In this document: positions 1 through 64,000 of the stretch, piece after piece
Layout: each line of letters starts with the position of its first letter
How positions within the stretch are numbered: position 1 is the stretch's first letter
IMG/VR virus record: IMGVR_UViG_3300045007_000250
Coordinates: 22,921 to 86,920 of that record
DNA length: 64,000 bases
Direction: 5' to 3' (one strand)
Origin: a virus
Position numbers and translations under genes: made by a program
The notes under the pieces: generated by a model
Told to the model about the DNA's origin: nothing
What the model saw: only the letters and a program-made list of their open reading frames with translations
Database searches by the model: none

Positions 1-1
1 T

Positions 2-1687
2 CTTTTTGCCGATCCACAGCGGGAAATTGTGGGGGTCAATCTCAAATTTGATACGATGGTGCTTCGTAACAATGGCGTGGAGAACGTGCCCGGAAATGTC
101 GGCACGGCTCGTATTTTCGATTGTATGGTGGCTTCGTGGATGCTTTCAAATGATGAGCGAAAGCATGGTATTGAAGCCGCGGCGGAGCGTTTTCTTCATA
201 CGACGGTGGTGAAAGACCTTGGTGAGATTCGCAAGCTGAAAGCTACAAATCCAGACCTTTATTGGAAAGAGATGTTGCGCTACGGGTACGTGGACGCGAC
301 GATTCCGTTGCAGCTTCGCTCCGTGATGATTCCGATGCTTCATGCCCGGAATTTGGAAAAGGCTTTCAAAGAACTTGAGATGCCGTGCGTTGGTGTGACG
401 ACGGAGATGGAGATGGCCGGTATTCCGATGGACACCGTTCATCTGCAAGCGATTGCACCGGGGATTGAAGAGGCGGCGAAGGCTGCACAGACTGAAGTTT
501 TCAAGTACGCCGGGCGGGAGTTCAACATCGGCTCCCCGGTGCAGTTGTCGGAAGTGCTTTATGAAGGCACTCCGCCACTTCTTTCGAGTGAGGGCTTGGA
601 GCGCGGAAAGTCGCGGGGCAAGAAGAATCCCAAGCCCGGCGCTTATCCCACTGGTTCTGAAATTCTTAAATACTTTGACCACCCTATTGCCAAGGCGGTT
701 CTCGATTGGCGTGGGTCGGAAAAGTTGCTTAGGACATACGTGTATCCTCTCATTGAATTTTCCCATTCCCACGGGGGCCGGATTTACACGTCTTGGAGGC
801 AGACGGGAACCACAACCGGGCGCTATGCCACTTCCGATCCCCTCAACGTGCAGAATTGGCCTCGGAAAAAGGGACTGATTCGGAAGGCGGCGAAGGCGTC
901 TCCTGGTTTCGTGATAGTGGCAAGCGACTATTCGCAGATTGAGTTGCGCCTAATGGCTCACCAAAGTTGTGACCCGGTGATGATCGCGGCGTACCTGGCG
1001 AACGAAGACTTGCACCGGCGTACTGCCGCGTTCCTTTTGCGCATTCCTGAGAGCGAAGTCACTAAAGAGCAGCGACACATGGCGAAGGCGGTGAATTTTG
1101 GCTTCTTGTACGGAATGTCCGCGCAGTCTTTCGTGGAGTACGCTTTCTTGAATTATGGGGTGACGGTGAGTCCTTCCGATGCCGAAGCCTTCCGCAAATC
1201 TTTCTTCTTGCTTTATCGTGGGGTTGCTGAATACCACAATTACATGCGTGATTTTGTTTGGGAGAGGGGGTACGCGGAGAACGTCATTGGCGAGCGTCGG
1301 TATCTGCCGGAACATCGGTCTTCTGATAATTACAAGCGATGGTTGGCGTGGTCGGAAGGCGTGAACTACACGATTCAGGGGAGCGCGGCGGCGCTTATCA
1401 AGATCGCCATGCGCAACATCTACCGTGACTTGATTCGTCCGCACGGGTACAAACGGTCCACCCGGTATGGACGGCTTTTGACGTGTTGGGGCGCTCCGTC
1501 TCTTGCCCACGAAGTCCGCTTGGTGATGCAGGTGCATGATGAATTGGTGTTTGAGGTACGACAGGAAATTGCGGTGCCTTTCTCCAAATGGTTGCGTCAC
1601 AAGATGGAGACTGCGGTAACGGCTTTCAAGATTCCGATTATCGCGGAAGCTGGGATTGGCCCGGACGTGGAAAGTGCGAAAGTGTAG
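2..1687 (+). CDS. DNA polymerase I family (family A), 5' end outside the window
   Basis: Replicative or repair polymerase of family A. The frame is open from the left edge, so the gene begins upstream and the ATG at 29 is internal. The visible N-terminal part is a DnaQ-type 3'-5' exonuclease: VNLKFDTMVL fits Exo II and YGYVDATIP fits the Exo III YxxxD motif. The polymerase domain has motif A (DYSQIELRL, nt 926 on), motif B (KAVNFGFLYG) and motif C (VHDELVFEV). All are intact, so it is probably active. The stop is followed 11 bp later by a helicase gene, suggesting a replication operon. A copy of the phage palindrome lies inside at 444-457. Confidence 0.96.
   Translation, partial: LFADPQREIVGVNLKFDTMVLRNNGVENVPGNVGTARIFDCMVASWMLSNDERKHGIEAAAERFLHTTVVKDLGEIRKLKATNPDLYWKEMLRYGYVDATIPLQLRSVMIPMLHARNLEKAFKELEMPCVGVTTEMEMAGIPMDTVHLQAIAPGIEEAAKAAQTEVFKYAGREFNIGSPVQLSEVLYEGTPPLLSSEGLERGKSRGKKNPKPGAYPTGSEILKYFDHPIAKAVLDWRGSEKLLRTYVYPLIEFSHSHGGRIYTSWRQTGTTTGRYATSDPLNVQNWPRKKGLIRKAAKASPGFVIVASDYSQIELRLMAHQSCDPVMIAAYLANEDLHRRTAAFLLRIPESEVTKEQRHMAKAVNFGFLYGMSAQSFVEYAFLNYGVTVSPSDAEAFRKSFFLLYRGVAEYHNYMRDFVWERGYAENVIGERRYLPEHRSSDNYKRWLAWSEGVNYTIQGSAAALIKIAMRNIYRDLIRPHGYKRSTRYGRLLTCWGAPSLAHEVRLVMQVHDELVFEVRQEIAVPFSKWLRHKMETAVTAFKIPIIAEAGIGPDVESAKV
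444..457 (+). repeat. TGCAAGCGATTGCA palindrome, copy inside the polymerase gene
   Basis: Exact copy of the 14-mer that recurs through the window. It is read here as Leu-Gln-Ala-Ile-Ala in the polymerase frame. Confidence 0.75.
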
Positions 1688-1698
1688 CGTGGTGAAGT

Positions 1699-3045
1699 AT
1701 GACGACTCCTTTTGTGGATTCTTGGCTGCACCTACCCGTTGGACCATACAATCCGTCCACGTTGGCCGGGCGTCTGACTTTTTTGAGCCGAGCGTCCGAG
1801 TTTGACCCCACCGGTGCGCAGTCTCAGATAGACCTTTTCAAGATGGAGCCGGGTGGGATCGCCATTCCGCGCAATGCTGCAATCGTTCCGCGAAGTGTGA
1901 TCTTGGGTGCAACTGATTGCACTACCGCGGGGGATTATAGGCTTTTCAAAGCCCCGTCCATCACGCTTCGTCCTCATCAAGAGCCGGTGTTGGCAACCGT
2001 GATGGACGCTTTGAGTGGTTCGTATCCTTATGGTGGGATTATCCTGGCGAAGCCGGGAAGCGGAAAGACGGTGATGGCGTTGGAGGTCGCCCGCCGCCTG
2101 TGTCGCACCACCCTGATTTTGGTCCACACGACGGCTTTGATGACGCAGTGGGGAGACCGTATCCGTGAGCATCTTCCGGGTGCGCGGGTGGGTTTTGTTC
2201 GTCAAGGCATGTGTCAGTTCGGTGATAATTACGACTTCGTGGTGGGGATGCTAGAAAGTCTATCCGTCCGACAGTACCCTTCTGCGTTCTACCGATGGCC
2301 GGGTGTGGTGATTACGGATGAGGTTCACCGGCTTGGGGCGGAGACATGGGCACCAGTGATTGTGCAGTTTCCTGCGAAGGTGCGCCTTGGGTTGACGGCC
2401 ACCCCGCGACGCAAGGACGGGTTGGAGCCGGTTTTTTTCTGGCACGTCGGGCCGATCATTTCCACGGCGAAGCACGACGCGATTATGACCCCCACCGTGA
2501 AGGTGGTGAAGTACATCAAGACGTACAAACGAAACTTCATTCAGCGAAACGGGAACTTCAACAGGGCGCGGTGGCTTACCAGTATCGGAGAGGATGCGGA
2601 GCGGAATTGGGTGCTCTGCCAGTTCATTTTGAAGGCGTTGCGGAATGGTAGGAAGATTCTTTGTCTTTCTGATCGTCTTGAGCAGATTGCCGCGGTTCGC
2701 ACCATGCTTGCTCCCCACGTTCCGACCGGGAAGTGGGTTAGTCCCTACGTTGGGGAGTGTACTCCGGCGGAGCGAATGGAGGCCGTGGCGTCGGACGTGA
2801 TTATGGCAACGTACCCGATTGCGGCGGAGGGCTTGGACATACCGGACTTGGACACCCTTATTTTTATGACTCCCCGTGGCGATGTGGAGCAAGCAGTGGG
2901 GCGTATTCAGCGTGTGGTGCCGGGGAAGTTGACGCCGGTAGTCATAGACATTGTGGACGCGGCTTATAGGTTTGGGGTTGCACTGGCAAAGGTTCGGCGG
3001 CGGGTTTACGAAAGAATCGGGGCGATGATGCACGAAGGGCGTTGA
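1699..3045 (+). CDS. Superfamily 2 DNA helicase (DEAD/DEAH, UvsW/XPB-like)
   Basis: ATP-dependent helicase of 448 residues. Motif I (AKPGSGKT) lies near residue 118, motif II is DEVH near 206, motif III is LTATPRR, and motif VI is QAVGRIQR near 397, so both RecA-like lobes are present. Phage proteins of this kind (T4 UvsW is the model) remodel replication forks and recombination intermediates, which suits its place between the polymerase and a RecA-like gene. The start is ATG after GTGGTGAAGT. Its TGA stop is embedded in the TTGACA -35 box of the next promoter (3042-3070). Confidence 0.93.
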   Translation: MTTPFVDSWLHLPVGPYNPSTLAGRLTFLSRASEFDPTGAQSQIDLFKMEPGGIAIPRNAAIVPRSVILGATDCTTAGDYRLFKAPSITLRPHQEPVLATVMDALSGSYPYGGIILAKPGSGKTVMALEVARRLCRTTLILVHTTALMTQWGDRIREHLPGARVGFVRQGMCQFGDNYDFVVGMLESLSVRQYPSAFYRWPGVVITDEVHRLGAETWAPVIVQFPAKVRLGLTATPRRKDGLEPVFFWHVGPIISTAKHDAIMTPTVKVVKYIKTYKRNFIQRNGNFNRARWLTSIGEDAERNWVLCQFILKALRNGRKILCLSDRLEQIAAVRTMLAPHVPTGKWVSPYVGECTPAERMEAVASDVIMATYPIAAEGLDIPDLDTLIFMTPRGDVEQAVGRIQRVVPGKLTPVVIDIVDAAYRFGVALAKVRRRVYERIGAMMHEGR

Positions 3046-3070
3046 CAAGCCCCTTTTGGCGTGTTATAGT
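3042..3070 (+). promoter_or_regulatory. Phage-type promoter: TTGACA / 17 bp / TATAGT
   Basis: TTGACA at 3042-3047, spacer AGCCCCTTTTGGCGTGT, then TATAGT at 3065-3070, with an extended -10 TG. The spacer ends AGCC...GGCGTGT recur at other promoters in this window. It drives the gene at 3105. Confidence 0.88.
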
Positions 3071-3104
3071 TAGAAAGGGTGAAACTTTGAAAGGAGAAAC
3101 CCCC

Positions 3105-4040
3105 ATGAGAATACCCGTGAAAGCGAGACCAAGGACGAAGGGCGATGCTCTTCTGGTTTCTTCCGCAGCGTCCGGCGGACCCGTGCAAGACGGGGAGTTG
3201 TCGGAGACCGTGGATACCAGCGTTTTCGACGAGATTGACGGTGTGACGCCTGATCCGGTGGACGACGCCGCTTTGGAGAAGGAACATCTTGCGGCGGGCG
3301 CTTCGGTGGAAGAGGACGCCAATTTGGGTCCGGTGGCCCACATCGAAGACGCAGCGAATATGACGGAAGGCGACGCCGTGAGCGGTGACAAGCCGGTGAC
3401 GATTCCCCAGGGCGGCTTGCCGGTACTTGGCAAAGAGGGTGCTGTGGTGACTTCCGGCACCAAGACCGGGCGGTTTACCACGGCGGTCTCATCCGTCAAG
3501 GAAGTGGAGAAACCGGTGGATTTGGTGAAGGGGCGCGGGGATGCTCCGGTGGAAAAGCATCCGGCTCCGGCTCCCGGTGAGACGGCGGAGATCATCTTGG
3601 TTCCGTCCACCATTACCGTTCGCAAGCAATTCTTGAAAGTCACGGACGGCAAGATGAGGATGGTGCGGGAAGAGGAAAGCACGGAGACCATTGCCGTGCA
3701 TCGCTTCGTAACCATACCGGCGCAGCCGGGGTACACGGCGCAACGCACCGTCAACCTTGGGGACTTCAACTCCCTGAAAGTCGGCGTGTGGGGCACCGTT
3801 CCGTGCTACAAGGAGGAGTACGACGAGGCTTGCCAGTTCATTCAGGAACACACCGACGCTCGCATGGACTCCATTTCGGACGCGATTGACAAGAGCATGG
3901 AAGGCGGGGACGCACCGGAGACCACGTATGAGAAGACTCCGGTTTCCAAAGACAAGGAAACGGCTCCGGCTTCCGAGACCCCGGTGGCGGGAAAAGGTGT
4001 GCGTGAGATTTCCACGTTCAAGCTCCCGATTGTGAGGTAG
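3105..4040 (+). CDS. Hypothetical acidic, Pro/Ala/Glu/Thr-rich protein
   Basis: 311 residues, family not recognised. The frame is open from 3042, but that would start inside the promoter. ATG 3105, 9 bp after AAGGAG, is the right start. The protein begins basic (MRIPVKARPRTKG) and is then largely low-complexity and acidic, rich in Pro, Ala, Glu, Thr and Val, which suggests disorder. A more ordered segment around residues 165-260 includes TITVRKQFLKV and AQRTVNLGDFNSLKVGVW, and may be a small beta domain. It is followed after 3 bp by the sirtuin gene and is probably co-transcribed with the recombination genes. Function unknown. Confidence 0.8.
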   Translation: MRIPVKARPRTKGDALLVSSAASGGPVQDGELSETVDTSVFDEIDGVTPDPVDDAALEKEHLAAGASVEEDANLGPVAHIEDAANMTEGDAVSGDKPVTIPQGGLPVLGKEGAVVTSGTKTGRFTTAVSSVKEVEKPVDLVKGRGDAPVEKHPAPAPGETAEIILVPSTITVRKQFLKVTDGKMRMVREEESTETIAVHRFVTIPAQPGYTAQRTVNLGDFNSLKVGVWGTVPCYKEEYDEACQFIQEHTDARMDSISDAIDKSMEGGDAPETTYEKTPVSKDKETAPASETPVAGKGVREISTFKLPIVR

Positions 4041-4043
4041 GGT

Positions 4044-4805
4044 ATGGACGTGATGGCACAAGCAAAGACGGTCTTGGGGACCGCCAAGAAGATTGTGGTG
4101 TTGACCGGAGCGGGGATTTCCGTTGAAAGCGGTATCCCCGCCTTTCGCACCGATGCCGACGCCTTGTGGTCGAAGTTTGACATGGGCAAGGCCACGCTTT
4201 CCTATTTTCTCCATAACCCGGAAGGGTTTTGGAAGGCTCTTGGCCCGTTGGCGGGGAAGTTCATGGGCGCGAAGCCCAATGCTGCACATGCGGCTTTGGC
4301 CGGTTTGGAGCAGACCGGGCGCTTGAAGGCACTTATCACGCAGAACATTGACGGTCTTCATCAAGAGGCCGGGAGCAAGCGCGTGATCGAATTTCATGGC
4401 AATGCCCGGCGCTTGGTCTGCTTGAAATGCGGCAAGGCGTACTCCGTGGCGGAGATACTTGCCGTGCATGACCCGGAAAATGAGACCATCGTTCCGGCGT
4501 GTGAGTGTGGACAAATCCTGAAACCGGATGCCACCCTTTTCGGTGAATCAATACCCCCGGATGCGCTCAAGGCTGCGCTCAAGGCGGTGCGGGGAATGGT
4601 GGACGCCATGCTGATTGTCGGTACATCCGGTTCCATTCAACCGGCAAACCAGCTTCCTCAGATCGCCAAAGAGCGCGGTGTCAAAGTGATCGAAGTCAAT
4701 CCTTCCCCCACTCCGTACACTCAGCACCGGATTACGGATATTTTTGTGAAGGGGGCTGCGGGGATGGTGCTGCCGCAAATTTTGGGGGGAAAATTATGTC
4801 AGTAA
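4044..4805 (+). CDS. Sir2-family NAD-dependent protein deacylase (sirtuin)
   Basis: 253-residue sirtuin with all core motifs: GAGISVESGIPAFR (NAD pocket, residues 22-35), TQNIDGLH, the catalytic His in FHGN near residue 118, a Zn-binding Cys set (CLKC, then CEC), GTS and VIEVNPSP. Family members remove acyl groups from lysine using NAD, and some use NAD differently. This copy resembles compact CobB-type enzymes and has no extra domain such as those in defence Sir2 fusions. It sits between an acidic protein and a RecA-like gene, so it may act on host or phage proteins during takeover or affect NAD-based defence; both roles are inference. The Ala in SGIPAFR replaces the usual Asp of SGIPDFR. 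Confidence 0.93.
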   Translation: MDVMAQAKTVLGTAKKIVVLTGAGISVESGIPAFRTDADALWSKFDMGKATLSYFLHNPEGFWKALGPLAGKFMGAKPNAAHAALAGLEQTGRLKALITQNIDGLHQEAGSKRVIEFHGNARRLVCLKCGKAYSVAEILAVHDPENETIVPACECGQILKPDATLFGESIPPDALKAALKAVRGMVDAMLIVGTSGSIQPANQLPQIAKERGVKVIEVNPSPTPYTQHRITDIFVKGAAGMVLPQILGGKLCQ

Positions 4806-5002
4806 TTGCTACGAAACCGTGTTTTGATTTTGCGGGTGGTCCTGATGCGGGGATTTTGCCTTGTCAAACGGACGGGGCTTTTTCCGGCAAGGTAGAGTGC
4901 CTTGAATTACTTGAGGGCGGGTGTTGGTCCAAGTGTGTGATGGGCAAGCTGCACCCGCTTTACGAGGATTGGAAGTCGTCAAAGAAAGCGGTGTCAAAGT
5001 GA
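4796..5002 (+). CDS. Small Cys-rich hypothetical protein
   Basis: 68 residues with five cysteines and no recognised family. It overlaps the sirtuin end by 10 bp, and its TGA overlaps the GTG start of the recombinase gene. That coupled arrangement argues it is real. The spacing of the cysteines does not give a standard zinc-ribbon pattern. Confidence 0.6.
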   Translation: MSVIATKPCFDFAGGPDAGILPCQTDGAFSGKVECLELLEGGCWSKCVMGKLHPLYEDWKSSKKAVSK

Positions 5003-6273
5003 GCGAAAAGATCAACGCGAAGTACGGGCCGGGCACACTTGTTCGGCTCGGTGAGCAGGTGCTTGGGCACCGGATTTCCACTGGTATCTTCGACTTGGAC
5101 CTTGCCCTTGGCGGCGGGTGGCGTGGCCCTTTCGATGAGATTTGGGGTGGGCGTTCCACCGGAAAAAGCACGGTGGCGGCACATACGGTCCATGAGGCTC
5201 AACAGATTTGCCGGTACGACGGTTTGCTTCTCGGTGATCCGAAGGTGGAAGGAAATTCCCCCTTGCCGTTGGTGCCGACATGGACCGACCCGAAGGGTGG
5301 TCTGCATTCGGGGCCGGATACGGACACGGATGAGTTCAAGAAAGCCGCCTACGAAGTGAAGAAGGTCAAGGTCAAGGACGAAGAGGGGAAAGAGACCGGT
5401 GAAGTGCAGGAAGTCACCGTATTGCGCAAGGGGTGGGTGCAGCATCGGGTACAGGAGCCGCTTCGTTGCACCGTGGTCAACGTGGAGCAGGCGGTGGACC
5501 CGGATTGGTACATTCACTGCGGGGCTGACCGTGACTTGACCAATCTTTTGAACGTGACCACGACGGAGCACGTTGTTGACCTGATTGACGTGCTGATTCG
5601 GGAACAGACCGCCGATTTTGTGGTGCTGGATTCCATCGCGTCCATGTCTCCTCTGTGGGAGCAGGAGAACACGGCGGAGAAAAAGGCTCCTCCTAAAAAC
5701 GCCGAATTGCTCAACCGCGCCCTGCGCTGTTGGCTTGCCGCTATCGTGGCTCGGCAAGGCGCGACCGTCCTTCCCCGCATCCTGTTGGTCAACCAGGTGC
5801 GTTCCAAGATCAACCTGCCCTATCCCAACATGAATCCCGATGTAAAGACTGCCGGATTGGGGCAGGACTTTGCCTCTGTCTCCGAAGTGAAGTTAGAGCC
5901 GGGAAAGCATGACAAGTCCGATTTTCTGTCCCCGGAAGACGGCGGTTTGTCAATTCTCAACCGCACCAACTTCAAGGTGACGAAAAACAAGACCTACCCC
6001 CCTCTTGGTTATGGTCAGTTCATCACTTGCCTGATTGGGCACGACGGGTATTCACAGGGCGAGATCATGCAGCTTCGCTCGGTGTTCGAGACGGCGCGGC
6101 GGTACAACGTCATTCAGACCGTGAAAGACAAGTGGTTTCTCGGTGGCTTGGAGTTCCGCACGCAGAAGGCGGTGGCGGAGCATCTTCGGGAACATCCTGC
6201 TGATTTTCGCGCCTTGTGGCGGGTGCTGGTTCCCCTTGTCACTGCGGCGCGGATTGGTCGGAAAGTCGCATGA
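4999..6273 (+). CDS. RecA/UvsX-like recombinase
   Basis: Strand-exchange ATPase of 424 residues. Walker A GGRSTGKST lies near residues 50-58, Walker B VVLDSIAS near 207, followed by an L1/L2-type region with ILLVNQVRSK. The N-terminus, ISTGIFDLDLALGGGW, is typical of RecA and UvsX. GTG 4999 overlaps the preceding stop (GTGA) and matches where the fold begins, so the ATG at 4921 is rejected. Residues about 85-140 form a Lys/Glu-rich insertion (KKVKVKDEEGKETGE) not usual in RecA. It overlaps the nuclease gene by ATGA. It is likely to act with the helicase, RuvC-like and Cas4-like proteins in recombination-dependent replication or repair. Confidence 0.93.
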   Translation: MSEKINAKYGPGTLVRLGEQVLGHRISTGIFDLDLALGGGWRGPFDEIWGGRSTGKSTVAAHTVHEAQQICRYDGLLLGDPKVEGNSPLPLVPTWTDPKGGLHSGPDTDTDEFKKAAYEVKKVKVKDEEGKETGEVQEVTVLRKGWVQHRVQEPLRCTVVNVEQAVDPDWYIHCGADRDLTNLLNVTTTEHVVDLIDVLIREQTADFVVLDSIASMSPLWEQENTAEKKAPPKNAELLNRALRCWLAAIVARQGATVLPRILLVNQVRSKINLPYPNMNPDVKTAGLGQDFASVSEVKLEPGKHDKSDFLSPEDGGLSILNRTNFKVTKNKTYPPLGYGQFITCLIGHDGYSQGEIMQLRSVFETARRYNVIQTVKDKWFLGGLEFRTQKAVAEHLREHPADFRALWRVLVPLVTAARIGRKVA

Positions 6274-6665
6274 AGGCCCTGGCCGATCATATTCCTAGAA
6301 GGGTGGGGAAGAAAGTTGGGCGGGAGTGCGACGTTCCGACGTGGAAAAGGCAGGAGCGGCGGGTTGCGAAGCGGCGCGGGGCCAAGTTACAACCGAGAAG
6401 CGGGGCACACCCTACCCGGAAGGGGGACACTGTTGACTCCGTGGTGGTGATTGAAGCCAAGAGCACTAAGCACGCTTCCATCTCAATCACGGTGGGGCAT
6501 CTTCAAAGGGTGACGGATGCCGCACACGCGGCAGGGGTGTCCCCGGCCATGTCCTACACCTTCGAGAACATGCCGCCGGGGGTGGACCCGGATTGGGTTT
6601 TGATTCCGTTAGGGGTGTTCAACGCTTTGACTGGCACCCCGGAGCCGGGGTTGAAAGAGGGGTGA
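6270..6665 (+). CDS. PD-(D/E)XK nuclease, Holliday-junction-resolvase-like
   Basis: 131 residues from ATG 6270, translationally coupled to the recombinase. The core SGAHPTRKGD (Asp53), followed by VVVIEAKST (Glu62, Lys64), with an upstream QERR Glu, is the pattern of small phage PD-(D/E)XK nucleases of the Hjc type. The basic N-terminus (RRVGKKVGR) suits DNA binding. The fold assignment is firm, but whether the substrate is a four-way junction is inference, since a RuvC-like resolvase is encoded 2 kb downstream. An AT-flanked hairpin follows the stop. Confidence 0.8.
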   Translation: MKALADHIPRRVGKKVGRECDVPTWKRQERRVAKRRGAKLQPRSGAHPTRKGDTVDSVVVIEAKSTKHASISITVGHLQRVTDAAHAAGVSPAMSYTFENMPPGVDPDWVLIPLGVFNALTGTPEPGLKEG

Positions 6666-6668
6666 AAA

Positions 6669-6692
6669 AAAAGTGCAAGCGATTGCATTTTT
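6669..6692 (+). promoter_or_regulatory. Palindrome/hairpin 8 bp upstream of a promoter, possible terminator
   Basis: TGCAAGCGATTGCA at 6674-6687 extends to a 10-bp stem (AAAAG/TTTTT flanks, one G-T wobble) with loop GCGA, a GNRA tetraloop if RNA. A T tract follows. It can act as a terminator for the nuclease gene or, as DNA, as an operator 8 bp before the -35 at 6696. Confidence 0.7.
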
Positions 6693-6695
6693 CTC

Positions 6696-6724
6696 TTGAC
6701 AAGCCAAAAGTGGCGTGTTATATT
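6696..6724 (+). promoter_or_regulatory. Phage-type promoter: TTGACA / 17 bp / TATATT
   Basis: Spacer AGCCAAAAGTGGCGTGT carries the shared AGCC...GGCGTGT ends and an extended -10. The 23 bp at 6725-6747 downstream are identical to the leader of the minus-strand promoter at 22010-22038. Confidence 0.9.
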
Positions 6725-6775
6725 GTGCCCATGATGACACGGACCACAAACCACGAAACACGAAAGGGCACGACA

Positions 6776-7171
6776 ATGCGTAACACTCACACCACGAATC
6801 CGGCTGCTTCCATCGCTATCGCCATCGCGGTTGTCCGCGCTCGGATGGGTCAGTATCGCGCCACCATCATGCGAAACTTGGAAAAGGCGGTGAAGGCCGG
6901 GAAGTTCTCGCAGAAGGCGGTGGCGGATCGTGCGGAGCGGGCGGTTGAAGTGCTCCGTACCTACTCCATTACCGACACCGGGCGCAAGATCAACGGGTGG
7001 GGTGAGTTGGTTCACGCCTTCACTCTGGAAAATCCGAGAGGCCGTGAGTACGAAGTGCAGGTGCGCGACAACGGGCAGACTTCGTGCAACTGCCCGGACT
7101 GGATTTACCGGCGTGGCTCTCACGGCGGATTCTGCAAGCACTCTCTTGCGATTTCCGCCTTGGTGTGGTAG
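6776..7171 (+). CDS. SWIM zinc-finger protein
   Basis: 131 residues. The C-terminal half has TSCNCPDWIYRRGSHGGFCKHSLA, here split as CNCPDW and CKH, the CxC...CxH pattern of SWIM domains, which bind Zn and often DNA or partner proteins. The N-terminal half is helical and basic. ATG 6776 has AAAGGG 8 bp upstream. An in-frame ATG at 6731 lies in the duplicated leader and is not preferred. It is expressed from its own promoter and closed by the terminator at 7185, so it is a one-gene unit. Confidence 0.85.
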   Translation: MRNTHTTNPAASIAIAIAVVRARMGQYRATIMRNLEKAVKAGKFSQKAVADRAERAVEVLRTYSITDTGRKINGWGELVHAFTLENPRGREYEVQVRDNGQTSCNCPDWIYRRGSHGGFCKHSLAISALVW

Positions 7172-7184
7172 TTGGTGAAGACAC

Positions 7185-7210
7185 GGGCGGGGGTAAAACC
7201 CCGCCCTTTT
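7185..7210 (+). terminator. Intrinsic terminator after the SWIM gene
   Basis: Perfect 8-bp GC stem GGGCGGGG/CCCCGCCC with a 6-nt loop, followed by TTTT. It excludes the upstream TTG/GTG starts for the next gene. Confidence 0.88.
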
Positions 7211-7231
7211 GTGCGTGAAATAGGAGTAAAA

Positions 7232-8215
7232 ATGCGGTGGGTCAGGACCGGCCTCAAGAAGCCGTCCGTTCCGGCGGTAAAGCCCCTTGGTGCGGCTGAA
7301 AAGAAGTCTTCCGTTGTGTCGGGTATTCCCGTCACTCTCCCTCGTCCGTTGGTGCTTCCCGCTTTGATTGAGGCGGTGAAGGAAGACGACGTGCGGGATG
7401 ATTCCTACCTTCATGCGTCTTCCCTTGAGGATTACTGCCCGCGTATGCAGGTGATCCTTCATGTGTTCGGGTTGCGGGTGTCCAAGCCGGAGCTTTCGTT
7501 GAACCTGAAATGGACGATGGAGCTTGGCAAGATGATTCACACCACCCTGCAAAACCGCTTCCTTGGGCGGCGGGGGGTGTTGGTCGGGAAGTGGAAGTGC
7601 CTTGCGTGCGAGCATCGCGTTGGCCGGGATATGCCGAATGAGTGGGTACGAATGCCGGACCCTGGCGAATGCCCGGCTTTGTCCACTTTCAGTGGTCGGG
7701 AACGTCCGCACCTTTGGGTGCATGATGAATGCCACGCGGTTGATGCAGAGCTTGGGATTGGTGGGGACATTGACGGCGGGATTCGACACTCCAACGGGGA
7801 GATCGTCGGCTTGGAGATCAAGAGCATTTCTGCGGACGGGCACAATCGTCTTCGTGGGGTGAAGGCGGACCATATTGTGCAAGCCAACGTCTATATGATG
7901 CTCTTTGGGCTTCGACAACAGGTTTTTGTTTATACATCGAAGGGTTGGCATGATGAAAAAGAGGCGACCGTGCGTGACGCGGCTGGGGGTTGGCGCAACG
8001 GTCCTTTCTATGAAGTTTCGTTGAAGCGCGATGAGCGGGTGATTGCCGACTTCGTGCTCAAACGCCGGTCGGAACAAACGGCGCGTGCGGATATGGCGCG
8101 AAGCGGTGGGGAGTGTTACCCACCGCGGTTGGAGAGGGAGTGCGCTTCGGAATTTACAGGTCGGGCCAAGGCTTGCCCGGTGAAAGACCTTTGTTTTTCT
8201 CTGGCGGCTGAGTGA
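7232..8215 (+). CDS. Cas4/RecB-like PD-(D/E)XK exonuclease
   Basis: 327 residues. The nuclease core is GGDIDGGI (Asp near 178), LEIKS (Glu-x-Lys near 195-197), then a Q-x-N-x-Y helix (VQANVYMMLFG), as in the RecB/Cas4 clan. One Cys near the N-terminus (DYCPR) and a C-terminal set (CASEF, ACPVKDLC) resemble the Fe-S cluster ligands of Cas4 and AddB; an extra Cys pair (CLAC) lies in the middle. ATG 7232 follows AGGAG and lies downstream of the terminator. It probably resects DNA ends for the RecA-like protein. No Cas1/Cas2 or CRISPR array is present. Confidence 0.85.
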   Translation: MRWVRTGLKKPSVPAVKPLGAAEKKSSVVSGIPVTLPRPLVLPALIEAVKEDDVRDDSYLHASSLEDYCPRMQVILHVFGLRVSKPELSLNLKWTMELGKMIHTTLQNRFLGRRGVLVGKWKCLACEHRVGRDMPNEWVRMPDPGECPALSTFSGRERPHLWVHDECHAVDAELGIGGDIDGGIRHSNGEIVGLEIKSISADGHNRLRGVKADHIVQANVYMMLFGLRQQVFVYTSKGWHDEKEATVRDAAGGWRNGPFYEVSLKRDERVIADFVLKRRSEQTARADMARSGGECYPPRLERECASEFTGRAKACPVKDLCFSLAAE

Positions 8216-8904
8216 TGGAGAGACCCGTACCGAAGCCGGATGGCTTTGTTCATCCGACATGGGCTGTTGGCCTTGACTTGAGCTTGGATTCCGCCGGTGT
8301 GGTGGTTCTTGGCGATGGGCTGGTGCAGCATCACGAAGCCTTGCAGTATGCCCCTGTGTCCGCAGAGATGACCCGCACGAAGTCCGGTAAGAGCCAGTCC
8401 CTTACGTTGCGGCAGAAGGCGGCGCGATTGGCTTTCGTCTGTGATGGGGTGTGCCGAATCATGTTGGATGCCGGTACTCCGCACGCCGTCATTGAGAACT
8501 ACGCCTTTTCACGGGGCGGGGCTTCCGCGTCCGTGACCGGGTTGGCCGAAGTGTCCGGGGCGGTGCGGGTTGCTCTTTTCAAGATGGGGGTTGTCCCCCT
8601 GGTTGTGGAAGTTTCCGTGGCGCGGGCTTTTGTCTGCGGGAAGGGGAATGCGACCAAGGAAGACACCATTGCCGTGCTTCAAGGCGCGCAGTATGGAAAG
8701 CAGCAGTTTGGAACGGAAGATGAGTACGATGCAATGGCCTTGGCGCTGATTCTCTACTATCTTCGTAATCCGGGGAAGCGCGAGGGTTTGTCCATGAAGC
8801 AGGTGTTGACTCTCTCCCGGTGGAGTGACCGGGTGGATCGGGTGACGGGGGTGGTTGTGCCGTCAAAGTTCAAAAAAGTGCAACTGCTTGCACAGAAGCC
8901 TTGA
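8215..8904 (+). CDS. RuvC-like Holliday junction resolvase
   Basis: 229 residues with an RNase H-like fold: GLDLSLDSAG (Asp21), VIENYAF (Glu near 93) and DEYDAMALAL (Asp near 171-174) provide the acidic residues of RuvC. ATG 8215 overlaps the previous TGA. The gene ends inside regulatory DNA: its last codons form the TGCAACTGCTTGCA palindrome and its TGA is part of the next TTGACA box. It would resolve recombination intermediates or trim branched DNA before packaging. Confidence 0.88.
   Translation: MERPVPKPDGFVHPTWAVGLDLSLDSAGVVVLGDGLVQHHEALQYAPVSAEMTRTKSGKSQSLTLRQKAARLAFVCDGVCRIMLDAGTPHAVIENYAFSRGGASASVTGLAEVSGAVRVALFKMGVVPLVVEVSVARAFVCGKGNATKEDTIAVLQGAQYGKQQFGTEDEYDAMALALILYYLRNPGKREGLSMKQVLTLSRWSDRVDRVTGVVVPSKFKKVQLLAQKP
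8879..8892 (+). promoter_or_regulatory. TGCAA-N4-TTGCA palindrome 8 bp upstream of -35
   Basis: TGCAACTGCTTGCA ends exactly 8 bp before TTGACA at 8901, the same geometry as at 6674/6696 and on the minus strand at 18968/18959. The arms are kept although the centre differs. Confidence 0.65.
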
Positions 8905-8929
8905 CATTCCAAAAGCGGCGTGTTAGATT
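8901..8929 (+). promoter_or_regulatory. Phage-type promoter: TTGACA / 17 bp / TAGATT
   Basis: Spacer TTCCAAAAGCGGCGTGT, with the conserved GGCGTGT abutting the -10. The upstream stop codon lies in the -35 box. It drives the genes from 8972. Confidence 0.87.
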
Positions 8930-8971
8930 TTTCTATAGGGCTTAGTACCAGTTTGAGAAGGGGAAACGACA

Positions 8972-9193
8972 ATGGCTTTGACGATTCGAGTAGTCAGGGA
9001 AATGGACCCGTGGGACGCTTTCTTGGAAGAGTCGGGGTTTCTGATGGATGATCCTACCGTTCGCGTTCGCGGCAAGGGTGACGTTTTGGACATGCTCAAA
9101 CAATACACTGACTTCTTGGAGAAGAAGCGCACGGAAGCCGGGGCGTGTCCGGTGTGTGGGTGGCGCTTCCGCAAGAAGGAGGAGGGTGACTGA
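8972..9193 (+). CDS. Small hypothetical protein with CPVCGW knuckle
   Basis: 73 residues, ATG after GAAGGGG. It ends with a single zinc-knuckle-like CPVCGW in a basic tail; a lone CxxC may bind Zn as a dimer. It is first in the transcript from 8901, and its TGA overlaps the next ATG. Family unknown. Confidence 0.75.
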   Translation: MALTIRVVREMDPWDAFLEESGFLMDDPTVRVRGKGDVLDMLKQYTDFLEKKRTEAGACPVCGWRFRKKEEGD

Positions 9194-9939
9194 TGGGACG
9201 CAAGCCTTTCATGGAAGGGAGCAACGCGGAGATCACTTTGGCTCCCGAAGCCGTAGCATCTCTCCGCACGGAAGCGGCTCGCCTGGCGTGTGTGGTGGAA
9301 GAGACCTACTTTGACCTTGGACACGTCCTCTTGGACATCGCCCGGTCCACCTGCTACAAGGCGTGGGGCTTCAAGGACTTCGACACCTACGTTGAGAAGG
9401 AGTTGTCTTTTCAGCGTCGGAAGGCGTACTACCTCATACTCATTTATGACCAAGCGACGGAGCTTGGCTTGACGATGGAAGACCTTGCCGGGATCGGGTG
9501 GAGCAAGGCCAAGGAAATTCTCGCCTACGTTCATACGCGGGCTGACTTTGACGTGTGGGCGGCGAGGGCCAGAAAGATGAGCCTGCGGGAACTGATTGAC
9601 GCCATCCGAATCGCCCGCGGGGTCGGTCCGAAGCCGGAGCACCCCATTTCGGAGCATCCCGTCACCGGTGAAACTCTGCACACCATGACGTTCGCCCTCA
9701 CCGATGGGCAGTACGCCAACGTGATGCTGGCGATGGAGACGGCAAAGCGAATCGGCAAGACGGACAAGGATTCGCACGCCTTCGACCTGATTTGCCTTGA
9801 CTTCGCCTCTCACAATGCGGCAACCTCTGACTTGGCGGTGAAGCTGGCTCAGTGGTTCGTGACCACGCCGGACTTGGGGGATCGGATTGCGGCGGCGGTG
9901 AACGCTGGCGTGCTTGAGGAAGTGCCGCCGGGGAGCTAG
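9193..9939 (+). CDS. Hypothetical helical protein, possible DNA-binding regulator
   Basis: 248 residues, ATG overlapping the previous TGA. The centre (WGFKDFDTYVEKELSFQRRK and the following AYYLI, then WSKAKEILAYV) resembles a helix-rich element seen in many phage and plasmid proteins that combine a wGYxSFeeYvexeLg motif with HTH-like helices. This suggests nucleic-acid binding but not a precise role. The remainder (residues 150-248) is helical and has no recognised motif. Confidence 0.7.
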   Translation: MGRKPFMEGSNAEITLAPEAVASLRTEAARLACVVEETYFDLGHVLLDIARSTCYKAWGFKDFDTYVEKELSFQRRKAYYLILIYDQATELGLTMEDLAGIGWSKAKEILAYVHTRADFDVWAARARKMSLRELIDAIRIARGVGPKPEHPISEHPVTGETLHTMTFALTDGQYANVMLAMETAKRIGKTDKDSHAFDLICLDFASHNAATSDLAVKLAQWFVTTPDLGDRIAAAVNAGVLEEVPPGS

Positions 9940-9955
9940 ACCGAGGGGGTGACGA

Positions 9956-10180
9956 ATGCCCTTGAGCGGACAAGTGTTGGGTCAGGCGATCATTGCGGCG
10001 GTGCAGGCTCCGCCGGACGCTCAACCGAAAATCTTGGCGATGGCGGAAGCCATCGTGCAGCACTTCATAACGAATGCGGTGGTGACGGTCCCTATCACGG
10101 GGACCGTCATTGCCACGGGAGCGATGGCCGGTGGTCCGGGTGTTCCTTGTGCGGGGACTGCCACTGGCACCGTTGGCTGA
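9956..10180 (+). CDS. Small hypothetical protein, Ala/Gly/Val-rich
   Basis: 74 residues from ATG 9956, after GAGGGGG. It begins MPLSGQVLGQAI and has a helical first half, then a Gly/Thr/Val-rich tail (VPITGTVIATGAMAGG). Such small proteins are frequent in myovirus genomes and often virion-associated, but no function can be assigned. Confidence 0.65.
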   Translation: MPLSGQVLGQAIIAAVQAPPDAQPKILAMAEAIVQHFITNAVVTVPITGTVIATGAMAGGPGVPCAGTATGTVG

Positions 10181-10186
10181 AATCTC

Positions 10187-10215
10187 TTGCGGGCGTGGTT
10201 GTTTTGCTTTAGCAT
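10187..10215 (+). promoter_or_regulatory. Possible promoter: TTGCGG / 17 bp / TAGCAT
   Basis: Correct spacing but weaker boxes, and no conserved spacer ends. It is the only candidate in the 70-bp gap before 10251. A TTGACA at 10216 has no -10 partner. Confidence 0.45.
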
Positions 10216-10250
10216 GTTGACAGAACATTCTTGTCCGCGGGGGTGTGTGA

Positions 10251-11324
10251 ATGGCCGGAAAAGGACGTGCAAGCGGAGCAGCGGGTGGTGGCGGTGGTCC
10301 GACCCGCGAGCAGATTGAAGAAAAAGAGCGGGCGGCAGCGCAGATCGCCGAAGAGCAGCGTGCTCGTGAAGAGTTGATGCGTCGGCAAGAGGCCGAAGCC
10401 AGAGCGCGGGCGCAGGCTGCGGCGCAAGCGGCGCAAGCGGATCGGGCTTTCCAGCAAGCCTACACTCGTTTCGTTTCGCATGAAACCATTACGGGCGCGG
10501 CGCGTGATCGTGGTGTACCCCCCGAATTGCGAAAACAGTTCGTGGGGAACGTCCGTGGGATGCGCGATCAGGTGATGAAGGAAAAACCCGCGAGCATCAT
10601 TGCAAAATTCCGGGCCGATGGGCATACGGTGGACGCTCATGGTGTGTCGGATCGGCGGTTGCGGCAGGCGCTAACCGAAGGCGGGATCAAGCCCATTCGT
10701 GGTGTCACCGCTGCGGAACAGTTGGCGGCTATCTCCGGTATTGCGGGGGTTGGTTTGCGTGGGTGGAATTTTACCATTTCGGGAGCGGGGGACTCTCTTC
10801 TTGTGAGCGGCAAGGGTCCGAGTGGCGGGAGCGTGAGCTATGCCATCTCGAAGGTGTGGAACGCGGAGGCGGGACGTGCCACTCCCATGCTCGGTTATGG
10901 CGGCTTTTTTCCCGGACAGCAGCGCGGCGCGGGTGTGAGTTATTCCGCTATGCCGCGTATGTTTATCATGGCGCGGGCTTCTGGCATTCACGGGTTGGGC
11001 TTTCTCGCTGGTACTGGTGGTAACATGACCGGGGCGGTTGCTTGGCCTTTGATGGGCGCTCGCTTTTTGAATCCTACAGAGGCGCGTGGCGCAATGGAAT
11101 ACATGGCGCGGGCCACGGGGAATCGCCAGTGGTTGCGGTTGCGCGATCCGCGTGACATGATTGGAAAGGATCGGCTGGTGCGTGAGTGGAAACAGCACGC
11201 TCGCAATCTTCCGTCAATGCCGGAGATGGGGCTGAGTTTGCTTGGTCCGCAAGCGCGTGTGGACGGGAAGTATTTGAACAAGTCAACTCTCGAATCGGCG
11301 TATCGCATGATTCGTAGGATGTAG
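10251..11324 (+). CDS. Hypothetical protein with N-terminal coiled coil
   Basis: 357 residues. After a Gly-rich start, residues about 20-70 are a charged, Ala/Glu/Arg-rich coiled coil. The remainder has Gly-rich stretches (SGAGDSLLVSGKGPSGG; GGFFPGQQRGAG) and a basic C-terminus. No signal peptide or family was recognised. It could be a virion-associated or internal protein; that is a guess from composition. Confidence 0.7.
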   Translation: MAGKGRASGAAGGGGGPTREQIEEKERAAAQIAEEQRAREELMRRQEAEARARAQAAAQAAQADRAFQQAYTRFVSHETITGAARDRGVPPELRKQFVGNVRGMRDQVMKEKPASIIAKFRADGHTVDAHGVSDRRLRQALTEGGIKPIRGVTAAEQLAAISGIAGVGLRGWNFTISGAGDSLLVSGKGPSGGSVSYAISKVWNAEAGRATPMLGYGGFFPGQQRGAGVSYSAMPRMFIMARASGIHGLGFLAGTGGNMTGAVAWPLMGARFLNPTEARGAMEYMARATGNRQWLRLRDPRDMIGKDRLVREWKQHARNLPSMPEMGLSLLGPQARVDGKYLNKSTLESAYRMIRRM

Positions 11325-11334
11325 GGGAGAAAAG

Positions 11335-11541
11335 ATGGCTCCGAAAAATGGCGAAGTGATGCCGTGGAATCTTTCCGGGTTGAAACGGGGAAAGCCGGAA
11401 AAACCGCGTGGTATTTCTCCCGATGCCGCGGACACACTCATTCAGAATCCGCGGGATTTGCTGAATGACTCGAATCCGGGGATCAGGAAGGCCGCACAGC
11501 GGGCCGTGGAGCTTGCGGATCGGGTCAAGAAGGGGAAATAG
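11335..11541 (+). CDS. Small basic hypothetical protein
   Basis: 68 residues, ATG 5 bp after GGGGAGA. Rich in Lys/Arg, with helical ADTLIQNPRDLLNDSNPG and a basic tail (RVKKGK). No family recognised. Confidence 0.65.
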   Translation: MAPKNGEVMPWNLSGLKRGKPEKPRGISPDAADTLIQNPRDLLNDSNPGIRKAAQRAVELADRVKKGK

Positions 11542-11544
11542 TGT

Positions 11545-12750
11545 GTGGGTTTCGACATAAACCAAAAACGTGATGCTGAGTATCGTCACACCTTTGCAGC
11601 CCGCGACTACGACTATTTACGAAATTGTAAAACCTGCCCGTTGAAAGAGCTTTGCGGTGGGTGGAGTGTCTGGAATGATGCTCGGTGGTGTGTTGGACCC
11701 GGAGAAGTGTGCGTTGGCGGGGAGTCCGGTAAGTGGGTGCATGGTTGCCGGGCTATCTGTTCCCGTTCCCCGGAGAAGGTGAGTTACCTGGCTACTCTCT
11801 TGGGTCAGGATCATTGCTTTCTCAATCCAGAATACAACCCTGAAAGCCCGGATGTGTGGAAGCGCGTGCAGTACCTTCCGCGGCTCTCCATCGTTGGGGA
11901 GCATCCGTGGGTGTCTTGGGAGTACGATTGGCCGGACGTTGGGTTTCAGGTGAACGCCCATGTAGAAGGGATTTACCAAGACCTCTACACCATTTCTTTG
12001 AAACATCTCTATTACCCGGATCGGGATTCGTGGTCCCCTCAGAAGGATGTACGGAAGCGTTTTCAGATACCCAAAGATTCAGCAGTGGCGATCACCACCA
12101 CGACCCACGATTTTCATTTGGATCGTCTCTGTGAGGACTTGGATTTGTGGGCGGATGAGATGGTGGAGTTTGAGGGGGTGGACTTCATCATTGCTCCGAA
12201 TCTTTCCGTGTACGACAACTACCCGCGTCTGGACAACCTTTTTCAGATCAAGCGCAAGTGGATCATGCTGGAAAAGCTGCAACGCCGCGGGGCGCTGGTG
12301 CTTCCCGACGTTTGCTTTGTAACTTCTGGCGATTTCAAGAATCAGGTGGCGTGGATGCGGGACAATCACTGTACCTGCATGATGATGAATTTTCAGGTGC
12401 AGGCGGTGACGACTACGACCCCGCAATGGCGTGCTCAGTTGAAGAACGCTCTCATGGTCCGCGACTTCTTGGGGTGGCCGGTGCAAATGCTTGCATACGG
12501 AGCCACGGGTGGGGACCGTATGGTGGAGATTGCCAAGCACTATCCCACCACGACGTTCCTTGACGCCAAGAGCTTCCGGCTGGCGGAGTTCCACCACGAT
12601 CTGTTCGGGGGGACGGACAAGACGAAGCTGGTGAAGGTGCAGTTTCGTGAGAACTGTGCCGCGATGATTGAGCGCGTGCGGAAGGCGAAGAAAGGATTTG
12701 CGCTCGGCGACGACCTGTGCGATAATGCGACAAACGGTGAGGATGAGTGA
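11545..12750 (+). CDS. DUF4417-like Cys-rich protein
   Basis: 401 residues, GTG start after AAGGGGAAA. The N-terminus has many cysteines (NCKTCPLKELC, CVGPGEVC, CRAIC), suggesting a metal or Fe-S site. The C-terminal two-thirds (FEGVDFIIAPNLSVYDNYP, then LQRRGALVLPDV, later ATGGDRMVEIAKHYP) resembles the DUF4417 family, whose members have a TIM-barrel-like order and no proven activity. The assignment is by pattern recall and is tentative. The gene overlaps the next by TGATG. Confidence 0.6.
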   Translation: MGFDINQKRDAEYRHTFAARDYDYLRNCKTCPLKELCGGWSVWNDARWCVGPGEVCVGGESGKWVHGCRAICSRSPEKVSYLATLLGQDHCFLNPEYNPESPDVWKRVQYLPRLSIVGEHPWVSWEYDWPDVGFQVNAHVEGIYQDLYTISLKHLYYPDRDSWSPQKDVRKRFQIPKDSAVAITTTTHDFHLDRLCEDLDLWADEMVEFEGVDFIIAPNLSVYDNYPRLDNLFQIKRKWIMLEKLQRRGALVLPDVCFVTSGDFKNQVAWMRDNHCTCMMMNFQVQAVTTTTPQWRAQLKNALMVRDFLGWPVQMLAYGATGGDRMVEIAKHYPTTTFLDAKSFRLAEFHHDLFGGTDKTKLVKVQFRENCAAMIERVRKAKKGFALGDDLCDNATNGEDE

Positions 12751-14168
12751 TGCCCGCTATTCTGGACCGCTGTGTAGCACACCTTCAAGCCCGCGGGGTA
12801 AGCACGTCTTCGTCCTACGCCATTTGCACGTCTTCTCTGCAACGCGCTGGCAAACTTCCCCGCGGAAAGTCCAAGAAAGAGCTTGAGGTTGAGTTCGGCG
12901 AGTGGTCCAAACGGGTACTGTTGCCTTCCGATTTTACTCTTTCCATGCAGATGATTTGGGAGCATTTTGCTCCCGGTGACGTGAATCTCTTGAAGGCTCT
13001 TCGCAAGGTATCGGTTCTGGATGAGGATTACTCCGATCAGACCGATCCCGTGAAGCGCAAGAGGGAGTTGGCTCGGAGGAAGCGCATTCTTGGCGAGGCG
13101 CGGTTGCACTCCAAGAACATCTCCATGAATCCGAAGGCGCTGGTGCGTATCGGGGATCATCCGGTGTGGTATGGTACGGTGGCGATCCATGAGGCGCAAC
13201 ATGCGGTGTACGGTTTTGGGGAGCACGAAGCAACCCGCGGGGAACAGCGGTGGCTTGGGAAGCTCTTTGCGGAGTATTCCTTGGATTTCGACAAACCGGC
13301 CATGATGCTCACGATGAGGGCCGCGGCAGTGGCTCAGGCGCAGAGGGAGAAGGACGTGCATCATGCGCACCGGGCCAAGGACTTTCACTTCTTGAACTCG
13401 GTGGGCTTCACTGCCCGTGCTGCTCGCAGGATTCTTGCCATTGGCCGGGCGATGGAGAAGTACCGGAAGTGGCATGTTCAACAGGAAGATGATGCTGCGA
13501 AGGATTATTACGACTTCATGGAAGGCGATCTTACGTGGATCGAAAGGACCGTGGACGCCGATCTTGAGGAAGCCTTCGGCGATTTGATTGAAAAGACCTT
13601 TTTTCCCGTTGTGCATGGGGTGGAGAGGTTGCTTGGCTCCGGTGCGGGCGGGTACGCGGACGCGGTGGACTCCAAGGGGGCGCGTGGCGGGCGGAATCCT
13701 TACATGGGAAGCCCGGCGGAGCGGCGTATTTCCACTGGTGGCGATGTGCCCGTGTCATCTGGTGTGTCGTCTCCAAGCCCTCCCTCCACTGTGCGGAATC
13801 CGTATGACGACCGGTACGATTACATGGTGACGGCGGACACGCCTACACCGTGGACTACGGTTGCGGGCATGATGGAGCGATACATCAATCGGTCCATCAC
13901 TCGGCGTGTGGGAAAGGAACTTCGTGGGCCTTTGGGCGTGGTTCCTGCCTTGCGTCGTGCCGGATGGGATGCCAAGAATCTTCCTGCTGAATGGAAGGAG
14001 AAACGCCTTGCTTCTCTGCGCGAATGCTTGCCTTCGTTGAAAACACAGGGGCTTTTTGATGAGGACGGGGAAGTGACGGACGCCCATCTTCTTTGCCTGC
14101 TCCATGCGTGGACCCCGGTGCCCCACTTGATCTTTGACGACGAAGCCCTAGACGTGGTTCTCGTCTGA
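12750..14168 (+). CDS. Putative zincin-type metallopeptidase with HEAQH motif
   Basis: 472 residues. Near residue 145 it has AIHEAQHAVYGFGEHEA: HExxH with a following Gly and His/Glu ligand candidates, the signature of zincin peptidases. The N-terminal SYAICTSSLQRAGKL element is common in phage and mobile-element proteins. A Ser/Pro/Gly-rich linker (residues 295-350) separates a C-terminal helical domain. It lies just before the packaging genes, so it could be a virion or maturation peptidase; that role is inferred. ATG 12750 overlaps the previous stop. Confidence 0.55.
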   Translation: MPAILDRCVAHLQARGVSTSSSYAICTSSLQRAGKLPRGKSKKELEVEFGEWSKRVLLPSDFTLSMQMIWEHFAPGDVNLLKALRKVSVLDEDYSDQTDPVKRKRELARRKRILGEARLHSKNISMNPKALVRIGDHPVWYGTVAIHEAQHAVYGFGEHEATRGEQRWLGKLFAEYSLDFDKPAMMLTMRAAAVAQAQREKDVHHAHRAKDFHFLNSVGFTARAARRILAIGRAMEKYRKWHVQQEDDAAKDYYDFMEGDLTWIERTVDADLEEAFGDLIEKTFFPVVHGVERLLGSGAGGYADAVDSKGARGGRNPYMGSPAERRISTGGDVPVSSGVSSPSPPSTVRNPYDDRYDYMVTADTPTPWTTVAGMMERYINRSITRRVGKELRGPLGVVPALRRAGWDAKNLPAEWKEKRLASLRECLPSLKTQGLFDEDGEVTDAHLLCLLHAWTPVPHLIFDDEALDVVLV

Positions 14169-14183
14169 TCCCACAATTAGTAG

Positions 14184-14213
14184 TTGCATATTCCTCTTTT
14201 GGCGTGTTATGAT
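14184..14213 (+). promoter_or_regulatory. Phage-type promoter: TTGCAT / 18 bp / TATGAT
   Basis: The -35 is weaker than in the other members, but the spacer ends CTTTTGGCGTGT and the -10 is TATGAT, so it belongs to the same family. It drives the packaging genes. Confidence 0.7.
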
Positions 14214-14240
14214 TTCGGCGGATGTTTTTGAGGATGCATC

Positions 14241-15221
14241 ATGCCGAAGAAAAAGGTTGTCAATGTTTCTGAGCCAAGGACGGAAGCCCCGGCTGTTCCG
14301 GTCGAAAAGAAGAGTCGCTTGTCTCGCCTTCCATTTCGGGGACGCATCGCCGCCCGTCCTGTTCCCGAAGAGCTTGGCGAACCTGGGACAGCGCATAAGG
14401 ATACTGCGTGGCTTGACGAGGGTTTCCTTCCCCCCGATTCTCTGGCGAGTACGCCGGAATCCATGAAGCTGCCCGGCACCTTGGCCGACATTTCCTTGGT
14501 GAAGCTCAGGCCGAACACATGGAATCCGAACAGGATGACCAACAAGACGTTTGATTTGTTGGTGCGCCGGATGCGTGAGGCGGGGTGCTTGCAGCCGATT
14601 CGTGTGTGGCTTGACCCCGCGGATGGCATGTACGAGATTGTGGACGGGTTTCACCGATTCAAAGCCGCTGGCATCTTGGGGTGGGAGACCATTCCCGCGC
14701 TGGTGTTTCCTGAAAAGTGGGACGATCCCGATTTGCGGGTGTTCACCGGCATGACGCTCAATAACGTCCACGGACAGAACGATCCTGTGGAGTTTTTGAA
14801 GCTCTACAACCAGTTGCTTCCGAAGTACCCGGACAAAGAGTTGCAAGACCTCATGGGCTTTGCGGAGCGAACCAAGTGGAAGATTCTTACCAAGGGCATC
14901 ATGGAGGGACTGCCAAAGGGGATGAGGAAGGCGTTTGGTGAGCGGGTGAAGGACGCCACTGCGGATGAGTTGGGCGGCATCCTGCAAGAGTTGATGGCGC
15001 ACTACGGCAATGATCTGCGTTTCAATTTCATGGTCTTCACGCTGGACGGCGTGGAGAATGTGTGGATTCGGTGTCTTCCCGAAACAATGCAAGGGATTGC
15101 ACAACTCGCGGAGAAATGCCGGGAGAGCGGTGTGGACATAAACTATCCTCTCATGGATGGACTCACTCATGCGCTCAACAGCTTTACCGCGGAGCCGGAT
15201 AAGGAAACTGCCAGAGCATGA
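14241..15221 (+). CDS. ParB-like domain protein of the packaging module
   Basis: 326 residues. Residues about 85-160 form a ParB/sulfiredoxin-type domain: LVKLRPNTWNPNRM, then GCLQPIRVW, then YEIVDGFHRFKAAG. Many phages carry such a gene next to the terminase, where it may regulate or assist packaging by binding or nicking DNA. The C-terminal half is helical and unassigned. It overlaps the next gene by ATGA and is transcribed with the terminase genes. Confidence 0.85.
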   Translation: MPKKKVVNVSEPRTEAPAVPVEKKSRLSRLPFRGRIAARPVPEELGEPGTAHKDTAWLDEGFLPPDSLASTPESMKLPGTLADISLVKLRPNTWNPNRMTNKTFDLLVRRMREAGCLQPIRVWLDPADGMYEIVDGFHRFKAAGILGWETIPALVFPEKWDDPDLRVFTGMTLNNVHGQNDPVEFLKLYNQLLPKYPDKELQDLMGFAERTKWKILTKGIMEGLPKGMRKAFGERVKDATADELGGILQELMAHYGNDLRFNFMVFTLDGVENVWIRCLPETMQGIAQLAEKCRESGVDINYPLMDGLTHALNSFTAEPDKETARA

Positions 15222-15997
15222 GTACGCGACCGCAAGTGCGAAGATCGAAGCAGTCAAAAAAGCCGGTGCCGAAGCAGGCGGTGACGCGGCTTCAAGACCT
15301 GCCCATTTACAATGTGCTCCTTGAAAAATTGCTCTCCGGTGTTTCTTGCAATCAGTTGGCGGGGTGGATCAAGGGGCAGGGGTTTTTTCCCGACGTGAAT
15401 ACCGAAGCTCTGCGAAAGGCGCTTGACCGTCTTCGTCGTGCCGAGCAGAGGGCGCATCCCCCGTTGGCTCCGACGTTGAGTAATCCCGTTCCGCAGCCTG
15501 TCACCGATGACGGAGCCGTGGAGATCAAGGAGACCAAACTTCTTCCACCGGAGATTGCGGCTTTGGAAGAGTTGGCGATGTTGCAACAGGACCGTATCAA
15601 CCTGCTCCACGATAATGAAAGGAAGATCAAACACCTTTTCCCGCAAGGAAGGGGGGAAGTTGCTGAACTGCGTGCGATACTACACACCCTTCTGGACAAG
15701 AAGCGAGAGCTTGGCACGCCGGGGTACGGTGGTCCGCAGCAACCCGCGCCGGAGCGTGGTGGTGATGTGAACCTGACCCTCCATGTTGGGCAACTCACCC
15801 AACAGACCATGACTGTGTTGGGAGACCCCGGATCGCGGCGGCGGGTGCTGGATGCGTTGCGGGCGTTGGGCACTAAGGGGGACTTGGACAGGCTGCTTTT
15901 GAAGAAGCGTCTTGGAGACAATGTTTTGTCCGAAGCCGGGCTGCTTGAGGACGGCGAAAAGAAAGAACCTGTAACGGTAGTGGTGGCTGGTCCATGA
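15218..15997 (+). CDS. Probable terminase small subunit
   Basis: 259 residues placed directly before TerL with a 4-bp overlap. The basic N-terminus (RRSKQSKKPVPKQ) is followed by an HTH-like stretch (LLSGVSCNQLAGWIKGQG), a helical central region likely to oligomerise, and a flexible C-terminus. The order ParB-like, TerS, TerL and the HTH support DNA recognition during packaging. The sequence itself is too divergent for a family call. Confidence 0.6.
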   Translation: MSTRPQVRRSKQSKKPVPKQAVTRLQDLPIYNVLLEKLLSGVSCNQLAGWIKGQGFFPDVNTEALRKALDRLRRAEQRAHPPLAPTLSNPVPQPVTDDGAVEIKETKLLPPEIAALEELAMLQQDRINLLHDNERKIKHLFPQGRGEVAELRAILHTLLDKKRELGTPGYGGPQQPAPERGGDVNLTLHVGQLTQQTMTVLGDPGSRRRVLDALRALGTKGDLDRLLLKKRLGDNVLSEAGLLEDGEKKEPVTVVVAGP

Positions 15998-17832
15998 GCC
16001 CCCCTGAGACTCCTCTTCCGCCGCAACTCCTACCCGAAGAGGCGGAGATGCTTTCTCGCCTTTCGCCGGAAGAGCGGGAAGTTCTGCAAATGATCCTCTT
16101 GGGCAATGAGGATTTGCTGACCGCTATCTACGATCAGGAGTATGAAGAATCCCCGGTGGATGCTAAGACCTTTTTCACCGATCCTTATTACTTGGGTGTA
16201 ACCGGTGGAGACCTCTATCCGCAGGTGTTGGACGACCTTTGTGAGATTTTCAACCCGGAGAGGAATTATCTTGAAGTAATCCTTGGCGGAGCAATCGGAT
16301 GGGGAAAGAGCACTGAAGTTGAATTTGGTTTGCTTCGGTGCCTTTATGAGATTGCTTGCTTGCGTAATCCCCAGCGGTCCTTTGGTCTCATGGAAGGCTC
16401 GTCTATCGTCATCATCAACCTTTCGGTCACGGAGCAACAGGCGCGGAAGGCCATTTTTTCCGGTCTTCTGGCGAAGGTGCGGCAGTCTCCGTTTTTCAAG
16501 AACAACTTTGCCTATGATCCTACCGTAGTCTCGGAGCTTCGTTTCCCCAAAGGCATCACGGTGTTCCCCGGAGCTTCCACGGACAATTCCATTCTCGGTT
16601 TGAACGTCGTGGCCGGAGCGGTGGATGAAACCAACTTCATGCCCATCATGGAAGTACGGAAGACTGCTGGGGGAAGGTCCGCGGGCGTGTATGATAAGGC
16701 GGCGTCCTTGTATAACGCCATGATTCGTCGCATGAAGAGCCGCTTCCTTCGACATGGACGTTTGCCCGGCAAGATGTTTTCTCTTTCCAGTGCGCAGTAC
16801 CCCAACGATTTTATTGAGCGGAAGGTGCGGCAGGCGCTTTCCGACACGACCATTTTTGCCCGCCGATATGCCCTTTGGGACGTGAAGCGTGAACAGTTCT
16901 CTACGCAGACTTTTCCGGTGGAAGTCGGCACGGACCTTTCCGGTTCCCGTGTGCTTTACCCCGGAGATCAGCCGACCGGGAAAGTGATTGACGTTCCGGT
17001 GGACTTCCGACCTGATTTTGAAAAGGACTGTGACGGCTCTCTTCGTGACATTGCCGGGGTCAGCACGCTTACCGTGGATCAGTTCATCAAGGACTTCGGG
17101 AAGGTGGTGGAATGCGTCAATGAGAAGCGCCGCCACGCCTTCACTAAGGAGTTCACCACCCTTGAGGATGGGGCTAAACTTCGGCTTTCTACTCTGCTCA
17201 AGGAGAATCCTCAGAATCCGCGGTGGAAGCCGGTGCTCATTCACAATCCTGAATCCTTGCGAGTGGTTCACATTGACCCCTCGCTAACCCGCGACGCCAC
17301 CGGCATTGCCGTGGGGCACATTTCCGATATGGTGCGGGTGGTGCGGCGGCAGGATGATGGGACGGAGAAGGTGGAGTGGGCACCCTTCATCGTCTATGAC
17401 TTGCTGTTGCGTATTGTTCCACCGCGGCACCGGGAGATTCAGTACGACCGAATCCGCGACATTATTTATCGGCTGCAAGAGGTTGGGATGCGGATTGGGT
17501 TTGTGTCTATGGATAGCTTTCAAACGGCGGAGATGAGGCAACAGCTTACGCGGCGGCGCATTCCCAACGATGTGCTTTCGATTGACCGCACCACCGAACC
17601 ATACGAAATTCTCAAGGCGGCTTTGTATGAGAAGCGGGTGGACCTGTACCCCTACCCCGTTGCGATGAAGGAGCTTCGCCAGTTGGAGCATGACCGACTC
17701 AAGGGAAAGATTGACCACCCGGAGCATGGGTCCAAAGACGTGTCCGACGCGATGGCGGGCGTGGCTTATATTCTCACTTTGCACGCGGCTCGTTTCTATA
17801 AGCCCAAGGTGAGCGTAAGCACATTCGGTTGA
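15994..17832 (+). CDS. terL: Terminase large subunit (packaging ATPase-nuclease)
   Basis: 612 residues. The ATPase domain has Walker A GGAIGWGKST (about 98-107) and Walker B with catalytic Glu AVDETNF (about 209). The RNase H-like nuclease has its first Asp in HIDPSLTRDATG (about 425), then SMDSFQ and KDVSDAMAG. This is the motor that pumps DNA through the portal and cuts concatemers. The long insertion of about 200 residues between the domains is within the range of myovirus TerL proteins. Confidence 0.95.
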   Translation: MSPPETPLPPQLLPEEAEMLSRLSPEEREVLQMILLGNEDLLTAIYDQEYEESPVDAKTFFTDPYYLGVTGGDLYPQVLDDLCEIFNPERNYLEVILGGAIGWGKSTEVEFGLLRCLYEIACLRNPQRSFGLMEGSSIVIINLSVTEQQARKAIFSGLLAKVRQSPFFKNNFAYDPTVVSELRFPKGITVFPGASTDNSILGLNVVAGAVDETNFMPIMEVRKTAGGRSAGVYDKAASLYNAMIRRMKSRFLRHGRLPGKMFSLSSAQYPNDFIERKVRQALSDTTIFARRYALWDVKREQFSTQTFPVEVGTDLSGSRVLYPGDQPTGKVIDVPVDFRPDFEKDCDGSLRDIAGVSTLTVDQFIKDFGKVVECVNEKRRHAFTKEFTTLEDGAKLRLSTLLKENPQNPRWKPVLIHNPESLRVVHIDPSLTRDATGIAVGHISDMVRVVRRQDDGTEKVEWAPFIVYDLLLRIVPPRHREIQYDRIRDIIYRLQEVGMRIGFVSMDSFQTAEMRQQLTRRRIPNDVLSIDRTTEPYEILKAALYEKRVDLYPYPVAMKELRQLEHDRLKGKIDHPEHGSKDVSDAMAGVAYILTLHAARFYKPKVSVSTFG

Positions 17833-17893
17833 TTGTCTTTCCGACACGCCCTACTACCTGTGCCCGTCTTTCTTTCAGTGGCGCTTTTTTGTG

Positions 17894-17922
17894 TTGACAC
17901 GGCGGAAAAGGCGTGTTACGTT
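17894..17922 (+). promoter_or_regulatory. Phage-type promoter: TTGACA / 17 bp / TACGTT
   Basis: Spacer CGGCGGAAAAGGCGTGT; ACACG next to the -35 and CGTGT next to the -10 form the shared dyad. It drives the putative regulator at 17973. The 60 bp between the TerL stop and this promoter hold nothing else recognisable. Confidence 0.87.
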
Positions 17923-17972
17923 GATGGTGCCCGTTGGGAAAGCACCGTTCACAAAGAACGGGGTGGAGAAAG

Positions 17973-18383
17973 ATGAGCGACGTGAAGGAGAAGAAGCAGC
18001 AGCGATTGGCGGAGCGTTGGCGCACTCGGATTCTCGTGGAGCTTGGCACGATGACGGATGCGGCCTTGGCAAAGAAGTATTCCAAGAAGGTCGGATTCGT
18101 CATTGGGCGGCACACCATCTTCTATTTGCGCAAGGCCAATGGCATTCCGGCTTTTGAACAGCGGGCGTATTCGCCTCCGTCTTTCCGCGGTCGTTTGGAA
18201 GATGCGCACCCGGAGATCAAGGAGTTACTCGGTAAGGTGCCCGTGGTCGCGCTGGCGATGAGGTACGATGTGTCCCGGTCTTGCGTTCGGGCAGCGGCAC
18301 AACGCCTTGGGCTTCCGACCCGTGCGCAGAATTTCGACGATGTGATTGCCGCGGCAGAGGCTAAGGTACAAGCGACGGCGTAG
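17973..18383 (+). CDS. Putative DNA-binding regulator with two HTH-like segments
   Basis: 136 residues from ATG 17973 after GGAGAAAG; the ATG at 17934 lies closer to the -10 and has no RBS. Two similar segments, TMTDAALAKKYSKKVG with RHTIFYLRKANGIP, and VPVVALAMRYDVSR with SCVRAAAQRLGLP, each look like a helix-turn-helix that ends in an [RA].(4)GIP-type turn. The protein is basic. As a single-gene unit with its own family promoter, it is a candidate regulator of the phage promoters, possibly autoregulated; this is inference. Confidence 0.65.
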   Translation: MSDVKEKKQQRLAERWRTRILVELGTMTDAALAKKYSKKVGFVIGRHTIFYLRKANGIPAFEQRAYSPPSFRGRLEDAHPEIKELLGKVPVVALAMRYDVSRSCVRAAAQRLGLPTRAQNFDDVIAAAEAKVQATA

Positions 18384-18403
18384 GCTCAAGTCAAGAAGCA
18401 AGA

Positions 18404-18739
18404 TCAGGCGGCTTTGTTCTCAACTCGCCGGTCAATCACGTCCGTTAGCATGTCGCAGTACACGGTATCCACCGTTTCCACCGTCGTCCACTTACCCCGG
18501 CGGATGCAGCCAAACTCCACGGTATAATCGTCGGAGCAGGTGAGCCATACGATGACCCATCCGGTGAAGTGGCGACCGGAGACGTAGAATTTCAAACCGC
18601 CTTCCATGAAGCTGCCAAAGCGGTGCGTCTTTGGCATGGCGATCAGCTTGCGCATTCCCCAAGAGCCGGGCACGAATGGGCCGTGCGCAGCAAAGATTTG
18701 GGCGCGGATGATGCTGGCGATTTCCATGTGGCGTTGCAT
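18404..18739 (-). CDS. Hypothetical protein, minus-strand island 1
   Basis: 111 residues, second gene of a two-gene minus-strand operon. It is mixed alpha/beta with many aromatics (FYVSGRHFTGWVIVWLTC; YTVEFGCIRRGKWTTVE) and looks like a compact globular protein. It starts 2 bp after the upstream stop. No family recognised. The gene converges with the regulator at 17973 with only 20 bp between stops. Confidence 0.75.
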   Translation of the reverse strand: MQRHMEIASIIRAQIFAAHGPFVPGSWGMRKLIAMPKTHRFGSFMEGGLKFYVSGRHFTGWVIVWLTCSDDYTVEFGCIRRGKWTTVETVDTVYCDMLTDVIDRRVENKAA

Positions 18740-18741
18740 TG

Positions 18742-18900
18742 TCAGTTCCTTTCCGTATCAAAGAGCGACTCGATTTCCCGAAGTTCGTTTTCCATGTCGG
18801 CAATCTCTTCCGGGGTGGCGGTAGCGCGTGCGGCTTCAAGTTCTGCCCGCAAGCCTTCGAGCATCTTCCCCGCCGCTTCAATCATTTCTCGGTGTGTCAT
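18742..18900 (-). CDS. Small coiled-coil protein, minus-strand island 1
   Basis: 52 residues (MTHREMIEAAGKMLEG..., ending LFDTERN), almost entirely acidic helix and probably a coiled coil. ATG at 18900 is 8 bp after AAAGGA. It is the first gene after the minus-strand promoter at 18931-18959. Function unknown; its size and charge resemble phage anti-host or adaptor peptides. Confidence 0.7.
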   Translation of the reverse strand: MTHREMIEAAGKMLEGLRAELEAARATATPEEIADMENELREIESLFDTERN

Positions 18901-18930
18901 GGTCCGTGTCCTTTCTCAGTGTCTAGGGGT

Positions 18931-18959
18931 ATTCTGACACGCCTTTTTCGGCTTGTCAA
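18931..18959 (-). promoter_or_regulatory. Phage-type promoter, minus strand: TTGACA / 17 bp / CAGAAT
   Basis: Read on the minus strand, the spacer is AGCCGAAAAAGGCGTGT, giving the clear dyad ACAAGCC-N6-GGCGTGT. The phage palindrome ends 8 bp upstream of the -35. It drives the island 1 operon. Confidence 0.88.
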
Positions 18960-18989
18960 GGAAAAAGTGCAAGCGATTGCATTTTTTCC
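18960..18989 (-). promoter_or_regulatory. Extended palindrome upstream of the island 1 promoter
   Basis: TGCAAGCGATTGCA at 18968-18981 is extended by GGAAAAAG/TTTTTTCC to a 13-bp stem with one G-T wobble. On the minus strand it ends 8 bp before TTGACA. Operator or transcript hairpin. Confidence 0.7.
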
Positions 18990-19005
18990 TGGCCTCAAAA
19001 TGCGG

Positions 19006-19035
19006 GGCACCCGGCTTTGCGACCGGGTGCCTTTT
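19006..19035. terminator. Strong GC hairpin with T tract
   Basis: Perfect 9-bp stem GGCACCCGG/CCGGGTGCC with an 8-nt loop, followed by TTTT on the plus strand. As a plus-strand terminator it would stop read-through from 17973. On the minus strand it would fold about 40 nt into the transcript from the promoter at 19076. Confidence 0.65.
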
Positions 19036-19069
19036 GGTGGGCTTTGTTGGAGGGGCCAAGTGGCAGTGT
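19006..19069 (-). ncRNA. Possible small RNA from an orphan promoter
   Basis: A good minus-strand promoter (19076-19104) has no ORF in the next 150 bases. The expected transcript starts near 19069 and soon meets the 9-bp hairpin. Either a short structured RNA or a long leader for island 1 is possible. The only support is promoter plus hairpin. Confidence 0.25.
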
Positions 19070-19075
19070 GGATGC

Positions 19076-19104
19076 TTTATAACACGACTTTTTTGGCTTG
19101 TCAA
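19076..19104 (-). promoter_or_regulatory. Phage-type promoter, minus strand: TTGACA / 17 bp / TATAAA
   Basis: The minus-strand spacer is AGCCAAAAAAGTCGTGT, a close family member with one of the best -10 boxes here. It points away from the plus-strand promoter at 19158 and has no ORF immediately after it. Confidence 0.85.
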
Positions 19105-19157
19105 GAGAAAAGTGGGGTGAGAAACCTTTTTTGGCCCTTCCCGCGACTTCTTTTTTC

Positions 19158-19186
19158 TTGACACGTCGGGAATGGCGTGTTAGGTT
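19158..19186 (+). promoter_or_regulatory. Phage-type promoter: TTGACA / 17 bp / TAGGTT
   Basis: Spacer CGTCGGGAATGGCGTGT. ACACG and CGTGT flank the centre as a dyad. It drives the microprotein cluster starting at 19215. Confidence 0.87.
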
Positions 19187-19214
19187 TGGAGCAGGGACAC
19201 GAAGGGGGACTTGA

Positions 19215-19346
19215 ATGCAATGCTCAATCTGCGGTGGTGAGTTGGTGGAGATGGGGGTGCTTGGCCGTTTGGTTCACCTTTGCTGCCGGAATTGCGGCCT
19301 GTGGTTCACTAAACGGAAGCGTCTCAAGCGCAAGGCGTCAAAGTAA
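19215..19346 (+). CDS. Zinc-ribbon microprotein
   Basis: 43 residues. CSIC near the N-terminus and CRNC 19 residues later form a four-Cys zinc ribbon, followed by a very basic tail (KRKRLKRKASK). ATG 19215 follows GAAGGGGG, and TAA overlaps the next ATG. It probably binds nucleic acid or a host protein; family not assigned. Confidence 0.75.
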   Translation: MQCSICGGELVEMGVLGRLVHLCCRNCGLWFTKRKRLKRKASK

Positions 19347-19555
19347 TGTCTTTGACAAAAGAGGAAGAGGCGTTGGCGGAGCTTGCCTTTGGGCGCATTC
19401 TTCGCATGGCTTTCCGCCCCGCGCAAGCGGGGGACGTGGAGGAATACTACCGGTGCCGGGGGATCATGCTCGATCTTCTTGAGCCGGTATTTTCTTTTCA
19501 GGATACGCGCCCCAACTACGCCCGTGACCGTCTAAAAGGTGCGGCGGGGGGCTGA
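19346..19555 (+). CDS. Small hypothetical protein
   Basis: 69 residues, coupled to the zinc-ribbon gene by TAATG. Mainly helical (TKEEEALAELAFGRILRMAF). Function unknown. Confidence 0.65.
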   Translation: MSLTKEEEALAELAFGRILRMAFRPAQAGDVEEYYRCRGIMLDLLEPVFSFQDTRPNYARDRLKGAAGG

Positions 19556-19556
19556 C

Positions 19557-19913
19557 ATGGTAAACGACAAGGATTTTGTTCTCATTGCCGGTGATCCTTC
19601 CAAGTGGGACGCTGAAATACGCTCCCTTGCCGGGAATGTGTCTTTGTCCGCGTTGCAGAGTGCGCAGTTCATGGACGGGAGGCGCGGTGCGATTCTTCAA
19701 CCGGTGCATGGTGGCAGAGAGTGGGTAGTCACGCATGACAGTTCCCTTTCTGGTTTTGTGGCGATCAACGGCATGAAACCGGTGGTGGACAAGCTGGTGG
19801 CGATCCGTGTGGGAATCGCGTGGGCGGAGAGGGCTCCGTTGAAGCGGGAGTTCTATGCTCGCCGGGTAGATGTGACACCGGAAGAGGTTGAAGCGGCGAG
19901 GAGGGCTGGATGA
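19557..19913 (+). CDS. Small hypothetical protein
   Basis: 118 residues from ATG 19557, just after the preceding TGA; the start at 19539 would overlap it. The mixed alpha/beta sequence (KDFVLIAGDPSKWDAEI; REWVVTHDSSLSGFVAING) suggests a compact domain. It is followed by a possible microprotein with a strong RBS. Not recognised. Confidence 0.65.
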   Translation: MVNDKDFVLIAGDPSKWDAEIRSLAGNVSLSALQSAQFMDGRRGAILQPVHGGREWVVTHDSSLSGFVAINGMKPVVDKLVAIRVGIAWAERAPLKREFYARRVDVTPEEVEAARRAG

Positions 19914-20038
19914 TGGTGTGGAGACCTGAGACAGAACGCGGTGCTTGGGTCGTGCGGTGCTCTCAAAGACCGGGAAGAAAAATAATCTTTCAGTTGACAA
20001 CGCTTTTTGGGTGTGTCAGAGTATCCGGTAATGAGTGA
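19913..20038 (+). CDS. Possible 41-residue microprotein
   Basis: ATG 19913 overlaps the previous TGA and is 7 bp after GAGGAGGG, a strong ribosome site. The product (MVWRPETERGAWVVRC...) has no known family. The ORF runs through the promoter at 19994-20022, which weakens the call. Confidence 0.4.
   Translation: MVWRPETERGAWVVRCSQRPGRKIIFQLTTLFGCVRVSGNE
19994..20022 (+). promoter_or_regulatory. Phage-type promoter: TTGACA / 17 bp / CAGAGT
   Basis: Spacer ACGCTTTTTGGGTGTGT. The -10 ends 8 bp before the ATG at 20031, so the transcript would be nearly leaderless. Confidence 0.7.
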
Positions 20039-20291
20039 GGTTGCGCCAGCTATCTTGAGGGAACCGGAGAAGTTGGTGGGCGTACCGAGTGAGAAAAAGC
20101 CTTTCTATGTTCGCTGTCCGCAGTGTCAGGTGCCTATCAGAATCTTAGATCGAGAGCGGAACGCAAAGCGCACGCTTTGTACGTCCTGCTTCTCGGTTTT
20201 TGATCCTGAGACACAGCGGGTGTTGGTGAAACGCAATCTTCGCAACACCGATCCAATTGATCTTGACGACTTGGATGAGGTCAAACTATGA
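20031..20291 (+). CDS. Zinc-ribbon protein
   Basis: 86 residues. RCPQC and [10 protein letters not shown], 23 residues apart, form a four-Cys zinc ribbon. The C-terminus is acidic ([11 protein letters not shown]). ATG 20031 has no Shine-Dalgarno sequence and lies 8 bp from the -10. It overlaps the RlpA-like gene by ATGA. Confidence 0.72.
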
Positions 20292-20761
20292 AACGATTTG
20301 TACTGGCGCTTTTTCTCTTCACCTTGGCTGTGTTCGTTCCCTTGGCGATCTCTGCCGCGCCCTCTCCGTTGCCGGTCATTGAGGGGGGCCGGGCGACGTA
20401 CTATGCGGAGCCTTTTCATGGAAGACGGACAGCTTCGGGTGAAATCTACGACATGAACGCCATCACCGCGGCTCATCCGCGGTGGCCGTTTCACTCTTTG
20501 GTGCGTGTGACAAACAAAGATAATGGCAAGTCGGTGGATGTGCGTATCAATGATCGTGGTCCCTTCACCTGTGGCCGACGTGGGGGTGCGCGGTGCGTGC
20601 AGTGGGTCAGGCGTGATGATCGCCACATTGATCTCTCTCGTGCCGCCTTCTTCGCGATCTGTCAAAACTGCGGCAACCCCATGACCGTGCGCCTTGAAGT
20701 GCTCCGGTGGGGTGCCGTTCCGCGAGGAAGTCGTGCCTGTGTTGTGGAAGCGGCTCCATGA
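20288..20761 (+). CDS. RlpA-like double-psi beta-barrel exported protein
   Basis: 157 residues. A signal peptide ([20 protein letters not shown], cut near ISAA) precedes an RlpA-type barrel: [48 protein letters not shown] and HIDLSRAAF. RlpA proteins bind or cleave glycan strands of peptidoglycan, so this may help lysis or cell-wall passage. The catalytic-type Asp in NDRGPF and His in AAH are kept. A four-Cys C-terminal half ([13 protein letters not shown]) is unusual and could form disulfides after export. Confidence 0.88.
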
Positions 20762-20845
20762 GTGGGCGGTGTGGCGGTGCATCCGGCGCTCCCAAAAAGA
20801 ACGATCCCGCTTGAAGCCGTTGGCGGGAGTGTTGAGAAGGAAGTT

Positions 20846-21088
20846 CTACCTCTTGACCGTGCGGAGAGTAGCGTAGCGGGTGTGCAATTCGTCAAATCTA
20901 TTCAGGTGATTGGCTTTGAAGGGCGGAGACCAAGAGAGAAGATGCGGCTCTCCCTTACCTGCCAGCACATACCGGATGTATTTACGGTGTTGGTACCCTT
21001 GGTTCCGCTGGTGCAGGCGTTGGACTTGTTCTCTGGTGACTTTGAAGATTTGGATTTTGATTTTCACCTGAAAAAGAAGAAGCTCCAC
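20846..21088 (-). CDS. Small basic protein, minus-strand island 2
   Basis: 80 residues, GTG start 8 bp after GAAAGGGG. Highly basic, with helical VTREQVQRLHQRNQGYQHRK, perhaps nucleic-acid binding. It is chosen over the 145-residue plus-strand ORF covering the same bases because composition, RBS and operon direction all fit better. Converges with the RlpA-like gene. Confidence 0.55.
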   Translation of the reverse strand: MELLLFQVKIKIQIFKVTREQVQRLHQRNQGYQHRKYIRYVLAGKGEPHLLSWSPPFKANHLNRFDELHTRYATLRTVKR

Positions 21089-21160
21089 CTGCTTTGCCCC
21101 TTTCTACTTTTGGTGGACGTGTTGGAGCGGGATGGAGCCTTGCTGCGTTACGAGAGGTCT

Positions 21161-21559
21161 TTAGTGAAGGATGGTCCAACCCCTCCAAGAGCAGAGTAGA
21201 ACGTGTCCGAGCGGATTTACCAGCACGTCACCGAGCATCATGGACGTGTGGTGGATTCCTTTTTCTTCTAGGAAAGCGTTGGCTTCGCCATCGGGGGACC
21301 AATTCTCTCCCTGCATAGCGAGAAACACCCCGTCGATTCCGTTTCCATCGGGGAAGCCAACGGTGCCTAAGAGGGTGTGTGTTTTCTCCAAGCGTTTCGG
21401 GTCGATAGGAACGGGATCAGGAAGCCAGTCCTTTCCGTCATCCGCAATCTTGCGCAGGGACTTTTCTTGCGCCAGATTTGGAATGAAACCCCTTTTCAAG
21501 TACCATACTTGGACTTTTCCGGGTATGAGGCCGAAATCTTGCAAGGTTGTTCTTTTCAT
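21161..21559 (-). CDS. Hypothetical protein, minus-strand island 2
   Basis: 132 residues, coupled to the upstream minus-strand gene by ATGA. Soluble mixed sequence (GKVQVWYLKRGFIPNLAQ; KTHTLLGTVGFPDGNGID). No family recognised. Confidence 0.75.
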   Translation of the reverse strand: MKRTTLQDFGLIPGKVQVWYLKRGFIPNLAQEKSLRKIADDGKDWLPDPVPIDPKRLEKTHTLLGTVGFPDGNGIDGVFLAMQGENWSPDGEANAFLEEKGIHHTSMMLGDVLVNPLGHVLLCSWRGWTILH

Positions 21560-21972
21560 AGTGCCACCATTGAGCGGGATTCCGCCGGAAGTTCGTGGTC
21601 AAGCAGGGGGCGTCCGTTTTCCGCGTGGAAACGGCGTCCGTCCATGTAACGCGGGAACGTGCGCACGATGCTCTTTTCGTTGATTCTCAGGACACGCATG
21701 ATCGGATCGTGCCCATACTTGGCTTTGAAGGCGTCCGCGAAGCACGCCGCGTCGCTATCTTCTTCCAGATAGACGAAGTACCCGGTGTGGGGCGTCTGGA
21801 AAGAGTAGGACGTGATCTCGGTGGCGATTCCGAGTTGTTCTAAGAAGCGCCGGGCCACCTTGAGGTAGCCATGTCCCGGATCGGAGATGAAATTGAAGGG
21901 GCGGTTCGGATTCAGTTCCGCGGTGCTTTCCGTCCGGGGATGCCAGCAGGTTTTGTGGGTTCTGGTACGCAT
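21556..21972 (-). CDS. Hypothetical protein, minus-strand island 2
   Basis: 138 residues, first gene behind the promoter at 22010-22038, with GAAAGGG upstream of ATG 21972. Contains FISDPGHGYLKVARRFLEQL, a beta-rich centre (YSFQTPHTGYFVYLEED) and a basic C-terminus. The layout is like other small phage regulatory or anti-host proteins, but no function is visible. Confidence 0.78.
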   Translation of the reverse strand: MRTRTHKTCWHPRTESTAELNPNRPFNFISDPGHGYLKVARRFLEQLGIATEITSYSFQTPHTGYFVYLEEDSDAACFADAFKAKYGHDPIMRVLRINEKSIVRTFPRYMDGRRFHAENGRPLLDHELPAESRSMVAL

Positions 21973-22009
21973 CGCCTTGCCCTTTCGTGGTCCGTGTCAT
22001 CATGGGCAC

Positions 22010-22038
22010 ACTCTAACACGGCTTTTCCGGCTTGTCAA
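22010..22038 (-). promoter_or_regulatory. Phage-type promoter, minus strand: TTGACA / 17 bp / TAGAGT
   Basis: The minus-strand spacer is AGCCGGAAAAGCCGTGT. Promoter and following 23 bp (21987-22009) nearly duplicate the plus-strand promoter at 6696 and its leader. Confidence 0.9.
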
Positions 22039-22279
22039 GGAAAAAAGGCGTACAAGCGTGGAAAGTGGGGTGTCCCGGTGATTCGGTGGACGAAAGTTCA
22101 AGACCCCGGTGCTTGAGTGTGACCCCGCCTTTTTGCCGAGCGCGCCCAATTGCGGAGAGCCGGTCTTGAGTTCCTTGAGCGGGTGAAGAGTGCTCCGAGA
22201 CCCGGCACCTAAGAAACCGGTGGGGTTGTCTTTGCGTTTGGTGCCGGTACATGGCCCCCGTCCCTTTTGATTTTCTCGC
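22039..22279. other. Non-coding stretch with inverted repeat
   Basis: No gene is supported between the divergent promoters. It holds an inverted repeat, CCGGCACC at 22202-22209 and GGTGCCGG at 22240-22247, with a smaller AACC/GGTT stem in its loop. That could be a structured leader or a terminator-like element without a T tract. No tRNA could be folded. Confidence 0.5.
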
Positions 22280-22308
22280 TTGCCTTTTTTACAGATTGCC
22301 GGTATCCT
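22280..22308 (+). promoter_or_regulatory. Probable promoter: TTGCCT / 17 bp / TATCCT
   Basis: Correct spacing, without the GGCGTGT spacer end. It precedes the paired small genes at 22341 and 22563. Confidence 0.5.
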
Positions 22309-22340
22309 TGTCGTAGCGATTTCTCGAAAGGAGAGGGCCG

Positions 22341-22547
22341 ATGGCAGTTCTCAAAGTGTTCCACACGGACAAGATTGACGGAACTTCCATTCAGGAGACG
22401 GCGCTTGCGGCGGACGATTTCGTGAAGTATTTGGCCGCGCAGCAGGCGGTGGACCCGGCGCAGATGGACACGGCGATGAGTGACAACGGTTTCACCATCA
22501 CGATCATGTCCGGTCTGAGCGACAGTGACTTTGGTGGGCCGCAGTAA
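22341..22547 (+). CDS. Small protein, first of a tandem paralogous pair
   Basis: 68 residues, ATG after AAAGGAGAGG. Shares the start KVFHTDKIDGTSI and end DNGFTITIMSGLSD with the next gene, so the two arose by duplication. Position before a fibre-like gene suggests a virion-related role, but none is shown. Confidence 0.75.
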   Translation: MAVLKVFHTDKIDGTSIQETALAADDFVKYLAAQQAVDPAQMDTAMSDNGFTITIMSGLSDSDFGGPQ

Positions 22548-22562
22548 GGACGGGGGTGAAGC

Positions 22563-22763
22563 ATGGCCGGAATCAAAGCCTTTCACACGGACAAGATTGA
22601 CGATGCTTCAATCAAGGCGGTTGAGGCGGATGCCAGTCTCTACGTGGACTCCCTGCGTCCTGACACGGTGGTACAGGTGCGCACGACCAAGTGTGACAAC
22701 GGTTTCGTGATCGTTGTCATGGACGGTTTGAGTCGGTTCGGGGTGATTCTGCCGCCCAACTAA
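22563..22763 (+). CDS. Small protein, second of a tandem paralogous pair
   Basis: 66 residues. FHTDKIDDASI and DNGFVIVVMDGLSR match the preceding gene, while the middle has diverged. Unknown function. Confidence 0.75.
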   Translation: MAGIKAFHTDKIDDASIKAVEADASLYVDSLRPDTVVQVRTTKCDNGFVIVVMDGLSRFGVILPPN

Positions 22764-22777
22764 GCGGTGGGTGACGC

Positions 22778-22957
22778 ATGAAGGACAAACGCGGAGGCGT
22801 GAGCTTTCAGGATCGCGGTACGCCCGGCTCTCCGGTGAGGGTGGCGGGCCGTCCGGCGAAGACGACGGATTTGACTCCGGGGAACAAAACCAAGGGTCTG
22901 AGGGTCCGTCTGATTGAGGACAAACCGCTGAAATTCGATCCTCAAGGCGTGCGCTGA
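22778..22957 (+). CDS. Small basic hypothetical protein
   Basis: 59 residues (MKDKRGGVSFQDRGTPGSPV...), basic and Gly/Pro-rich, probably disordered. It ends 22 bp before an intrinsic terminator. Confidence 0.6.
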   Translation: MKDKRGGVSFQDRGTPGSPVRVAGRPAKTTDLTPGNKTKGLRVRLIEDKPLKFDPQGVR

Positions 22958-22979
22958 GACAGTAGCTTTTCTTGGGATG

Positions 22980-23020
22980 TGCGCTAGGACTGCCCGGTGG
23001 TCTTGGCGCATTTCTTTTCT
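22980..23020 (+). terminator. Intrinsic terminator
   Basis: 12-bp stem TGCGCTAGGACT/GGTCTTGGCGCA with three wobble pairs and a 7-nt loop, followed by TTTCTTTTCT. It closes the paralog cluster. Confidence 0.8.
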
Positions 23021-23021
23021 C

Positions 23022-23050
23022 TTGCCATTCCCTGTGCCTTCCTTTAGAAT
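23022..23050 (+). promoter_or_regulatory. Promoter: TTGCCA / 17 bp / TAGAAT
   Basis: Good -10 and correct spacing directly after the terminator, but the spacer lacks the GGCGTGT end. It drives the two structural-type genes that follow. Confidence 0.65.
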
Positions 23051-23094
23051 ACTTGGCGGAGTGGGCGAAGCCCCAAACACAAAGGAGTGTGCAA

Positions 23095-23436
23095 ATGGCC
23101 TTGGTGCAGTATTTCACGGTGAACCGCCAAGATCAGCGGGCGCTTGAAGACCTACAAGATCAGGTCAACACGTTTCTCGCAACTCTGGCGGGTGGTACTC
23201 CCGTTGAGACATCCCTGAAATTCAGTCGCTACGAAATCGTGGCTGAGATCATTTACGGGGATGGCGTCGGCGGGCAGGTGATCGGGGACGATGGGTTTGG
23301 CAACGTCATTCTGTGGTTCTCGTCGGACCACAAGAACTGGCTGCGTTTCAACGTGGCGGAAAACCGCTTCGAGTTCGCTTTGAACGACGTGGTGGTGGGG
23401 ATCGTTGACGAAAACGGCCCCGGCCAACCGTCGTAA
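23095..23436 (+). CDS. Hypothetical virion-type protein
   Basis: 113 residues, ATG after AAAGGAG. A short helical N-terminus (DQRALEDLQDQVNTF) is followed by beta-rich sequence (DDGFGNVILWFSSDHKNW; NRFEFALNDVVVG). It is probably a partner of the large repeat protein downstream. Confidence 0.7.
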   Translation: MALVQYFTVNRQDQRALEDLQDQVNTFLATLAGGTPVETSLKFSRYEIVAEIIYGDGVGGQVIGDDGFGNVILWFSSDHKNWLRFNVAENRFEFALNDVVVGIVDENGPGQPS

Positions 23437-23447
23437 GGGGGACGACA

Positions 23448-25730
23448 ATGCCTTACATTTGCAGCATCACGAAGAACGGAATTGCGGTTCACGAAGAGGG
23501 CGTGGATCATCACCAGCAGTACGTTTTCTACGTGGACTACGATGACGTGACCAACCGGGTGACGTTGGAAATCCGCGACATTGCGGGCAACGTCGTCCTG
23601 TCCGTCGTGGAGACCGCGGGCGATCCCACCATGACCGGCAAGCTGGTGGACATGCTCATGGCGTCCATCGCCGCTCTGGACTGGCAGGAGAGTGTGCTTG
23701 ATCGTCTCGCCGCTCCCCCGATGGGTCCGGCGGACGGGGCGCGTTATCTTGCCACGGCCACTGCCGGTGGGTGGACCGTGGATCACATCTACGAGTGGGA
23801 CGCCGGTGCGACCGCTTGGGTGGATACGACTCCCAACGAAGGCATGTGCGTGTTTGTGGAATCGGAAAACACCTTCTACCGCTACGCCGGTGCGGTGTGG
23901 GTGACGTTCTTCAACATCACCGACCTCAAGGCTTCGTCCGTGGGTCTCACGGCTTCCGCCGATCCTGAAATCCTCTCGAAGACCGGCAGTGTTTCTCCGG
24001 TGTCCGTGTCGGTTCAGGACATGCTGAATGACCTGATCGTGGTGGCGGGAAGTTTTCAATACACGGCGCTTGATCTACTCGCTGCTCCGCCGGTGCCTGC
24101 TCTGGATGGCGATACCTACGCGGTGGACGTGGGTGCTATCGGCCCGTGGGCGGGACAGGACGGCAATCTGGCGGTGGCCGTTTTCAGCATGGGCGCGTTC
24201 GATCATTGGGACTTCATCATCTTCTCTGGCGGGGAGATGGTGGTGGTGGGTGCCGTTTCCTCCTACGTCATTGTCAGTGATGGGGCGGCGGGCTGGTATC
24301 AATTCCACGCCATGATTGCCACTCCCGTTCCGGGGACGGCGGATGAGCAGGAGACCTTGGCGCAGAAGGTCGGCGCTCCGGCGAATCTCGGCGCGGCGAC
24401 TTTGGCCCTGATCCAATACCTGAACAACATCCAGAGTTTCACGGTTTTGGATTGGACGGATACTCCGCCGATGGCTCCGGGTGATGGCGATACCTACGCC
24501 GTGGCCGCGGGTGCGATTGGTGCCTGGGTTGGGCAAGACGGCACGTTTGCCCGGTGGGATGCGGGTGGCCCGGCGTGGGTCTTCTTCAACGGGGAGCCGG
24601 GTGACATCGTGTATGTCAACGTGGGTACTCCGTACCTGATTCAGTACACCGGCGGGGCGGATTTCGTGAACTTCGGTGCCGTTCTCCTGGCGGCGGGCAT
24701 CCCGCTGGTGGATGCCGACAACTACTTCACCACGGACAACGTGGAAGCGGCGTTGCAACAGGTCGGGGAGACGTTGGCGAACATCGCGGCGCTTGGCACC
24801 GAGATCATGTCGGTGATTCTGATTGCCAATGACGATCCGGTTCCGGCCAATGATGGAGACACCTACGCTGTTGGTCCTGCCGGTATCGACGGCTGGCTTG
24901 GGCATGACAACGAGATCGCTGTGGCGGTCTTTTCTATGGGCGCGTTCGATCATTGGGACTTCATCACGATGGACGACGGCCACATGGTCTATCGTGAGGA
25001 CTACGCGCAAATCTACATCAAGGACTACACCACGCACGCCTACATCCCGGCGTCCGAGTTCTTTGTGCCGGTGGACGCGATCTACTGGCAGTATGACGCG
25101 GACGGTGTTCTTCGGTGGCAGACGGGCATGGCGGAGCAGGTGCGCAATCAGGGTCACATCGGGAAAGCGATCTGGACGCCCGTTAACAACCCATCGAACG
25201 GCGACACCGTGACCATCGGTGCGGACACCTATGAGTTTGACGACGGCGGTGGTGTCGGTCCCGGCAACATTCAAGTGCTGATTGGCGTTGCTCTGACGAA
25301 CACGCTGGACAACCTCGTTACTGCGATTGATGTCAACGGTACGCAGAATGTCGTCGGTGCCAATACCGGCGGAACGGCGCTGACCTTGGAGACCGCGATT
25401 TCGCCTGGCGGCGCGGTTCTTTGCGGTGTGCTTCCCGCCGTGTCCGGGTCTGTCCCCGCAGATGTGTGGGTGGTGTATGCCACCGGCAAGGTTGTGGGTG
25501 GGCGGCATACGATTGGGGAAGTGGGGTTGACCACGGCGAACATCGCTGCGGCTTTCGACATCGACTTGGACTTCACTCCGACGTGGTGCAAATTCAGTGT
25601 GTACGACGCTTCCGGTGTGCCGGTGGCGCTTGACAGTGCGAGCATGGTGGTGGGCGCGTCCAAGGTGACGTTCGATCCCGACAACGACTGCGCTGACACC
25701 AATGTTCTGGTGTTTGAAGCGGGCAACTAG
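23448..25730 (+). CDS. Tail-fibre-like protein with four DUF2793-like repeats
   Basis: 760 residues. Four diverged units start near residues 83, 207, 334 and 457, each with PP/DP...DGDTYAV...W.GQD...A...W.F and a beta-hairpin end. This matches DUF2793, found in phage fibre and adhesion proteins. Units 2 and 4 share AVAVFSMGAFDHWDF with nearly identical DNA, so they were copied recently. A C-terminal beta domain starts near 580 (PVNNPSNGDTVTIG). Likely receptor-binding or decoration protein; it is outside the tail module, next to lysis. Confidence 0.8.
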   Translation: MPYICSITKNGIAVHEEGVDHHQQYVFYVDYDDVTNRVTLEIRDIAGNVVLSVVETAGDPTMTGKLVDMLMASIAALDWQESVLDRLAAPPMGPADGARYLATATAGGWTVDHIYEWDAGATAWVDTTPNEGMCVFVESENTFYRYAGAVWVTFFNITDLKASSVGLTASADPEILSKTGSVSPVSVSVQDMLNDLIVVAGSFQYTALDLLAAPPVPALDGDTYAVDVGAIGPWAGQDGNLAVAVFSMGAFDHWDFIIFSGGEMVVVGAVSSYVIVSDGAAGWYQFHAMIATPVPGTADEQETLAQKVGAPANLGAATLALIQYLNNIQSFTVLDWTDTPPMAPGDGDTYAVAAGAIGAWVGQDGTFARWDAGGPAWVFFNGEPGDIVYVNVGTPYLIQYTGGADFVNFGAVLLAAGIPLVDADNYFTTDNVEAALQQVGETLANIAALGTEIMSVILIANDDPVPANDGDTYAVGPAGIDGWLGHDNEIAVAVFSMGAFDHWDFITMDDGHMVYREDYAQIYIKDYTTHAYIPASEFFVPVDAIYWQYDADGVLRWQTGMAEQVRNQGHIGKAIWTPVNNPSNGDTVTIGADTYEFDDGGGVGPGNIQVLIGVALTNTLDNLVTAIDVNGTQNVVGANTGGTALTLETAISPGGAVLCGVLPAVSGSVPADVWVVYATGKVVGGRHTIGEVGLTTANIAAAFDIDLDFTPTWCKFSVYDASGVPVALDSASMVVGASKVTFDPDNDCADTNVLVFEAGN

Positions 25731-25768
25731 GCGGGCGGCTTCCTTCTCTGCCATCGTGAACCCCTAAA

Positions 25769-25797
25769 GGGCCGGGTTGGTGCTCGGCCCCCCTTTT
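25769..25797 (+). terminator. Intrinsic terminator
   Basis: Stem GGGCCGGG/CTCGGCCC (one wobble), 6-nt loop, then CCCTTTT. It ends the fibre transcript just before the lysis promoter. Confidence 0.85.
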
Positions 25798-25801
25798 ATG
25801 C

Positions 25802-25830
25802 TTGACACGCCATCTTTGACCTGATAGAGT
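25802..25830 (+). promoter_or_regulatory. Phage-type promoter for the lysis cassette: TTGACA / 17 bp / TAGAGT
   Basis: Keeps ACACGCC after the -35, but the right half of the dyad is changed to GACCTGA. It could therefore be released from, or respond differently to, the shared regulator. Confidence 0.8.
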
Positions 25831-25862
25831 TGAAAATGGTTGACAACTCTTAGGGGATCAAT

Positions 25863-26138
25863 ATGGCGGAACAGAACGGGAAACTCGGTGGCCGGAAATT
25901 TTGGGCGTTGAAGTTCGTTCTTGTGCTCGCCTTTCTCTCCTTCATCCTCTCCCTTGTGACCATCATTGTGAAGCCGACTATTGCGCAGCAGGTGGTGGAC
26001 CTTGCGGGCAGCTTGGGAACCACTCTGCTTGTGGTGGGCGGCGGTTACATCGGTGCGCAGGGGGTGGTGGATTATCGTAGCGTGCAAGCGAATGCACAAC
26101 CGGCGGCGGTGGCACCGGTGCCTCCGCCTGCTCAATGA
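25863..26138 (+). CDS. Holin-like membrane protein
   Basis: 91 residues. Two membrane segments, FVLVLAFLSFILSLVTIIV (about 18-36) and LGTTLLVVGGGYIGAQGVV (about 51-69), a charged N-terminus and a Pro/Ala-rich tail are typical of class II holins. The endolysin gene follows after 7 bp. It would form the membrane lesion that starts lysis. Confidence 0.85.
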   Translation: MAEQNGKLGGRKFWALKFVLVLAFLSFILSLVTIIVKPTIAQQVVDLAGSLGTTLLVVGGGYIGAQGVVDYRSVQANAQPAAVAPVPPPAQ

Positions 26139-26145
26139 GGTACCT

Positions 26146-26949
26146 ATGTTGCTTCAAGAAGGATCGCGTGGACCCGAAGTGGCGGAGATGCAGGGCATTC
26201 TCTTGGCGCATGGTTTCGGTGTCGGGCGCATGGTCGTCAACGGTGTCCTGGACGACCCAACGATGGATGCTCTGCTTTACTTTCAACAGACGCATTTGAA
26301 CTCCGAGGGGCGTTTTCTTGAGCCGGACGGGAAGGTGCTGGTGGGCGGCACCGAGACGTGGTGGGCGCTTTACAATGCTTCCGGTGATGCGCAGCGCAAT
26401 TATTTCGACCCGTTCATTCCCGAAGGAGTCTCCGGCATGGCGCGGGCCATTCTGGAAGTCGCGTTGGCGGAACATGCCAAGGGCGTCCGCGAAGAGCCGG
26501 ATGGGTCGAATTGGGGGCCGGAGATTTCCAAATACGGCGGTCAACCAGGCTGGCCGTGGTGCTGTCTTTTCACAAGTTGGTGCGAGATGATCGCCTATGG
26601 TGCGTATCCCTTGGGGGCCAAGTACGCGCTTTGCGCGGCGGCGTGGAAACGGGCGAAGGAGATGGGGCGGACGTTTACCGCCGTGCGGGGCCAACTCCGT
26701 CCGGGACAGCAATTTATGATCCTGCGCGGGGATGGCACCGGGCATACCGGCTTCATCGCCGCGGTATCGGCGGACGAAACCGTGGTGAACACGGTGGAAG
26801 GCAACTGTGGCAATCGCGTGAAAGTCGGCCAGCGTCCTGTGTCTCAGTTCGCCGGGGTGATTGACTTCTTCGATCTTCCCCTGAACTCCATGTGGTTCGA
26901 GCGAGGTCTTTTTTCCGCGAAACCCGTGGGGCAGGACGGCACAAGATGA
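26146..26949 (+). CDS. Endolysin: peptidoglycan-binding plus CHAP-like amidase/peptidase
   Basis: 267 residues from ATG 26146 after GAGG. The N-terminal PG_binding_1-type domain (SRGPEVAEMQGILLAHGF; DPTMDALLYFQQTH) precedes a CHAP/NlpC-like domain: the catalytic Cys in GWPWCCLFTSWC and His in GTGHTGFIA, followed by VEGNCGN. It cuts peptidoglycan after holin action. The order, binding domain then catalytic domain, is usual for Gram-negative phages, which weakly suggests such a host. Confidence 0.9.
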   Translation: MLLQEGSRGPEVAEMQGILLAHGFGVGRMVVNGVLDDPTMDALLYFQQTHLNSEGRFLEPDGKVLVGGTETWWALYNASGDAQRNYFDPFIPEGVSGMARAILEVALAEHAKGVREEPDGSNWGPEISKYGGQPGWPWCCLFTSWCEMIAYGAYPLGAKYALCAAAWKRAKEMGRTFTAVRGQLRPGQQFMILRGDGTGHTGFIAAVSADETVVNTVEGNCGNRVKVGQRPVSQFAGVIDFFDLPLNSMWFERGLFSAKPVGQDGTR

Positions 26950-27143
26950 GAAAGCGCCTGCTTTTTCTGGCGTGGTGGTTTGAGACGGTGTACCCCGTAT
27001 TACAGAAGCCGGATGGTACTCCGATTCTGAATCAGCATGGTACGTCGGTTCAAGACGATTTGCGACGGTGGGCGCGCTCTCTTTGGTGGAAACGCCTTTT
27101 TCTTTTCGGGGCCGGGGTTGTCCTGGGGTTGCTGATTGAGTGA
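26946..27143 (+). CDS. Small membrane protein of the lysis cassette
   Basis: 65 residues, ATGA overlap with the endolysin. The C-terminal membrane segment (LFLFGAGVVLGLLIE) and amphipathic Trp-rich regions (LAWWFETVYP; SLWWKRLF) suggest an accessory holin, antiholin or i-spanin-like role. No partner o-spanin was identified. Confidence 0.65.
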   Translation: MRKRLLFLAWWFETVYPVLQKPDGTPILNQHGTSVQDDLRRWARSLWWKRLFLFGAGVVLGLLIE

Positions 27144-27492
27144 TCCGAAGTATCAGTTTCACCAGAAACAGACCGCGTGGGCATTGAACATTTCCACGTC
27201 TCGTTTGACTTTCTTGCGTCGTGTCGGGAAGTTTCCTGCCACCGGTCGGGATGGGACGGGTTTTTTGTGGTCCGCCGCGGCGATTATGGAGTGGGCGGGC
27301 CGAAAGAAGGGTGAACAGGCGGACGCTTACCGTAGTATGGTGTCCGAGCGATTGCGGGCTTTGATGTATGATGGCAAAACGTCGGCGTCTCTACACGCAC
27401 CGGGGGGACGCCCCAAGAGAGAGGAAGAAACAAATGCTGCTGACGGGTACGGAGATTCGCAAGGCGATGGAGGAAGGGCGGATCATCGTTGA
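27136..27492 (+). CDS. HTH-like protein overlapping the dCTP deaminase gene
   Basis: 118 residues from TTG 27136, no better in-frame start nearby. The first 60 residues (QKQTAWALNISTSRLTFLRR, then GFLWSAAAIMEW) resemble a winged-helix/Nu1-type DNA-binding domain. The tail after residue 100 overlaps the next gene by 59 bp and is low-complexity. It may be a regulator; unproven. Confidence 0.55.
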   Translation: MSDPKYQFHQKQTAWALNISTSRLTFLRRVGKFPATGRDGTGFLWSAAAIMEWAGRKKGEQADAYRSMVSERLRALMYDGKTSASLHAPGGRPKREEETNAADGYGDSQGDGGRADHR

Positions 27493-28099
27493 TCCTCTCA
27501 CCCCGGAGCATGTTGGGCCAAACTCGGTGGACTTGACGTTGGCCGACGTGCTAATTCTCTATGAGCTTGCGCTGGATGACGGGATCATTCGACAGCAGGC
27601 GACCCCGGATGGGAAGCAGTTGGTGTTGCCGATTTTCTTGGACACGGCCAATGCGCAACACCCATCCTTGTCCTTGAAAATTCCTGAATCCGGTCTCCTA
27701 CTTCGCCCCGGCAAATTCTACTTGGCGGCGTGCCGGGAGAGGGTGCAGGCGGATGAGTACGTGGCGGAGATTCAGTCGCGCTCTTCCGTTACCCGTCTTG
27801 GCTTGATTGTTCATGGCGGGGTGGGGGAGATGGGCGCGACGGGAACGTGGACCTTTGGGCTTCAACCGTTGGTGCCCGTGTACGTTCGCCCTGGTTTGCG
27901 TATCTGCAAAATGGTGTTTCACAAGGCGGAAGCCGGTGGGACGCTCTATCGGGGCAAGTACCTCAATGAAACTGGTGTGGGCGCTTCCAAGATCGGTTTG
28001 GACGTGAAAAAGCGTCCCCCTTTGGAAGTTGTGTCGCCCGCCCCGGAGTCTGGCAGTTCCGAACCGGCGAAGCGGAAGGAGGCGGAAAAAAATTCTTGA
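27434..28099 (+). CDS. dcd: dCTP deaminase / dUTPase-family protein
   Basis: 221 residues. GPNSVDLTLADVL, IQSRSSVTRLGLIVHGG and VRPGLRICKMVFH match the trimeric dCTP deaminase/dUTPase fold, including the RSS(V)xRLG substrate loop. It makes dUTP/dUMP from dCTP or removes dUTP, feeding thymidylate synthesis. ATG 27434 with GAGAGGAAG upstream aligns with the family start MLLTGTEIRKA; the ATG at 27368 adds a basic 22-residue extension. Its TGA lies inside the next TTGACA box. The C-terminal 30 residues are basic and disordered. Confidence 0.85.
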   Translation: MLLTGTEIRKAMEEGRIIVDPLTPEHVGPNSVDLTLADVLILYELALDDGIIRQQATPDGKQLVLPIFLDTANAQHPSLSLKIPESGLLLRPGKFYLAACRERVQADEYVAEIQSRSSVTRLGLIVHGGVGEMGATGTWTFGLQPLVPVYVRPGLRICKMVFHKAEAGGTLYRGKYLNETGVGASKIGLDVKKRPPLEVVSPAPESGSSEPAKRKEAEKNS

Positions 28100-28124
28100 C
28101 AAGCCCTTCATGGCGTGTTAGATT
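28096..28124 (+). promoter_or_regulatory. Phage-type promoter: TTGACA / 17 bp / TAGATT
   Basis: Spacer AGCCCTTCATGGCGTGT; full ACAAGCC-N6-GGCGTGT dyad. It drives 28166 and perhaps the reductase gene. Confidence 0.9.
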
Positions 28125-28165
28125 TGGGGCATGGTAAGGACTAACCACGAAAGGAGACCTTGACC

Positions 28166-28846
28166 ATGCCAAAGAAGCCGAAGAAAACCGGAGCGAATTT
28201 GTCGCCGGAACCGAAGCCGATGCTGCCCGTTGGCAAAGCGGCCTCGAAAGCCGCTGCAACGGGGCCGCAAGAGCCGGGGGAGAACGTGCCCTTGTCGCAG
28301 GACGCCGCCACCATCTTTGAGGCGTTGCAGACCGTCGTGGGAGACGTGAAAGCCGGAGCCGTGACCACGGATGAAATTCCGATTTTCGACGCCTTCCGGC
28401 AGGGCTTGGACAAAGCCAGTGACGCCTTGAAGGAAGCGATGCGACCGGCTGCAATCGAAGCGGCCAAGGGTGCGGAAGGCACGTACCGGTGTGAAACGGG
28501 GCAGATCACGTACACCTTCATCCCCGGCAAAGAGACGGTGGAGTACACCGAAGAGACCGTGGCCTACTTGGAGCGTATCGGTTCCTTGGAAGAGGCGGTG
28601 AATCTCACTGCGACTTTGAAGCCGGGTGTGGACGTGAAATCCATGTCCGAAGACGACCTGAAAGTGCTCCAAAGGTTCTTCATCATTGAGCATGAAGTGG
28701 CGCAGGACAAGCTCGCGGCCCTCTTCACGTTGGGCAAGGCGGACCCCGCCGAAGTCGAAAAGACGGTGGTTCGCACCCCCGGCAAAGCGACGGAGCGCGT
28801 GACCATCACGCCCAAACCGGAGATCAAAAAGGCGTTCACGCTCTGA
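28166..28846 (+). CDS. Hypothetical protein
   Basis: 226 residues, ATG 8 bp after AAGGAG. A basic, Pro/Ala-rich N-terminus (PKKPKKTG), then a folded centre (TYRCETGQITYTFIPGKE; VEYTEETVAYLERIG), helical region and basic tail. It is the only gene between a strong promoter and the structured reductase leader, so it is likely made in quantity. Function unknown. Confidence 0.75.
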   Translation: MPKKPKKTGANLSPEPKPMLPVGKAASKAAATGPQEPGENVPLSQDAATIFEALQTVVGDVKAGAVTTDEIPIFDAFRQGLDKASDALKEAMRPAAIEAAKGAEGTYRCETGQITYTFIPGKETVEYTEETVAYLERIGSLEEAVNLTATLKPGVDVKSMSEDDLKVLQRFFIIEHEVAQDKLAALFTLGKADPAEVEKTVVRTPGKATERVTITPKPEIKKAFTL

Positions 28847-28886
28847 TTCTCGGCGCGTTGGAAGCGGTTTTGGTCTTGCTCTAGCA

Positions 28887-28924
28887 CGCGGAAGAGGCTA
28901 CCATGTTCGGTAGTCTTTTCCGCG
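28887..28924 (+). promoter_or_regulatory. 16-bp hairpin in the ribonucleotide reductase leader
   Basis: CGCGGAAGAGGCTACC (28887-28902) pairs with GGTAGTCTTTTCCGCG (28909-28924) across a 6-nt loop. All 16 positions pair, two as G-U. It ends 19 bp before the reductase ATG and has no T tract after it, so it looks like a leader element rather than a terminator. A weak promoter (TTGGAA/18 bp/TAGCAC, 28858-28887) overlaps its left edge. Confidence 0.7.
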
Positions 28925-28943
28925 TTGCATTCAGGGGTTGACG

Positions 28944-30914
28944 ATGTTGCCGATTACGCCTTTCCAGCTTACCGACACATTTCTTGAGCAATACAAACAC
29001 AAGCCCCCGGCGTGGGGTTACGGAGTAGTTGGATGGCTCACCTTTCTTCGCACATACGCCCGTCCAAAAGAGGGTGGTGGTGTGGAAGACTGGTGGGAGA
29101 CCGTAAAGCGCGTGGTGGAGGGGTGTTACGCGGTCCAACGGTATCACTGCGACTTGCATAAACTTCCGTGGAATGGGCAGAAAGCGCAGCATTCAGCGCA
29201 GATCATGTACGACCTGATTTTTCACTTCAAATTCCTTCCGCCGGGCCGTGGGTTGTGGGCGATGGGCACTGACTATGTGTGGACCCGTGGTGCGGCTTCC
29301 CTCAATAATTGTTCTTTCTATTCCACGAGGGATATTCGACAGGACTTTGCCGCGCCTTTCCTCTTTTTGATGGACATGAGTATGGTCGGTGTGGGTGTTG
29401 GTCTGGACACCCGTGGTGCAGGCACTTGCACTATCAAGCACCCGCCCGGTCAGTCGTCCAATCCTTTCGTGGTGGAAGATTCGCGGGAAGGGTGGGTGGC
29501 GTCGGTCAAAGTTCTTTTGGATGCCTTCTCCGGCAAGGGTCCATTGCCTAGCGGCTTTGATTACTCGCGGGTGAGACCGGCGGGGAGTCCATTGCGGGGT
29601 TTCGGTGGGGTGGCTTCTGGTCCCGGTCCTTTGGAGGAGTGCCACGATGCTCTGCTTGGTCTTTTTACAGATCACATTGAGAGGCCGGTGACTTCCCGGA
29701 TCATCGTGGACATGGCCAACATTCTCGGTCGGTGCGTGGTGGCCGGGGGCATTCGTCGGACGGCGGAGAACATCTTGGGCGCTCCCGATGACGCCGAATT
29801 TTTGGACTTGAAAAATCCGTCTCTGCATCCCAAGGAGTTGCGGGAGTGGCGGTGGGCAAGCAACAATTCCGTGCTGGCGGAAGTCGGCATGGATTACTCT
29901 CCGTTTGTGGATCGCGTGATGGCGAACGGGGAGCCGGGTTTTTTCTGGTTGGACAACGCACAGCACTACCGCAGGATGGCCGATCCCCGCGGGGATTGGG
30001 ACACTTTTGCTCTTGGGTGTAATCCGTGTTTTGAGCAGACGTTGGAATCAGGTGAATTATGCAATTTGGTTGAGACCTTTCCCGCGCACCATGCTTCTTA
30101 CGAGGAGTACCAACGCACCCTCAAGTTCGCCTACCTTTTTGCCAAGGTGGTCTCTCTGATTCCCACGCATAACTCCAACTCCAACGCGATTATCGGTCGG
30201 AACAGGCGTGTGGGTACGTCCATGAGCGGCATCACGCAGGCGATTCACAAATTCGGCTTCCGGCAGTTCATGGAGATGTGCAATCGCGGTTACAACTATC
30301 TGCGGCATCTGGACAAGATTTACTCGCGGTGGCTTTGTATCCCCGAATCCATCAAGCTCACGTCGGTCAAACCGTCCGGCACCGTCTCGTTATTGGCTGG
30401 GGCCACTCCCGGTATTCACTTTCCCAAGGCACAGTTCTACGTTCGCAACATTCGGTTTGATCCGTTGTCACCCCTTTTGGAAGTCTTGGCCAAGGCGGGG
30501 TATTCAACGGAGTCTTCGGTGGCGAAGGATGGTACGGTGGTTGTATCGTTCCCTGTGGAACAGCCGCACTTTTTGAAGTCAGAGGGGAACGTCTCCTTGT
30601 GGGAGCAGATGGAATTGGCCGCGCAGATGCAGCATTGTTGGGCGGACAATCAGGTGTCTATCACCGTTGCTGTGCGTGATCGTGATGCGGCAGACCTGCC
30701 TCGGTGTCTTTCCATGTACGATACTCGTTTGAAGAGCGTGAGCTTCATTCCAGAGGGGAAGAAGCACGGCTTCAAGCAGGCTCCATACATTCCGATTACG
30801 GAAGACGAATACAAGGAGATGAGGGCGAAGATCAAACCCCTCAAGGGGATGGCCGGAGCCGCGGCCCATGAGGTCACGGAAAAGGGTTGTGATGGCGAAA
30901 CCTGCACAATCTGA
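28944..30914 (+). CDS. nrdJ: Class II (adenosylcobalamin-dependent) ribonucleotide reductase
   Basis: 656 residues, the size and pattern of the monomeric Lactobacillus-type enzyme. It converts ribonucleotides to deoxyribonucleotides using B12. PGRGLWAMGTDY and SLNNCSFYS, GVGLDTRGAG, GGIRRTAENILG, NPCFEQTLESGELCN (active-site Cys and Glu) and PSGTVSLLAGATPGIH are present. The C-terminal GCDGETCTI supplies the Cys pair that is re-reduced by thioredoxin. No separate small subunit is needed. It works with the dCTP deaminase upstream to supply DNA precursors. Confidence 0.95.
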   Translation: MLPITPFQLTDTFLEQYKHKPPAWGYGVVGWLTFLRTYARPKEGGGVEDWWETVKRVVEGCYAVQRYHCDLHKLPWNGQKAQHSAQIMYDLIFHFKFLPPGRGLWAMGTDYVWTRGAASLNNCSFYSTRDIRQDFAAPFLFLMDMSMVGVGVGLDTRGAGTCTIKHPPGQSSNPFVVEDSREGWVASVKVLLDAFSGKGPLPSGFDYSRVRPAGSPLRGFGGVASGPGPLEECHDALLGLFTDHIERPVTSRIIVDMANILGRCVVAGGIRRTAENILGAPDDAEFLDLKNPSLHPKELREWRWASNNSVLAEVGMDYSPFVDRVMANGEPGFFWLDNAQHYRRMADPRGDWDTFALGCNPCFEQTLESGELCNLVETFPAHHASYEEYQRTLKFAYLFAKVVSLIPTHNSNSNAIIGRNRRVGTSMSGITQAIHKFGFRQFMEMCNRGYNYLRHLDKIYSRWLCIPESIKLTSVKPSGTVSLLAGATPGIHFPKAQFYVRNIRFDPLSPLLEVLAKAGYSTESSVAKDGTVVVSFPVEQPHFLKSEGNVSLWEQMELAAQMQHCWADNQVSITVAVRDRDAADLPRCLSMYDTRLKSVSFIPEGKKHGFKQAPYIPITEDEYKEMRAKIKPLKGMAGAAAHEVTEKGCDGETCTI

Positions 30915-31116
30915 AAGAAGGCGATTGCAAAGTTGTCGAAATTGCCGCACAGTATGTGTGGTAAGGGATTCGTCCGGGCTTTGTGACTTGTGCCGCGGAG
31001 TGCCCGTTGCTTCCACGGTTCGCAAGGTGGGTTTCGACAATGAAAGTGTGGTGACACGCACCTTGTTTGGTGGGAGAGAAGATGCCCGAAGAAAAGTCAA
31101 ACAAAGATTCCGCTAG
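30892..31116 (+). CDS. Small zinc-ribbon protein overlapping reductase and portal genes
   Basis: 74 residues. CRNC...C, then CDLC 15-20 residues later, gives a four-Cys zinc ribbon in a very basic protein. It overlaps the reductase end by 23 bp and the portal start by 35 bp. The Cys pattern resembles the other microproteins at 19215 and 20031. Confidence 0.55.
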   Translation: MAKPAQSERRRLQSCRNCRTVCVVRDSSGLCDLCRGVPVASTVRKVGFDNESVVTRTLFGGREDARRKVKQRFR

Positions 31117-33907
31117 GCCGGGGTATTTTGAGGCTCTTGTTGCCGATTCCGAGCTAACCATTGTCAAGGTTTTCGGTGGCGAGAGTGACGTGGGTTTACC
31201 CGGAGCCGCGAAGTCTCAACAGCTTCCGCCTAACTACTTTGAGCAGGACATTCGTGCGGGGAAGGTTATTGCTCCGCTCTATGATCCGCTGGTGTGGGCT
31301 TTCCTTCTTGAGCAGAGTACCCGCCTCGCCACGCTGGTTCGCAGCATGGCGAACAACACCGTGGGGTTGGGATGGGAGCTTGTGCCGGTCAAGGAAGAGG
31401 AGACGTGGCTTGAACAGAACAAGGATGCAATCGCGGCGGAGAAAGAGAACGTCACCGGTCTCTTTGAGGCTCCCAATCCTGAGTTGCCTTTCTGTGAAAC
31501 TCTAAAGTGCGTCAAGATTGATGAGGAAGCGACCGGCGGCGGTTGGCTTGAAGTGTTGCCCACCGTGAGCGATCCTCACGCCATTGCCGGTTTTGACCAC
31601 ATCCCGTCCTATACGATGCGCGTTGCCAAAGAAGGCGACAAATACGTGCAAATGCGTCCTTCCGACACGTCCAAGCGCGTGTATTTCAAGCCGTATGGGG
31701 AACGGCGTGACTTGAATTGCGAAACCGGCGAGTGGGGGACGGACAAGATTCCGGTGCCGAAGGACAAGCTGGCGCATGAGGTTCTTTACTGGAAGCTCTA
31801 CTCTCCGCGGTCTTCTTTTTACGGTGTCCCGCGTGCTGTTGCCACCGCACCGGCGATTGCCGGAACACGCTTGGCGCACCGGCGGAACGTCAATTTTTTC
31901 GAGAATGATGCATGTCAGCCAAAAAGTGCAATGATTCTCACACCTTACGGGTGGTCCACGATGGGGGAGATGTGCGTTGGCGCTCTTGTCATCGGTTCTG
32001 ATGGCAAGGCTCATGCGGTTACGGGGGTCTTCCCACAGGCCGGTGAGCGGGATGTGTACCGGGTGCATTTCTTCGGCGGTGCTTCAACGGAATGCTCTTT
32101 GGATCACGTTTGGACCGTGACCAACGCTTATGATCGGAAGCGGGGTGTGATGCGAAAGATGACCCTAGAGGATATTCTCAAAGACGGTTTATTCTACGAG
32201 TGCGGTACGGCGAAGTGGGCCGTGCCGATGCTGGACCCCGTGGAGTATGCGCCGGTGGAATCTCTCTCCGTGGACCCCTATTTGCTTGGGTATCTTTTGG
32301 GTAATGGGTGCTTGCGTGGCGGTGGGGTATCCATTTCTTGCAATGCTACCGACACGGATTTTGTGGAGAGCATGTTTAAGAGTACCACGGGACTTCCCGT
32401 TTCTCGGTCGGATATGAAAGGTTGGTCCACGCTGCGATCTTGTGGTGGTCGTAATAATTCCATCCGTGAGGCGTTGAAAGTCTTGGGTGTTTACGGTCTT
32501 TTGGGAAAGGAGAAATTCATTCCTGAGAGCTACTTGCGGGCGTCTGTGGCGGATCGTACTGCTCTTCTTCAAGGTTTGATTGATTCGGATGGGCATGTGG
32601 GGGATACTTTTGTCCGCTTTACGACGGCCTCGCGCCGCTTGGCGGAGGGCGTGCAGGATTTGGTGGGTTCCTTGGGGGGTGCTACGACGTTTGCTCCTTG
32701 TAAGGGGCGCTCCACCATGAATGTCACCATTCGGCAGTTGCCGGAAGAGATTGTGCCGGTGCGTTTGCCTCGAAAGGCTGCGGCCTATTCAATGTTGTCG
32801 GTGACACGGGTTCGCACCATGATAGGTGCAGAGTTTGTCCGAAAAGAAGCGGTACAGTGTATTCGCGTGGACACGCCGGATTCGCTTTACGTCACGGATA
32901 ATTTCATTCTTACGCACAATACGCCCCGGTTGGCCGTGGTCGTGAACGGCGGGGAGCTTTCGTCCGAGAGCCTTGAGATGATTCGGGACTTTGCGGAAGT
33001 TCGTGGGAAGGGTGTGGCGAATGCCGGGCGTGTCATGGTGTTGCAGGCGCGTGCCGCGGATAACATCACGCAGAACACGGATCAGTTGAAGATTCAGTTG
33101 GTGCCTTTGACAGTTGGTGTGCAGGATGACGCCTCGTTTGCCAAATACATCGCCATGAACAATGAAGAGATCAGGGAAGCCTTCGGTATCGGGCAGATTT
33201 TCATTGGTACGTCGGACAACGTGAACCGGGCCGTGGCTCTGGCAATGAAGCAGTTGACCGTGGAGCAGGTCTTTGAGCCGGAAGCCGTGCGGTACGAGTA
33301 CAAATTCAACCTCATCTTGCGTGATCGTTTCGGTGTGAAGCACATCCGGTTGAAGTTCAAGCGGCCTCGTACCACGGATTTGCAGGCGGAGGCACAGGCA
33401 TTCTCCATGTTGGCCGCGGCTGGCGGAGTTACGCCCAACGACATTCGTGACTTCCTTGGAAAGCCGCGGTTTGAGGGCGCGTGGGCCAACACTCCCATCG
33501 CCATTCTTCGTTCCGGCATGATGGAGAAACGTGGTGAAGCGGATGCGACTCTTTGGACGCATTACGGGGACAAGCTGCCGTCTATGCGTCTTACGGATGA
33601 ACAGGCTGATTTGGCCGAGGCTCAAGCGGGGACGGCGAAGCAGCAAGGAGAGACGCAAAAGATAATGGTACCGATGCAGCAAGAGGGTCTGAAAGCGCAG
33701 TTGGAAGTGACCAAAGCGCAGGCTGCGAAGCTCTTGCAGGAAGCCAGAACAGGCGGGCAGGCTCCGACTCCGACGCAGATTCAGGCTGCGGCGAAGGAGT
33801 TTTGGGATGATGACTACCTCGCGCTCATGGAGCAGGTGCAATCGCTTGCAGACAAGCTCGCTGGACTCGGCATGGCGGTGGAAGTTCGTCCGGTGGTGGA
33901 GATATGA
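31082..33907 (+). CDS. Portal protein precursor containing an intein
   Basis: 941 residues as translated, about 605 after removal of a 336-residue intein. The portal is the dodecameric DNA channel at one capsid vertex. N-extein: LVWAFLLEQSTRLATLV, YYWKLY-type (EVLYWKLYSPRSSFYG) and NVNFFENDA; C-extein begins TPRLAVVVNGG and includes EIREAFGIGQIF. These fit the phage PBSX-like portal family. The C-terminal 100 residues are Gln/Ala-rich coiled coil. ATG 31082 follows GGGAGAG. Splicing is needed to restore a functional channel. Confidence 0.92.
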   Translation: MPEEKSNKDSARPGYFEALVADSELTIVKVFGGESDVGLPGAAKSQQLPPNYFEQDIRAGKVIAPLYDPLVWAFLLEQSTRLATLVRSMANNTVGLGWELVPVKEEETWLEQNKDAIAAEKENVTGLFEAPNPELPFCETLKCVKIDEEATGGGWLEVLPTVSDPHAIAGFDHIPSYTMRVAKEGDKYVQMRPSDTSKRVYFKPYGERRDLNCETGEWGTDKIPVPKDKLAHEVLYWKLYSPRSSFYGVPRAVATAPAIAGTRLAHRRNVNFFENDACQPKSAMILTPYGWSTMGEMCVGALVIGSDGKAHAVTGVFPQAGERDVYRVHFFGGASTECSLDHVWTVTNAYDRKRGVMRKMTLEDILKDGLFYECGTAKWAVPMLDPVEYAPVESLSVDPYLLGYLLGNGCLRGGGVSISCNATDTDFVESMFKSTTGLPVSRSDMKGWSTLRSCGGRNNSIREALKVLGVYGLLGKEKFIPESYLRASVADRTALLQGLIDSDGHVGDTFVRFTTASRRLAEGVQDLVGSLGGATTFAPCKGRSTMNVTIRQLPEEIVPVRLPRKAAAYSMLSVTRVRTMIGAEFVRKEAVQCIRVDTPDSLYVTDNFILTHNTPRLAVVVNGGELSSESLEMIRDFAEVRGKGVANAGRVMVLQARAADNITQNTDQLKIQLVPLTVGVQDDASFAKYIAMNNEEIREAFGIGQIFIGTSDNVNRAVALAMKQLTVEQVFEPEAVRYEYKFNLILRDRFGVKHIRLKFKRPRTTDLQAEAQAFSMLAAAGGVTPNDIRDFLGKPRFEGAWANTPIAILRSGMMEKRGEADATLWTHYGDKLPSMRLTDEQADLAEAQAGTAKQQGETQKIMVPMQQEGLKAQLEVTKAQAAKLLQEARTGGQAPTPTQIQAAAKEFWDDDYLALMEQVQSLADKLAGLGMAVEVRPVVEI
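31913..32920 (+). other. LAGLIDADG intein in the portal protein
   Basis: 336 codons. Starts with Cys (CQPKSAMILTPYGWSTM, block A), has block B ECSLDHVWT, two LAGLIDADG-type helices (YLLGYLLGNGCL and LLQGLIDSDGHVG), and ends LYVTDNFILTHN with Thr as the +1 residue. All splicing residues (Cys1, block B His, His-Asn, +1 Thr) are present, so it should be active. It inserts between FFENDA and TPRLAVVV, a conserved portal core site. The homing endonuclease appears intact. Confidence 0.93.
33837..33850 (-). repeat. Palindrome copy (reverse orientation) in the portal gene
   Basis: TGCAATCGCTTGCA, exact reverse complement of the repeated 14-mer, 58 bp before the portal stop. Confidence 0.7.
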
Positions 33908-33924
33908 TTGACAACGAAATAGAC

Positions 33925-33953
33925 TTGACACGTTTTCGTGTGTTCTGTATCAT
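33925..33953 (+). promoter_or_regulatory. Phage-type promoter: TTGACA / 17 bp / TATCAT
   Basis: Spacer CGTTTTCGTGTGTTCTG. Here the dyad is compact: ACACG-TTTT-CGTGT, starting inside the -35 box and ending 6 bp into the spacer's second half. It drives the head genes from 34007. Confidence 0.85.
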
Positions 33954-34006
33954 GGCTTCCGTAACGTGAGGATTATCGAAAGGTCTTCGTACAAGGAGTA
34001 GCGAAA

Positions 34007-34207
34007 ATGGCCGACAAGATCAAAGGCGCGACCCCGATTCCCGGCGTGGCTCTTTCCGGCGCGAAGGTGGCTGGTGTGGCTGACCACGATGCCGCCGCTG
34101 GCAAGGATTTGCAGACCGGCGCGGCGAATCCGACGCAGAAGGCGAAGGAGAACACGCCGAACCTGCAAAAGCTGAATCAGACTCGCAACGCGAACGCTGC
34201 CGACTAA
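34007..34207 (+). CDS. Small Ala/Gly/Asn-rich protein before the protease gene
   Basis: 66 residues, ATG after AAGGAG. Low complexity and probably disordered (DHDAAAGKDLQTGAANP). First gene of the head transcript; may be an internal or decoration protein, but nothing proves it. Confidence 0.65.
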   Translation: MADKIKGATPIPGVALSGAKVAGVADHDAAAGKDLQTGAANPTQKAKENTPNLQKLNQTRNANAAD

Positions 34208-34232
34208 TCCGTGCTCTTGAAGGGGTGCGTGG

Positions 34233-36305
34233 ATGAAAGATCGGTTTGAGTTCGATCTGACTGTGTGGAAGGCTGACCAACGCGACGGTAAGCCTTGCTT
34301 GCTCATCTACGCCACTGACACTGCGGACGACCGGCATGGCGACAACTGCACTCTCGCGTGTCTTGAAGGCTTGCAGAAGCAGATTCGGGATGGCGGGATA
34401 GAAATTCTCAATTCCCATCACGACGCGGTGGGTCTTGGACAAGCGGTTGATGCCCATATTGTTGACGCGGAACAGTTTGATTTCCGCTTGAAGGGCGAGC
34501 GTGCCCTTTTGGTGGATACGATTTTGGACCCCCACGATCCGCGGGCGATCAAGCTCTTCGAGAAGGCACAGCAGAGCACCCCTGAGAATCCTCTGATTCG
34601 TTTTTCCATCGGTGGCGAATTGAACAAGGCCAATCCACGGCGCGTTCTTTGGAAGACTGGCGGTGGCAGGCAACTCAACGACATGGTTCTTGACCACATC
34701 ACCGCTTGCCGTCCCCTCAAAGCCTCTAACACACGCACACACATTGCCGAAGCCGTTTTCAAGACGTTGGAATACCCGGAAAGCGATCCGGGGTCCGTCG
34801 TTTTGGCGGACAATGTGGCTGCGGACAAGGACAAAACCATGCCCCCTGACTCCTTCGTTGCGGCACTCCGAAAGTTGGCTTTCGGTGACGGCGTGGAAAA
34901 GGCTCTCTCCACCGCGTACTTTGAGGGCGAGAGCGGCCCCGCGGGGAAGGGGGAGAATGAGCATGTTCACCAGTTCACCGCCCGTTTGAATGCGGACGGT
35001 GGTACGGTGATCGGCATGACGCAGAATTGGTCTGCCGGGGATCGTCATTCGCACATGATTGATCTCATGGGTGACGACGATCCCGTGACTTCCGGCCCAT
35101 CTCGCGGTTTTCAGCATTTTCACGCCTTGGAAATGCCGACTGTTCGCCAATTGACCCAAGCGGAGTATGAAAAGACCGTGGCGGCCCTGGTTGCGGAAGA
35201 CCCCAATGCCACCGTCTTGCAGGTTGACCCTGCGGACTTGGAGAAGTTGGCCCCGGCGGTGGAGCCTGCTCCTGTGGACGTGGCGGCGAAGAAGGCCGAG
35301 GACGACGAAGAGCCGGATGAGGATGAGCCGGAAACCAAGGCAGCGATGGGCTTTTTCAAGACCATGATCCAAAAGCTCCGGCACAAGGAACCACCCACTC
35401 CGCTTGTCCTGTTGAAGCAGACGGCGAGCTATCTCACGCCCGAAGCCGTTGCGAAAGACGGTTTCGACGCGGTGGTGGGCGGAACCATCGAAGTTCTCCG
35501 AAAGGTTCTGGCGGCTGCTCCGGCGGATCGTGAGAGCCTTACCGTGCGTGCGGCCAAGACCATTTCTGTGTTGGAAGCCGCCGCTACCGGTACCGAGCTT
35601 CCGAAAGAAGCCGTTGGAGCTTTGGTGGATGCTTTCGCCAAGCATACCAATTCCGCACCGGACGGCCCGACTGCTCCCCCGGCGGAGGCCAGTGGCGGCG
35701 GTAAGTCGGAAGTATTGGAAGGTGAAGCCGGGGAGAAGGCCAAAGAAGAAATGCCCGCGGGTGGTTTCGCGGGTGCGGAGAATGCAACGAAACCCGCTCC
35801 GGTTGGGGGCGGCGAAGAGGATGAGGGAGTGCCCGACATGAAGAGGGAAGAACTATTGGCGGCTCTGAAAGAGTTTGCGGCGGAGCAGACCGTGGCAATC
35901 GTGAAAGGCGTCACGGACGCCTTCCGCAAAGACGGGTTGCTCCCTGCGAAAGACAATCAGACGGAAACCCCGGCTTCGGGGGCAACCTCGAAAGAGGCCC
36001 CTCCGGCGACCGAGACACCGGTTTCCAAAGAGGCGGCTCCGGCGGCTCCGGCACAAGCCGAGACTCTTACGGCCCCGGCGGACGCGCAGAAGGACGGCGG
36101 CGAAGTCGAAGCGTTGAGGGCGACATTGGACACGGTTCTCAAGACCGTGGACGGTCTCAATGCGACGGTACAGCGGTTGTCCAACGCTCCGGCGGCTCCG
36201 CGCAACATCGCGGGGCAGGATGGCCCGGCCACGCCCCCGCAGGCGAAGAGGGGTGTCTTTTCCGGCGCTCTTTTCCGCGGGGACAAGCCCTCGGCCAAGG
36301 CGTAA
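34233..36305 (+). CDS. Prohead protease fused to scaffold
   Basis: 690 residues. The first 170 resemble phage S78/S14-like prohead proteases: the His in EILNSHHDAVG, Ser in LIRFSIGGELN and the following LDHITACRPL. Residues 245-310 form a His-rich segment with three HxH units (HVHQF, RHSHM, FQHFHA) that could bind metal. The remainder is acidic, Ala/Pro/Glu-rich with a final coiled coil (LDTVLKTVDGLNATVQRL), typical of scaffolds. It would assemble and then degrade the core. It directly precedes the capsid gene. Confidence 0.8.
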   Translation: MKDRFEFDLTVWKADQRDGKPCLLIYATDTADDRHGDNCTLACLEGLQKQIRDGGIEILNSHHDAVGLGQAVDAHIVDAEQFDFRLKGERALLVDTILDPHDPRAIKLFEKAQQSTPENPLIRFSIGGELNKANPRRVLWKTGGGRQLNDMVLDHITACRPLKASNTRTHIAEAVFKTLEYPESDPGSVVLADNVAADKDKTMPPDSFVAALRKLAFGDGVEKALSTAYFEGESGPAGKGENEHVHQFTARLNADGGTVIGMTQNWSAGDRHSHMIDLMGDDDPVTSGPSRGFQHFHALEMPTVRQLTQAEYEKTVAALVAEDPNATVLQVDPADLEKLAPAVEPAPVDVAAKKAEDDEEPDEDEPETKAAMGFFKTMIQKLRHKEPPTPLVLLKQTASYLTPEAVAKDGFDAVVGGTIEVLRKVLAAAPADRESLTVRAAKTISVLEAAATGTELPKEAVGALVDAFAKHTNSAPDGPTAPPAEASGGGKSEVLEGEAGEKAKEEMPAGGFAGAENATKPAPVGGGEEDEGVPDMKREELLAALKEFAAEQTVAIVKGVTDAFRKDGLLPAKDNQTETPASGATSKEAPPATETPVSKEAAPAAPAQAETLTAPADAQKDGGEVEALRATLDTVLKTVDGLNATVQRLSNAPAAPRNIAGQDGPATPPQAKRGVFSGALFRGDKPSAKA

Positions 36306-36310
36306 GGGTT

Positions 36311-36324
36311 GCCGCGTAAGCGGC
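36311..36324 (+). other. Short GNRA hairpin before the capsid gene
   Basis: GCCGC-GTAA-GCGGC, 5-bp stem, in the 55-bp gap. Possibly an mRNA processing or stability element for the abundant capsid message. Confidence 0.4.
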
Positions 36325-36360
36325 GTGAACAATCATCTCGTTTTGTGAAGGAGTGCTATA

Positions 36361-37674
36361 ATGCCCCCGAAAACCGACAATCAGGAGTTGATCGAAAAAA
36401 CGATCACGACTGACATGCTTTTGACTGGCGGACGTTTGAATCCGGCCCAACAGGATGCCTTCGTGCAGTTGGTCAAGGACACGTCCGTTCTCTTGCAGAA
36501 AGTCCGCTTCGAGCGGATGGCGACGGCTCGCAAGCAGATCGACAAGGCGTACATCGGCGAGCCTGTCACCCGTGGTGTGGCTGAAAACGCCGCCACCGCG
36601 GTCAACGCTCGCGCCGTGTTCGACCAGATCACCCTCAACGCGACCAAGGTGAAGTCGGATTGGTCCATCACCACCGAGACCTTGCAGGAAAACATCGAAG
36701 GGGATGCTTTCGAGGACACCCTGATGAGCATGATGACCAAGCGGATCAGCACCGACTTGGAATTGCTCGCCATTCAGGGCGACGTGACCCTTCCGGGTGG
36801 TACGGTGCTCAACAACCTGCTCAGCACGCTGGACGGATGGGACAAGAAATCCCTTGCTGCGCACATCGTTGACGCCAACGGCTCCGGGATCACCAAGGAA
36901 ATCTTTGCTCGCGCCATGCGCCGGATGCCGGAACAGTACATGCAAGACCCCGATCTTGTGTGGCTGACTCCGCGTGCGGTGGCGACGGATTGGGCGGAGC
37001 AGGTCGCGGCCCGCGAAACTGCGGCTGGTGATGACGCTCTCAAGGGCAACACGCTCATGCCCTATGGCTTCCCCATGCTGATCGTGCCGAATCTCCCGGC
37101 GCGGAAGTCTTTGGCGGTTGCGACGGCGACCCCGGCCCTCTGGCTCGGCACACAGTTTGCTCCGTTCGAGATCACTGCGGGCGTGAACGACCGGCTGACC
37201 ATCAACGTCAACGCCATCGGCAATCAGGCGTTGGTTCTCACGGCGGGCGTCTATACCGTCGTGGAGTTCATTGCGATGTTCATGGCGAAGCTGGCGACGG
37301 CTTCCCCGGCGAGCGCGGCGGCGTTGCAGTGTTACGATGATGGACAGGGGCGGCTGGTGTTGCAGACCATTGCCACCGGTGCGGCCACGTCCATCGAGTT
37401 CGTGGCGGTGGCTCTCAACTGCTACGCGGAGATCGGTGTCACGGCGGCTTCGCACACGGGCGCGGCGGCGGGCAGTGGCACGACCAACGACGGCACGATC
37501 CTGTTGCTCACCAACCTCAAGAACCTGATCTTCGGGATGGTGGATGACACGCGCATCTACTCCGAGTACAACAAGGACTACGACCGCTACGAGTTCGTGG
37601 TTTACAACCAAGTCGCGGTCGAGATCGAAAACACCGAAGCCGTGGTGAAGGTCATCAACCTGAAACGCGGCTAG
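36361..37674 (+). CDS. Major capsid protein, HK97-like
   Basis: 437 residues. LLQKVRFERM, SDWSITTETLQENIEGDAFE and the following DLELLAIQGD match HK97-fold capsid proteins of myoviruses (E-loop and spine helix region). The RBS GAAGGAG and TATAAT at 36357 precede the ATG. The C-terminal third (residues 255-400) looks like an inserted beta domain (NDRLTINVNAIGNQALVLTA), longer than in HK97. It forms the shell with the protease-scaffold gene before it. Confidence 0.92.
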   Translation: MPPKTDNQELIEKTITTDMLLTGGRLNPAQQDAFVQLVKDTSVLLQKVRFERMATARKQIDKAYIGEPVTRGVAENAATAVNARAVFDQITLNATKVKSDWSITTETLQENIEGDAFEDTLMSMMTKRISTDLELLAIQGDVTLPGGTVLNNLLSTLDGWDKKSLAAHIVDANGSGITKEIFARAMRRMPEQYMQDPDLVWLTPRAVATDWAEQVAARETAAGDDALKGNTLMPYGFPMLIVPNLPARKSLAVATATPALWLGTQFAPFEITAGVNDRLTINVNAIGNQALVLTAGVYTVVEFIAMFMAKLATASPASAAALQCYDDGQGRLVLQTIATGAATSIEFVAVALNCYAEIGVTAASHTGAAAGSGTTNDGTILLLTNLKNLIFGMVDDTRIYSEYNKDYDRYEFVVYNQVAVEIENTEAVVKVINLKRG

Positions 37675-37712
37675 GCGTTGCTCTCCGCAGAGGCGGGGGC
37701 GGGGCGTGACGG

Positions 37713-38309
37713 ATGGACGAGGGAATGATGGCTCCGATCTACTTTGACACGATGGGCGGGCGCGTGTCGTTTGCCTGTCGTTTCAGCCGGAATGTCTATC
37801 GCTTCTACGAAGGGCAACCGGAGTTGAATCCCGTGACGAATCCGCATGACGTGGATGAGTTGCGGCAGTGCCCGGACCTGGTGGAAGTGACGCAGATTGA
37901 AGGCGGACGGTGGGTACGGCGTCCCGCCCCCGGTGTACGTCCGCGGCGGACGGTGATGACTTCGGACACTCTGGCGCAGCCCACACCCGTACCGATCACG
38001 GTAGCTGGGGTGGAGAGTTCGGCGAGTGTGCAGCCGACTTTGGTGGGGAATGGCGACACTCACCCCCTAGCGGTAGCGTTGGCGGAAGAGCCGGTGGGGG
38101 AAAGGAAAGAGGAGATTGCGGAAGAGCCGGGGGTGGAAACACCCCCGGTTTCTCCGGTTCTTGGAGAAGAGCCGGTGGGGGGAGTGCAAGCGGAACCTGA
38201 TTCCGCTGGTGTCGTGGGAAGCGACGACATCCCAAAGGATGCCGCGGTAATCCCCGCTCCCACCATCAAAGTCAGAGTGGCGAAGGACAAGAAGCCAAAG
38301 GATGAATAA
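37713..38309 (+). CDS. Hypothetical head-region protein with repetitive acidic tail
   Basis: 198 residues from ATG 37713 (ATG 37728 has an equally good GAGGGA). The first 70 residues are folded (MGGRVSFACRFSRNVYRFYE). The tail is Pro/Glu/Val-rich with three repeats around EEPVG and a basic end (KVRVAKDKKPKDE). An RNA hairpin is encoded at 38127-38148. It may be a neck or decoration protein. Confidence 0.7.
   Translation: MDEGMMAPIYFDTMGGRVSFACRFSRNVYRFYEGQPELNPVTNPHDVDELRQCPDLVEVTQIEGGRWVRRPAPGVRPRRTVMTSDTLAQPTPVPITVAGVESSASVQPTLVGNGDTHPLAVALAEEPVGERKEEIAEEPGVETPPVSPVLGEEPVGGVQAEPDSAGVVGSDDIPKDAAVIPAPTIKVRVAKDKKPKDE
38127..38148 (+). other. Perfect GAAA-loop hairpin inside a gene
   Basis: CCGGGGGTG-GAAA-CACCCCCGG, 9-bp stem with a GNRA loop, followed by TTTC. 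It may slow or attenuate transcription after the capsid gene. Confidence 0.5.
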
Positions 38310-38311
38310 GT

Positions 38312-39385
38312 GTGCGTCCAAAATTCCGATACGCCACACTTCCCGAAGTCAAGCGGCGGATAATTCCGACTGCTCTCACTGATCCTGACCCCGATATTTC
38401 CGACGCGGACATTCTCAAGATCATCGAAGCTGTGTCCGCGGCGCTCAATGAGTGGACGCAGCAGTTCTTTCAGCCCGTTCCTGAGTTGGTAAGGGTTTCG
38501 GGGCAGGGCGATCAAGTGTTGTCGCATCCCTCTGTGGTGCCCATTCTTGCCATTTTACAGATGGCTGGATTGCCGGTGCGCGGTTACGGGGAATTTCGGG
38601 GCAGTGAGAGGATCGTCCCGTTTTCCAACGACTACCCGGAAATTCTTTATGAAGGCTTGGTGTACCCGCCTCAGTACGGGCAAGCTCTAAATCAAACTGG
38701 AAGTGGCCTTGTCGCGTGGGAGCGTGGGAAACGGCATGTCCGTATGCTTTCCCGGCGCGGCGGGTTTGTTCGTGGGTACGCCAATGTGGAGATGACGGGG
38801 TGGTACGGGTGGCTTGAGGGGTACAAGTCGGTGAGCATGACCCTTTCCACTGCCATCGCGGTCAACACGTCCGTCAGTACCATTCATGTCAATCAGATCG
38901 TGGACCCCACCAGCGGTGATTTCTTGCAGGTTGGGGATACCGTTGCCATCTATTTGCAGGAGCCGGTAGGTGCGCTGATCCCGTCCGCAGTGGAGTTTGC
39001 GATTGTGCAAGCGATTGCAGACCATGTGGGCGGTGGCTATGATTTGACGGTGGACCCCATTTCTAAGTACCCGTTTTCTCTGCCGATTGGGACTAAGGTG
39101 CTGTCCCTTGGAGCGGTTCCGCGAGGTTTGGCGGAAGTGGCGCAGTACCTTGTGGCCAAAGAAGTGATCGCGCTTTCGGATTCTCTCACTGGTGGTTCTT
39201 CTGGTGGTGGGAGTAGTGGTCCTCTCATTTCCGAATCGGTTGACAACTATTCGTACACGCTGGCCGACACTTCAAGTAGCGGTGGTACGAGCAAAGGTGC
39301 GTTGGGACTCATTACCGGCTCCGTGCGGCATGATTTACTTTTACGTGAGTTTGTCCGTCCGCAGGTGAGCATTTCGTGGTGGTAG
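38312..39385 (+). CDS. Putative head-tail connector protein
   Basis: 357 residues, GTG start after AAGGATG. A helical N-terminal adaptor-like part (PEVKRRIIPTALTDPDP; ILKIIEAVSAALNEW) is joined to beta domains, with a Ser/Gly linker near residue 300. This size and position after the capsid gene fit a connector. A palindrome copy lies at 39006. Confidence 0.6.
   Translation: MRPKFRYATLPEVKRRIIPTALTDPDPDISDADILKIIEAVSAALNEWTQQFFQPVPELVRVSGQGDQVLSHPSVVPILAILQMAGLPVRGYGEFRGSERIVPFSNDYPEILYEGLVYPPQYGQALNQTGSGLVAWERGKRHVRMLSRRGGFVRGYANVEMTGWYGWLEGYKSVSMTLSTAIAVNTSVSTIHVNQIVDPTSGDFLQVGDTVAIYLQEPVGALIPSAVEFAIVQAIADHVGGGYDLTVDPISKYPFSLPIGTKVLSLGAVPRGLAEVAQYLVAKEVIALSDSLTGGSSGGGSSGPLISESVDNYSYTLADTSSSGGTSKGALGLITGSVRHDLLLREFVRPQVSISWW
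39006..39019 (+). repeat. TGCAAGCGATTGCA palindrome in the connector gene
   Basis: Exact copy, read as Val-Gln-Ala-Ile-Ala. Confidence 0.72.
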
Positions 39386-39388
39386 CGA

Positions 39389-39802
39389 ATGTCGGTGCCG
39401 ATGCGCATGAATCTGGTGGACGTGGAGTACACTCCTTTGTTGAGCGGGGCTCAACAAACTATGGATTCCGACTTCAACGAACCGCGCACTGGCGCTCGGC
39501 GTCAATACGGAGCCGCTGTTTCGGCGAAGTCACAGGTAGTGTGGGGTCAGCGGCATCGTCGGGATGCGAGCGTGACCGGTGATCCGGCGAATGCGACCGG
39601 ACACCTGTGTTTGAGCGTAAAGGCAATGACGGCGGGTGGGTGGGTGTTCTCGAAGGGAGACCTCATCACGAAGATTGCCGGGGTTGCTCAAAATTTGGAA
39701 GTGATCGAAGTGCGACCGGTTGGACATTTGAATGGCAAAAGCAATCTGACTCTGGTATTCTTCGGGAACAATGAAGACACGAATCCCAACGTGCGGGGGT
39801 GA
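39389..39802 (+). CDS. Hypothetical head-completion-type protein
   Basis: 137 residues, beta-rich (VGHLNGKSNLTLVFFGN), basic centre (RTGARRQYGAAVSAKS). Context suggests a neck component; unrecognised. Confidence 0.6.
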   Translation: MSVPMRMNLVDVEYTPLLSGAQQTMDSDFNEPRTGARRQYGAAVSAKSQVVWGQRHRRDASVTGDPANATGHLCLSVKAMTAGGWVFSKGDLITKIAGVAQNLEVIEVRPVGHLNGKSNLTLVFFGNNEDTNPNVRG

Positions 39803-39805
39803 GTG

Positions 39806-40159
39806 ATGCAACAGTGGACTCATCGGGTTGGTGCCGGGTCTCAGATGGATGGGACGGCGGGCAAGGGTGGTTTCACCGAAGCGCAGGAGATGTATAGGGC
39901 GCAAGGGCACTACTTGATGCAGGTGGTCCTTCGCGTCGGCGCGTCGGTGCTGGTCAAGGATGTGGAAGTGTATCTTCGTACCGCTTTTGGCGACGTTCCG
40001 GTGATTGCTACCACCGTTGCCGCGGTGGACGAATACTACTTTCTCAGCGATTTTACCATGTATGCGGGGCCGGGCGAGTATTTCGTGGTGACGACGGACC
40101 ACTGTGTAACGGAAGTCTTCGCTTCCATTTACACCGTTGGCACCGTGGCGGAGTGGTGA
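39806..40159 (+). CDS. Hypothetical head/neck protein
   Basis: 117 residues, ATG overlapping no more than the previous TGA region (GTG 39803 is possible). Beta-rich (YLMQVVLRVGASVLVKDVEV; GPGEYFVVTTDH). Likely structural, by position. Confidence 0.6.
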   Translation: MQQWTHRVGAGSQMDGTAGKGGFTEAQEMYRAQGHYLMQVVLRVGASVLVKDVEVYLRTAFGDVPVIATTVAAVDEYYFLSDFTMYAGPGEYFVVTTDHCVTEVFASIYTVGTVAEW

Positions 40160-40208
40160 CGTGACTCAGATTCTCCTTTTCACTGAGTTTCCGGCGTAGG
40201 GGTTTTGA

Positions 40209-42167
40209 ATGGCGACCATTACGATTACTCTGCTTGCCGGTGCGGGTACTCCGCCACTTGATTTTCAGGTGGGCGATCAGGTGGGGCTTGAGGCCACTGG
40301 TGGTGCTGGGGGTGGTTTGTCCACCCCGACGTACTTGTGGACCTTCGTGGATAAGCCCGCGGCTTCTGCGGCGGTTCTAAATAACGCCACGTCTCAAAAT
40401 GCCGATTTCACGGTGGATGTGGAAGGCACCTACTTGGTGCAGGTCGTGGTGGACGGGTACGATATGACCCGCGCCGCCGCGGGTTGTCCCTTGGTAGTTA
40501 TCGGGCCTTCCGTGCTTCGTCCCCCTGCTATTGGCGAGATGGTAGAAGCGAACATGGTGACGGGATGGGGCAGGGAGTTTCAAAATCTCTTCTACTTGAT
40601 GGGCACCGTTTCTTCCATCCTGTCGTCTCTTTTCGCTAGCGGGCGTTCTCCCGGCGATCCGCCGGTGTATTTCGTGGATTCGGTGGGCGGGGACGACGTG
40701 ACCGGGGATGGGAGTTTTGCCCTTCCTTGGCAGACGGTGGGCTACGCGGTCTCTCAATGTCCGGTGGCTCCTGCTGATACCCGCGCTATTCTTTGCCTTT
40801 TTTCTGGTACGCATGATCTTGGTTCGGGAGTTGGTTTTTCCGATCAGGCTATTTCTTTTGTGGGTTTGGGTGGGAGCCGCAACGATGTGAGGATGGAAGC
40901 CACTTCTATTCCGGGCGGAAACGCCATCACCCTGTCCGGCGAAACTTGGCCCGACGGTTCGGTGATGTTCTACAATCTCACTATTGAAAACTTGACCACC
41001 GGTGGAAATGAATCCGCCGTATTTTTTGATGCCGCCTATCGTACCACCAATCCGGCTTTTTTCGTGGATTGTATGTTGCGTGGGGACTACGCTTTCAATA
41101 CCAACATGGGGGTCGGAGCGCCCGGAAGTCGTGAAGGTTATTTCATTTTTAGCGGGTGTACCACGAGTAGGATTCGTTTCTATCGTGACCCAGCCTGCGC
41201 TTTCAGTTCCGTATTTGTTGGGCTACTTATAAATTGCCTTGGTTTATCTTCTCTGATTGTTGACGATCAGCCGTCATACGTTGGTGGGCAACGCCAGATT
41301 TATCTTAGTGGTTCGGCTTTTCAAGAGGTCGAAGAGACGCCTCAAAATCTCACTCCAATCGTTTCCGTCTTGGTTGGTCAGAATGCTCGCACACATCGAA
41401 TGACGCAGCCGGGTGGGAGCGGCGTACAGACCTTTACAACTGGCTTGGAGCCGGTGCAGCTTGGAGCCGGTGAGATTTGTCCGATTATTGGTGTTGGTGG
41501 GGGTGCGGTGGACATTGCCGCCATGCCGGTGCCGCGGCATTTCGGGGATCGAATCATTCTGCTTGCAACCGGTGACTACGATCATCGTGTGCGTTTGACC
41601 AACCTCACTACGGATGTTACTTTGGAAGGATGGGAGCCGTGGCAGGGGTACGACAACGCCATGATCTGTTTCGAGTGGATGCCCACCGATCTTTTGGGAG
41701 CCGGTGTTTGGCGCGAGATGTGGCGTAAAACCGGTTTCGGGCGTGTCGGTACTGTGGGATTTCATCTGCTCGGTTCTTGTGATGTGGATTTGAAAGCCGT
41801 GACTGCGGGCAATCTCGTGTTGGAGATTCCTGAGACGATTAGCAATGTCATGCTCTGTGCCATGATGTTGATATACGACGCGGATGCTCCGAACGGTGAC
41901 GCCATCGTGCAGTGCGGTGTGTCCGGCGGTGTGGGCACGGAGCTTTTCGGTCCTACCACCCTTGTCGGTGTAGTGGACGGGGACGTGTGGTTTTGGGACT
42001 TGTATCCGGCGGGCATGGTTCCCGCCGGTGGCGGTATTCTTCCTGCGGACGTGGGGATTTTCAAAGGTCCGAAAGTGCTTACGATGGATGTGACGCAGGC
42101 GGATACCGGCGGTATCACCATGCGTGGCCTTTTGATGCTCTTTGGTATGAACCTGTGGGGCGCGTGA
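40209..42167 (+). CDS. Beta-helix (pectin-lyase-like) virion protein with PKD-like start
   Basis: 652 residues. Residues 1-100 resemble an Ig/PKD-like domain (PTYLWTFVDKPAASAAV; GTYLVQVVVDGYD). From about 150, YFVDSVGGDDVTGDGS, then PWQTVGYAV, marks the entry into a right-handed beta-helix, as in DUF1565-type and tailspike proteins. A C-terminal beta domain closes it. Its place among neck genes suggests a head fibre or collar whisker that binds host polysaccharide. Confidence 0.72.
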   Translation: MATITITLLAGAGTPPLDFQVGDQVGLEATGGAGGGLSTPTYLWTFVDKPAASAAVLNNATSQNADFTVDVEGTYLVQVVVDGYDMTRAAAGCPLVVIGPSVLRPPAIGEMVEANMVTGWGREFQNLFYLMGTVSSILSSLFASGRSPGDPPVYFVDSVGGDDVTGDGSFALPWQTVGYAVSQCPVAPADTRAILCLFSGTHDLGSGVGFSDQAISFVGLGGSRNDVRMEATSIPGGNAITLSGETWPDGSVMFYNLTIENLTTGGNESAVFFDAAYRTTNPAFFVDCMLRGDYAFNTNMGVGAPGSREGYFIFSGCTTSRIRFYRDPACAFSSVFVGLLINCLGLSSLIVDDQPSYVGGQRQIYLSGSAFQEVEETPQNLTPIVSVLVGQNARTHRMTQPGGSGVQTFTTGLEPVQLGAGEICPIIGVGGGAVDIAAMPVPRHFGDRIILLATGDYDHRVRLTNLTTDVTLEGWEPWQGYDNAMICFEWMPTDLLGAGVWREMWRKTGFGRVGTVGFHLLGSCDVDLKAVTAGNLVLEIPETISNVMLCAMMLIYDADAPNGDAIVQCGVSGGVGTELFGPTTLVGVVDGDVWFWDLYPAGMVPAGGGILPADVGIFKGPKVLTMDVTQADTGGITMRGLLMLFGMNLWGA

Positions 42168-42643
42168 TGATTTTCGTGGAGTTCCAGATTGATGACCGGG
42201 GGTTGAAAAGGGCTCAGGAGATGCTTTCTCCGGTGCTCTGGAATCGCATCATTACGAAGGCCGCGTATGATACGACCCGTGACATGGCGGAGCTTTACCT
42301 GAGTCGAGTTCGCACGCGCATTCTTCAAGGGCGGGCGCTTGGACCGCCTCTTTCGGCGGGATGGGCGGCCCGGAAGGGCCACGATATTCCGTGGCTCTGG
42401 ACCGGATGGCTTCTTGCCCGTATGAATGTCCGGCGGGTGAGTGGCATGATGGTGTCTGCCGGATTTTCAAGCGGCCCGGCAGCGGAAGCGGCCTTGCGGT
42501 GTGAGTTGGGCACGGTCAAACAACCGGGGAGGCCGGTGTTTGAGCCGGAAGCAAAACAGCTTCGCCGTGAGCATGGTACCCTAAGACGGGTTGCCAGGAA
42601 GAATACTCTGAGCGCCGCACGACGGCATGGGATCAGGGTGTGA
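42167..42643 (+). CDS. Putative HK97 gp10-like tail-completion protein
   Basis: 158 residues. N-terminal helical domain (LKRAQEMLSPVLWNRIITKA) then LGPPLSAGWAARK, in the position and rough pattern of gp10-like or virion morphogenesis proteins. ATG 42167 overlaps the previous stop. Very basic C-terminus. Moderate confidence from order and pattern. Confidence 0.55.
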   Translation: MIFVEFQIDDRGLKRAQEMLSPVLWNRIITKAAYDTTRDMAELYLSRVRTRILQGRALGPPLSAGWAARKGHDIPWLWTGWLLARMNVRRVSGMMVSAGFSSGPAAEAALRCELGTVKQPGRPVFEPEAKQLRREHGTLRRVARKNTLSAARRHGIRV

Positions 42644-43932
42644 TGCCCTACGCCATTCTCAGTTCAACCGCCATCGGAGCCGTTCGTGATGACGTGACGG
42701 CTTGGGCAATCAAGGGGATGGGTGTTGGGCTTCGTATTGATTACGGGAGTACCACGGGCACGTACCCTCTTTTTGATGAGACGGTGGTGCAGCTTCCCCC
42801 CTGGTCGGCGGAGATGTTCGATGGTTTTTGGGGGATCATGCCCCTTGTGCTCAATCTCTGCGATGACCCCACCACGGATACTGAAAAGCTCTACAAGGCG
42901 ATCCCGCAAGACAAGGGGGCCGTTGACTGCCGCATTTCTGTGGACGCTGGGGCGACGTGGCTTGTGTGGAAGGCTGGGGCGTGGACTATCGCGGGGGCCG
43001 GGGAGTGGACTTCGTTTTATGACTTGAACGCCCACCTTGGGGCCATTCCCTTCGTAGTGCGTCGTCTGCTCATGCGAGTGCGCTTGCGCAAGGGTACGGA
43101 TACCAAGATTGGCCCCATTTTCAAGGGCGTACAGTTGGGGTATGCCACCCTTCCCAACATGGCTTTTGAAGATGTGCAGCGGACTTTGATCCGATGGATG
43201 CGCACGGAGTTTGCCGTGCGTTTTCGGGAATCCTTTACGCTCCTTGCCGCGGCGAATACGGTTGACACCGGTAAAACGCTCTCCGTGAAGAGCGTGAAGC
43301 ACGCTTACAACCTGACCGCTGATCCTACCCGGCAGACCGATCTTGCGACTGGTGCCTTTTCGGGAACAGTTGTTAGCCTTTCAGCGGTGCAGGCGCTTGG
43401 GAGCGTCATTGAAGTGGAGTGGGACGCGGGGTTGCCGGATGACAGGATTATTTTGCAACGCCGGGATGCCGACTTTTTTCAGGAGTTGGCCGTGCATTCG
43501 CCTGCTCTGATCCTGCACGTTGCGCCGGGTGAAGAGGCGGACAAGGCCAAGGTGTCGGGACAGGTGGACACCATCAATTACGCTACGTCTTATTACTGGC
43601 GTGAACGCATGGCTACACCGGTGGATTACCGTATCATGGTGCGTGCTGTGGCCTCTTCCAATGCGGAAGGGCTGGCCACGCGACTTTGCAACGCTGCGCA
43701 CATGCTTTTCAAGGAGCGGTCGGAAACTCAATACCTGCCTACGGTTTATTTGGGATCGTACCTTGAGATCGTGGATTTCACTCCGGCTTTCGAGGACGAA
43801 AGTTTGGAAAAAGAAGGCTTGTCAATCAAACTCTTCTCCTGTATAATCTGCGCGAGAGAGTGGGCGGAGAGCGGGGTGCAAACTGGCCCGCTAGCGCGTG
43901 AGCACGAAATTCTTGTCGAGGAAATGGCATAA
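42643..43932 (+). CDS. Hypothetical neck/tail-terminator-region protein
   Basis: 429 residues, TGATG overlap. Beta-rich first half, helical segment NMAFEDVQRTLIRWMRTEF, and a C-terminal part (ADKAKVSGQVDTINYATSY; SNAEGLATRLCNAAHM) like a tail-terminator domain. The last 110 bp contain a promoter. Function inferred only from place before the sheath. Confidence 0.55.
   Translation: MPYAILSSTAIGAVRDDVTAWAIKGMGVGLRIDYGSTTGTYPLFDETVVQLPPWSAEMFDGFWGIMPLVLNLCDDPTTDTEKLYKAIPQDKGAVDCRISVDAGATWLVWKAGAWTIAGAGEWTSFYDLNAHLGAIPFVVRRLLMRVRLRKGTDTKIGPIFKGVQLGYATLPNMAFEDVQRTLIRWMRTEFAVRFRESFTLLAAANTVDTGKTLSVKSVKHAYNLTADPTRQTDLATGAFSGTVVSLSAVQALGSVIEVEWDAGLPDDRIILQRRDADFFQELAVHSPALILHVAPGEEADKAKVSGQVDTINYATSYYWRERMATPVDYRIMVRAVASSNAEGLATRLCNAAHMLFKERSETQYLPTVYLGSYLEIVDFTPAFEDESLEKEGLSIKLFSCIICAREWAESGVQTGPLAREHEILVEEMA
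43819..43847 (+). promoter_or_regulatory. Internal promoter: TTGTCA / 17 bp / TATAAT
   Basis: Consensus -10 and exact spacing inside the preceding gene, 85 bp before 43932. No GGCGTGT spacer end, so it may answer to host sigma70 alone. It could lift tail-gene expression. Confidence 0.65.
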
Positions 43933-44264
43933 TGGCTCTGAAACTCATCAACGACGGCAGGGGAAAAGGGCCACGCACGGTCAACGTCTTTGGGCCGGAT
44001 GGCCGTCTGATTCGTACCATCAACATGCAGACGGACGAAGCGGTGGCGATCACCGACGAAGAGGCGGAGTGTCAGGAAATTGCCGGGTACGTTCGTCGCG
44101 GTCTGATGCGTCTTACGACCGTCCGCGAGCCAATGCAGCCGTTTCCGGCTCCTGTGGTCGCATCGCCGCGTGAGGAAGCTCCGAAGGTTGACTTGGAGCG
44201 GAAAACGTCCATGAAAGTCAAAACTCCGTCGAAGAAGGAAGAGACGGAAGAGCCGAAAGAGTAG
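43932..44264 (+). CDS. Small hypothetical protein before tail sheath
   Basis: 110 residues. The beta-rich first half (KLINDGRGKGPRTVNVFGPD) is followed by an acidic/basic disordered tail (KTPSKKEETEEPKE). Unknown. Confidence 0.65.
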   Translation: MALKLINDGRGKGPRTVNVFGPDGRLIRTINMQTDEAVAITDEEAECQEIAGYVRRGLMRLTTVREPMQPFPAPVVASPREEAPKVDLERKTSMKVKTPSKKEETEEPKE

Positions 44265-44276
44265 GGGGACTGACCG

Positions 44277-46697
44277 ATGGAACAGTTTGCACCGGGCGTT
44301 GAGATTCTTGAAAAAGATTCTCTGCCCACCATTCAAACTTCGGGCGCGCAGTTCTCCGGCATCGTGAGCACCGCGCAACGTGGCCCGGACAACGTGGTGA
44401 CGCTGCTTTCCGGCATGGAGCAGTTCAAAAAGCGGTACGGCTACTACGGCGGCACCTTCTTGGGCTACCTCATGGCGAACGGGTACTTCGATCAGCTTGG
44501 CGTGGGTCTCTTCTTTGTTCGCGCCACGCATCACGACGGGGTGACTGGTGTGTACGTCCCCCGCGTGATGAATCAACAGTTGAACATCATCAGGACCATT
44601 TCCGCCATCACGAACGCCAACCCCGCCCGTGTGACGACTTCGGTGGCGCATGGTTTCGTCCGCGGTCAGAAGGTTCGCATGGTGGACGTGACGGGCATGA
44701 CGCAGGTGAGCGGCAACGTCTATGTCGTCACTCCGCACGCCACCGATCCCACCATATTCTTCTTGGACGGTTGCGATTCGACCGCTTACGGCGTCTTCAT
44801 CGCCGGAACGGTGGAAGGGTACGCGGAATCGTCCATCATCCAAGCGTCTTCGACTGGCGCTTGGGCGAACAGCACGCTTCTCACCTGCCAGAAGTACGCG
44901 CTTTCCCTGAATGCTGAAACCACGGCGGGTGCAAGCACCTGCACGCCCGCCAGCATCGCCGGGATGGAAGTTGGTGACGTGGTGTACTTGGAGCAGTATT
45001 TGAACATTCTGCCCAACATCGTCACCGCCATCAACACGGGGACCAATCAGGTCACTTTCCGCACGGCGCTCCCGGCGACGGTGGCGATCACCAGCATGAC
45101 GGTGGGCGCTCCCGGTGCCCCGATTATCGTGACGAAGGCTGGGCATGGTCTCAAGACCGGCCAGTACGTCAAGATCAGCGGCAACACCCGCGTCACTGGC
45201 CTTCCGACTCTCAACGCAAATTGGGTCATCGCCCGAACGGGCGCTGATACGTTCACCTTGGACGGCAGCGATTCCATCAACTACACTGACACTGGTGTTG
45301 GAAGCTATGGCAATTACAACCTGACGTGGGACACCGGTGCGTACCTCAAGTCCACCAACACGCACAGGACCAAGACGGCGCTCTCCGTCGCGTACACGTC
45401 GGGGACACAGATTCAAGTGCTTTCCGCCGCGACGATCAACGTGGGCGCTCTGCTCCTGTTGGTCACGTCCACTCGTGTCGTGGAAGGCCGGGTGGTTTCC
45501 AAAAACGGGAACATTCTGAATGTGACCATTACCAAGGCGGATGGCACGGCGACTTTGCCGGTCAACACCTTGGTTGTGTCCGTCAACTTCGATCTTCTGC
45601 ATCAAGTGGATGGCACCACCACGCGGTACGAAGGTCTCTCCTGTGAATCCGAAGACAACATTGACCACTACGTTGCCCGCTTTGCGCAGAGCGAATACCT
45701 GCGGGGCGTGGCTGGCGATACCGGTGCGGGCGGAGACTACAAGGCGTACACGTATCCGATGGCGTTCAATTACGAAGCCATGACGCAGGGCGCGGACGGC
45801 ACCACACCGGACGACACGGACAAACTCGGTACGAACACCAACAAGGCGTACAAGCACGGCATGGCGCTCTTTGACAGCGTGCCGACGCTTCCTCAATTCG
45901 CCGTTCCCGGTGGGTCCGTGACGGTGCAGCGGGCTGCGGACACTTACGCTCAGAGTCGTGGCGACACCATCAACGTCATCGCTGCACCGGAAACGTCCGA
46001 CACGCAGGAAGAGCTTTTGGCCTTCCGCAACGTGACGCTCAATCTGGTGTCGTCCTACACCGCGCTCTACGCTCCGTGGGGTCGTGAGCCGAATCCCGAC
46101 ATTCCGGGTGCCTATGTGAATGTGCCCCCGGAAGGTCGTATCTTGGGCATGATCTCGGAAGTGTCGAAGCGGCGCGGAATCCAGAAGCCCCCGGCCAACG
46201 AGCTTGTGAAGTTTGCGAGCTTGGTGGCGTCCTTCACTCCGACCGAGCACGGCGTTCTCAACGCCGCTGGTGTGAACTTGATCCTCATGGAAGAGGGTCG
46301 CGGAATCCGGTGCATGGGTGCCCGGACTCTGTGGCCCAACGCCGACCGGAAACAGTACCTCAACGTCCGATCCATCCTCAACGGCGTGAAGCGCGGTCTC
46401 AAGGAGTTCGGAAAGGCCATCGCGTTCGAGGCTTCCGATGACCTGCTGTGGAAGTACATCCAGACCGAAGGCAACAAGTGGATGGAGCAGCGGTGGAAGG
46501 ACGGGTGGTTTTTCCCGCGAAACGACAAGACGAAGGCGTTTTTCTTCAAGTGCGATGCCACGACCAACACCGAAGAGTTGCGCCTGAGCGCCAAGGTCCG
46601 CTCGGTGGTCGGAATCAATCCCGTCCTGCCGGGTGAGTTGATCCAGTTCGAGTTGATGCTGTGGGACGGCGGCGTGGTCGCGGTCAACGAGCTATAA
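44277..46697 (+). CDS. Contractile tail sheath protein with two FCCH-like insertions
   Basis: 806 residues. The N-terminal FAPGVEILEKDS and C-terminal VNVPPEGRILGMISEVSKRR, EEGRGIRCMGARTLW, and KWMEQRWKDGWFFP match phage sheath proteins. The middle is far larger than in minimal sheaths. Two beta units, about 110-185 and 268-345, share AHGF/GHGL...G..V.I/M....TG...N..Y/W.V......TF.LDG.DS, like ubiquitin-activating-enzyme FCCH repeats seen in phage structural proteins. The repeats likely decorate the outer surface of the tail. Confidence 0.93.
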   Translation: MEQFAPGVEILEKDSLPTIQTSGAQFSGIVSTAQRGPDNVVTLLSGMEQFKKRYGYYGGTFLGYLMANGYFDQLGVGLFFVRATHHDGVTGVYVPRVMNQQLNIIRTISAITNANPARVTTSVAHGFVRGQKVRMVDVTGMTQVSGNVYVVTPHATDPTIFFLDGCDSTAYGVFIAGTVEGYAESSIIQASSTGAWANSTLLTCQKYALSLNAETTAGASTCTPASIAGMEVGDVVYLEQYLNILPNIVTAINTGTNQVTFRTALPATVAITSMTVGAPGAPIIVTKAGHGLKTGQYVKISGNTRVTGLPTLNANWVIARTGADTFTLDGSDSINYTDTGVGSYGNYNLTWDTGAYLKSTNTHRTKTALSVAYTSGTQIQVLSAATINVGALLLLVTSTRVVEGRVVSKNGNILNVTITKADGTATLPVNTLVVSVNFDLLHQVDGTTTRYEGLSCESEDNIDHYVARFAQSEYLRGVAGDTGAGGDYKAYTYPMAFNYEAMTQGADGTTPDDTDKLGTNTNKAYKHGMALFDSVPTLPQFAVPGGSVTVQRAADTYAQSRGDTINVIAAPETSDTQEELLAFRNVTLNLVSSYTALYAPWGREPNPDIPGAYVNVPPEGRILGMISEVSKRRGIQKPPANELVKFASLVASFTPTEHGVLNAAGVNLILMEEGRGIRCMGARTLWPNADRKQYLNVRSILNGVKRGLKEFGKAIAFEASDDLLWKYIQTEGNKWMEQRWKDGWFFPRNDKTKAFFFKCDATTNTEELRLSAKVRSVVGINPVLPGELIQFELMLWDGGVVAVNEL

Positions 46698-46716
46698 GAG
46701 AAGGGGGTAAGACGCA

Positions 46717-47199
46717 ATGGCAACCGGAACGCGCATTGATCCCTTCCGGGGGTACAATTTCTACGTGTTGGCCCAAGCCAAGGGCTTCACCGTGGAGATG
46801 GGCTTCAAGAAGGTTTCCGGGCTGGATGTGGAAGTCGAAGTGACGGAGTACCGCGAAGGCACGGACGTTGCCACTGTCCGCAAGCTCCCCGGCTTGGCGA
46901 AGTATTCCAACATCGTGTTGGAGCGTGGCATCACCGACAACGGTGCGGCTGTCGAGTGGATGCAGGAGATCGTGAAACTCACCGAAGAGTCCGGTCTTGC
47001 TGCGGACGCCGATTTCCGTTCGGAGGTCACTATTCAACTGCTCAATCGCAATCAGGAAGTCGTGCGTGAGTGGCAGGCGACGGCTGCGTGGCCCGCAAAG
47101 CTCACGGTTGGTGATTTCGACGCCACTTCGTCCGACGTGGCGATTGAGACGTTGGAGTTGGTCCACGAAGGTCTCACCTGCACGCAGTTTGGCGGGTGA
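46717..47199 (+). CDS. Tail tube protein (T4 gp19-like)
   Basis: 160 residues. DPFRGYNFYVLAQAKGF, the following KVSGLDVEVEVTEYREG and TVRKLPGLAKYSNIVLERG are characteristic of gp19/VgrG-family tube proteins. It forms the inner tube inside the sheath and directly follows the sheath gene. Confidence 0.92.
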   Translation: MATGTRIDPFRGYNFYVLAQAKGFTVEMGFKKVSGLDVEVEVTEYREGTDVATVRKLPGLAKYSNIVLERGITDNGAAVEWMQEIVKLTEESGLAADADFRSEVTIQLLNRNQEVVREWQATAAWPAKLTVGDFDATSSDVAIETLELVHEGLTCTQFGG

Positions 47200-47239
47200 T
47201 AGCTCTCTGATAACCCATATTCTTTAGGCGAACACGCAC

Positions 47240-47265
47240 GGCCCGTGCAAGCGATTGCATGGGCC
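47240..47265 (+). promoter_or_regulatory. Palindrome hairpin between tube and chaperone genes
   Basis: TGCAAGCGATTGCA (47246-47259) in a longer stem GGCCCG/TGGGCC with a GCGA loop. GTGACA lies 8 bp downstream, like the -35 boxes elsewhere, but no -10 follows. It may reduce read-through after the highly expressed tube gene. Confidence 0.65.
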
Positions 47266-47294
47266 TTGTGACAAAGCCAAGAAAGGATGCTCCC

Positions 47295-48212
47295 ATGTCC
47301 GACGACAAAACTCCCCCGAAAGATACACAGGACGTTGTTGTGCCGGAGACGCCGGTGGAACTCCCGCCCGCTCCGGTGATTGCCGCTGGTACGCCGGTGG
47401 TCAAGTCCATTCGCGCCGCCATCAAGGATGTTCCGATTCATCTTGCGTGCGGCGTGCTGGTGGACGGGAAAATTTACCGGGATATTCTTGCCACTTCGAT
47501 CATGGCCGGAGACCGCAAGGCGTTCGGAGAGTCGAAGAACAGGAACAACGGCGGGAAGATGATTACCGACCTGCTCACGACCAAGGTGCGGAGCTTTGTC
47601 GGAGCGAAATTTCCCCTGCATCAACGGCATCTTCGTGACATGATGCTTTCGATGGATCGGGATCAGATCACCTATGAGCTTCGTAAAGCGACGGTGGGGG
47701 ATCGGCCCTTTGAAGAGATTATGACGTGCGTGCATTGTTCCTCGAAAAACTCCGTTAGCGTGGAAGCCGCGGAGATCGAAGAATCTTTCCGTGTCATGCC
47801 CGACGATGTGCGGTTGCATCTGGATTCCAAAGGGCGTTGCTACTTCACGGTCCATGTGCCTGAGTACGGTTTCCATGCCGACTTCTTCTATGGGGACGGC
47901 AAGGAACAGGAGTACATGGCGGGGACCACCAACGACAAAACCAACGTCTTCGACATGGAGTTGCATATTCTTTCCCGTCTCTGTCTTGATTGGAACGGGG
48001 AAGGCCCGATTTCCGCGGAGCAGCTTGCGGAGATGGATGTGGATTTCATCGAACGTCTCCAAGACGCGATCCGCGACTACGAGTACGGGTACAACTTCAC
48101 TCCGTTGGCGTCCTGTTATTCGTGCGGGCGCTTTACGAAAGTGAGGGTCAACCCTCTGGATTTTTTGTTTCCGAAGACGGGCTTGGTGGAGCCGAAGAAG
48201 CGTCGTACCTAG
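47295..48212 (+). CDS. Tail assembly chaperone, short (G-like) form
   Basis: 305 residues, ATG after AAAGGATG. Helical centre (RDMMLSMDRDQITYELRKA), CVHC and CYSC pairs forming a likely zinc site. Position between tube and tape measure, and the overlapping open frame downstream, identify it as the G part of a G/GT pair. It coats the tape measure during tail building. An earlier in-frame start (47259) lies in the hairpin region and is rejected. Confidence 0.82.
   Translation: MSDDKTPPKDTQDVVVPETPVELPPAPVIAAGTPVVKSIRAAIKDVPIHLACGVLVDGKIYRDILATSIMAGDRKAFGESKNRNNGGKMITDLLTTKVRSFVGAKFPLHQRHLRDMMLSMDRDQITYELRKATVGDRPFEEIMTCVHCSSKNSVSVEAAEIEESFRVMPDDVRLHLDSKGRCYFTVHVPEYGFHADFFYGDGKEQEYMAGTTNDKTNVFDMELHILSRLCLDWNGEGPISAEQLAEMDVDFIERLQDAIRDYEYGYNFTPLASCYSCGRFTKVRVNPLDFLFPKTGLVEPKKRRT
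48161..48167 (+). promoter_or_regulatory. -1 frameshift slippery site T TTT TTG
   Basis: Canonical X XXY YYZ heptamer in the chaperone frame (GAT TTT TTG). Slipping back one base enters the open frame that continues to 48352. Confidence 0.8.
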
Positions 48213-48352
48213 ACCGGGTGCTTTTCAATCTGGCCTACGGGCTTCATTGGCACTACCAAGACATGCTTGAGTTGCCTTATGAAGTCCTGATCCGTATGCA
48301 CGAACTCCTGCAAGAACAATGGGAGCGTGAGCGGAAGGCGTTGAAGGGGTGA
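48167..48352 (+). CDS. Tail assembly chaperone, T extension made by -1 frameshift
   Basis: 61 codons read only after the slip, beginning VSEDGLGGAEEASYLDRV and rich in helix (HYQDMLELPYEVLIRMHELL). The fused GT product would be about 352 residues. No start codon or RBS of its own fits well, and it ends 13 bp before the tape measure gene. This repeats the lambda G/GT logic. Confidence 0.78.
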   Translation, partial: VSEDGLGGAEEASYLDRVLFNLAYGLHWHYQDMLELPYEVLIRMHELLQEQWERERKALKG

Positions 48353-48365
48353 GAGGGTCTAGGCG

Positions 48366-51300
48366 ATGAGTTTGATGAGTCTTGGAAATTTTGGACTCGG
48401 CTTCGTGGCACAGATGCGCGGAGTGCGATCCATCACCCTTGCCACTGCCGCCGTCTCCAAACTCCAAGATGAAGTGAACGCTCTCCGGCATCTTCAAGCG
48501 CGGGCGCGTATTGAAGCCTTTGGTGGGGATAAAGAAGCCCGGAAGTGGGGGCAGGCTTTTGGGATGCTGGCCGCGGAGCGAAGCGCGGAGCTTCGTGAGC
48601 AGGTGGAAGAACAGCAGCGGCTTCAAATGCGGCAATCCCTCATCGGCAAAGCAATGGTCGGTGTAGGTGTCGGCATGATGGGTGTCGGTGCCGCCCTTGG
48701 AGCGGGCCTCGGTGTGGCTTTGAAGAAGGCAACGCAGTTTGAAGCCACCATGAACATCGTGCGGATGAACATTCGGAACATTGATGCTTCGCAGTTGAAG
48801 TCTCTTGGCGAAGAGATGAAGGTGCTTTCTATCCGGCTCCCCGGCACTGTGCAGGATATGGCGAATGCTGCGGTGGTGCTCTCCAAGATGGGTATTCCCA
48901 CTCAGGAGTTGGCCGCGGCGACGGAGCAAGCCATTGTTCTGTCAACCGCCGCGGGTATTGACGCTGCGACGGCTGCGCAACACATTTCGACGGTCTATCT
49001 TACCACGAAGGCCACCCTTCCTGCGGCATGGAGCATGGGCGAAGCCATGCGCCGGATCAACTCGGCAATGGTGGCTCTCGCCACGTCCGGTCCTGTCACG
49101 GTAGATGAGTTGGCCGATCTCACCAAACGCTCCGCTGTGGCAGCGAATCAGCTTGGGTTGACCACGGATCAGACCCTTGCTTTTGCCGCTGCGTTGGGAG
49201 ACCTGCGCATTCCGCCGGAAATGGGTGGTAGTGCCTTGCTTCGTATTTTCAAGACGATTCAAAGTCAGCCTGAAAAGATTATCAAGGGTTTGGAAGCCGT
49301 GAATCATCCGGCGGCGAAGATGTGGAATAGCCTTGCTGGTGTGGACAAGGTGAAGGCCGCACTGGAAGGCTTGAATATCGCCGCTCAGATGGAGCAGACC
49401 GGGCAGAAGATGGGTGGGCAGGCGGTGTCTTTGAGTAAGGTGATGGGTGAGATGTTTGGAAAGAACATCCGTACCGACATTGCCCTTGGCGCTCTCATGT
49501 CCAGTTTGCAGGAATCGTGGGACAAGGGGGAAAAGGGTCTTACTCGCTTGGACAACCGATTGAATACGGCGGCTCAGGGTATGCGTGAAGGTGCGGCGGC
49601 GGAACAGCGCATGGATCAGTGGGCCACCAGTCTTTCCGGTCAGTGGGAAATTATGACTTCGACGTTGGACACGTTCATCACCAGCGTTGGGGAAGAATTG
49701 GTGCCGCTGGCGAAGAAGGTGGTGAGCGTTTTTCGTTCGATTGCTGATTGGCTTGGGAGTTGGTCGGCGGCGCAGAAGAAGTTGCTTGGGTACGTTACGC
49801 TTTCCGCGGCGGCATTTTTCCTGATTACAGGTGCCATTATCGCTCTTGGCGGTGCCGTGAAGATTGCTACCATTTCCTTGAGTGCGTTGGCTCCGGCGTT
49901 GGCTGCTGGTACTGCGGGAGCCACGGGATTTGGTGCAGCACTCTCCGCTGTTGCATGGCCGATTACGTTGGTCATCCTTGGTGTGGCGGCTCTTGGTGCG
50001 GCGATCTACGGTCTCTACAAGCTGAAATTTTTTGAGGGTTTCGTAGATGGTTGGAAGACGCGGGCCAAGGAGATGAGTGAGGTATTTTCCGGTGTGAAGC
50101 AGATTTTCGTGGATGCTTGGGCGAGCATCAAAGAGGCGTTTGCAGATGTGGTGGTTTCAATGGGTGGGTCCGGCGGTGTGACTGCTTCCTTCCGTGACGC
50201 CGGTAAAGCCATCGGGATTTTTGCTACTTACGCGATGCAGGTGTACGTTGCCTACTTCAAGCCTTTCATTCAGCTTACGGTGAGTGCGGTGGTTTTGGCC
50301 GTGCGGACCATTGTTGCCGTTTTTGCCTATCTCGGAAGCGCCGTTTCGAGTTTCGTGACCTTTTTCCGCGGTGTTTGGGCTGTTTTGAAGGGCATTTTCA
50401 CTTGGGATATGAGCACGGTCAAAGAAGGTTTCTCCCTCATCCTGAGTGCCATGAAAAGCTCTCTCTTGGGCTTCTTGACTTTTTGGAAGCGTATTTGGCG
50501 TGCCACGGGGGATTTCATTGTCAGCTTCCTTCCTGAAAAGGTGCAGCTTGCTTGGCGCAAGATGATCGGGTGGCTTGCCGATGCGTGGGACCGCTTCTTG
50601 GTTTGGATTGGGTTGAAGGAGAAAACGCGGGCACAAGAAGAACAGATAGCACGCGATGGTGCCGTGAGTGCGGAGCAGCGTAAAGCGGAGCAGTTGCAGA
50701 AAATTCAGGAAGACGCCGCGGAGCGGCAGCGGGCCGGGGAGACGGCTACTACCAAAAGAATCGAGAACGAGCTTGCGGAGCGGGTGGCATCCTTCAAAGC
50801 CTACCAACAGGAGATTTTAGGGCTTCCATCGGAGAAGAAGGCTGAATTGGCCGGGAAAATGGAAGCCGAGCGGATCAAGGTCACTGAGGTCATCCCGGCT
50901 TTAGAGGCGAATCGTATGGCCGTCTCCGGGGCTGGCGGTGTGGCTGGCGCGGCTGGCATGACTGGCGGTTTGGAGGCGTTGGTAGCGCAGGCGGAGAGCG
51001 CGGGTGTCTTGCAGGATTGGATGGGGAATGCCGTTAGCGAGATGGTGTCTCGCATCGAAACGGCCACTCCCGAACAGGCGGAGCAGGTGTCTGCGGCTGC
51101 GGAAGCCTTGGCAAATCAATTGTTCGAGAGCATCGGCGCTTCCATCATGCCGGACATTGCTACCTATGTGCAAAATCGTGCGACGGCGGATGTGGCGCAA
51201 GTGCAAGACCTCAATGCGCTTATTGCCGACATGACGGCAGATGTGGAGCCGTTGCGGGCTGCATACGAGCAGGCGGCGGCTTTGGCGGCAAGCAATCCCA

Positions 51301-51809
51301 TGTTGGAAACTCTTGCGGATGAGGCGGAGATTCGTCGTCAAGTTTGGATGGAAGAGCAGGGGTATGTGGATGAGCAGCGTGCTCTTCTTGAAGCTACGCG
51401 CAATAGCCTTGGGGCTTTGGCGGAGTATAAAAGTCTTCTTGATGTGGCAAATACCGCGGGTGGGACGCCGGAGCAAATGGCAGCGCGGGCCGAAGCCGTG
51501 CGTAAGCTGTTATCCTTTTTGTCCGGTAGAGACCTTCCCTATGAAGCTCCGTTTCGTCTTGAGGCGTTGCCCGGCGAGAAGGTTCCGCCTGCTGGCGCTC
51601 CGGGTGGTCGTCCGGGTACTCCCCCCGTTCGCGGCACCGGAAACGCTGTGGCCGATGCCGTTACGAGTGGGATGAACACCATGATAGAGCGGATGCCAAA
51701 AAAACTTGAGGGCACAATCAAGACCACTCTTCAAGTGGATCAGCGTGTGTTGGCTGAAACGGTCAATGAGTTCAACGCTAATGCCGCTGGTGCCACCGGA
51801 AATGGGTAA
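48366..51809 (+). CDS. Tail tape measure protein
   Basis: 1147 residues, the longest product here. The TP901-type core (FEATMNIVRMNIRNID; MANAAVVLSKMGIPTQEL; QHISTVYLTT) occupies about 120-400. Hydrophobic segments follow (VTLSAAAFFLITGAIIALGG; LSAVAWPITLVILGVAALGA; YAMQVYVAYF), then a coiled-coil region and a Pro/Gly C-terminus. It sets tail length and may assist DNA passage through the inner membrane. RBS AGAGGG. Confidence 0.93.
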   Translation: MSLMSLGNFGLGFVAQMRGVRSITLATAAVSKLQDEVNALRHLQARARIEAFGGDKEARKWGQAFGMLAAERSAELREQVEEQQRLQMRQSLIGKAMVGVGVGMMGVGAALGAGLGVALKKATQFEATMNIVRMNIRNIDASQLKSLGEEMKVLSIRLPGTVQDMANAAVVLSKMGIPTQELAAATEQAIVLSTAAGIDAATAAQHISTVYLTTKATLPAAWSMGEAMRRINSAMVALATSGPVTVDELADLTKRSAVAANQLGLTTDQTLAFAAALGDLRIPPEMGGSALLRIFKTIQSQPEKIIKGLEAVNHPAAKMWNSLAGVDKVKAALEGLNIAAQMEQTGQKMGGQAVSLSKVMGEMFGKNIRTDIALGALMSSLQESWDKGEKGLTRLDNRLNTAAQGMREGAAAEQRMDQWATSLSGQWEIMTSTLDTFITSVGEELVPLAKKVVSVFRSIADWLGSWSAAQKKLLGYVTLSAAAFFLITGAIIALGGAVKIATISLSALAPALAAGTAGATGFGAALSAVAWPITLVILGVAALGAAIYGLYKLKFFEGFVDGWKTRAKEMSEVFSGVKQIFVDAWASIKEAFADVVVSMGGSGGVTASFRDAGKAIGIFATYAMQVYVAYFKPFIQLTVSAVVLAVRTIVAVFAYLGSAVSSFVTFFRGVWAVLKGIFTWDMSTVKEGFSLILSAMKSSLLGFLTFWKRIWRATGDFIVSFLPEKVQLAWRKMIGWLADAWDRFLVWIGLKEKTRAQEEQIARDGAVSAEQRKAEQLQKIQEDAAERQRAGETATTKRIENELAERVASFKAYQQEILGLPSEKKAELAGKMEAERIKVTEVIPALEANRMAVSGAGGVAGAAGMTGGLEALVAQAESAGVLQDWMGNAVSEMVSRIETATPEQAEQVSAAAEALANQLFESIGASIMPDIATYVQNRATADVAQVQDLNALIADMTADVEPLRAAYEQAAALAASNPMLETLADEAEIRRQVWMEEQGYVDEQRALLEATRNSLGALAEYKSLLDVANTAGGTPEQMAARAEAVRKLLSFLSGRDLPYEAPFRLEALPGEKVPPAGAPGGRPGTPPVRGTGNAVADAVTSGMNTMIERMPKKLEGTIKTTLQVDQRVLAETVNEFNANAAGATGNG

Positions 51810-51812
51810 GCA

Positions 51813-52424
51813 ATGGCTGTAACAACGCAGACACCTAAGAACAATTTGGGAGCACTGAATCGTGGTCCTGCCAAGGGTTTTTTGGCGGCGTATGACGACC
51901 CCAATGTGCGATTGGTGTTTCAGTACAACCCGCCTGAGATCACTGAGACAAAAGAGATGGAGTGGCCGGAGATCGTCATTCCCGGCGCGGATGATGCTTT
52001 GGCTAATTTTGGTGCGGGAAAGAGTTTCAAGCTGGCTTTCACGCTCTTTTTCAATGAGGTTGGCGAGTCGTACACGAAGCCCGGTGCGGTGCCTGCAAAG
52101 GATACCCGGCCCCCGGCTCCCCAAGGGATGCCGGACACTGGCAACCGGGTGGAGATGGCTCTGGCCTTTCTGCACTCTTTTACGGAGACACAACAGGCGA
52201 CGGATCAGTACATGGGCCTTTCTCCGCGGATTCTGCTCTTTTGGTTCGGAGAGTCGCAGTTTGGGACCGGTGCGCAGTATCAATCTTCGCCCGGTGGCCC
52301 GGCCATGATTGTTCGGATTACGAAGTTGACCACGAAACGGGGCTTTTTTGACAAGAAGACGCTGGTGACGCGCAGGGCAACCGCTGAGATCGAACTAACA
52401 CGACACGCTCTGTTTCCGAGGTAG
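51813..52424 (+). CDS. Contractile-tail tube-end/LysM-adjacent protein (CIS tube type)
   Basis: 203 residues. VRLVFQYNPPEITETKEMEW matches the fNPxxI pattern of the N-terminal domain of contractile injection system tube/cap proteins. It links tube and baseplate hub. The next gene supplies the LysM-like partner. Confidence 0.75.
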   Translation: MAVTTQTPKNNLGALNRGPAKGFLAAYDDPNVRLVFQYNPPEITETKEMEWPEIVIPGADDALANFGAGKSFKLAFTLFFNEVGESYTKPGAVPAKDTRPPAPQGMPDTGNRVEMALAFLHSFTETQQATDQYMGLSPRILLFWFGESQFGTGAQYQSSPGGPAMIVRITKLTTKRGFFDKKTLVTRRATAEIELTRHALFPR

Positions 52425-52427
52425 GCC

Positions 52428-52742
52428 ATGCCGGTATATTCCACATCGCGGTACAAGGGTGGTCTGGTGGTTCCTATCCTTTCAGAGCGTAACGGGATCA
52501 CCAAGGAGCGTCCTTATCTCTATACGCGCCCGGCAATCGGTAATGTCACGATTACGCAAATCTACACCACGCAGGACGGGGACCGTCTTGACCTTCTGGC
52601 TTTCCGTTTCGCCAAGGATTCGACGTTGTGGTGGATTATCGCGGAAGTAAATAAGATTTTCGGTTTTCCGTTCTTTTTGGCACCGGGCACGCCTCTTTTG
52701 ATTCCGTCCTATGCCGATTTTCAGCGGCTTGGGGGTGCGTAG
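52428..52742 (+). CDS. Baseplate wedge gp53-like / LysM-like protein
   Basis: 104 residues. GDRLDLLAFRFAKDSTLWWI and PGTPLLIPSY fit gp53 and tail protein X, where RLDLLAxRxxxDxxLWWxIA is the hallmark. It stabilises the baseplate centre. Confidence 0.85.
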   Translation: MPVYSTSRYKGGLVVPILSERNGITKERPYLYTRPAIGNVTITQIYTTQDGDRLDLLAFRFAKDSTLWWIIAEVNKIFGFPFFLAPGTPLLIPSYADFQRLGGA

Positions 52743-54025
52743 TGGCGGAGTCGATGGTTACTACCATTTCAAGCAAGCACCGCACCGGTGACTTCATGCG
52801 CCATGCGCTCCGGCTTTCCGTTTTCGCTCTTCCTGAGAAGACGGGGCGTAACGGATCAATGGATATTTCCGGCATTGTGTCCGGTGTGTCCATTGAGGAA
52901 GAGCATGGGGCGAAGAAGAAAGACGTGATGGCGACGGTTTCCGTTTTCAACTACGACTATGCTATGCAGGAAGTGGTGCTTTTTTCAGAGGGTCATAGGC
53001 TCGCCATTTCGATGTTTGACGGGTACGTTGCCAGAGATTTTGGGGATTTCGTCATTGTGAATCCTGACCGGCAGTACGGAGAGAGTACGTCCTTGAATCT
53101 GCGGCTCCGGTCGGATCAAATCGTGAATCAGCTTCAACCCATCTCTTACAAGTTTGTCAACTGCACCATCGCAGAAGCGGTTGCCGATCTGTGGCAGTCC
53201 TTGGGGTATCAGACCGACGTGACGCCCACGGATGAGACTTTTCCCGAAGTCATGTTGGCGAATGAAACGGCAGTGCAGTTCACGAAGCGGTGGGCGGAGA
53301 AGTTGAATTATGTATGGGGAATCCGAGAGGGGAAATTCTACTTCAAGAAAGAAGAAGAAGTTGTGGTGGATCATCGGACTGACCCGAAGAACACCCTCAA
53401 ATTCTCGCCGCCTTTTCCCGAAGTTGGCTCCATTATCTCCGCACGATCACAGGCGAAGACGGATCAGGCGCGGGGTGGGAAGCCGAAAATTGCCGGGATT
53501 GATTTTTCCGCGGGCGGTTTCTCTTCCGATATTATGAATGACCTGATTGCGGCGGGCAGCGTGCGCACGGAAGAAGGGCGTCCTATTGTCACCGATCCCA
53601 CCAAGAAACCGTCTTTTCAGGCGACGGACGTGACCCGGTATAAACTGCTCTCCATGCTGCGTGGCCCGAATTTTCAAGGCGGAGAGGATTCTGATAGCGT
53701 TTTGTTGCCGCCCTACTCCTTGGTTCCAAATGTTCCCGGTCGCGTGGGTTTGATTCAGCGGAGCAACGATCAGGCGAGTGCCATGCGCGATATTCTTTTT
53801 GTGCAGAATGCCGTGAATAACTATGAGTTGCAGGTGGTGACGTGGGGCAACGCCGCCTTGAGTGTCGCGGGTTTGGTGGACGTAGCCGGGCTTTCGCCCG
53901 AAGATAATGGGACGTGGTTCATCAAGAAAATCGTTCATAACTTCGATTCCACGTACAAACAGACGTTGACGCTCTATCGTAATGAGCGGGAAGCGGTTGC
54001 CAAGAGGAAGAAGATCAAAAAATGA
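52742..54025 (+). CDS. Baseplate hub protein (gpD / gp27-like)
   Basis: 427 residues, GTG overlapping the previous TAG. SMDISGIVSGVSIEEEHG, AVQFTKRWAEKLNYVWGIRE and the following KFYFKK, then LQVVTWGNAALSVAGLVDV, match late-control-D-type hubs. It forms the ring that carries the spike encoded next. Confidence 0.85.
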   Translation: MAESMVTTISSKHRTGDFMRHALRLSVFALPEKTGRNGSMDISGIVSGVSIEEEHGAKKKDVMATVSVFNYDYAMQEVVLFSEGHRLAISMFDGYVARDFGDFVIVNPDRQYGESTSLNLRLRSDQIVNQLQPISYKFVNCTIAEAVADLWQSLGYQTDVTPTDETFPEVMLANETAVQFTKRWAEKLNYVWGIREGKFYFKKEEEVVVDHRTDPKNTLKFSPPFPEVGSIISARSQAKTDQARGGKPKIAGIDFSAGGFSSDIMNDLIAAGSVRTEEGRPIVTDPTKKPSFQATDVTRYKLLSMLRGPNFQGGEDSDSVLLPPYSLVPNVPGRVGLIQRSNDQASAMRDILFVQNAVNNYELQVVTWGNAALSVAGLVDVAGLSPEDNGTWFIKKIVHNFDSTYKQTLTLYRNEREAVAKRKKIKK

Positions 54026-55386
54026 GATGGGTGAATCCACAAGACGGTCGCACCTACTTTCTCGGCAAGTACCGTGGGAGAGTAGTGCGTGTGGACGATC
54101 CCACGAAAGGGTGCCGGGTACAGTGTCTTGTCCCTGATGTGTACGATGAGATTCCTTCCCCGTGGGCCATGCTTTCCCTGCCCGGAAGCGACGTGAAGAT
54201 TCCCCCCGCTGGTTCGCAGGTGTGGGTGGAGTTTGAGCAGGGAGACCCCGACCTTCCGATTGTGTGCGGGTACACTCCGTCCGGCAAGGACGGTTCACAG
54301 GCTGCACCGGGGAATGCGCTGGCGGAGGATGACAACACCACGGAGATGTGCGGCGGCAAGGGTGGGGATGCCGTGGATGTGGAAGACGTGGAAGGCACCA
54401 ACACCATCTTGGAGCCTACTACTTCTTCACAGCCGGAGTATGGATACGTGCAATCCCTTCGGGTCAATTCTACCATGTTTGAAGTGGATGGGACTCCCCA
54501 AAAAGAGCGCCTTCAAGCCTATCACGACACCGGCGCGTATTGGGAGTTTGGACCGGGCGGGCAGTATAATTTCAAGGCTTTTGGTGTCAGTACGTGGTGG
54601 TTGAAGGGCAGCAAGGTTGAGATGGTGAGCGGCGGATTGAAAGCCGTGGTGGGTGCTCCCGCGGAGTATTACTACAACGCCTCTGTCACCACTAAGATCG
54701 GCACGGCGTACATCCTCACTGTCGGTGGGGACATTACCGAGACGGTCAATGGGAGCTTGATTCAGACCTACGAAGGCGGGTGGACGCAGGATGTGGGCGG
54801 TCTTGCCAACCTGAGTTACGGTGCCCTGAGCATTATGAGTGGCGGTCCATGCAATCTTGGTGTTATGGGGGCATACCAGATTGCCGTGACCGGTGCCATG
54901 AACGTGACCGTTGCCAACGCCGACTTTCAGAACGGGCAAGTGACTGCCTACGCTCTTACCGCCATTGTCGGGAACATCGCTCTCACGGCGACGGCGGGGG
55001 CGTTTCTCATCACGTCCGGTACCGCGCTCACTCTCATGGCAGGAGCCGCGGCGACTCTTACGGCGAGTGCGGCGGTGACTGTGACGGCTGGTGCGGCCAT
55101 GACGCTCACGGCTTCGGCTGCGTTCACCATTACTGCGGCGAGCGTAGTGCAGACTGCGCCGACGAATACGATTGTGGGGAAAGTGTTTCTTGGTGTGGCT
55201 GGCGCGGCTAATCCGGCAGTGCTTGGGATTGAGTTTGTGGCCTTGATGACGGCTCTTTTTACGTGGCTTGACACGCACACGCACACGGGAAATCTTGGGG
55301 CTCCGACGACCGTACCCATCGTGCCTTCAACGTCTGTGGCCAGTCTGGTGACGGCTACTCAATCGAAAACGGTGACGTTGGTATGA
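54022..55386 (+). CDS. Baseplate spike protein (gp5/gpV-like)
   Basis: 454 residues. The N-terminal OB-fold (YFLGKYRGRVVRVDDP; CLVPDVYDEIPSPWAML; SQVWVEFEQGDPDLPIVCG) attaches to the hub. The C-terminus is a triple beta-helix signature of alternating Ala/Thr/Val repeats (TATAGAFLITSGTALTLMAG; ATLTASAAVTVTAGA). There is no lysozyme domain. It pierces the outer membrane when the tail contracts. Confidence 0.9.
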   Translation: MRWVNPQDGRTYFLGKYRGRVVRVDDPTKGCRVQCLVPDVYDEIPSPWAMLSLPGSDVKIPPAGSQVWVEFEQGDPDLPIVCGYTPSGKDGSQAAPGNALAEDDNTTEMCGGKGGDAVDVEDVEGTNTILEPTTSSQPEYGYVQSLRVNSTMFEVDGTPQKERLQAYHDTGAYWEFGPGGQYNFKAFGVSTWWLKGSKVEMVSGGLKAVVGAPAEYYYNASVTTKIGTAYILTVGGDITETVNGSLIQTYEGGWTQDVGGLANLSYGALSIMSGGPCNLGVMGAYQIAVTGAMNVTVANADFQNGQVTAYALTAIVGNIALTATAGAFLITSGTALTLMAGAAATLTASAAVTVTAGAAMTLTASAAFTITAASVVQTAPTNTIVGKVFLGVAGAANPAVLGIEFVALMTALFTWLDTHTHTGNLGAPTTVPIVPSTSVASLVTATQSKTVTLV

Positions 55387-55664
55387 AGGAAAAAGACGGA
55401 GATAGACTGCTTGAGGAAGTTGCGGACGGCGTGAAAGGGCTTTTCACCCCGGATGGGACGCTCCCGGAGTGGAAGGGGCTGGCCGATACGCAATTCGGGC
55501 AGCGAATCGTTGACTTGGCGGGGAAGGCCAAGGAAGCTGAGAGAGTGATTCTTGAACAAGCGGTGGTGCAGTTGCATGGCTTAGCGATGCTGGCGCAACA
55601 TTTTTTGCCGCCGGGGACGAAGGTGAACGTGCCGACGCTTGAGGAATTGAAGAATGTCCGCTAA
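55383..55664 (+). CDS. Small hypothetical baseplate protein
   Basis: 93 residues, ATGA overlap. Helical, with amphipathic KEAERVILEQAVVQLHGLAM. By location it may help baseplate assembly. Unrecognised. Confidence 0.65.
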   Translation: MKEKDGDRLLEEVADGVKGLFTPDGTLPEWKGLADTQFGQRIVDLAGKAKEAERVILEQAVVQLHGLAMLAQHFLPPGTKVNVPTLEELKNVR

Positions 55665-56892
55665 CGGCCAATGGGTAACGCTGCATCTCGAACTGCCGCC
55701 TGCCTTGCAGTCCATTTTGGACGTAGGGGCGGACGGGTTGGACGCGGTGGCTACTTTTTTGGAAGCGCAAGCGGCTTTCTTGCAGTTGATCGCGGACATG
55801 GCGCAGGCTCTTTTTGACGCCTACTCTGCCATTGTGAACGCTCTCATCACGATGGTTCAAAATTTTCTTCTCGACCTGAAAAATGCGGGCATCTACGTCT
55901 TTTTGGATTATCCGAATAACTTGAAACTCTCCGACTTCAATCCGGCGGCGGAAGAGAATTGGGAAGGGACGATTTTTGATGACGACCTTCTTGCTGCTGC
56001 TTCCTTGAATGATGTTGACCTTGTGGCTATTGCCAAGCAGCGGAAATCGTGGAGCCGACAGTCAAATATGTTGCTGAGTTTCGGTGACGTGCTTTCCCGC
56101 ATCTCCACCGGATTCTATGACGTGCATGACCCTTATCGTCCGCGGTTTTCCGAGACGGCGGCGACCTTTGGGGTAGTGATTCTCGCCTATTCCGTGGAGC
56201 TTGCCCTGTTTTTGAAGATGGTACGGCAACTTTCTGACATCTTTGCCCTCTCCGATCTCCGGGGCATTCTTCAACCGGCTATTGTGTCGGATGCCTTCAA
56301 AGCACTTTGGGGCAAAGCGGTGGACGAATGGGATTCGGTGGATTGGGAAAATTGGAAGCCGCAGCTTCCCGCTAGTTTTCGCAATCCGGGGGCCTTCCCG
56401 AACTGGCTGGGGAGATTTACTTTTCAAGACCTTTTTCCGCCACTCGGACAGTTATTGCAGGCGTTGGCGAACATGCTTGAATTGCTCCGTCCCAATGGAG
56501 ATATTGCGAAATTTATTCAGGATATGATAAACGCTTTGGTCAGAAAGGTTGATAGAATCCGCAGGCTTGCAGAGACTTTGGCGGAGTTGGCCGATTTGAT
56601 CCGAAACGTCTTTTCCGGTACTCAGTTGTGCGCGTGTGCTATCAATTCCGCGGAAGGAAATAGTGGATTTATCAATGGTCTTCGCTCTGCCAAAGGCGCT
56701 CCGCAGTTTGAGAAAGCCCTTTGTTGCTCGGTGGTGCTTTACACCGGCGGGCCGGGCATCGTTCCCTTGCAGTTGCTTTTCAGTGGCGAAGGCGAGCCTA
56801 TCCCCGGATCGAGTTATGAGGAAAATCTTGAGAATGAGCGGCAGGATGAGCCGATTGTGCCGCCGGACTACACGGGGCGTGATCCACAATGA
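55654..56892 (+). CDS. Hypothetical baseplate-region protein
   Basis: 412 residues, overlapping the previous end by 11 bp. Long hydrophobic helices (LEAQAAFLQLIADMAQALFD; TFGVVILAYSVELALFLKMV) alternate with polar linkers, and it has a CACA motif and a CC pair. It could be a membrane-active internal tail protein or wedge scaffold. No family recognised. Confidence 0.65.
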   Translation: MSANGQWVTLHLELPPALQSILDVGADGLDAVATFLEAQAAFLQLIADMAQALFDAYSAIVNALITMVQNFLLDLKNAGIYVFLDYPNNLKLSDFNPAAEENWEGTIFDDDLLAAASLNDVDLVAIAKQRKSWSRQSNMLLSFGDVLSRISTGFYDVHDPYRPRFSETAATFGVVILAYSVELALFLKMVRQLSDIFALSDLRGILQPAIVSDAFKALWGKAVDEWDSVDWENWKPQLPASFRNPGAFPNWLGRFTFQDLFPPLGQLLQALANMLELLRPNGDIAKFIQDMINALVRKVDRIRRLAETLAELADLIRNVFSGTQLCACAINSAEGNSGFINGLRSAKGAPQFEKALCCSVVLYTGGPGIVPLQLLFSGEGEPIPGSSYEENLENERQDEPIVPPDYTGRDPQ

Positions 56893-57275
56893 GTGGGATG
56901 TTCACCAGCATTGAGAGGGATACGATTTTGCGGGCACTCTCCGACTTGAGAGCCGTGTATTCCAAGTCAGAGGTTGCCAAGGAACGGCAGCGGCTTTTTG
57001 ATTTACAGGCGGAGGTGGAGCGCAGACGGAAGGGCATTGAGGACGCTCGGAGTTTGCTGGCCGATTTGGAACACGCGGCGCGTTTGGTGCAAGCGATTGC
57101 ACCTGATCTGGCTTATGCCTTCACGGTTCGTGCGAATGTGGTGCGGGAGCAGATAAAGAAGTTGAATCCGGCTGACTTAGAGCATAGAATGACGGGGATT
57201 GAAAACGATTTAGCGTTGGTGGCACTCTTGGGTGTTACGTTGTCCACGGATTACAGGGAGCTTTTTGAGGAATGA
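56889..57275 (+). CDS. Coiled-coil protein in the baseplate operon
   Basis: 128 residues, ATGA overlap. Strong coiled coil at 20-75 (VAKERQRLFDLQAEVERRRK). Contains the palindrome at 57088 as LVQAIAPD. Possibly a chaperone or wedge linker. Confidence 0.65.
   Translation: MSGMFTSIERDTILRALSDLRAVYSKSEVAKERQRLFDLQAEVERRRKGIEDARSLLADLEHAARLVQAIAPDLAYAFTVRANVVREQIKKLNPADLEHRMTGIENDLALVALLGVTLSTDYRELFEE
57088..57101 (+). repeat. TGCAAGCGATTGCA palindrome in the coiled-coil gene
   Basis: Exact copy, here with two extra paired bases on each side (GG and CC). Confidence 0.72.
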
Positions 57276-57757
57276 TTCGGCAAACTCCATACGATCCTGT
57301 TGGTGTGGGAATCAAAAGTCCCATGTCCTTCGATGGGGGTGGGCTGAATCTCACCGCTAGAACACGGGTCAAGGTGGTAGGGGATGCCGGAATTGGGGAC
57401 GGTCCTCAGACCTTCACCCGTGAAGTGATTTCCGCGACGAACGAAGAGCGCAGGCAGACCATTGCGCAGGTGATGAATCGAATTGCCCTCACGCCGCAGA
57501 AGACGCGCTTTATGGACGGCGGCTACGGGTCTCTGGTGCCGGATTTTGTGTTTGAGACGAATGAGGATTGGGTGTGGGCGCTGGCGGCGTCCTACGCGAG
57601 CTTGGCGATTTGGTCTAGCGATGCCCGCGTGGTGGTGCAACAGGCGTGGGGCGAAGCGTCCGATGATGAAGAATACGCCTTCCTTGTGCATGTGGCGTAC
57701 TCCGTGAAAGGCACCAGCCTGCTCGGAGAAGTGCAGATTGGGGTGGTGCAGCGATGA
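57272..57757 (+). CDS. Baseplate wedge protein gp25/gpW-like
   Basis: 161 residues. QVMNRIALTPQKTRFMDGGY followed by GSLVPDFVFE corresponds to the gp25 core (low-complexity start, then Q-x-x-x-RI-x-L-x-P-x-x-R-x-x-x-x-YGS). The sheath docks on this protein. ATGA overlap on both sides. Confidence 0.82.
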   Translation: MIRQTPYDPVGVGIKSPMSFDGGGLNLTARTRVKVVGDAGIGDGPQTFTREVISATNEERRQTIAQVMNRIALTPQKTRFMDGGYGSLVPDFVFETNEDWVWALAASYASLAIWSSDARVVVQQAWGEASDDEEYAFLVHVAYSVKGTSLLGEVQIGVVQR

Positions 57758-59547
57758 CGAAATCGTGGAGACTTCCTTCCCTTGATTATACGAGCCGGGA
57801 CTACCAAGCCATCCGCAACGACGCGGTGGAGCGAATCAGCGCCTTTATCGAAGAGTGGACGGACCACTCTCCATCTGATCCCGGCATTGTGATTTTACAG
57901 CTTTTTGCGGGGATGCACGATGTTTTGCACTTTTACGCCGACCGCGGGGTGAAGGAAAATCTCATCACCGATGTTCTTGGTCGCAGAAACATGATTGCGC
58001 TGGCCGCGCTGGTGGGACAGAGGCTTTTGGGCAAGGCTCCGGCGGTTGCCAATATGACTTTCGACATTCCAGCGCAGCCTACGGATACTTCGATACCCAC
58101 CGGCACTCTCTTGACGACGCAGGGGGTCACTCCGGCGGTTTATTTTGAGACCCGGCAGGATGTGACGATCTTGGCGGGCGATACTCGTGTGGAAGACGTG
58201 CTTGCCGCGGCGGGGCGTACTTTCTCCGGCACTATCGGCACGTCCAACGGACAGGAATGGCAGAGCTTCCTTGTGGCGGATACGGACGATGTACTTGATG
58301 AGGGTATTACCGTTACCGTGGACGGGGTGCCTTGGACTTATATTGCGAGCCTGGGCTTGGCGGAGCCGAATGGGACCAACTGGACGTACACACGGGATGA
58401 GCGTGGACGGGTGTATGTTTGCTTCGGCAACGGTACGGCTGATTCCGGGTATGGATTGATCCCCGACAACCTTGCGGTGATTGAGGCGGCGTGGCGACAG
58501 GGCGGGGGGCGGTTTTCTTCGGTCCCCAAGAACACCATTCGTACCGTGGTCTCCACCATCATGTCCGGTGGCATACCCATCTCCGTATCTTGTACGAATC
58601 CGAATCCGGCGGAAGGTGGGGATGAGGAAGAGGATATTGAAGTGGCCCGGCGACGCATCCCACGGGCCTTCAAGGCGAATGACAGGGGCGTGACCGCTGG
58701 CGATCTGGAAGCGTTGGCGGAGAGCATTCCCGGTGTGGTGCAATCGCTTGCATTGGTGACGCAGCCGGGGCATTGGACCGTGTATGTTGCCCCGCATCCT
58801 ACGGTGGGAGCGGGTACACTTGGCGGTACCGATCCGTTTGGGTACACCGTTCTGGCAACGCAGGAGCTTTCGCAGCAGGCATTGGCAACGGTTGTGACCA
58901 ATGCTCTGCTCGGCAAAAAGATGGGCACGGATAGTGTGCGAGCGATGCTGGTGCGGTACATGCCGGTGGAGATCGTCACCACGCTCTACCTGCTCCCCGG
59001 AGCGCGGCGGGATGCCGTGGAGGGGGAGCTTGCTACCTTCTTGAAGAGCTACTTCGACGTGACCACCCGCGAGATTGGGTTGACCGGGCGTGTGCAGGGG
59101 GACGCCAACTTATCGAAGTGGGAAGACGACGTGGGGGATTTGGAAGGGGTGGATTACGCCACCACTACGCGGTTTCAGCTTCGTCCGATGGTGGAGACCA
59201 TTCAGGCGGTGGGCACTCCCGTCTTCTCAAGCATCGTTACCACGGAGCACACACGGCACGCCTATTGGGAAGTCCTGTTTACCAGTCCCACGGTGTTCGT
59301 GGTGTATCGACAGGATATTGGCGGACCGCGAATCCTGCAATCCGACTTGGGGCTTGTTGGGAAGTCCTATGTGTCGGCAGATGGGGAAGTTCAATTCTCC
59401 ATCACGGTGCCTTCCGGCGGTACTCCCCCGGCTTCGGGAGATCGTTTTCGTTTTCGAGTGTCTCCGCAGCTTGATACGGTGAGGATATTGACCGGTGAGA
59501 TGGCTGTTGGCGGTATCCTGAGTTATACAATGGAAGGCGGTGCGTGA
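57754..59547 (+). CDS. Baseplate J-like protein (T4 gp6-like)
   Basis: 597 residues. PSLDYTSRDYQAIRNDAVER, SDPGIVILQLFAGMHDVLHF, then a Jelly-type beta region, RRIPRAFKANDRGVTAGDLE and ESIPGVVQSLALVTQPG are diagnostic of baseplate J. It forms the wedge ring. A reverse-oriented palindrome lies at 58739. Confidence 0.93.
   Translation: MTKSWRLPSLDYTSRDYQAIRNDAVERISAFIEEWTDHSPSDPGIVILQLFAGMHDVLHFYADRGVKENLITDVLGRRNMIALAALVGQRLLGKAPAVANMTFDIPAQPTDTSIPTGTLLTTQGVTPAVYFETRQDVTILAGDTRVEDVLAAAGRTFSGTIGTSNGQEWQSFLVADTDDVLDEGITVTVDGVPWTYIASLGLAEPNGTNWTYTRDERGRVYVCFGNGTADSGYGLIPDNLAVIEAAWRQGGGRFSSVPKNTIRTVVSTIMSGGIPISVSCTNPNPAEGGDEEEDIEVARRRIPRAFKANDRGVTAGDLEALAESIPGVVQSLALVTQPGHWTVYVAPHPTVGAGTLGGTDPFGYTVLATQELSQQALATVVTNALLGKKMGTDSVRAMLVRYMPVEIVTTLYLLPGARRDAVEGELATFLKSYFDVTTREIGLTGRVQGDANLSKWEDDVGDLEGVDYATTTRFQLRPMVETIQAVGTPVFSSIVTTEHTRHAYWEVLFTSPTVFVVYRQDIGGPRILQSDLGLVGKSYVSADGEVQFSITVPSGGTPPASGDRFRFRVSPQLDTVRILTGEMAVGGILSYTMEGGA
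58739..58752 (-). repeat. Palindrome copy (reverse orientation) in the baseplate J gene
   Basis: TGCAATCGCTTGCA, read as Val-Gln-Ser-Leu-Ala. Confidence 0.7.
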
Positions 59548-62342
59548 TGGGTGTTCCGTCCTTCATCATCAAAGTCACTCCCACCCACGTTCCTCTCAAT
59601 GGCGAGTTGATCGTGGACGCGATTCCTTCGGAACCTTTGCGGGGATATCCAGATATTACGGTGGACATGGCGACGTTGGTTGCCGGTCCAATGTATCAGC
59701 CGTGGGGGGCTTACCGGGCCGTTTTCGTGGTCCGTGGATATAATAACGGTTTGGTTCGGGTGCGCGGATTTTCCTATGAGGATGGGTTGGAAGGCGCATC
59801 CTTGGTGTCCGGTGCGTTTACGCTCGGTGCCGGTGTTCCCGTTGGCGTAGAGGGGGTGGGGTGGTCCCCGCCGGGTGTGAGTCTTGAGTTTGCTCCCGGT
59901 ATGGCAGCTTCCGATGTGTTGGCGGCGTTCAACTTCCGGGTGGAACGTGGGTACGAAGGTCCACAGGTGGTGTGCAAGTGGGACAATCCGACCAACGAAC
60001 CACTACTGCTTGTGGTTCGTACTGAATTTGCATGGCCGGAAGATGCTGATGGCACTTTTGGAAATTCCTTTGCGTTTCCGATGATCTATGGCGTGACCTC
60101 TTTTGCCGATGTGTGGTGCCAAGATGGGGTCATGTACTACTACGGTTTGTATCGAGTGAACCTGGGCAGTGGCGATCCCCTACTGGAATGCCTCGGTCAT
60201 GGGGCAATCTTTCCCATTGATAACCGTCCCACGGTGGAGCTTGTTCCGCAGACGCCGGTTTTGGATGTTGTGGGCACTCTTCCGATGGCTCCGGTGGATG
60301 GGGACAGGTATTTGCTGGATGCGTCCCATCCCGAATCTCCGAAAATTGCCACGTACACCGGCGGGGCTTGGGTGTATGAGATGCCTTCTCGCAGGTGGTC
60401 CGTGGTGTCCCCTCTCTGTACCAGTCCCCTCATGCGCTCTATTTTCAACACGCTTGCGTTTCCGACGACATGGTGTTTTCGTGAATTTGGTGCTTACCTG
60501 CAAGACCTTACTGGATCGCCAGGTCTTTGGTGCCCCTTTGTGGATAAGGAGCGTCTTGACCTCTACTCCTTCTTGGATTTGTTTGACCGGGCGCAGGATT
60601 CCAAGTCCGTGACCAAAGCCCTGTCAACTCAGACCTTGGAGGAGTTGGAGTTTGATGAGAGGTTCAACTTCGAGACCGATCCGGGGATGATGCAGCCTGC
60701 GGCAAAGCGGTTTCTCAAACTTTTCACCTTGCCTATTGGGACAGCCAAGGGGTTGATTGACTGGCAGCGGAATAGCTTGATGCGGGTGAACACCACCGAT
60801 TTGCGTCTTGTGCCCAACATTGGTGCCTTGGTGGGATATGAACACTACGACGCCCTGCCGGTATCTTTGCAGCGATTTCTCGTCTTGAATCTGAGTCACT
60901 TTTATCCCATTCTTGGCCGGTGGGATGAGATCGGGAGAGCTTTCCGAAACTGGCTTGGTCCGGGGTATGATTTCAATTTGAAACCCTTTGCGAGCAACGT
61001 AGCCTACATGAACGAGGCCATGTTTGCCGTGGTGACGCCTTCCCCGGAAGAAACCGGAACAGAGCTTGACTGCGGTTTCTACATGACGCACACCGACCCG
61101 GAAAACGTACATCACTTCAAAGGCGTGGAGCTTTTTGCCGACATAAACCCTTTCTTGGTCACGTCGATGGCCGACCCCGAACTAGGTCCGTCCGAGTTTA
61201 GGCCGAAGCTGACCCCCACAAGGCGGGGAGCTTTTTGGACCGTGGTATCGGCAACGCAAACTACCGAGCCGACTATAGATCAGGTGGGACAGCTATTTTT
61301 AGTGCCGGTGGGTGCCGATCCGGGGTGGGCGCGCTTTGAGCGGGCCGTTGTTTTCGTTTTTGACGTTGGCGTGTATTTCCCGTGTTGGCCTTGGGACTAC
61401 GAGGGGATTGTGGCCGAAGATACCGGACACCTATGGGTGTTTCGGCAAACGTGGCTTGGCGATCCGTTGGACCCACAAACGCACGGGGAATGGTTTGAGC
61501 TTCCGGGGCTGCAACAGTTCTATGCCTTGCAGTGGTGGTTGCAATGCTATGGAGCGCCGGGGACGCTGCACATGGAGTTTCGGGATCGTCCTTTTCCCCC
61601 GATGAGCCTGGTGGATGACCTGCGAAGTTGGCCCAATGGTCCGGTTACGTCGGTTACGTCGAAGCACGGGTGGTGGTCGGACACGGTTCCACCCATTTCC
61701 CTTCCGCCTGTGATTCCCTTTGACAAGCATGAGATCATGGGGGTGCATTATCTTCGTGGCGGGGTGCCGGATTTGCCTTCCGGTTGGAGTCCGGGATCGA
61801 GTCCGTCTCTTTTGCAAGGAGTATTTGATTTTGCTTGCGCTGGTTATGGGCATCGTAGGTTTGAGTTTACTTTGGATTTTGTACTCCCCGTAGGTTTTCC
61901 CGGTCCGACGATGCTGGGGGCGGTTCCTGTGGGCGATACGGCTTTTTATTGCCCGATTTCCTTGGCGTGTCGTGTGGATAATTTTGGTTTCTCTAATGGA
62001 TTAGCCATGCTTACTGCGGTGACTTCGGGTGGTGTGTGCAGTTTTGTTTTCACCGTTGGTCCCATACCAGGGGGCTCTTTTCCCGGCTCTTATCAAATAA
62101 TTCCGGTGGGTGCTTTGGCGGACGGCAATCCGCATACGCTTTTCGTTGCGTGGGATTTGGATGACCAGCTAATTTCTGCCACTATTGATGGAATATATGG
62201 GATAGAGCATCCCGTTGTTTCGACCGGTGTACCGAATGGCATTGCTATCGTTTCTTGGGGTGGGCGGACATGGGTGGGGGCACCGTTGGTGAATGACATT
62301 CCCCCGTGGGATTTCACGAATCTTGAGATTTCCGTTGACTGA
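59547..62342 (+). CDS. Large baseplate/tail protein, gpI-like core with lectin-like C-terminus
   Basis: 931 residues, ATG overlapping the previous TGA (GTG 59544 possible). The middle (NSLMRVNTTDLRLVPNIGAL; LSHFYPILGRWDEIGRAF) resembles tail protein I (P2 gpI), which joins wedges to fibres. The C-terminal 180 residues (RRFEFTLDFVLPVGFPG; LFVAWDLDDQLISATIDGIY) look like a concanavalin/LamG fold, suggesting sugar binding. The protein is much larger than P2 gpI, so adhesin and baseplate roles may be combined. Confidence 0.7.
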   Translation: MGVPSFIIKVTPTHVPLNGELIVDAIPSEPLRGYPDITVDMATLVAGPMYQPWGAYRAVFVVRGYNNGLVRVRGFSYEDGLEGASLVSGAFTLGAGVPVGVEGVGWSPPGVSLEFAPGMAASDVLAAFNFRVERGYEGPQVVCKWDNPTNEPLLLVVRTEFAWPEDADGTFGNSFAFPMIYGVTSFADVWCQDGVMYYYGLYRVNLGSGDPLLECLGHGAIFPIDNRPTVELVPQTPVLDVVGTLPMAPVDGDRYLLDASHPESPKIATYTGGAWVYEMPSRRWSVVSPLCTSPLMRSIFNTLAFPTTWCFREFGAYLQDLTGSPGLWCPFVDKERLDLYSFLDLFDRAQDSKSVTKALSTQTLEELEFDERFNFETDPGMMQPAAKRFLKLFTLPIGTAKGLIDWQRNSLMRVNTTDLRLVPNIGALVGYEHYDALPVSLQRFLVLNLSHFYPILGRWDEIGRAFRNWLGPGYDFNLKPFASNVAYMNEAMFAVVTPSPEETGTELDCGFYMTHTDPENVHHFKGVELFADINPFLVTSMADPELGPSEFRPKLTPTRRGAFWTVVSATQTTEPTIDQVGQLFLVPVGADPGWARFERAVVFVFDVGVYFPCWPWDYEGIVAEDTGHLWVFRQTWLGDPLDPQTHGEWFELPGLQQFYALQWWLQCYGAPGTLHMEFRDRPFPPMSLVDDLRSWPNGPVTSVTSKHGWWSDTVPPISLPPVIPFDKHEIMGVHYLRGGVPDLPSGWSPGSSPSLLQGVFDFACAGYGHRRFEFTLDFVLPVGFPGPTMLGAVPVGDTAFYCPISLACRVDNFGFSNGLAMLTAVTSGGVCSFVFTVGPIPGGSFPGSYQIIPVGALADGNPHTLFVAWDLDDQLISATIDGIYGIEHPVVSTGVPNGIAIVSWGGRTWVGAPLVNDIPPWDFTNLEISVD

Positions 62343-62363
62343 CTTCCGGGCTAAGGCTAAACT
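62335..62363 (+). promoter_or_regulatory. Possible promoter: TTGACT / 17 bp / TAAACT
   Basis: Reasonable boxes at the only intergenic gap in the last 15 kb. It lacks the shared spacer. It would serve the gene at 62390. Confidence 0.45.
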
Positions 62364-62389
62364 GCCTGACCAAGAAGGAGTAAGTGAAA

Positions 62390-64000
62390 ATGGCTCCTAG
62401 AATCATGCAACAGCCGTTCAACGGGGACTACTCGCAGGACTTGTTTTCCGAGCGCAAACAGTTCCTTGGTGCGCTTTTCCAGCAAGGCAAGAAGATCATG
62501 GACGCTGACTGCAATGATTCCACCGTGGCTCTGGTGGGACGGTTGCAGCGCATGATTCAGTCGGCCTTTCCCGCGCAGGCGGTGGGGAAGGCGTTTCAAA
62601 TCATTCAGTCTCCGACTGCGACCACCAACAATTTCTTGGTCCGCGGGTGCTGGGAAGACGGCTTCTACGCGCAAGCGGCGCTCCCTGAGACCTATGCCAA
62701 GCTCTTCATCGGCGGTCTGTGCGCCCTCATCTCCAACTGCACGACCACCACGGCGGGAAAAGAGGGCATTGAATTTGCCTGGACGGGGCCGACTACGGGT
62801 GGCGGGGAATACATCGCTGGGGCGCTTCACCATCGGAGCACGGCGCTCGCCCCCTTGGTCTTGACCGATACCAACGCTCGATTCGTGGTCAACTCCCTCA
62901 AGGGCATGACGCTTGTTCCGTCCGTGCCCGTGGGGGGTGCACACACGTACCAGATTCTTTCCAACACGGAAACGCAGATCACGGTGGTTGATCTTGGCGG
63001 CACGGACATGACGCTTTTTGCGTCTGCCGGGGAGTTCTACCGCATCATGCCGTCCACGCCCATTGCGGGTGGAGCCGGACAAGGACGCCGTGACTTGGTG
63101 TTTTTGGATGTGTACGTGGGGGAAATGGACTCCGCGGAAGACTCCACGCTTCTGCATCCCATCGCCGGTGGTTACGAAGCGGCGCGGCGCATGGTGATTC
63201 GACAGCAGGTGTTGGTGCGCGAGAACAAGGACGGATCGGGAAACGATGTGCTTGGGACACTGGCTGACCCGGCGTACACGCGCCCCGGCCTCCCGTGGGC
63301 GAGTGATCCCACGGCGACGGAGAGCTACTATCAGGATGGGAACGGACAGACGCATTATTGCGTGGCTTTGGCGGAACTTTCCCGTCCGCAAGCCGACGCC
63401 ACTCTTGTCACGGCGTACATCACCGACCTGCGTGACCCATACTTCGGCTCTTCACGGGAAGTGGTGGAAGCCCGCCGCGGGTACGACAACCTCTATGACA
63501 GCATTGAAGCCGCGGAAAACAAGCCTTCCCGTGCGATGGCGCTTCCCCATGAAGCCCCGACTCCGGTGACGCTTTCTCAAACCAACGTCTTGCAAATTAC
63601 TGACACGGCCTACGTTGGCGAATCTGTGTCCGACAACATCAAGGAGACGTTGAAGCTCTTTGAGTACGATCCGCAGCACCCGTCCGTGACAAGCCGGAAT
63701 CCGTTGCGTGGCGATCCGGCTTCTCTCATCTCGCCCATCACGTCTTACGCCAGTTTGACCGGACAAGACTTGGCGGTACGGATGCGCGATCCCGTCACGG
63801 GGGCAGTGGTCAGTTCCACCGTGGGAAATTTCGGTGGCTGTGCGTCTCCGCTCACCGCGGCGCAGTTGGTGACACTGCTCAATGGCACGGTGTTCCCGGC
63901 CATGACCATCACTTTCTCCACCGGCGCTGTTGCCCTCAGTACGGTGTTGGTGGCGCAGGAGATTCAGAGCAAATACCTTGGATTGCGCTCTCTCATCACG
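62390..64000 (+). CDS. DUF6519-like tail/baseplate protein, 3' end outside the window
   Basis: At least 537 residues, still open at the right edge. ATG 62390 is 11 bp after AAGGAG. The start, FNGDYSQDLFSERKQFLGAL, then QQGKKIMDADCNDS, is like DUF6519-type proteins (QQGRvxLDADxN) found in phage and contractile injection systems next to gpI-like genes. It likely anchors fibres to the baseplate. The rest is beta-rich with no visible repeats. Confidence 0.78.
   Translation, partial: MAPRIMQQPFNGDYSQDLFSERKQFLGALFQQGKKIMDADCNDSTVALVGRLQRMIQSAFPAQAVGKAFQIIQSPTATTNNFLVRGCWEDGFYAQAALPETYAKLFIGGLCALISNCTTTTAGKEGIEFAWTGPTTGGGEYIAGALHHRSTALAPLVLTDTNARFVVNSLKGMTLVPSVPVGGAHTYQILSNTETQITVVDLGGTDMTLFASAGEFYRIMPSTPIAGGAGQGRRDLVFLDVYVGEMDSAEDSTLLHPIAGGYEAARRMVIRQQVLVRENKDGSGNDVLGTLADPAYTRPGLPWASDPTATESYYQDGNGQTHYCVALAELSRPQADATLVTAYITDLRDPYFGSSREVVEARRGYDNLYDSIEAAENKPSRAMALPHEAPTPVTLSQTNVLQITDTAYVGESVSDNIKETLKLFEYDPQHPSVTSRNPLRGDPASLISPITSYASLTGQDLAVRMRDPVTGAVVSSTVGNFGGCASPLTAAQLVTLLNGTVFPAMTITFSTGAVALSTVLVAQEIQSKYLGLRSLIT

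Follow-up and report, generated by a model that had tools for sequence, protein, structure and literature searches.

The DNA examined here (the window) comprises the last 64 kb, 64,000 nucleotides, of an 86,920-base IMG/VR virus record (G000), and negative coordinates refer to the upstream part of that record. A second record, G001 (IMGVR_UViG_3300045008_000200, 83,213 bases), overlaps G000 in permuted order and is 99.97% identical to it over 26.8 kb and 99.99% over 39.2 kb. It lacks window positions 3920-24839 and carries an extra 17.2 kb (G001:39163-56374) that is absent from G000, so that G000 and the G001-only part together provide approximately 104 kb of non-redundant sequence. The simplest inference from these two incomplete assemblies is a single uncultured phage, its genome circular or permuted and some 104 kb long. 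Family matches indicate a contractile tail (sheath, tail tube and baseplate J) and include a family A DNA polymerase, RecA, a class II ribonucleotide reductase, Sir2, CobT-like and CbbQ-like proteins and DNA methyltransferases. The phage also encodes a ParB_N protein (a ParB-like gene at 14241 is followed by terminase) and a protein resembling the C-terminal domain of the RNA polymerase α-subunit (G001:43970-44368; PF03118, E 1.6e-9). Among the 25 listed of 369 matches, the terminase shares 34.7-37.2% identity with its counterparts in Vibrio and Stenotrophomonas phages. Part of a structural protein matches major capsid proteins of Streptomyces phages (25 listed of 188) at 35-42% identity across 44-54% of its length, and the first 24 kb of the window has no near match in the phage collection.

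Distributed through this genome is a family of 23 predicted promoters that share not only their -35 and -10 boxes but also the bases between them, in the pattern TTGACA-[A/C]G(C/T)C-N6-G(G/A)CGTGT-TA-N3-T, which sets them sharply apart from other sites. Eleven lie in the window (Table 1). A first-pass annotation, made from the letters of the window alone, had listed twelve sites with TTGACA and a 17-bp spacer, and all twelve are present; the family is nevertheless larger than was claimed, with six more members upstream in G000 and six in the G001-only stretch of the overlapping record. The minus-strand sites in that list are real, but the coordinates given for them are those of the -10 ends, and TTGACA itself starts at 18959, 19104 and 22038. 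Most spacers were said to begin with AGCC or CGCC and to end with GGCGTGT; each holds for 7 of the 12 TTGACA sites.

Table 1. Predicted promoters and associated features of the window. Positions are those of the window; strand in parentheses.
Feature	Position (strand)	-35	Spacer or palindrome	-10	Remarks
Family promoter (predicted)	3042..3070 (+)	TTGACA	AGCCCCTTTTGGCGTGT	TATAGT	before gene 3105
Family promoter (predicted)	6696..6724 (+)	TTGACA	AGCCAAAAGTGGCGTGT	TATATT	before gene 6776
Family promoter (predicted)	8901..8929 (+)	TTGACA	TTCCAAAAGCGGCGTGT	TAGATT	before gene 8972
Family promoter (predicted)	17894..17922 (+)	TTGACA	CGGCGGAAAAGGCGTGT	TACGTT	before candidate regulator 17973
Family promoter (predicted)	18931..18959 (-)	TTGACA	AGCCGAAAAAGGCGTGT	CAGAAT	dyad 12/12 bases; before gene 18900-18742(-)
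Family promoter (predicted)	19076..19104 (-)	TTGACA	AGCCAAAAAAGTCGTGT	TATAAA	no T at -10 position 6
Family promoter (predicted)	19158..19186 (+)	TTGACA	CGTCGGGAATGGCGTGT	TAGGTT	divergent from 19104(-)
Weaker family promoter (predicted)	19994..20022 (+)	TTGACA	ACGCTTTTTGGGTGTGT	CAGAGT	matrix 25.2
Family promoter (predicted)	22010..22038 (-)	TTGACA	AGCCGGAAAAGCCGTGT	TAGAGT	before ORF 21972-21556(-)
Family promoter (predicted), degenerate right arm	25802..25830 (+)	TTGACA	CGCCATCTTTGACCTGA	TAGAGT	matrix 28.1
Family promoter (predicted)	28096..28124 (+)	TTGACA	AGCCCTTCATGGCGTGT	TAGATT	perfect dyad; before genes 28166 and 28944
Degenerate relative	14185..14213 (+)	TGCATA	TTCCTCTTTTGGCGTGT	TATGAT	matrix 8.8; before ParB-like 14241 and terminase
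Non-member, sigma70-like promoter	33925..33953 (+)	TTGACA	CGTTTTCGTGTGTTCTG		before gene 34007 and structural genes
Second palindrome	6673..6688 (+)		GTGCAAGCGATTGCAT		between A-run and T-run, upstream of the 6696 -35
Second palindrome	8878..8893 (+)		GTGCAACTGCTTGCAC		upstream of 8901; no T-run
Second palindrome	18967..18982				upstream of the 18959(-) -35
Candidate regulator, 136-aa protein	17973..18383 (+)				directly behind family promoter 17894

The family was delimited from all 73 occurrences of TTGACA in the non-redundant sequence, chosen without regard to the spacer. In 25 of them exactly 17 bp separates TTGACA from a -10 whose second base is A and whose sixth is T. Both arms accompany this arrangement: at least 5 of the 7 bases of GGCGTGT (the right arm) are found at 21/25 such sites against 1/48 of the other TTGACA (Fisher p=2e-13), and at least 2 of the 3 bases of GCC at spacer positions 2 to 4 (sp2-sp4, the left arm) at 22/25 against 8/48 (p=3e-9), p-values that are too small because related sites, 11 of which share flanks, are not independent draws. 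An ordinary extended -10 may also account for some of the right-arm signal, namely TGT and the G before it, at -16. The C at sp4 occurs in 23/25 of the TTGACA-N17 sites and 17/48 of the others, while for sp12 on its own the two groups show no difference (15/25 against 20/48, p=0.15). Among the 48, the right arm is matched only by 19104, in which the final base of the -10 is A. The family comprises the 22 TTGACA sites with a right arm (the 21 and 19104) together with 25802, in which that arm is degenerate; by sigma70 standards 22 of the 23 are predicted promoters, with A2 and T6 at 17 bp, and 19104 lacks T6. Left out were 55268, which lies within a called gene, -1002, 14185, which lacks TTGACA, and 33925. 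The last had been counted into the family, but its spacer has neither the GCC nor the GGCG arm, it falls below the matrix reporting threshold of 4, and its ACACG-TTTT-CGTGT, formerly taken for a compact version of the family dyad, is a different and shorter one. The site previously placed at 14184 is indeed a relative, albeit a degenerate one (8.8 in a family matrix that gives the 23 members 25.2-40.6). Next below the members come -1002, another promoter, at 18.1, then two members read on the opposite strand (10.2 and 9.4) and G001:41402 (9.0); the reversed G000 sequence reaches at most 3.8. Since the matrix was built from the 23 members, the scores themselves are no proof and the gap is the informative part: the empty interval between members and rest shows, at the level of sequence, a discrete family.

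The arms form a dyad. A search of the window with TTGACANGCC-N6-GGCNTGT, allowing up to 3 mismatches, gives 20 matches at 11 sites, 9 of which are hit on both strands; 100 shuffled versions of the window average 2.4 and never exceed 7. When exact arms were sought at gaps of 0 to 15, they were found at a gap of 6 only, at 5 sites. The first-pass annotation had placed the axis midway between the ACA of the -35 and the TGT at the end of the spacer (13.5), and column symmetry is maximal exactly there, with a mean of 0.46 against 0.13-0.33 at the eleven other axes (p=0.004 by permutation over spacer columns 1-14). Even the weaker columns mirror each other, sp3 being C or T and sp12 G or A. The symmetry is imperfect: the first base of the left arm (A in 15 members, C in 7, T in 1) complements the right-arm G in 6/23, and so in most members fails to mirror it. 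The earlier claim of symmetric bases beyond the needs of sigma70, in one fixed register at many promoters, is thus borne out. Within individual sites the three arm pairs are complementary in 16, 11 and 22 of 23 members, where the columns alone predict 14.5, 10.1 and 22.0; arms that do not covary point to two protein subunits reading them independently, rather than to an RNA stem. Symmetry and independent arms fit the protein contact in the original proposal of a dimeric regulator, which may be phage-encoded, as that proposal had it.

Strong dyads are found almost exclusively at these promoters. The non-redundant sequence has 17 places with 11 or 12 of the 12 dyad letters, against 0.4 in shuffled sequence, and 15 of them are family promoters, the exceptions being -16919 and G001:47343. 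With 10 letters, members account for 5 of 8 places (5.0 in shuffled sequence), with 9 letters for 2 of 44 (51), and with 8 letters for 1 of 278 (319). Eight of the 23 members match just 8-10 of the 12 letters, a degree of matching that chance often produces, and as far as sequence goes these weak members are recognisable solely through being predicted promoters. The confinement of strong dyads to promoters (15 of 17 places, 2 not) is unlike stoperators, and the likeness to stoperators originally drawn is not upheld.

Placement of the sites rests on simple gene calls, in which some starts are misplaced. Family sites lie before or between called genes: overlap with a called gene is at most 4 bp at 22/25 of the unselected TTGACA-N17 sites, compared to 6/48 of the other TTGACA. 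From the end of the -10 to the called start the distance is 8-175 nt in 20/23 members, and in the other 3/23 no start is called within 250 nt; the minus-strand sites 22038, 19104 and G001:54792 lie within doubtful small plus-strand gene calls. Behind 3042 lies the Sir2 gene (a SIR2 match, placed by translation), behind 28096 the ribonucleotide reductase gene 28944, behind -9068 a CbbQ-like gene and behind -7657 a CobT-like gene. Promoter 25802 is followed by a small membrane-protein gene (25863) and a CHAP-domain gene (26146), which are probable lysis genes. Upstream of the main structural operon, which runs from 34007, is 33925, without the family dyad, and upstream of the ParB/terminase genes is the degenerate 14185, a placement that suggests a division into pre-late and late genes. 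The division is imperfect, since the portal gene (31082) lies behind the perfect dyad of 28096 and a family promoter serves the probable lysis genes.

The family is best read, with a probability of roughly 0.6, as a set of operators at which a symmetric repressor would keep host RNA polymerase out. Its distinctness, fixed register and symmetry, the conservation of its main arm bases despite unrelated flanks and the restriction of strong dyads to promoters are all features of the sequence itself. Host sigma70 promoters, presumably active, would each carry the same operator of about 20 bp, ACA-m-GyC-N6-GrC-G-TGT, set into the 17-bp spacer so that it shares three bases with the end of the -35 and runs right up to the -10. 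A symmetric and probably dimeric DNA-binding protein, perhaps encoded by the phage, would dock at the operator and exclude RNA polymerase, and one protein could in this way silence or time some two dozen transcription units together. A 17-bp spacer is already optimal for a sigma70 promoter; with this spacing, and a dyad that overlaps the -35 and abuts the -10, repression rather than activation would be the natural reading. Activator sites of the MerR type, in contrast, have their dyad inside a lengthened spacer of 19-20 bp, whereas the spacer is 17 bp in 23/23 members of a set and matrix that were both drawn at 17 bp. Operators of the tet and lac type, between the -35 and -10, have the same position and act by steric repression, but they belong to single loci with identified repressors, as opposed to 23 sites here. 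CI operators of the lambda/434 type are palindromes that overlap promoter boxes, as in this family, and A/T centres matter for 434-type repressors. The two innermost bases of the dyad are AA or TT in 17/23 members, but in only 6/12 of those with unrelated flanks, so that this centre is partly a matter of cassette ancestry; the innermost pair is self-complementary in 2/23, against 8.8 expected.

Could the conserved spacer instead be intrinsic to the promoter, its bases read by the host RNA polymerase (possibly modified by the phage, for example through an AsiA/MotA-like pair or a phage protein like the α C-terminal domain) with no dimeric operator at all? Several features speak for this. Most TTGACA-N17 promoters of the phage (21/25) carry the right arm, and G-16, T-15 and G-14 fit an extended -10. 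The -10 of the family is atypical, mostly TAG/C-n-TT, and the wider consensus of the 23 members, TTTTnnC TTGACA [A/C]G(C/T)C N6 G(G/A)CGTGT TA(G)nTT, includes a T-run from -42 to -39 (T at each position in 13-15/23 members) and a C directly before TTGACA, at -36 (19/23). One of the envisaged modifiers, the α-like protein, is moreover encoded. The C at sp4 and G at sp11, however, are among the most invariant bases and lie in mid-spacer, where we know of no base contact by sigma70, and the mirror arrangement (permutation p=0.004) is not expected of polymerase contact. This explanation is considered unlikely.

Duplication has contributed to the family. With the threshold for flank likeness set 4 above the 99th percentile of 300 random pairs, 11/23 members are linked by common upstream or downstream flanks, and these sites are therefore copies of a duplicated cassette. 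A palindrome, GTGCA-N6-TGCA between an A-run and a T-run, also recurs upstream of family promoters, and two of its copies fold as hairpins (-9.0 and -8.1 kcal/mol; z -3.1 and -4.0). Cassette duplication thus explains part of the sameness of the sites. Promoter/stem-loop cassettes of the T4 type are likewise recurring units of hairpin and promoter, apparently mobile; to our knowledge they have no operator dyad in the spacer. That recent duplication of a mobile cassette (hairpin, T-run, promoter and leader) might account for the sameness entirely, by ancestry and with no operator, is improbable. The third copy of the palindrome, at 8901, folds hardly better than shuffled sequence (z -1.0), and the 12/23 members with unrelated flanks keep the main arm bases: C at sp4 in 12/12, G at sp11 and sp14 in 11/12 each, G at sp2 in 10/12, C at sp13 in 9/12, G at sp12 in 8/12 and C at sp3 in 6/12, in sites of which all but 25802 were selected on the right arm and none on the left. 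The N6 and the flanks have diverged and the arms have not, with mean information of 1.10 bits in the arms against 0.37 in the N6, 0.31 in the upstream flank and 0.18 in the downstream flank. Duplication can be the origin of the family without being the whole explanation, and the common flanks show how such a regulon could spread by duplication of cassettes.

The repressor that the operator reading calls for was sought among the encoded proteins. Pfam and PHROGs searches, covering the first 25 families listed and a rescan of 73 mostly small proteins, gave no confident helix-turn-helix (HTH) regulator. Tyrosine recombinase/integrase (PF00589) was matched in 0/2 records and 14/14 control genomes, a search that could miss a diverged fold; HTH_3 (PF01381) in 0/2 and 14/14, S24 (PF00717) in 0/2 and 12/14, and resolvase (PF00239) in 0/2 and 11/14. 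A sigma70_r4 match stays below the cut-off and lies inside the terminase frame, and no ParA is among the 25 listed of 65 families. Two small proteins had been put forward as HTH proteins. That at 27136 matches nothing in Pfam at E values up to 0.5, and that at 17973-18383 retains two HTH-like segments by eye and a GntR match (E 0.014) below the cut-off. The latter has no match at E 0.01 in 50,697 phage records, its only counterpart in IMG/VR, in a search that reaches close relatives only, is an identical copy on another contig of the same phage, and its single-sequence fold (pLDDT 44) is not a usable model. Its sole special claim as regulator is its position directly behind a family promoter, a position that many genes share. 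A protein at L088:17305-18351 has winged-HTH matches, also below the cut-off.

The HTH_3/S24 repressor of lambda/434-type CI systems is thus absent by family match (PF01381 and PF00717, 0/2 records), and the integrase and resolvase of temperate immunity systems (PF00589, PF00239) are likewise unmatched, while a ParB_N protein is present. With none of these four families matched, a switch within the lytic cycle is at least as likely as lysogeny, and the missing integrase and CI-type genes lean toward a lytic-cycle role or an unusual, plasmid-like lysogeny. A more specific version of the operator reading can be offered tentatively: a phage with no recognisable integrase or CI-type repressor would have placed much of its genome under one duplicated promoter/operator cassette, governed by a regulator of an undescribed family (perhaps 17973-18383), for a single-switch shut-off of pre-late genes in the lytic cycle from which 33925, having no operator, escapes.

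The lack of a phage repressor in family searches would also suit a quite different arrangement, in which the sites are operators of a global repressor of the host that the phage promoters obey. Bacterial promoters bear on this, and on the first-pass statement that the idea would fall if the same spacer ends were common in host promoters. In the genomes of 84,980 bacterial and archaeal species (one genome per species), which perhaps do not include the actual host, the 18-base core of the motif turns up in no more than 21 stretches, once in each; by calculation alone, about 7 would be expected in uniform random sequence of equal size. One assembly has two core stretches, of identical sequence, and every other assembly at most one. 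In 18 of the 21 matches the -10 ends in T, and most are thus probably real but isolated promoters. Given this rarity, the spacer ends are no common feature of bacterial promoters, within a set from which the host may be missing, and the original proposal is not refuted by this check. An obeyed host repressor is hence quite improbable, on a scan that covered exact cores in the collected genomes. Least probable is that a hairpin in RNA or DNA, or a methylation site in the DNA, is recognised by its structure or mark, with no dimeric repressor involved: the dyad can pair, the phage encodes DNA methyltransferases, and a single TTGACACGCC...GGCGTGTTA promoter in AT-rich unrelated contigs has fully paired arms, but arm mismatches are uncompensated, two sites fold little better than shuffles (z -0.9 and -1.2) and the window has no Rfam match at gathering score, and the RNA hairpin was rejected for its weak folds and lack of compensatory changes.

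Repeated operators are known from other phages. The conserved inverted repeats (CIRs) of phiC31 repeat one dyad operator many times across the genome, ahead of genes, as here, in a temperate phage with a known repressor and integrase, neither of which was found in the present records. Many stoperators of the L5 type lie outside promoters. They are described for Cluster A phages as asymmetric, oriented repressor sites in many copies genome-wide (PMC9283540 and PMC4351075), in contrast to the symmetric sites here, where 15 of 17 strong dyads are inside promoters. Stoperators were on these grounds rejected, the sites being symmetric and the strong ones limited to promoters. Cluster O phages, which lack an integrase, have more than 30 copies of a 17-bp dyad, TGTTCGG-N3-CCGAACA, for which a dimeric binder is suspected; most copies are reported not to be near promoters and about a third to be in coding regions (PMC4351075), whereas the present dyads are embedded in promoters. 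The SAS/ESAS repeats of Cluster K precede many genes, half of them with an inverted-repeat part, and are tied to start codons (PMC3203893); the family described here is tied to the -35 and -10 and lies at a variable distance from the start. A further case is the SPbeta repeated element (SPBRE), a 15-bp motif with ten prominent ChAP-seq peaks across a large genome, which was predicted from sequence long before its repressor, MrpR, a prophage protein of tyrosine-recombinase fold, was found (PMC10516654). Both are short operators repeated in promoter regions genome-wide, differing in the 15 bp of the one and the dyad of about 20 bp, fixed inside the spacer and unaccompanied by a PF00589 match, of the other. 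The present case resembles SPBRE before the discovery of MrpR. In a search of literature titles, no spacer-dyad promoter family was among the matches listed, and no claim is made that such a family is unpublished.

A multi-copy phage operator is of an ordinary kind, and the question it poses is that of the regulator. The 23 fixed-register sites constitute an exact and testable regulon for an otherwise uncharacterised phage; the dyad sequence is a ready bait for the regulator, and the arm variants are a natural series for measuring its affinity. If a multi-operator system is at work in a phage with no apparent integrase, it would also be informative about the timing of early genes in lytic phages.

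Other viral sequences were scanned for comparable sets. The exact 16-base motif occurs in 83 stretches of IMG/VR. Ten records were scanned whole at 2 mismatches; leaving aside G000 and G001, a single site is present in seven of them and three sites, two of these at 2 mismatches, in the eighth (G006). Stretches of the other contigs include several with two related sites that lack a -10, and a stricter viral scan matched G001 only. Among the records and stretches scanned, sets of at least 5 sites occur only in contigs of this phage (G000, G001 and IMGVR_UViG_3300045611_000247). From 214 relatives of the terminase, 80 loci were kept and stretches of 3-22 kb scanned, one of which (L090) is the same phage; among the 60 best matrix matches over all loci scanned, terminase relatives appear with one site each, in L114 (19.5) and L138 (15.3). 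Among the sequences scanned, the set is thus carried by one phage species only and has no independent evolutionary replicate. One terminase relative, L148 (34% identity, GC 0.37), has a promoter set of its own with a conserved spacer and the dyad ATTATAC-GT-GTATAAT over the -10, at 11 places with up to 3 mismatches, 8 of them exact; judged from these predicted promoters, the logic recurs in L148 and the dyad word differs.

Immediately upstream of the -35 in nine of the family promoters (the sigma70-like TTGACA-N17 sites with a symmetric dyad in the spacer) lies a second palindrome, GTGCA-N6-TGCA, which in most copies is flanked by an A-run on one side and a T-run on the other. A single copy lies between, and serves, both promoters of each of the divergent pairs -15896/-15866 and G001:54792/54823 (negative coordinates are upstream of the window; G001 is the overlapping, nearly identical record IMGVR_UViG_3300045008_000200). 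Two resembling words, at -18429 and 15087, are situated away from family promoters. The palindrome may be a terminator-like hairpin or a site for another protein.

Dyads at promoters also occur elsewhere. In L148 (IMGVR_UViG_3300013101_000007), a phage with a related terminase, TTGACA-N6-ATTATACGTGTATAAT is found at 11 places, 8 of them exact; this dyad too sits within the promoter, but the word differs from that of the family. AT-rich viral contigs (L008, L016, L017, L018, L010, L033 and similar; GC 0.37-0.41) each carry one TTGACACGCC-N6-GGCGTGTTA promoter with fully paired arms, placed close to gene boundaries, and this element is possibly a promoter overlapping a terminator.

Second palindromes and an L148 promoter
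Feature	Location	Coordinates
Second palindrome	window	6673-6688; 8878-8893; 18967-18982
Second palindrome	upstream of window	-15889; -9091
Second palindrome	G001	G001:42993; G001:54800
TTGACA-N6-ATTATACGTGTATAAT (example)	L148	G010:62989-63016

The structural operon is preceded by a promoter outside the family (33925-33953), whose -35 is overlapped by its own short dyad, ACACG-TTTT-CGTGT. Within the portal gene (31082-33907), a LAGLIDADG-like domain (E 1.4e-8) suggests an intein or in-frame endonuclease insertion.

A 132-aa protein (G001:43970-44368; L098:3970-4368) has a Cys-rich N-terminus followed by a domain like the bacterial RNA polymerase alpha-CTD (PF03118, E 1.6e-9, 37.8 bits versus a cut-off of 23.8), and could contact polymerase or upstream promoter DNA. 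Inspected translations also revealed type I methyltransferase-like and specificity-subunit-like genes at G001:49940-52953, in the portion of G001 absent from the window's own record.
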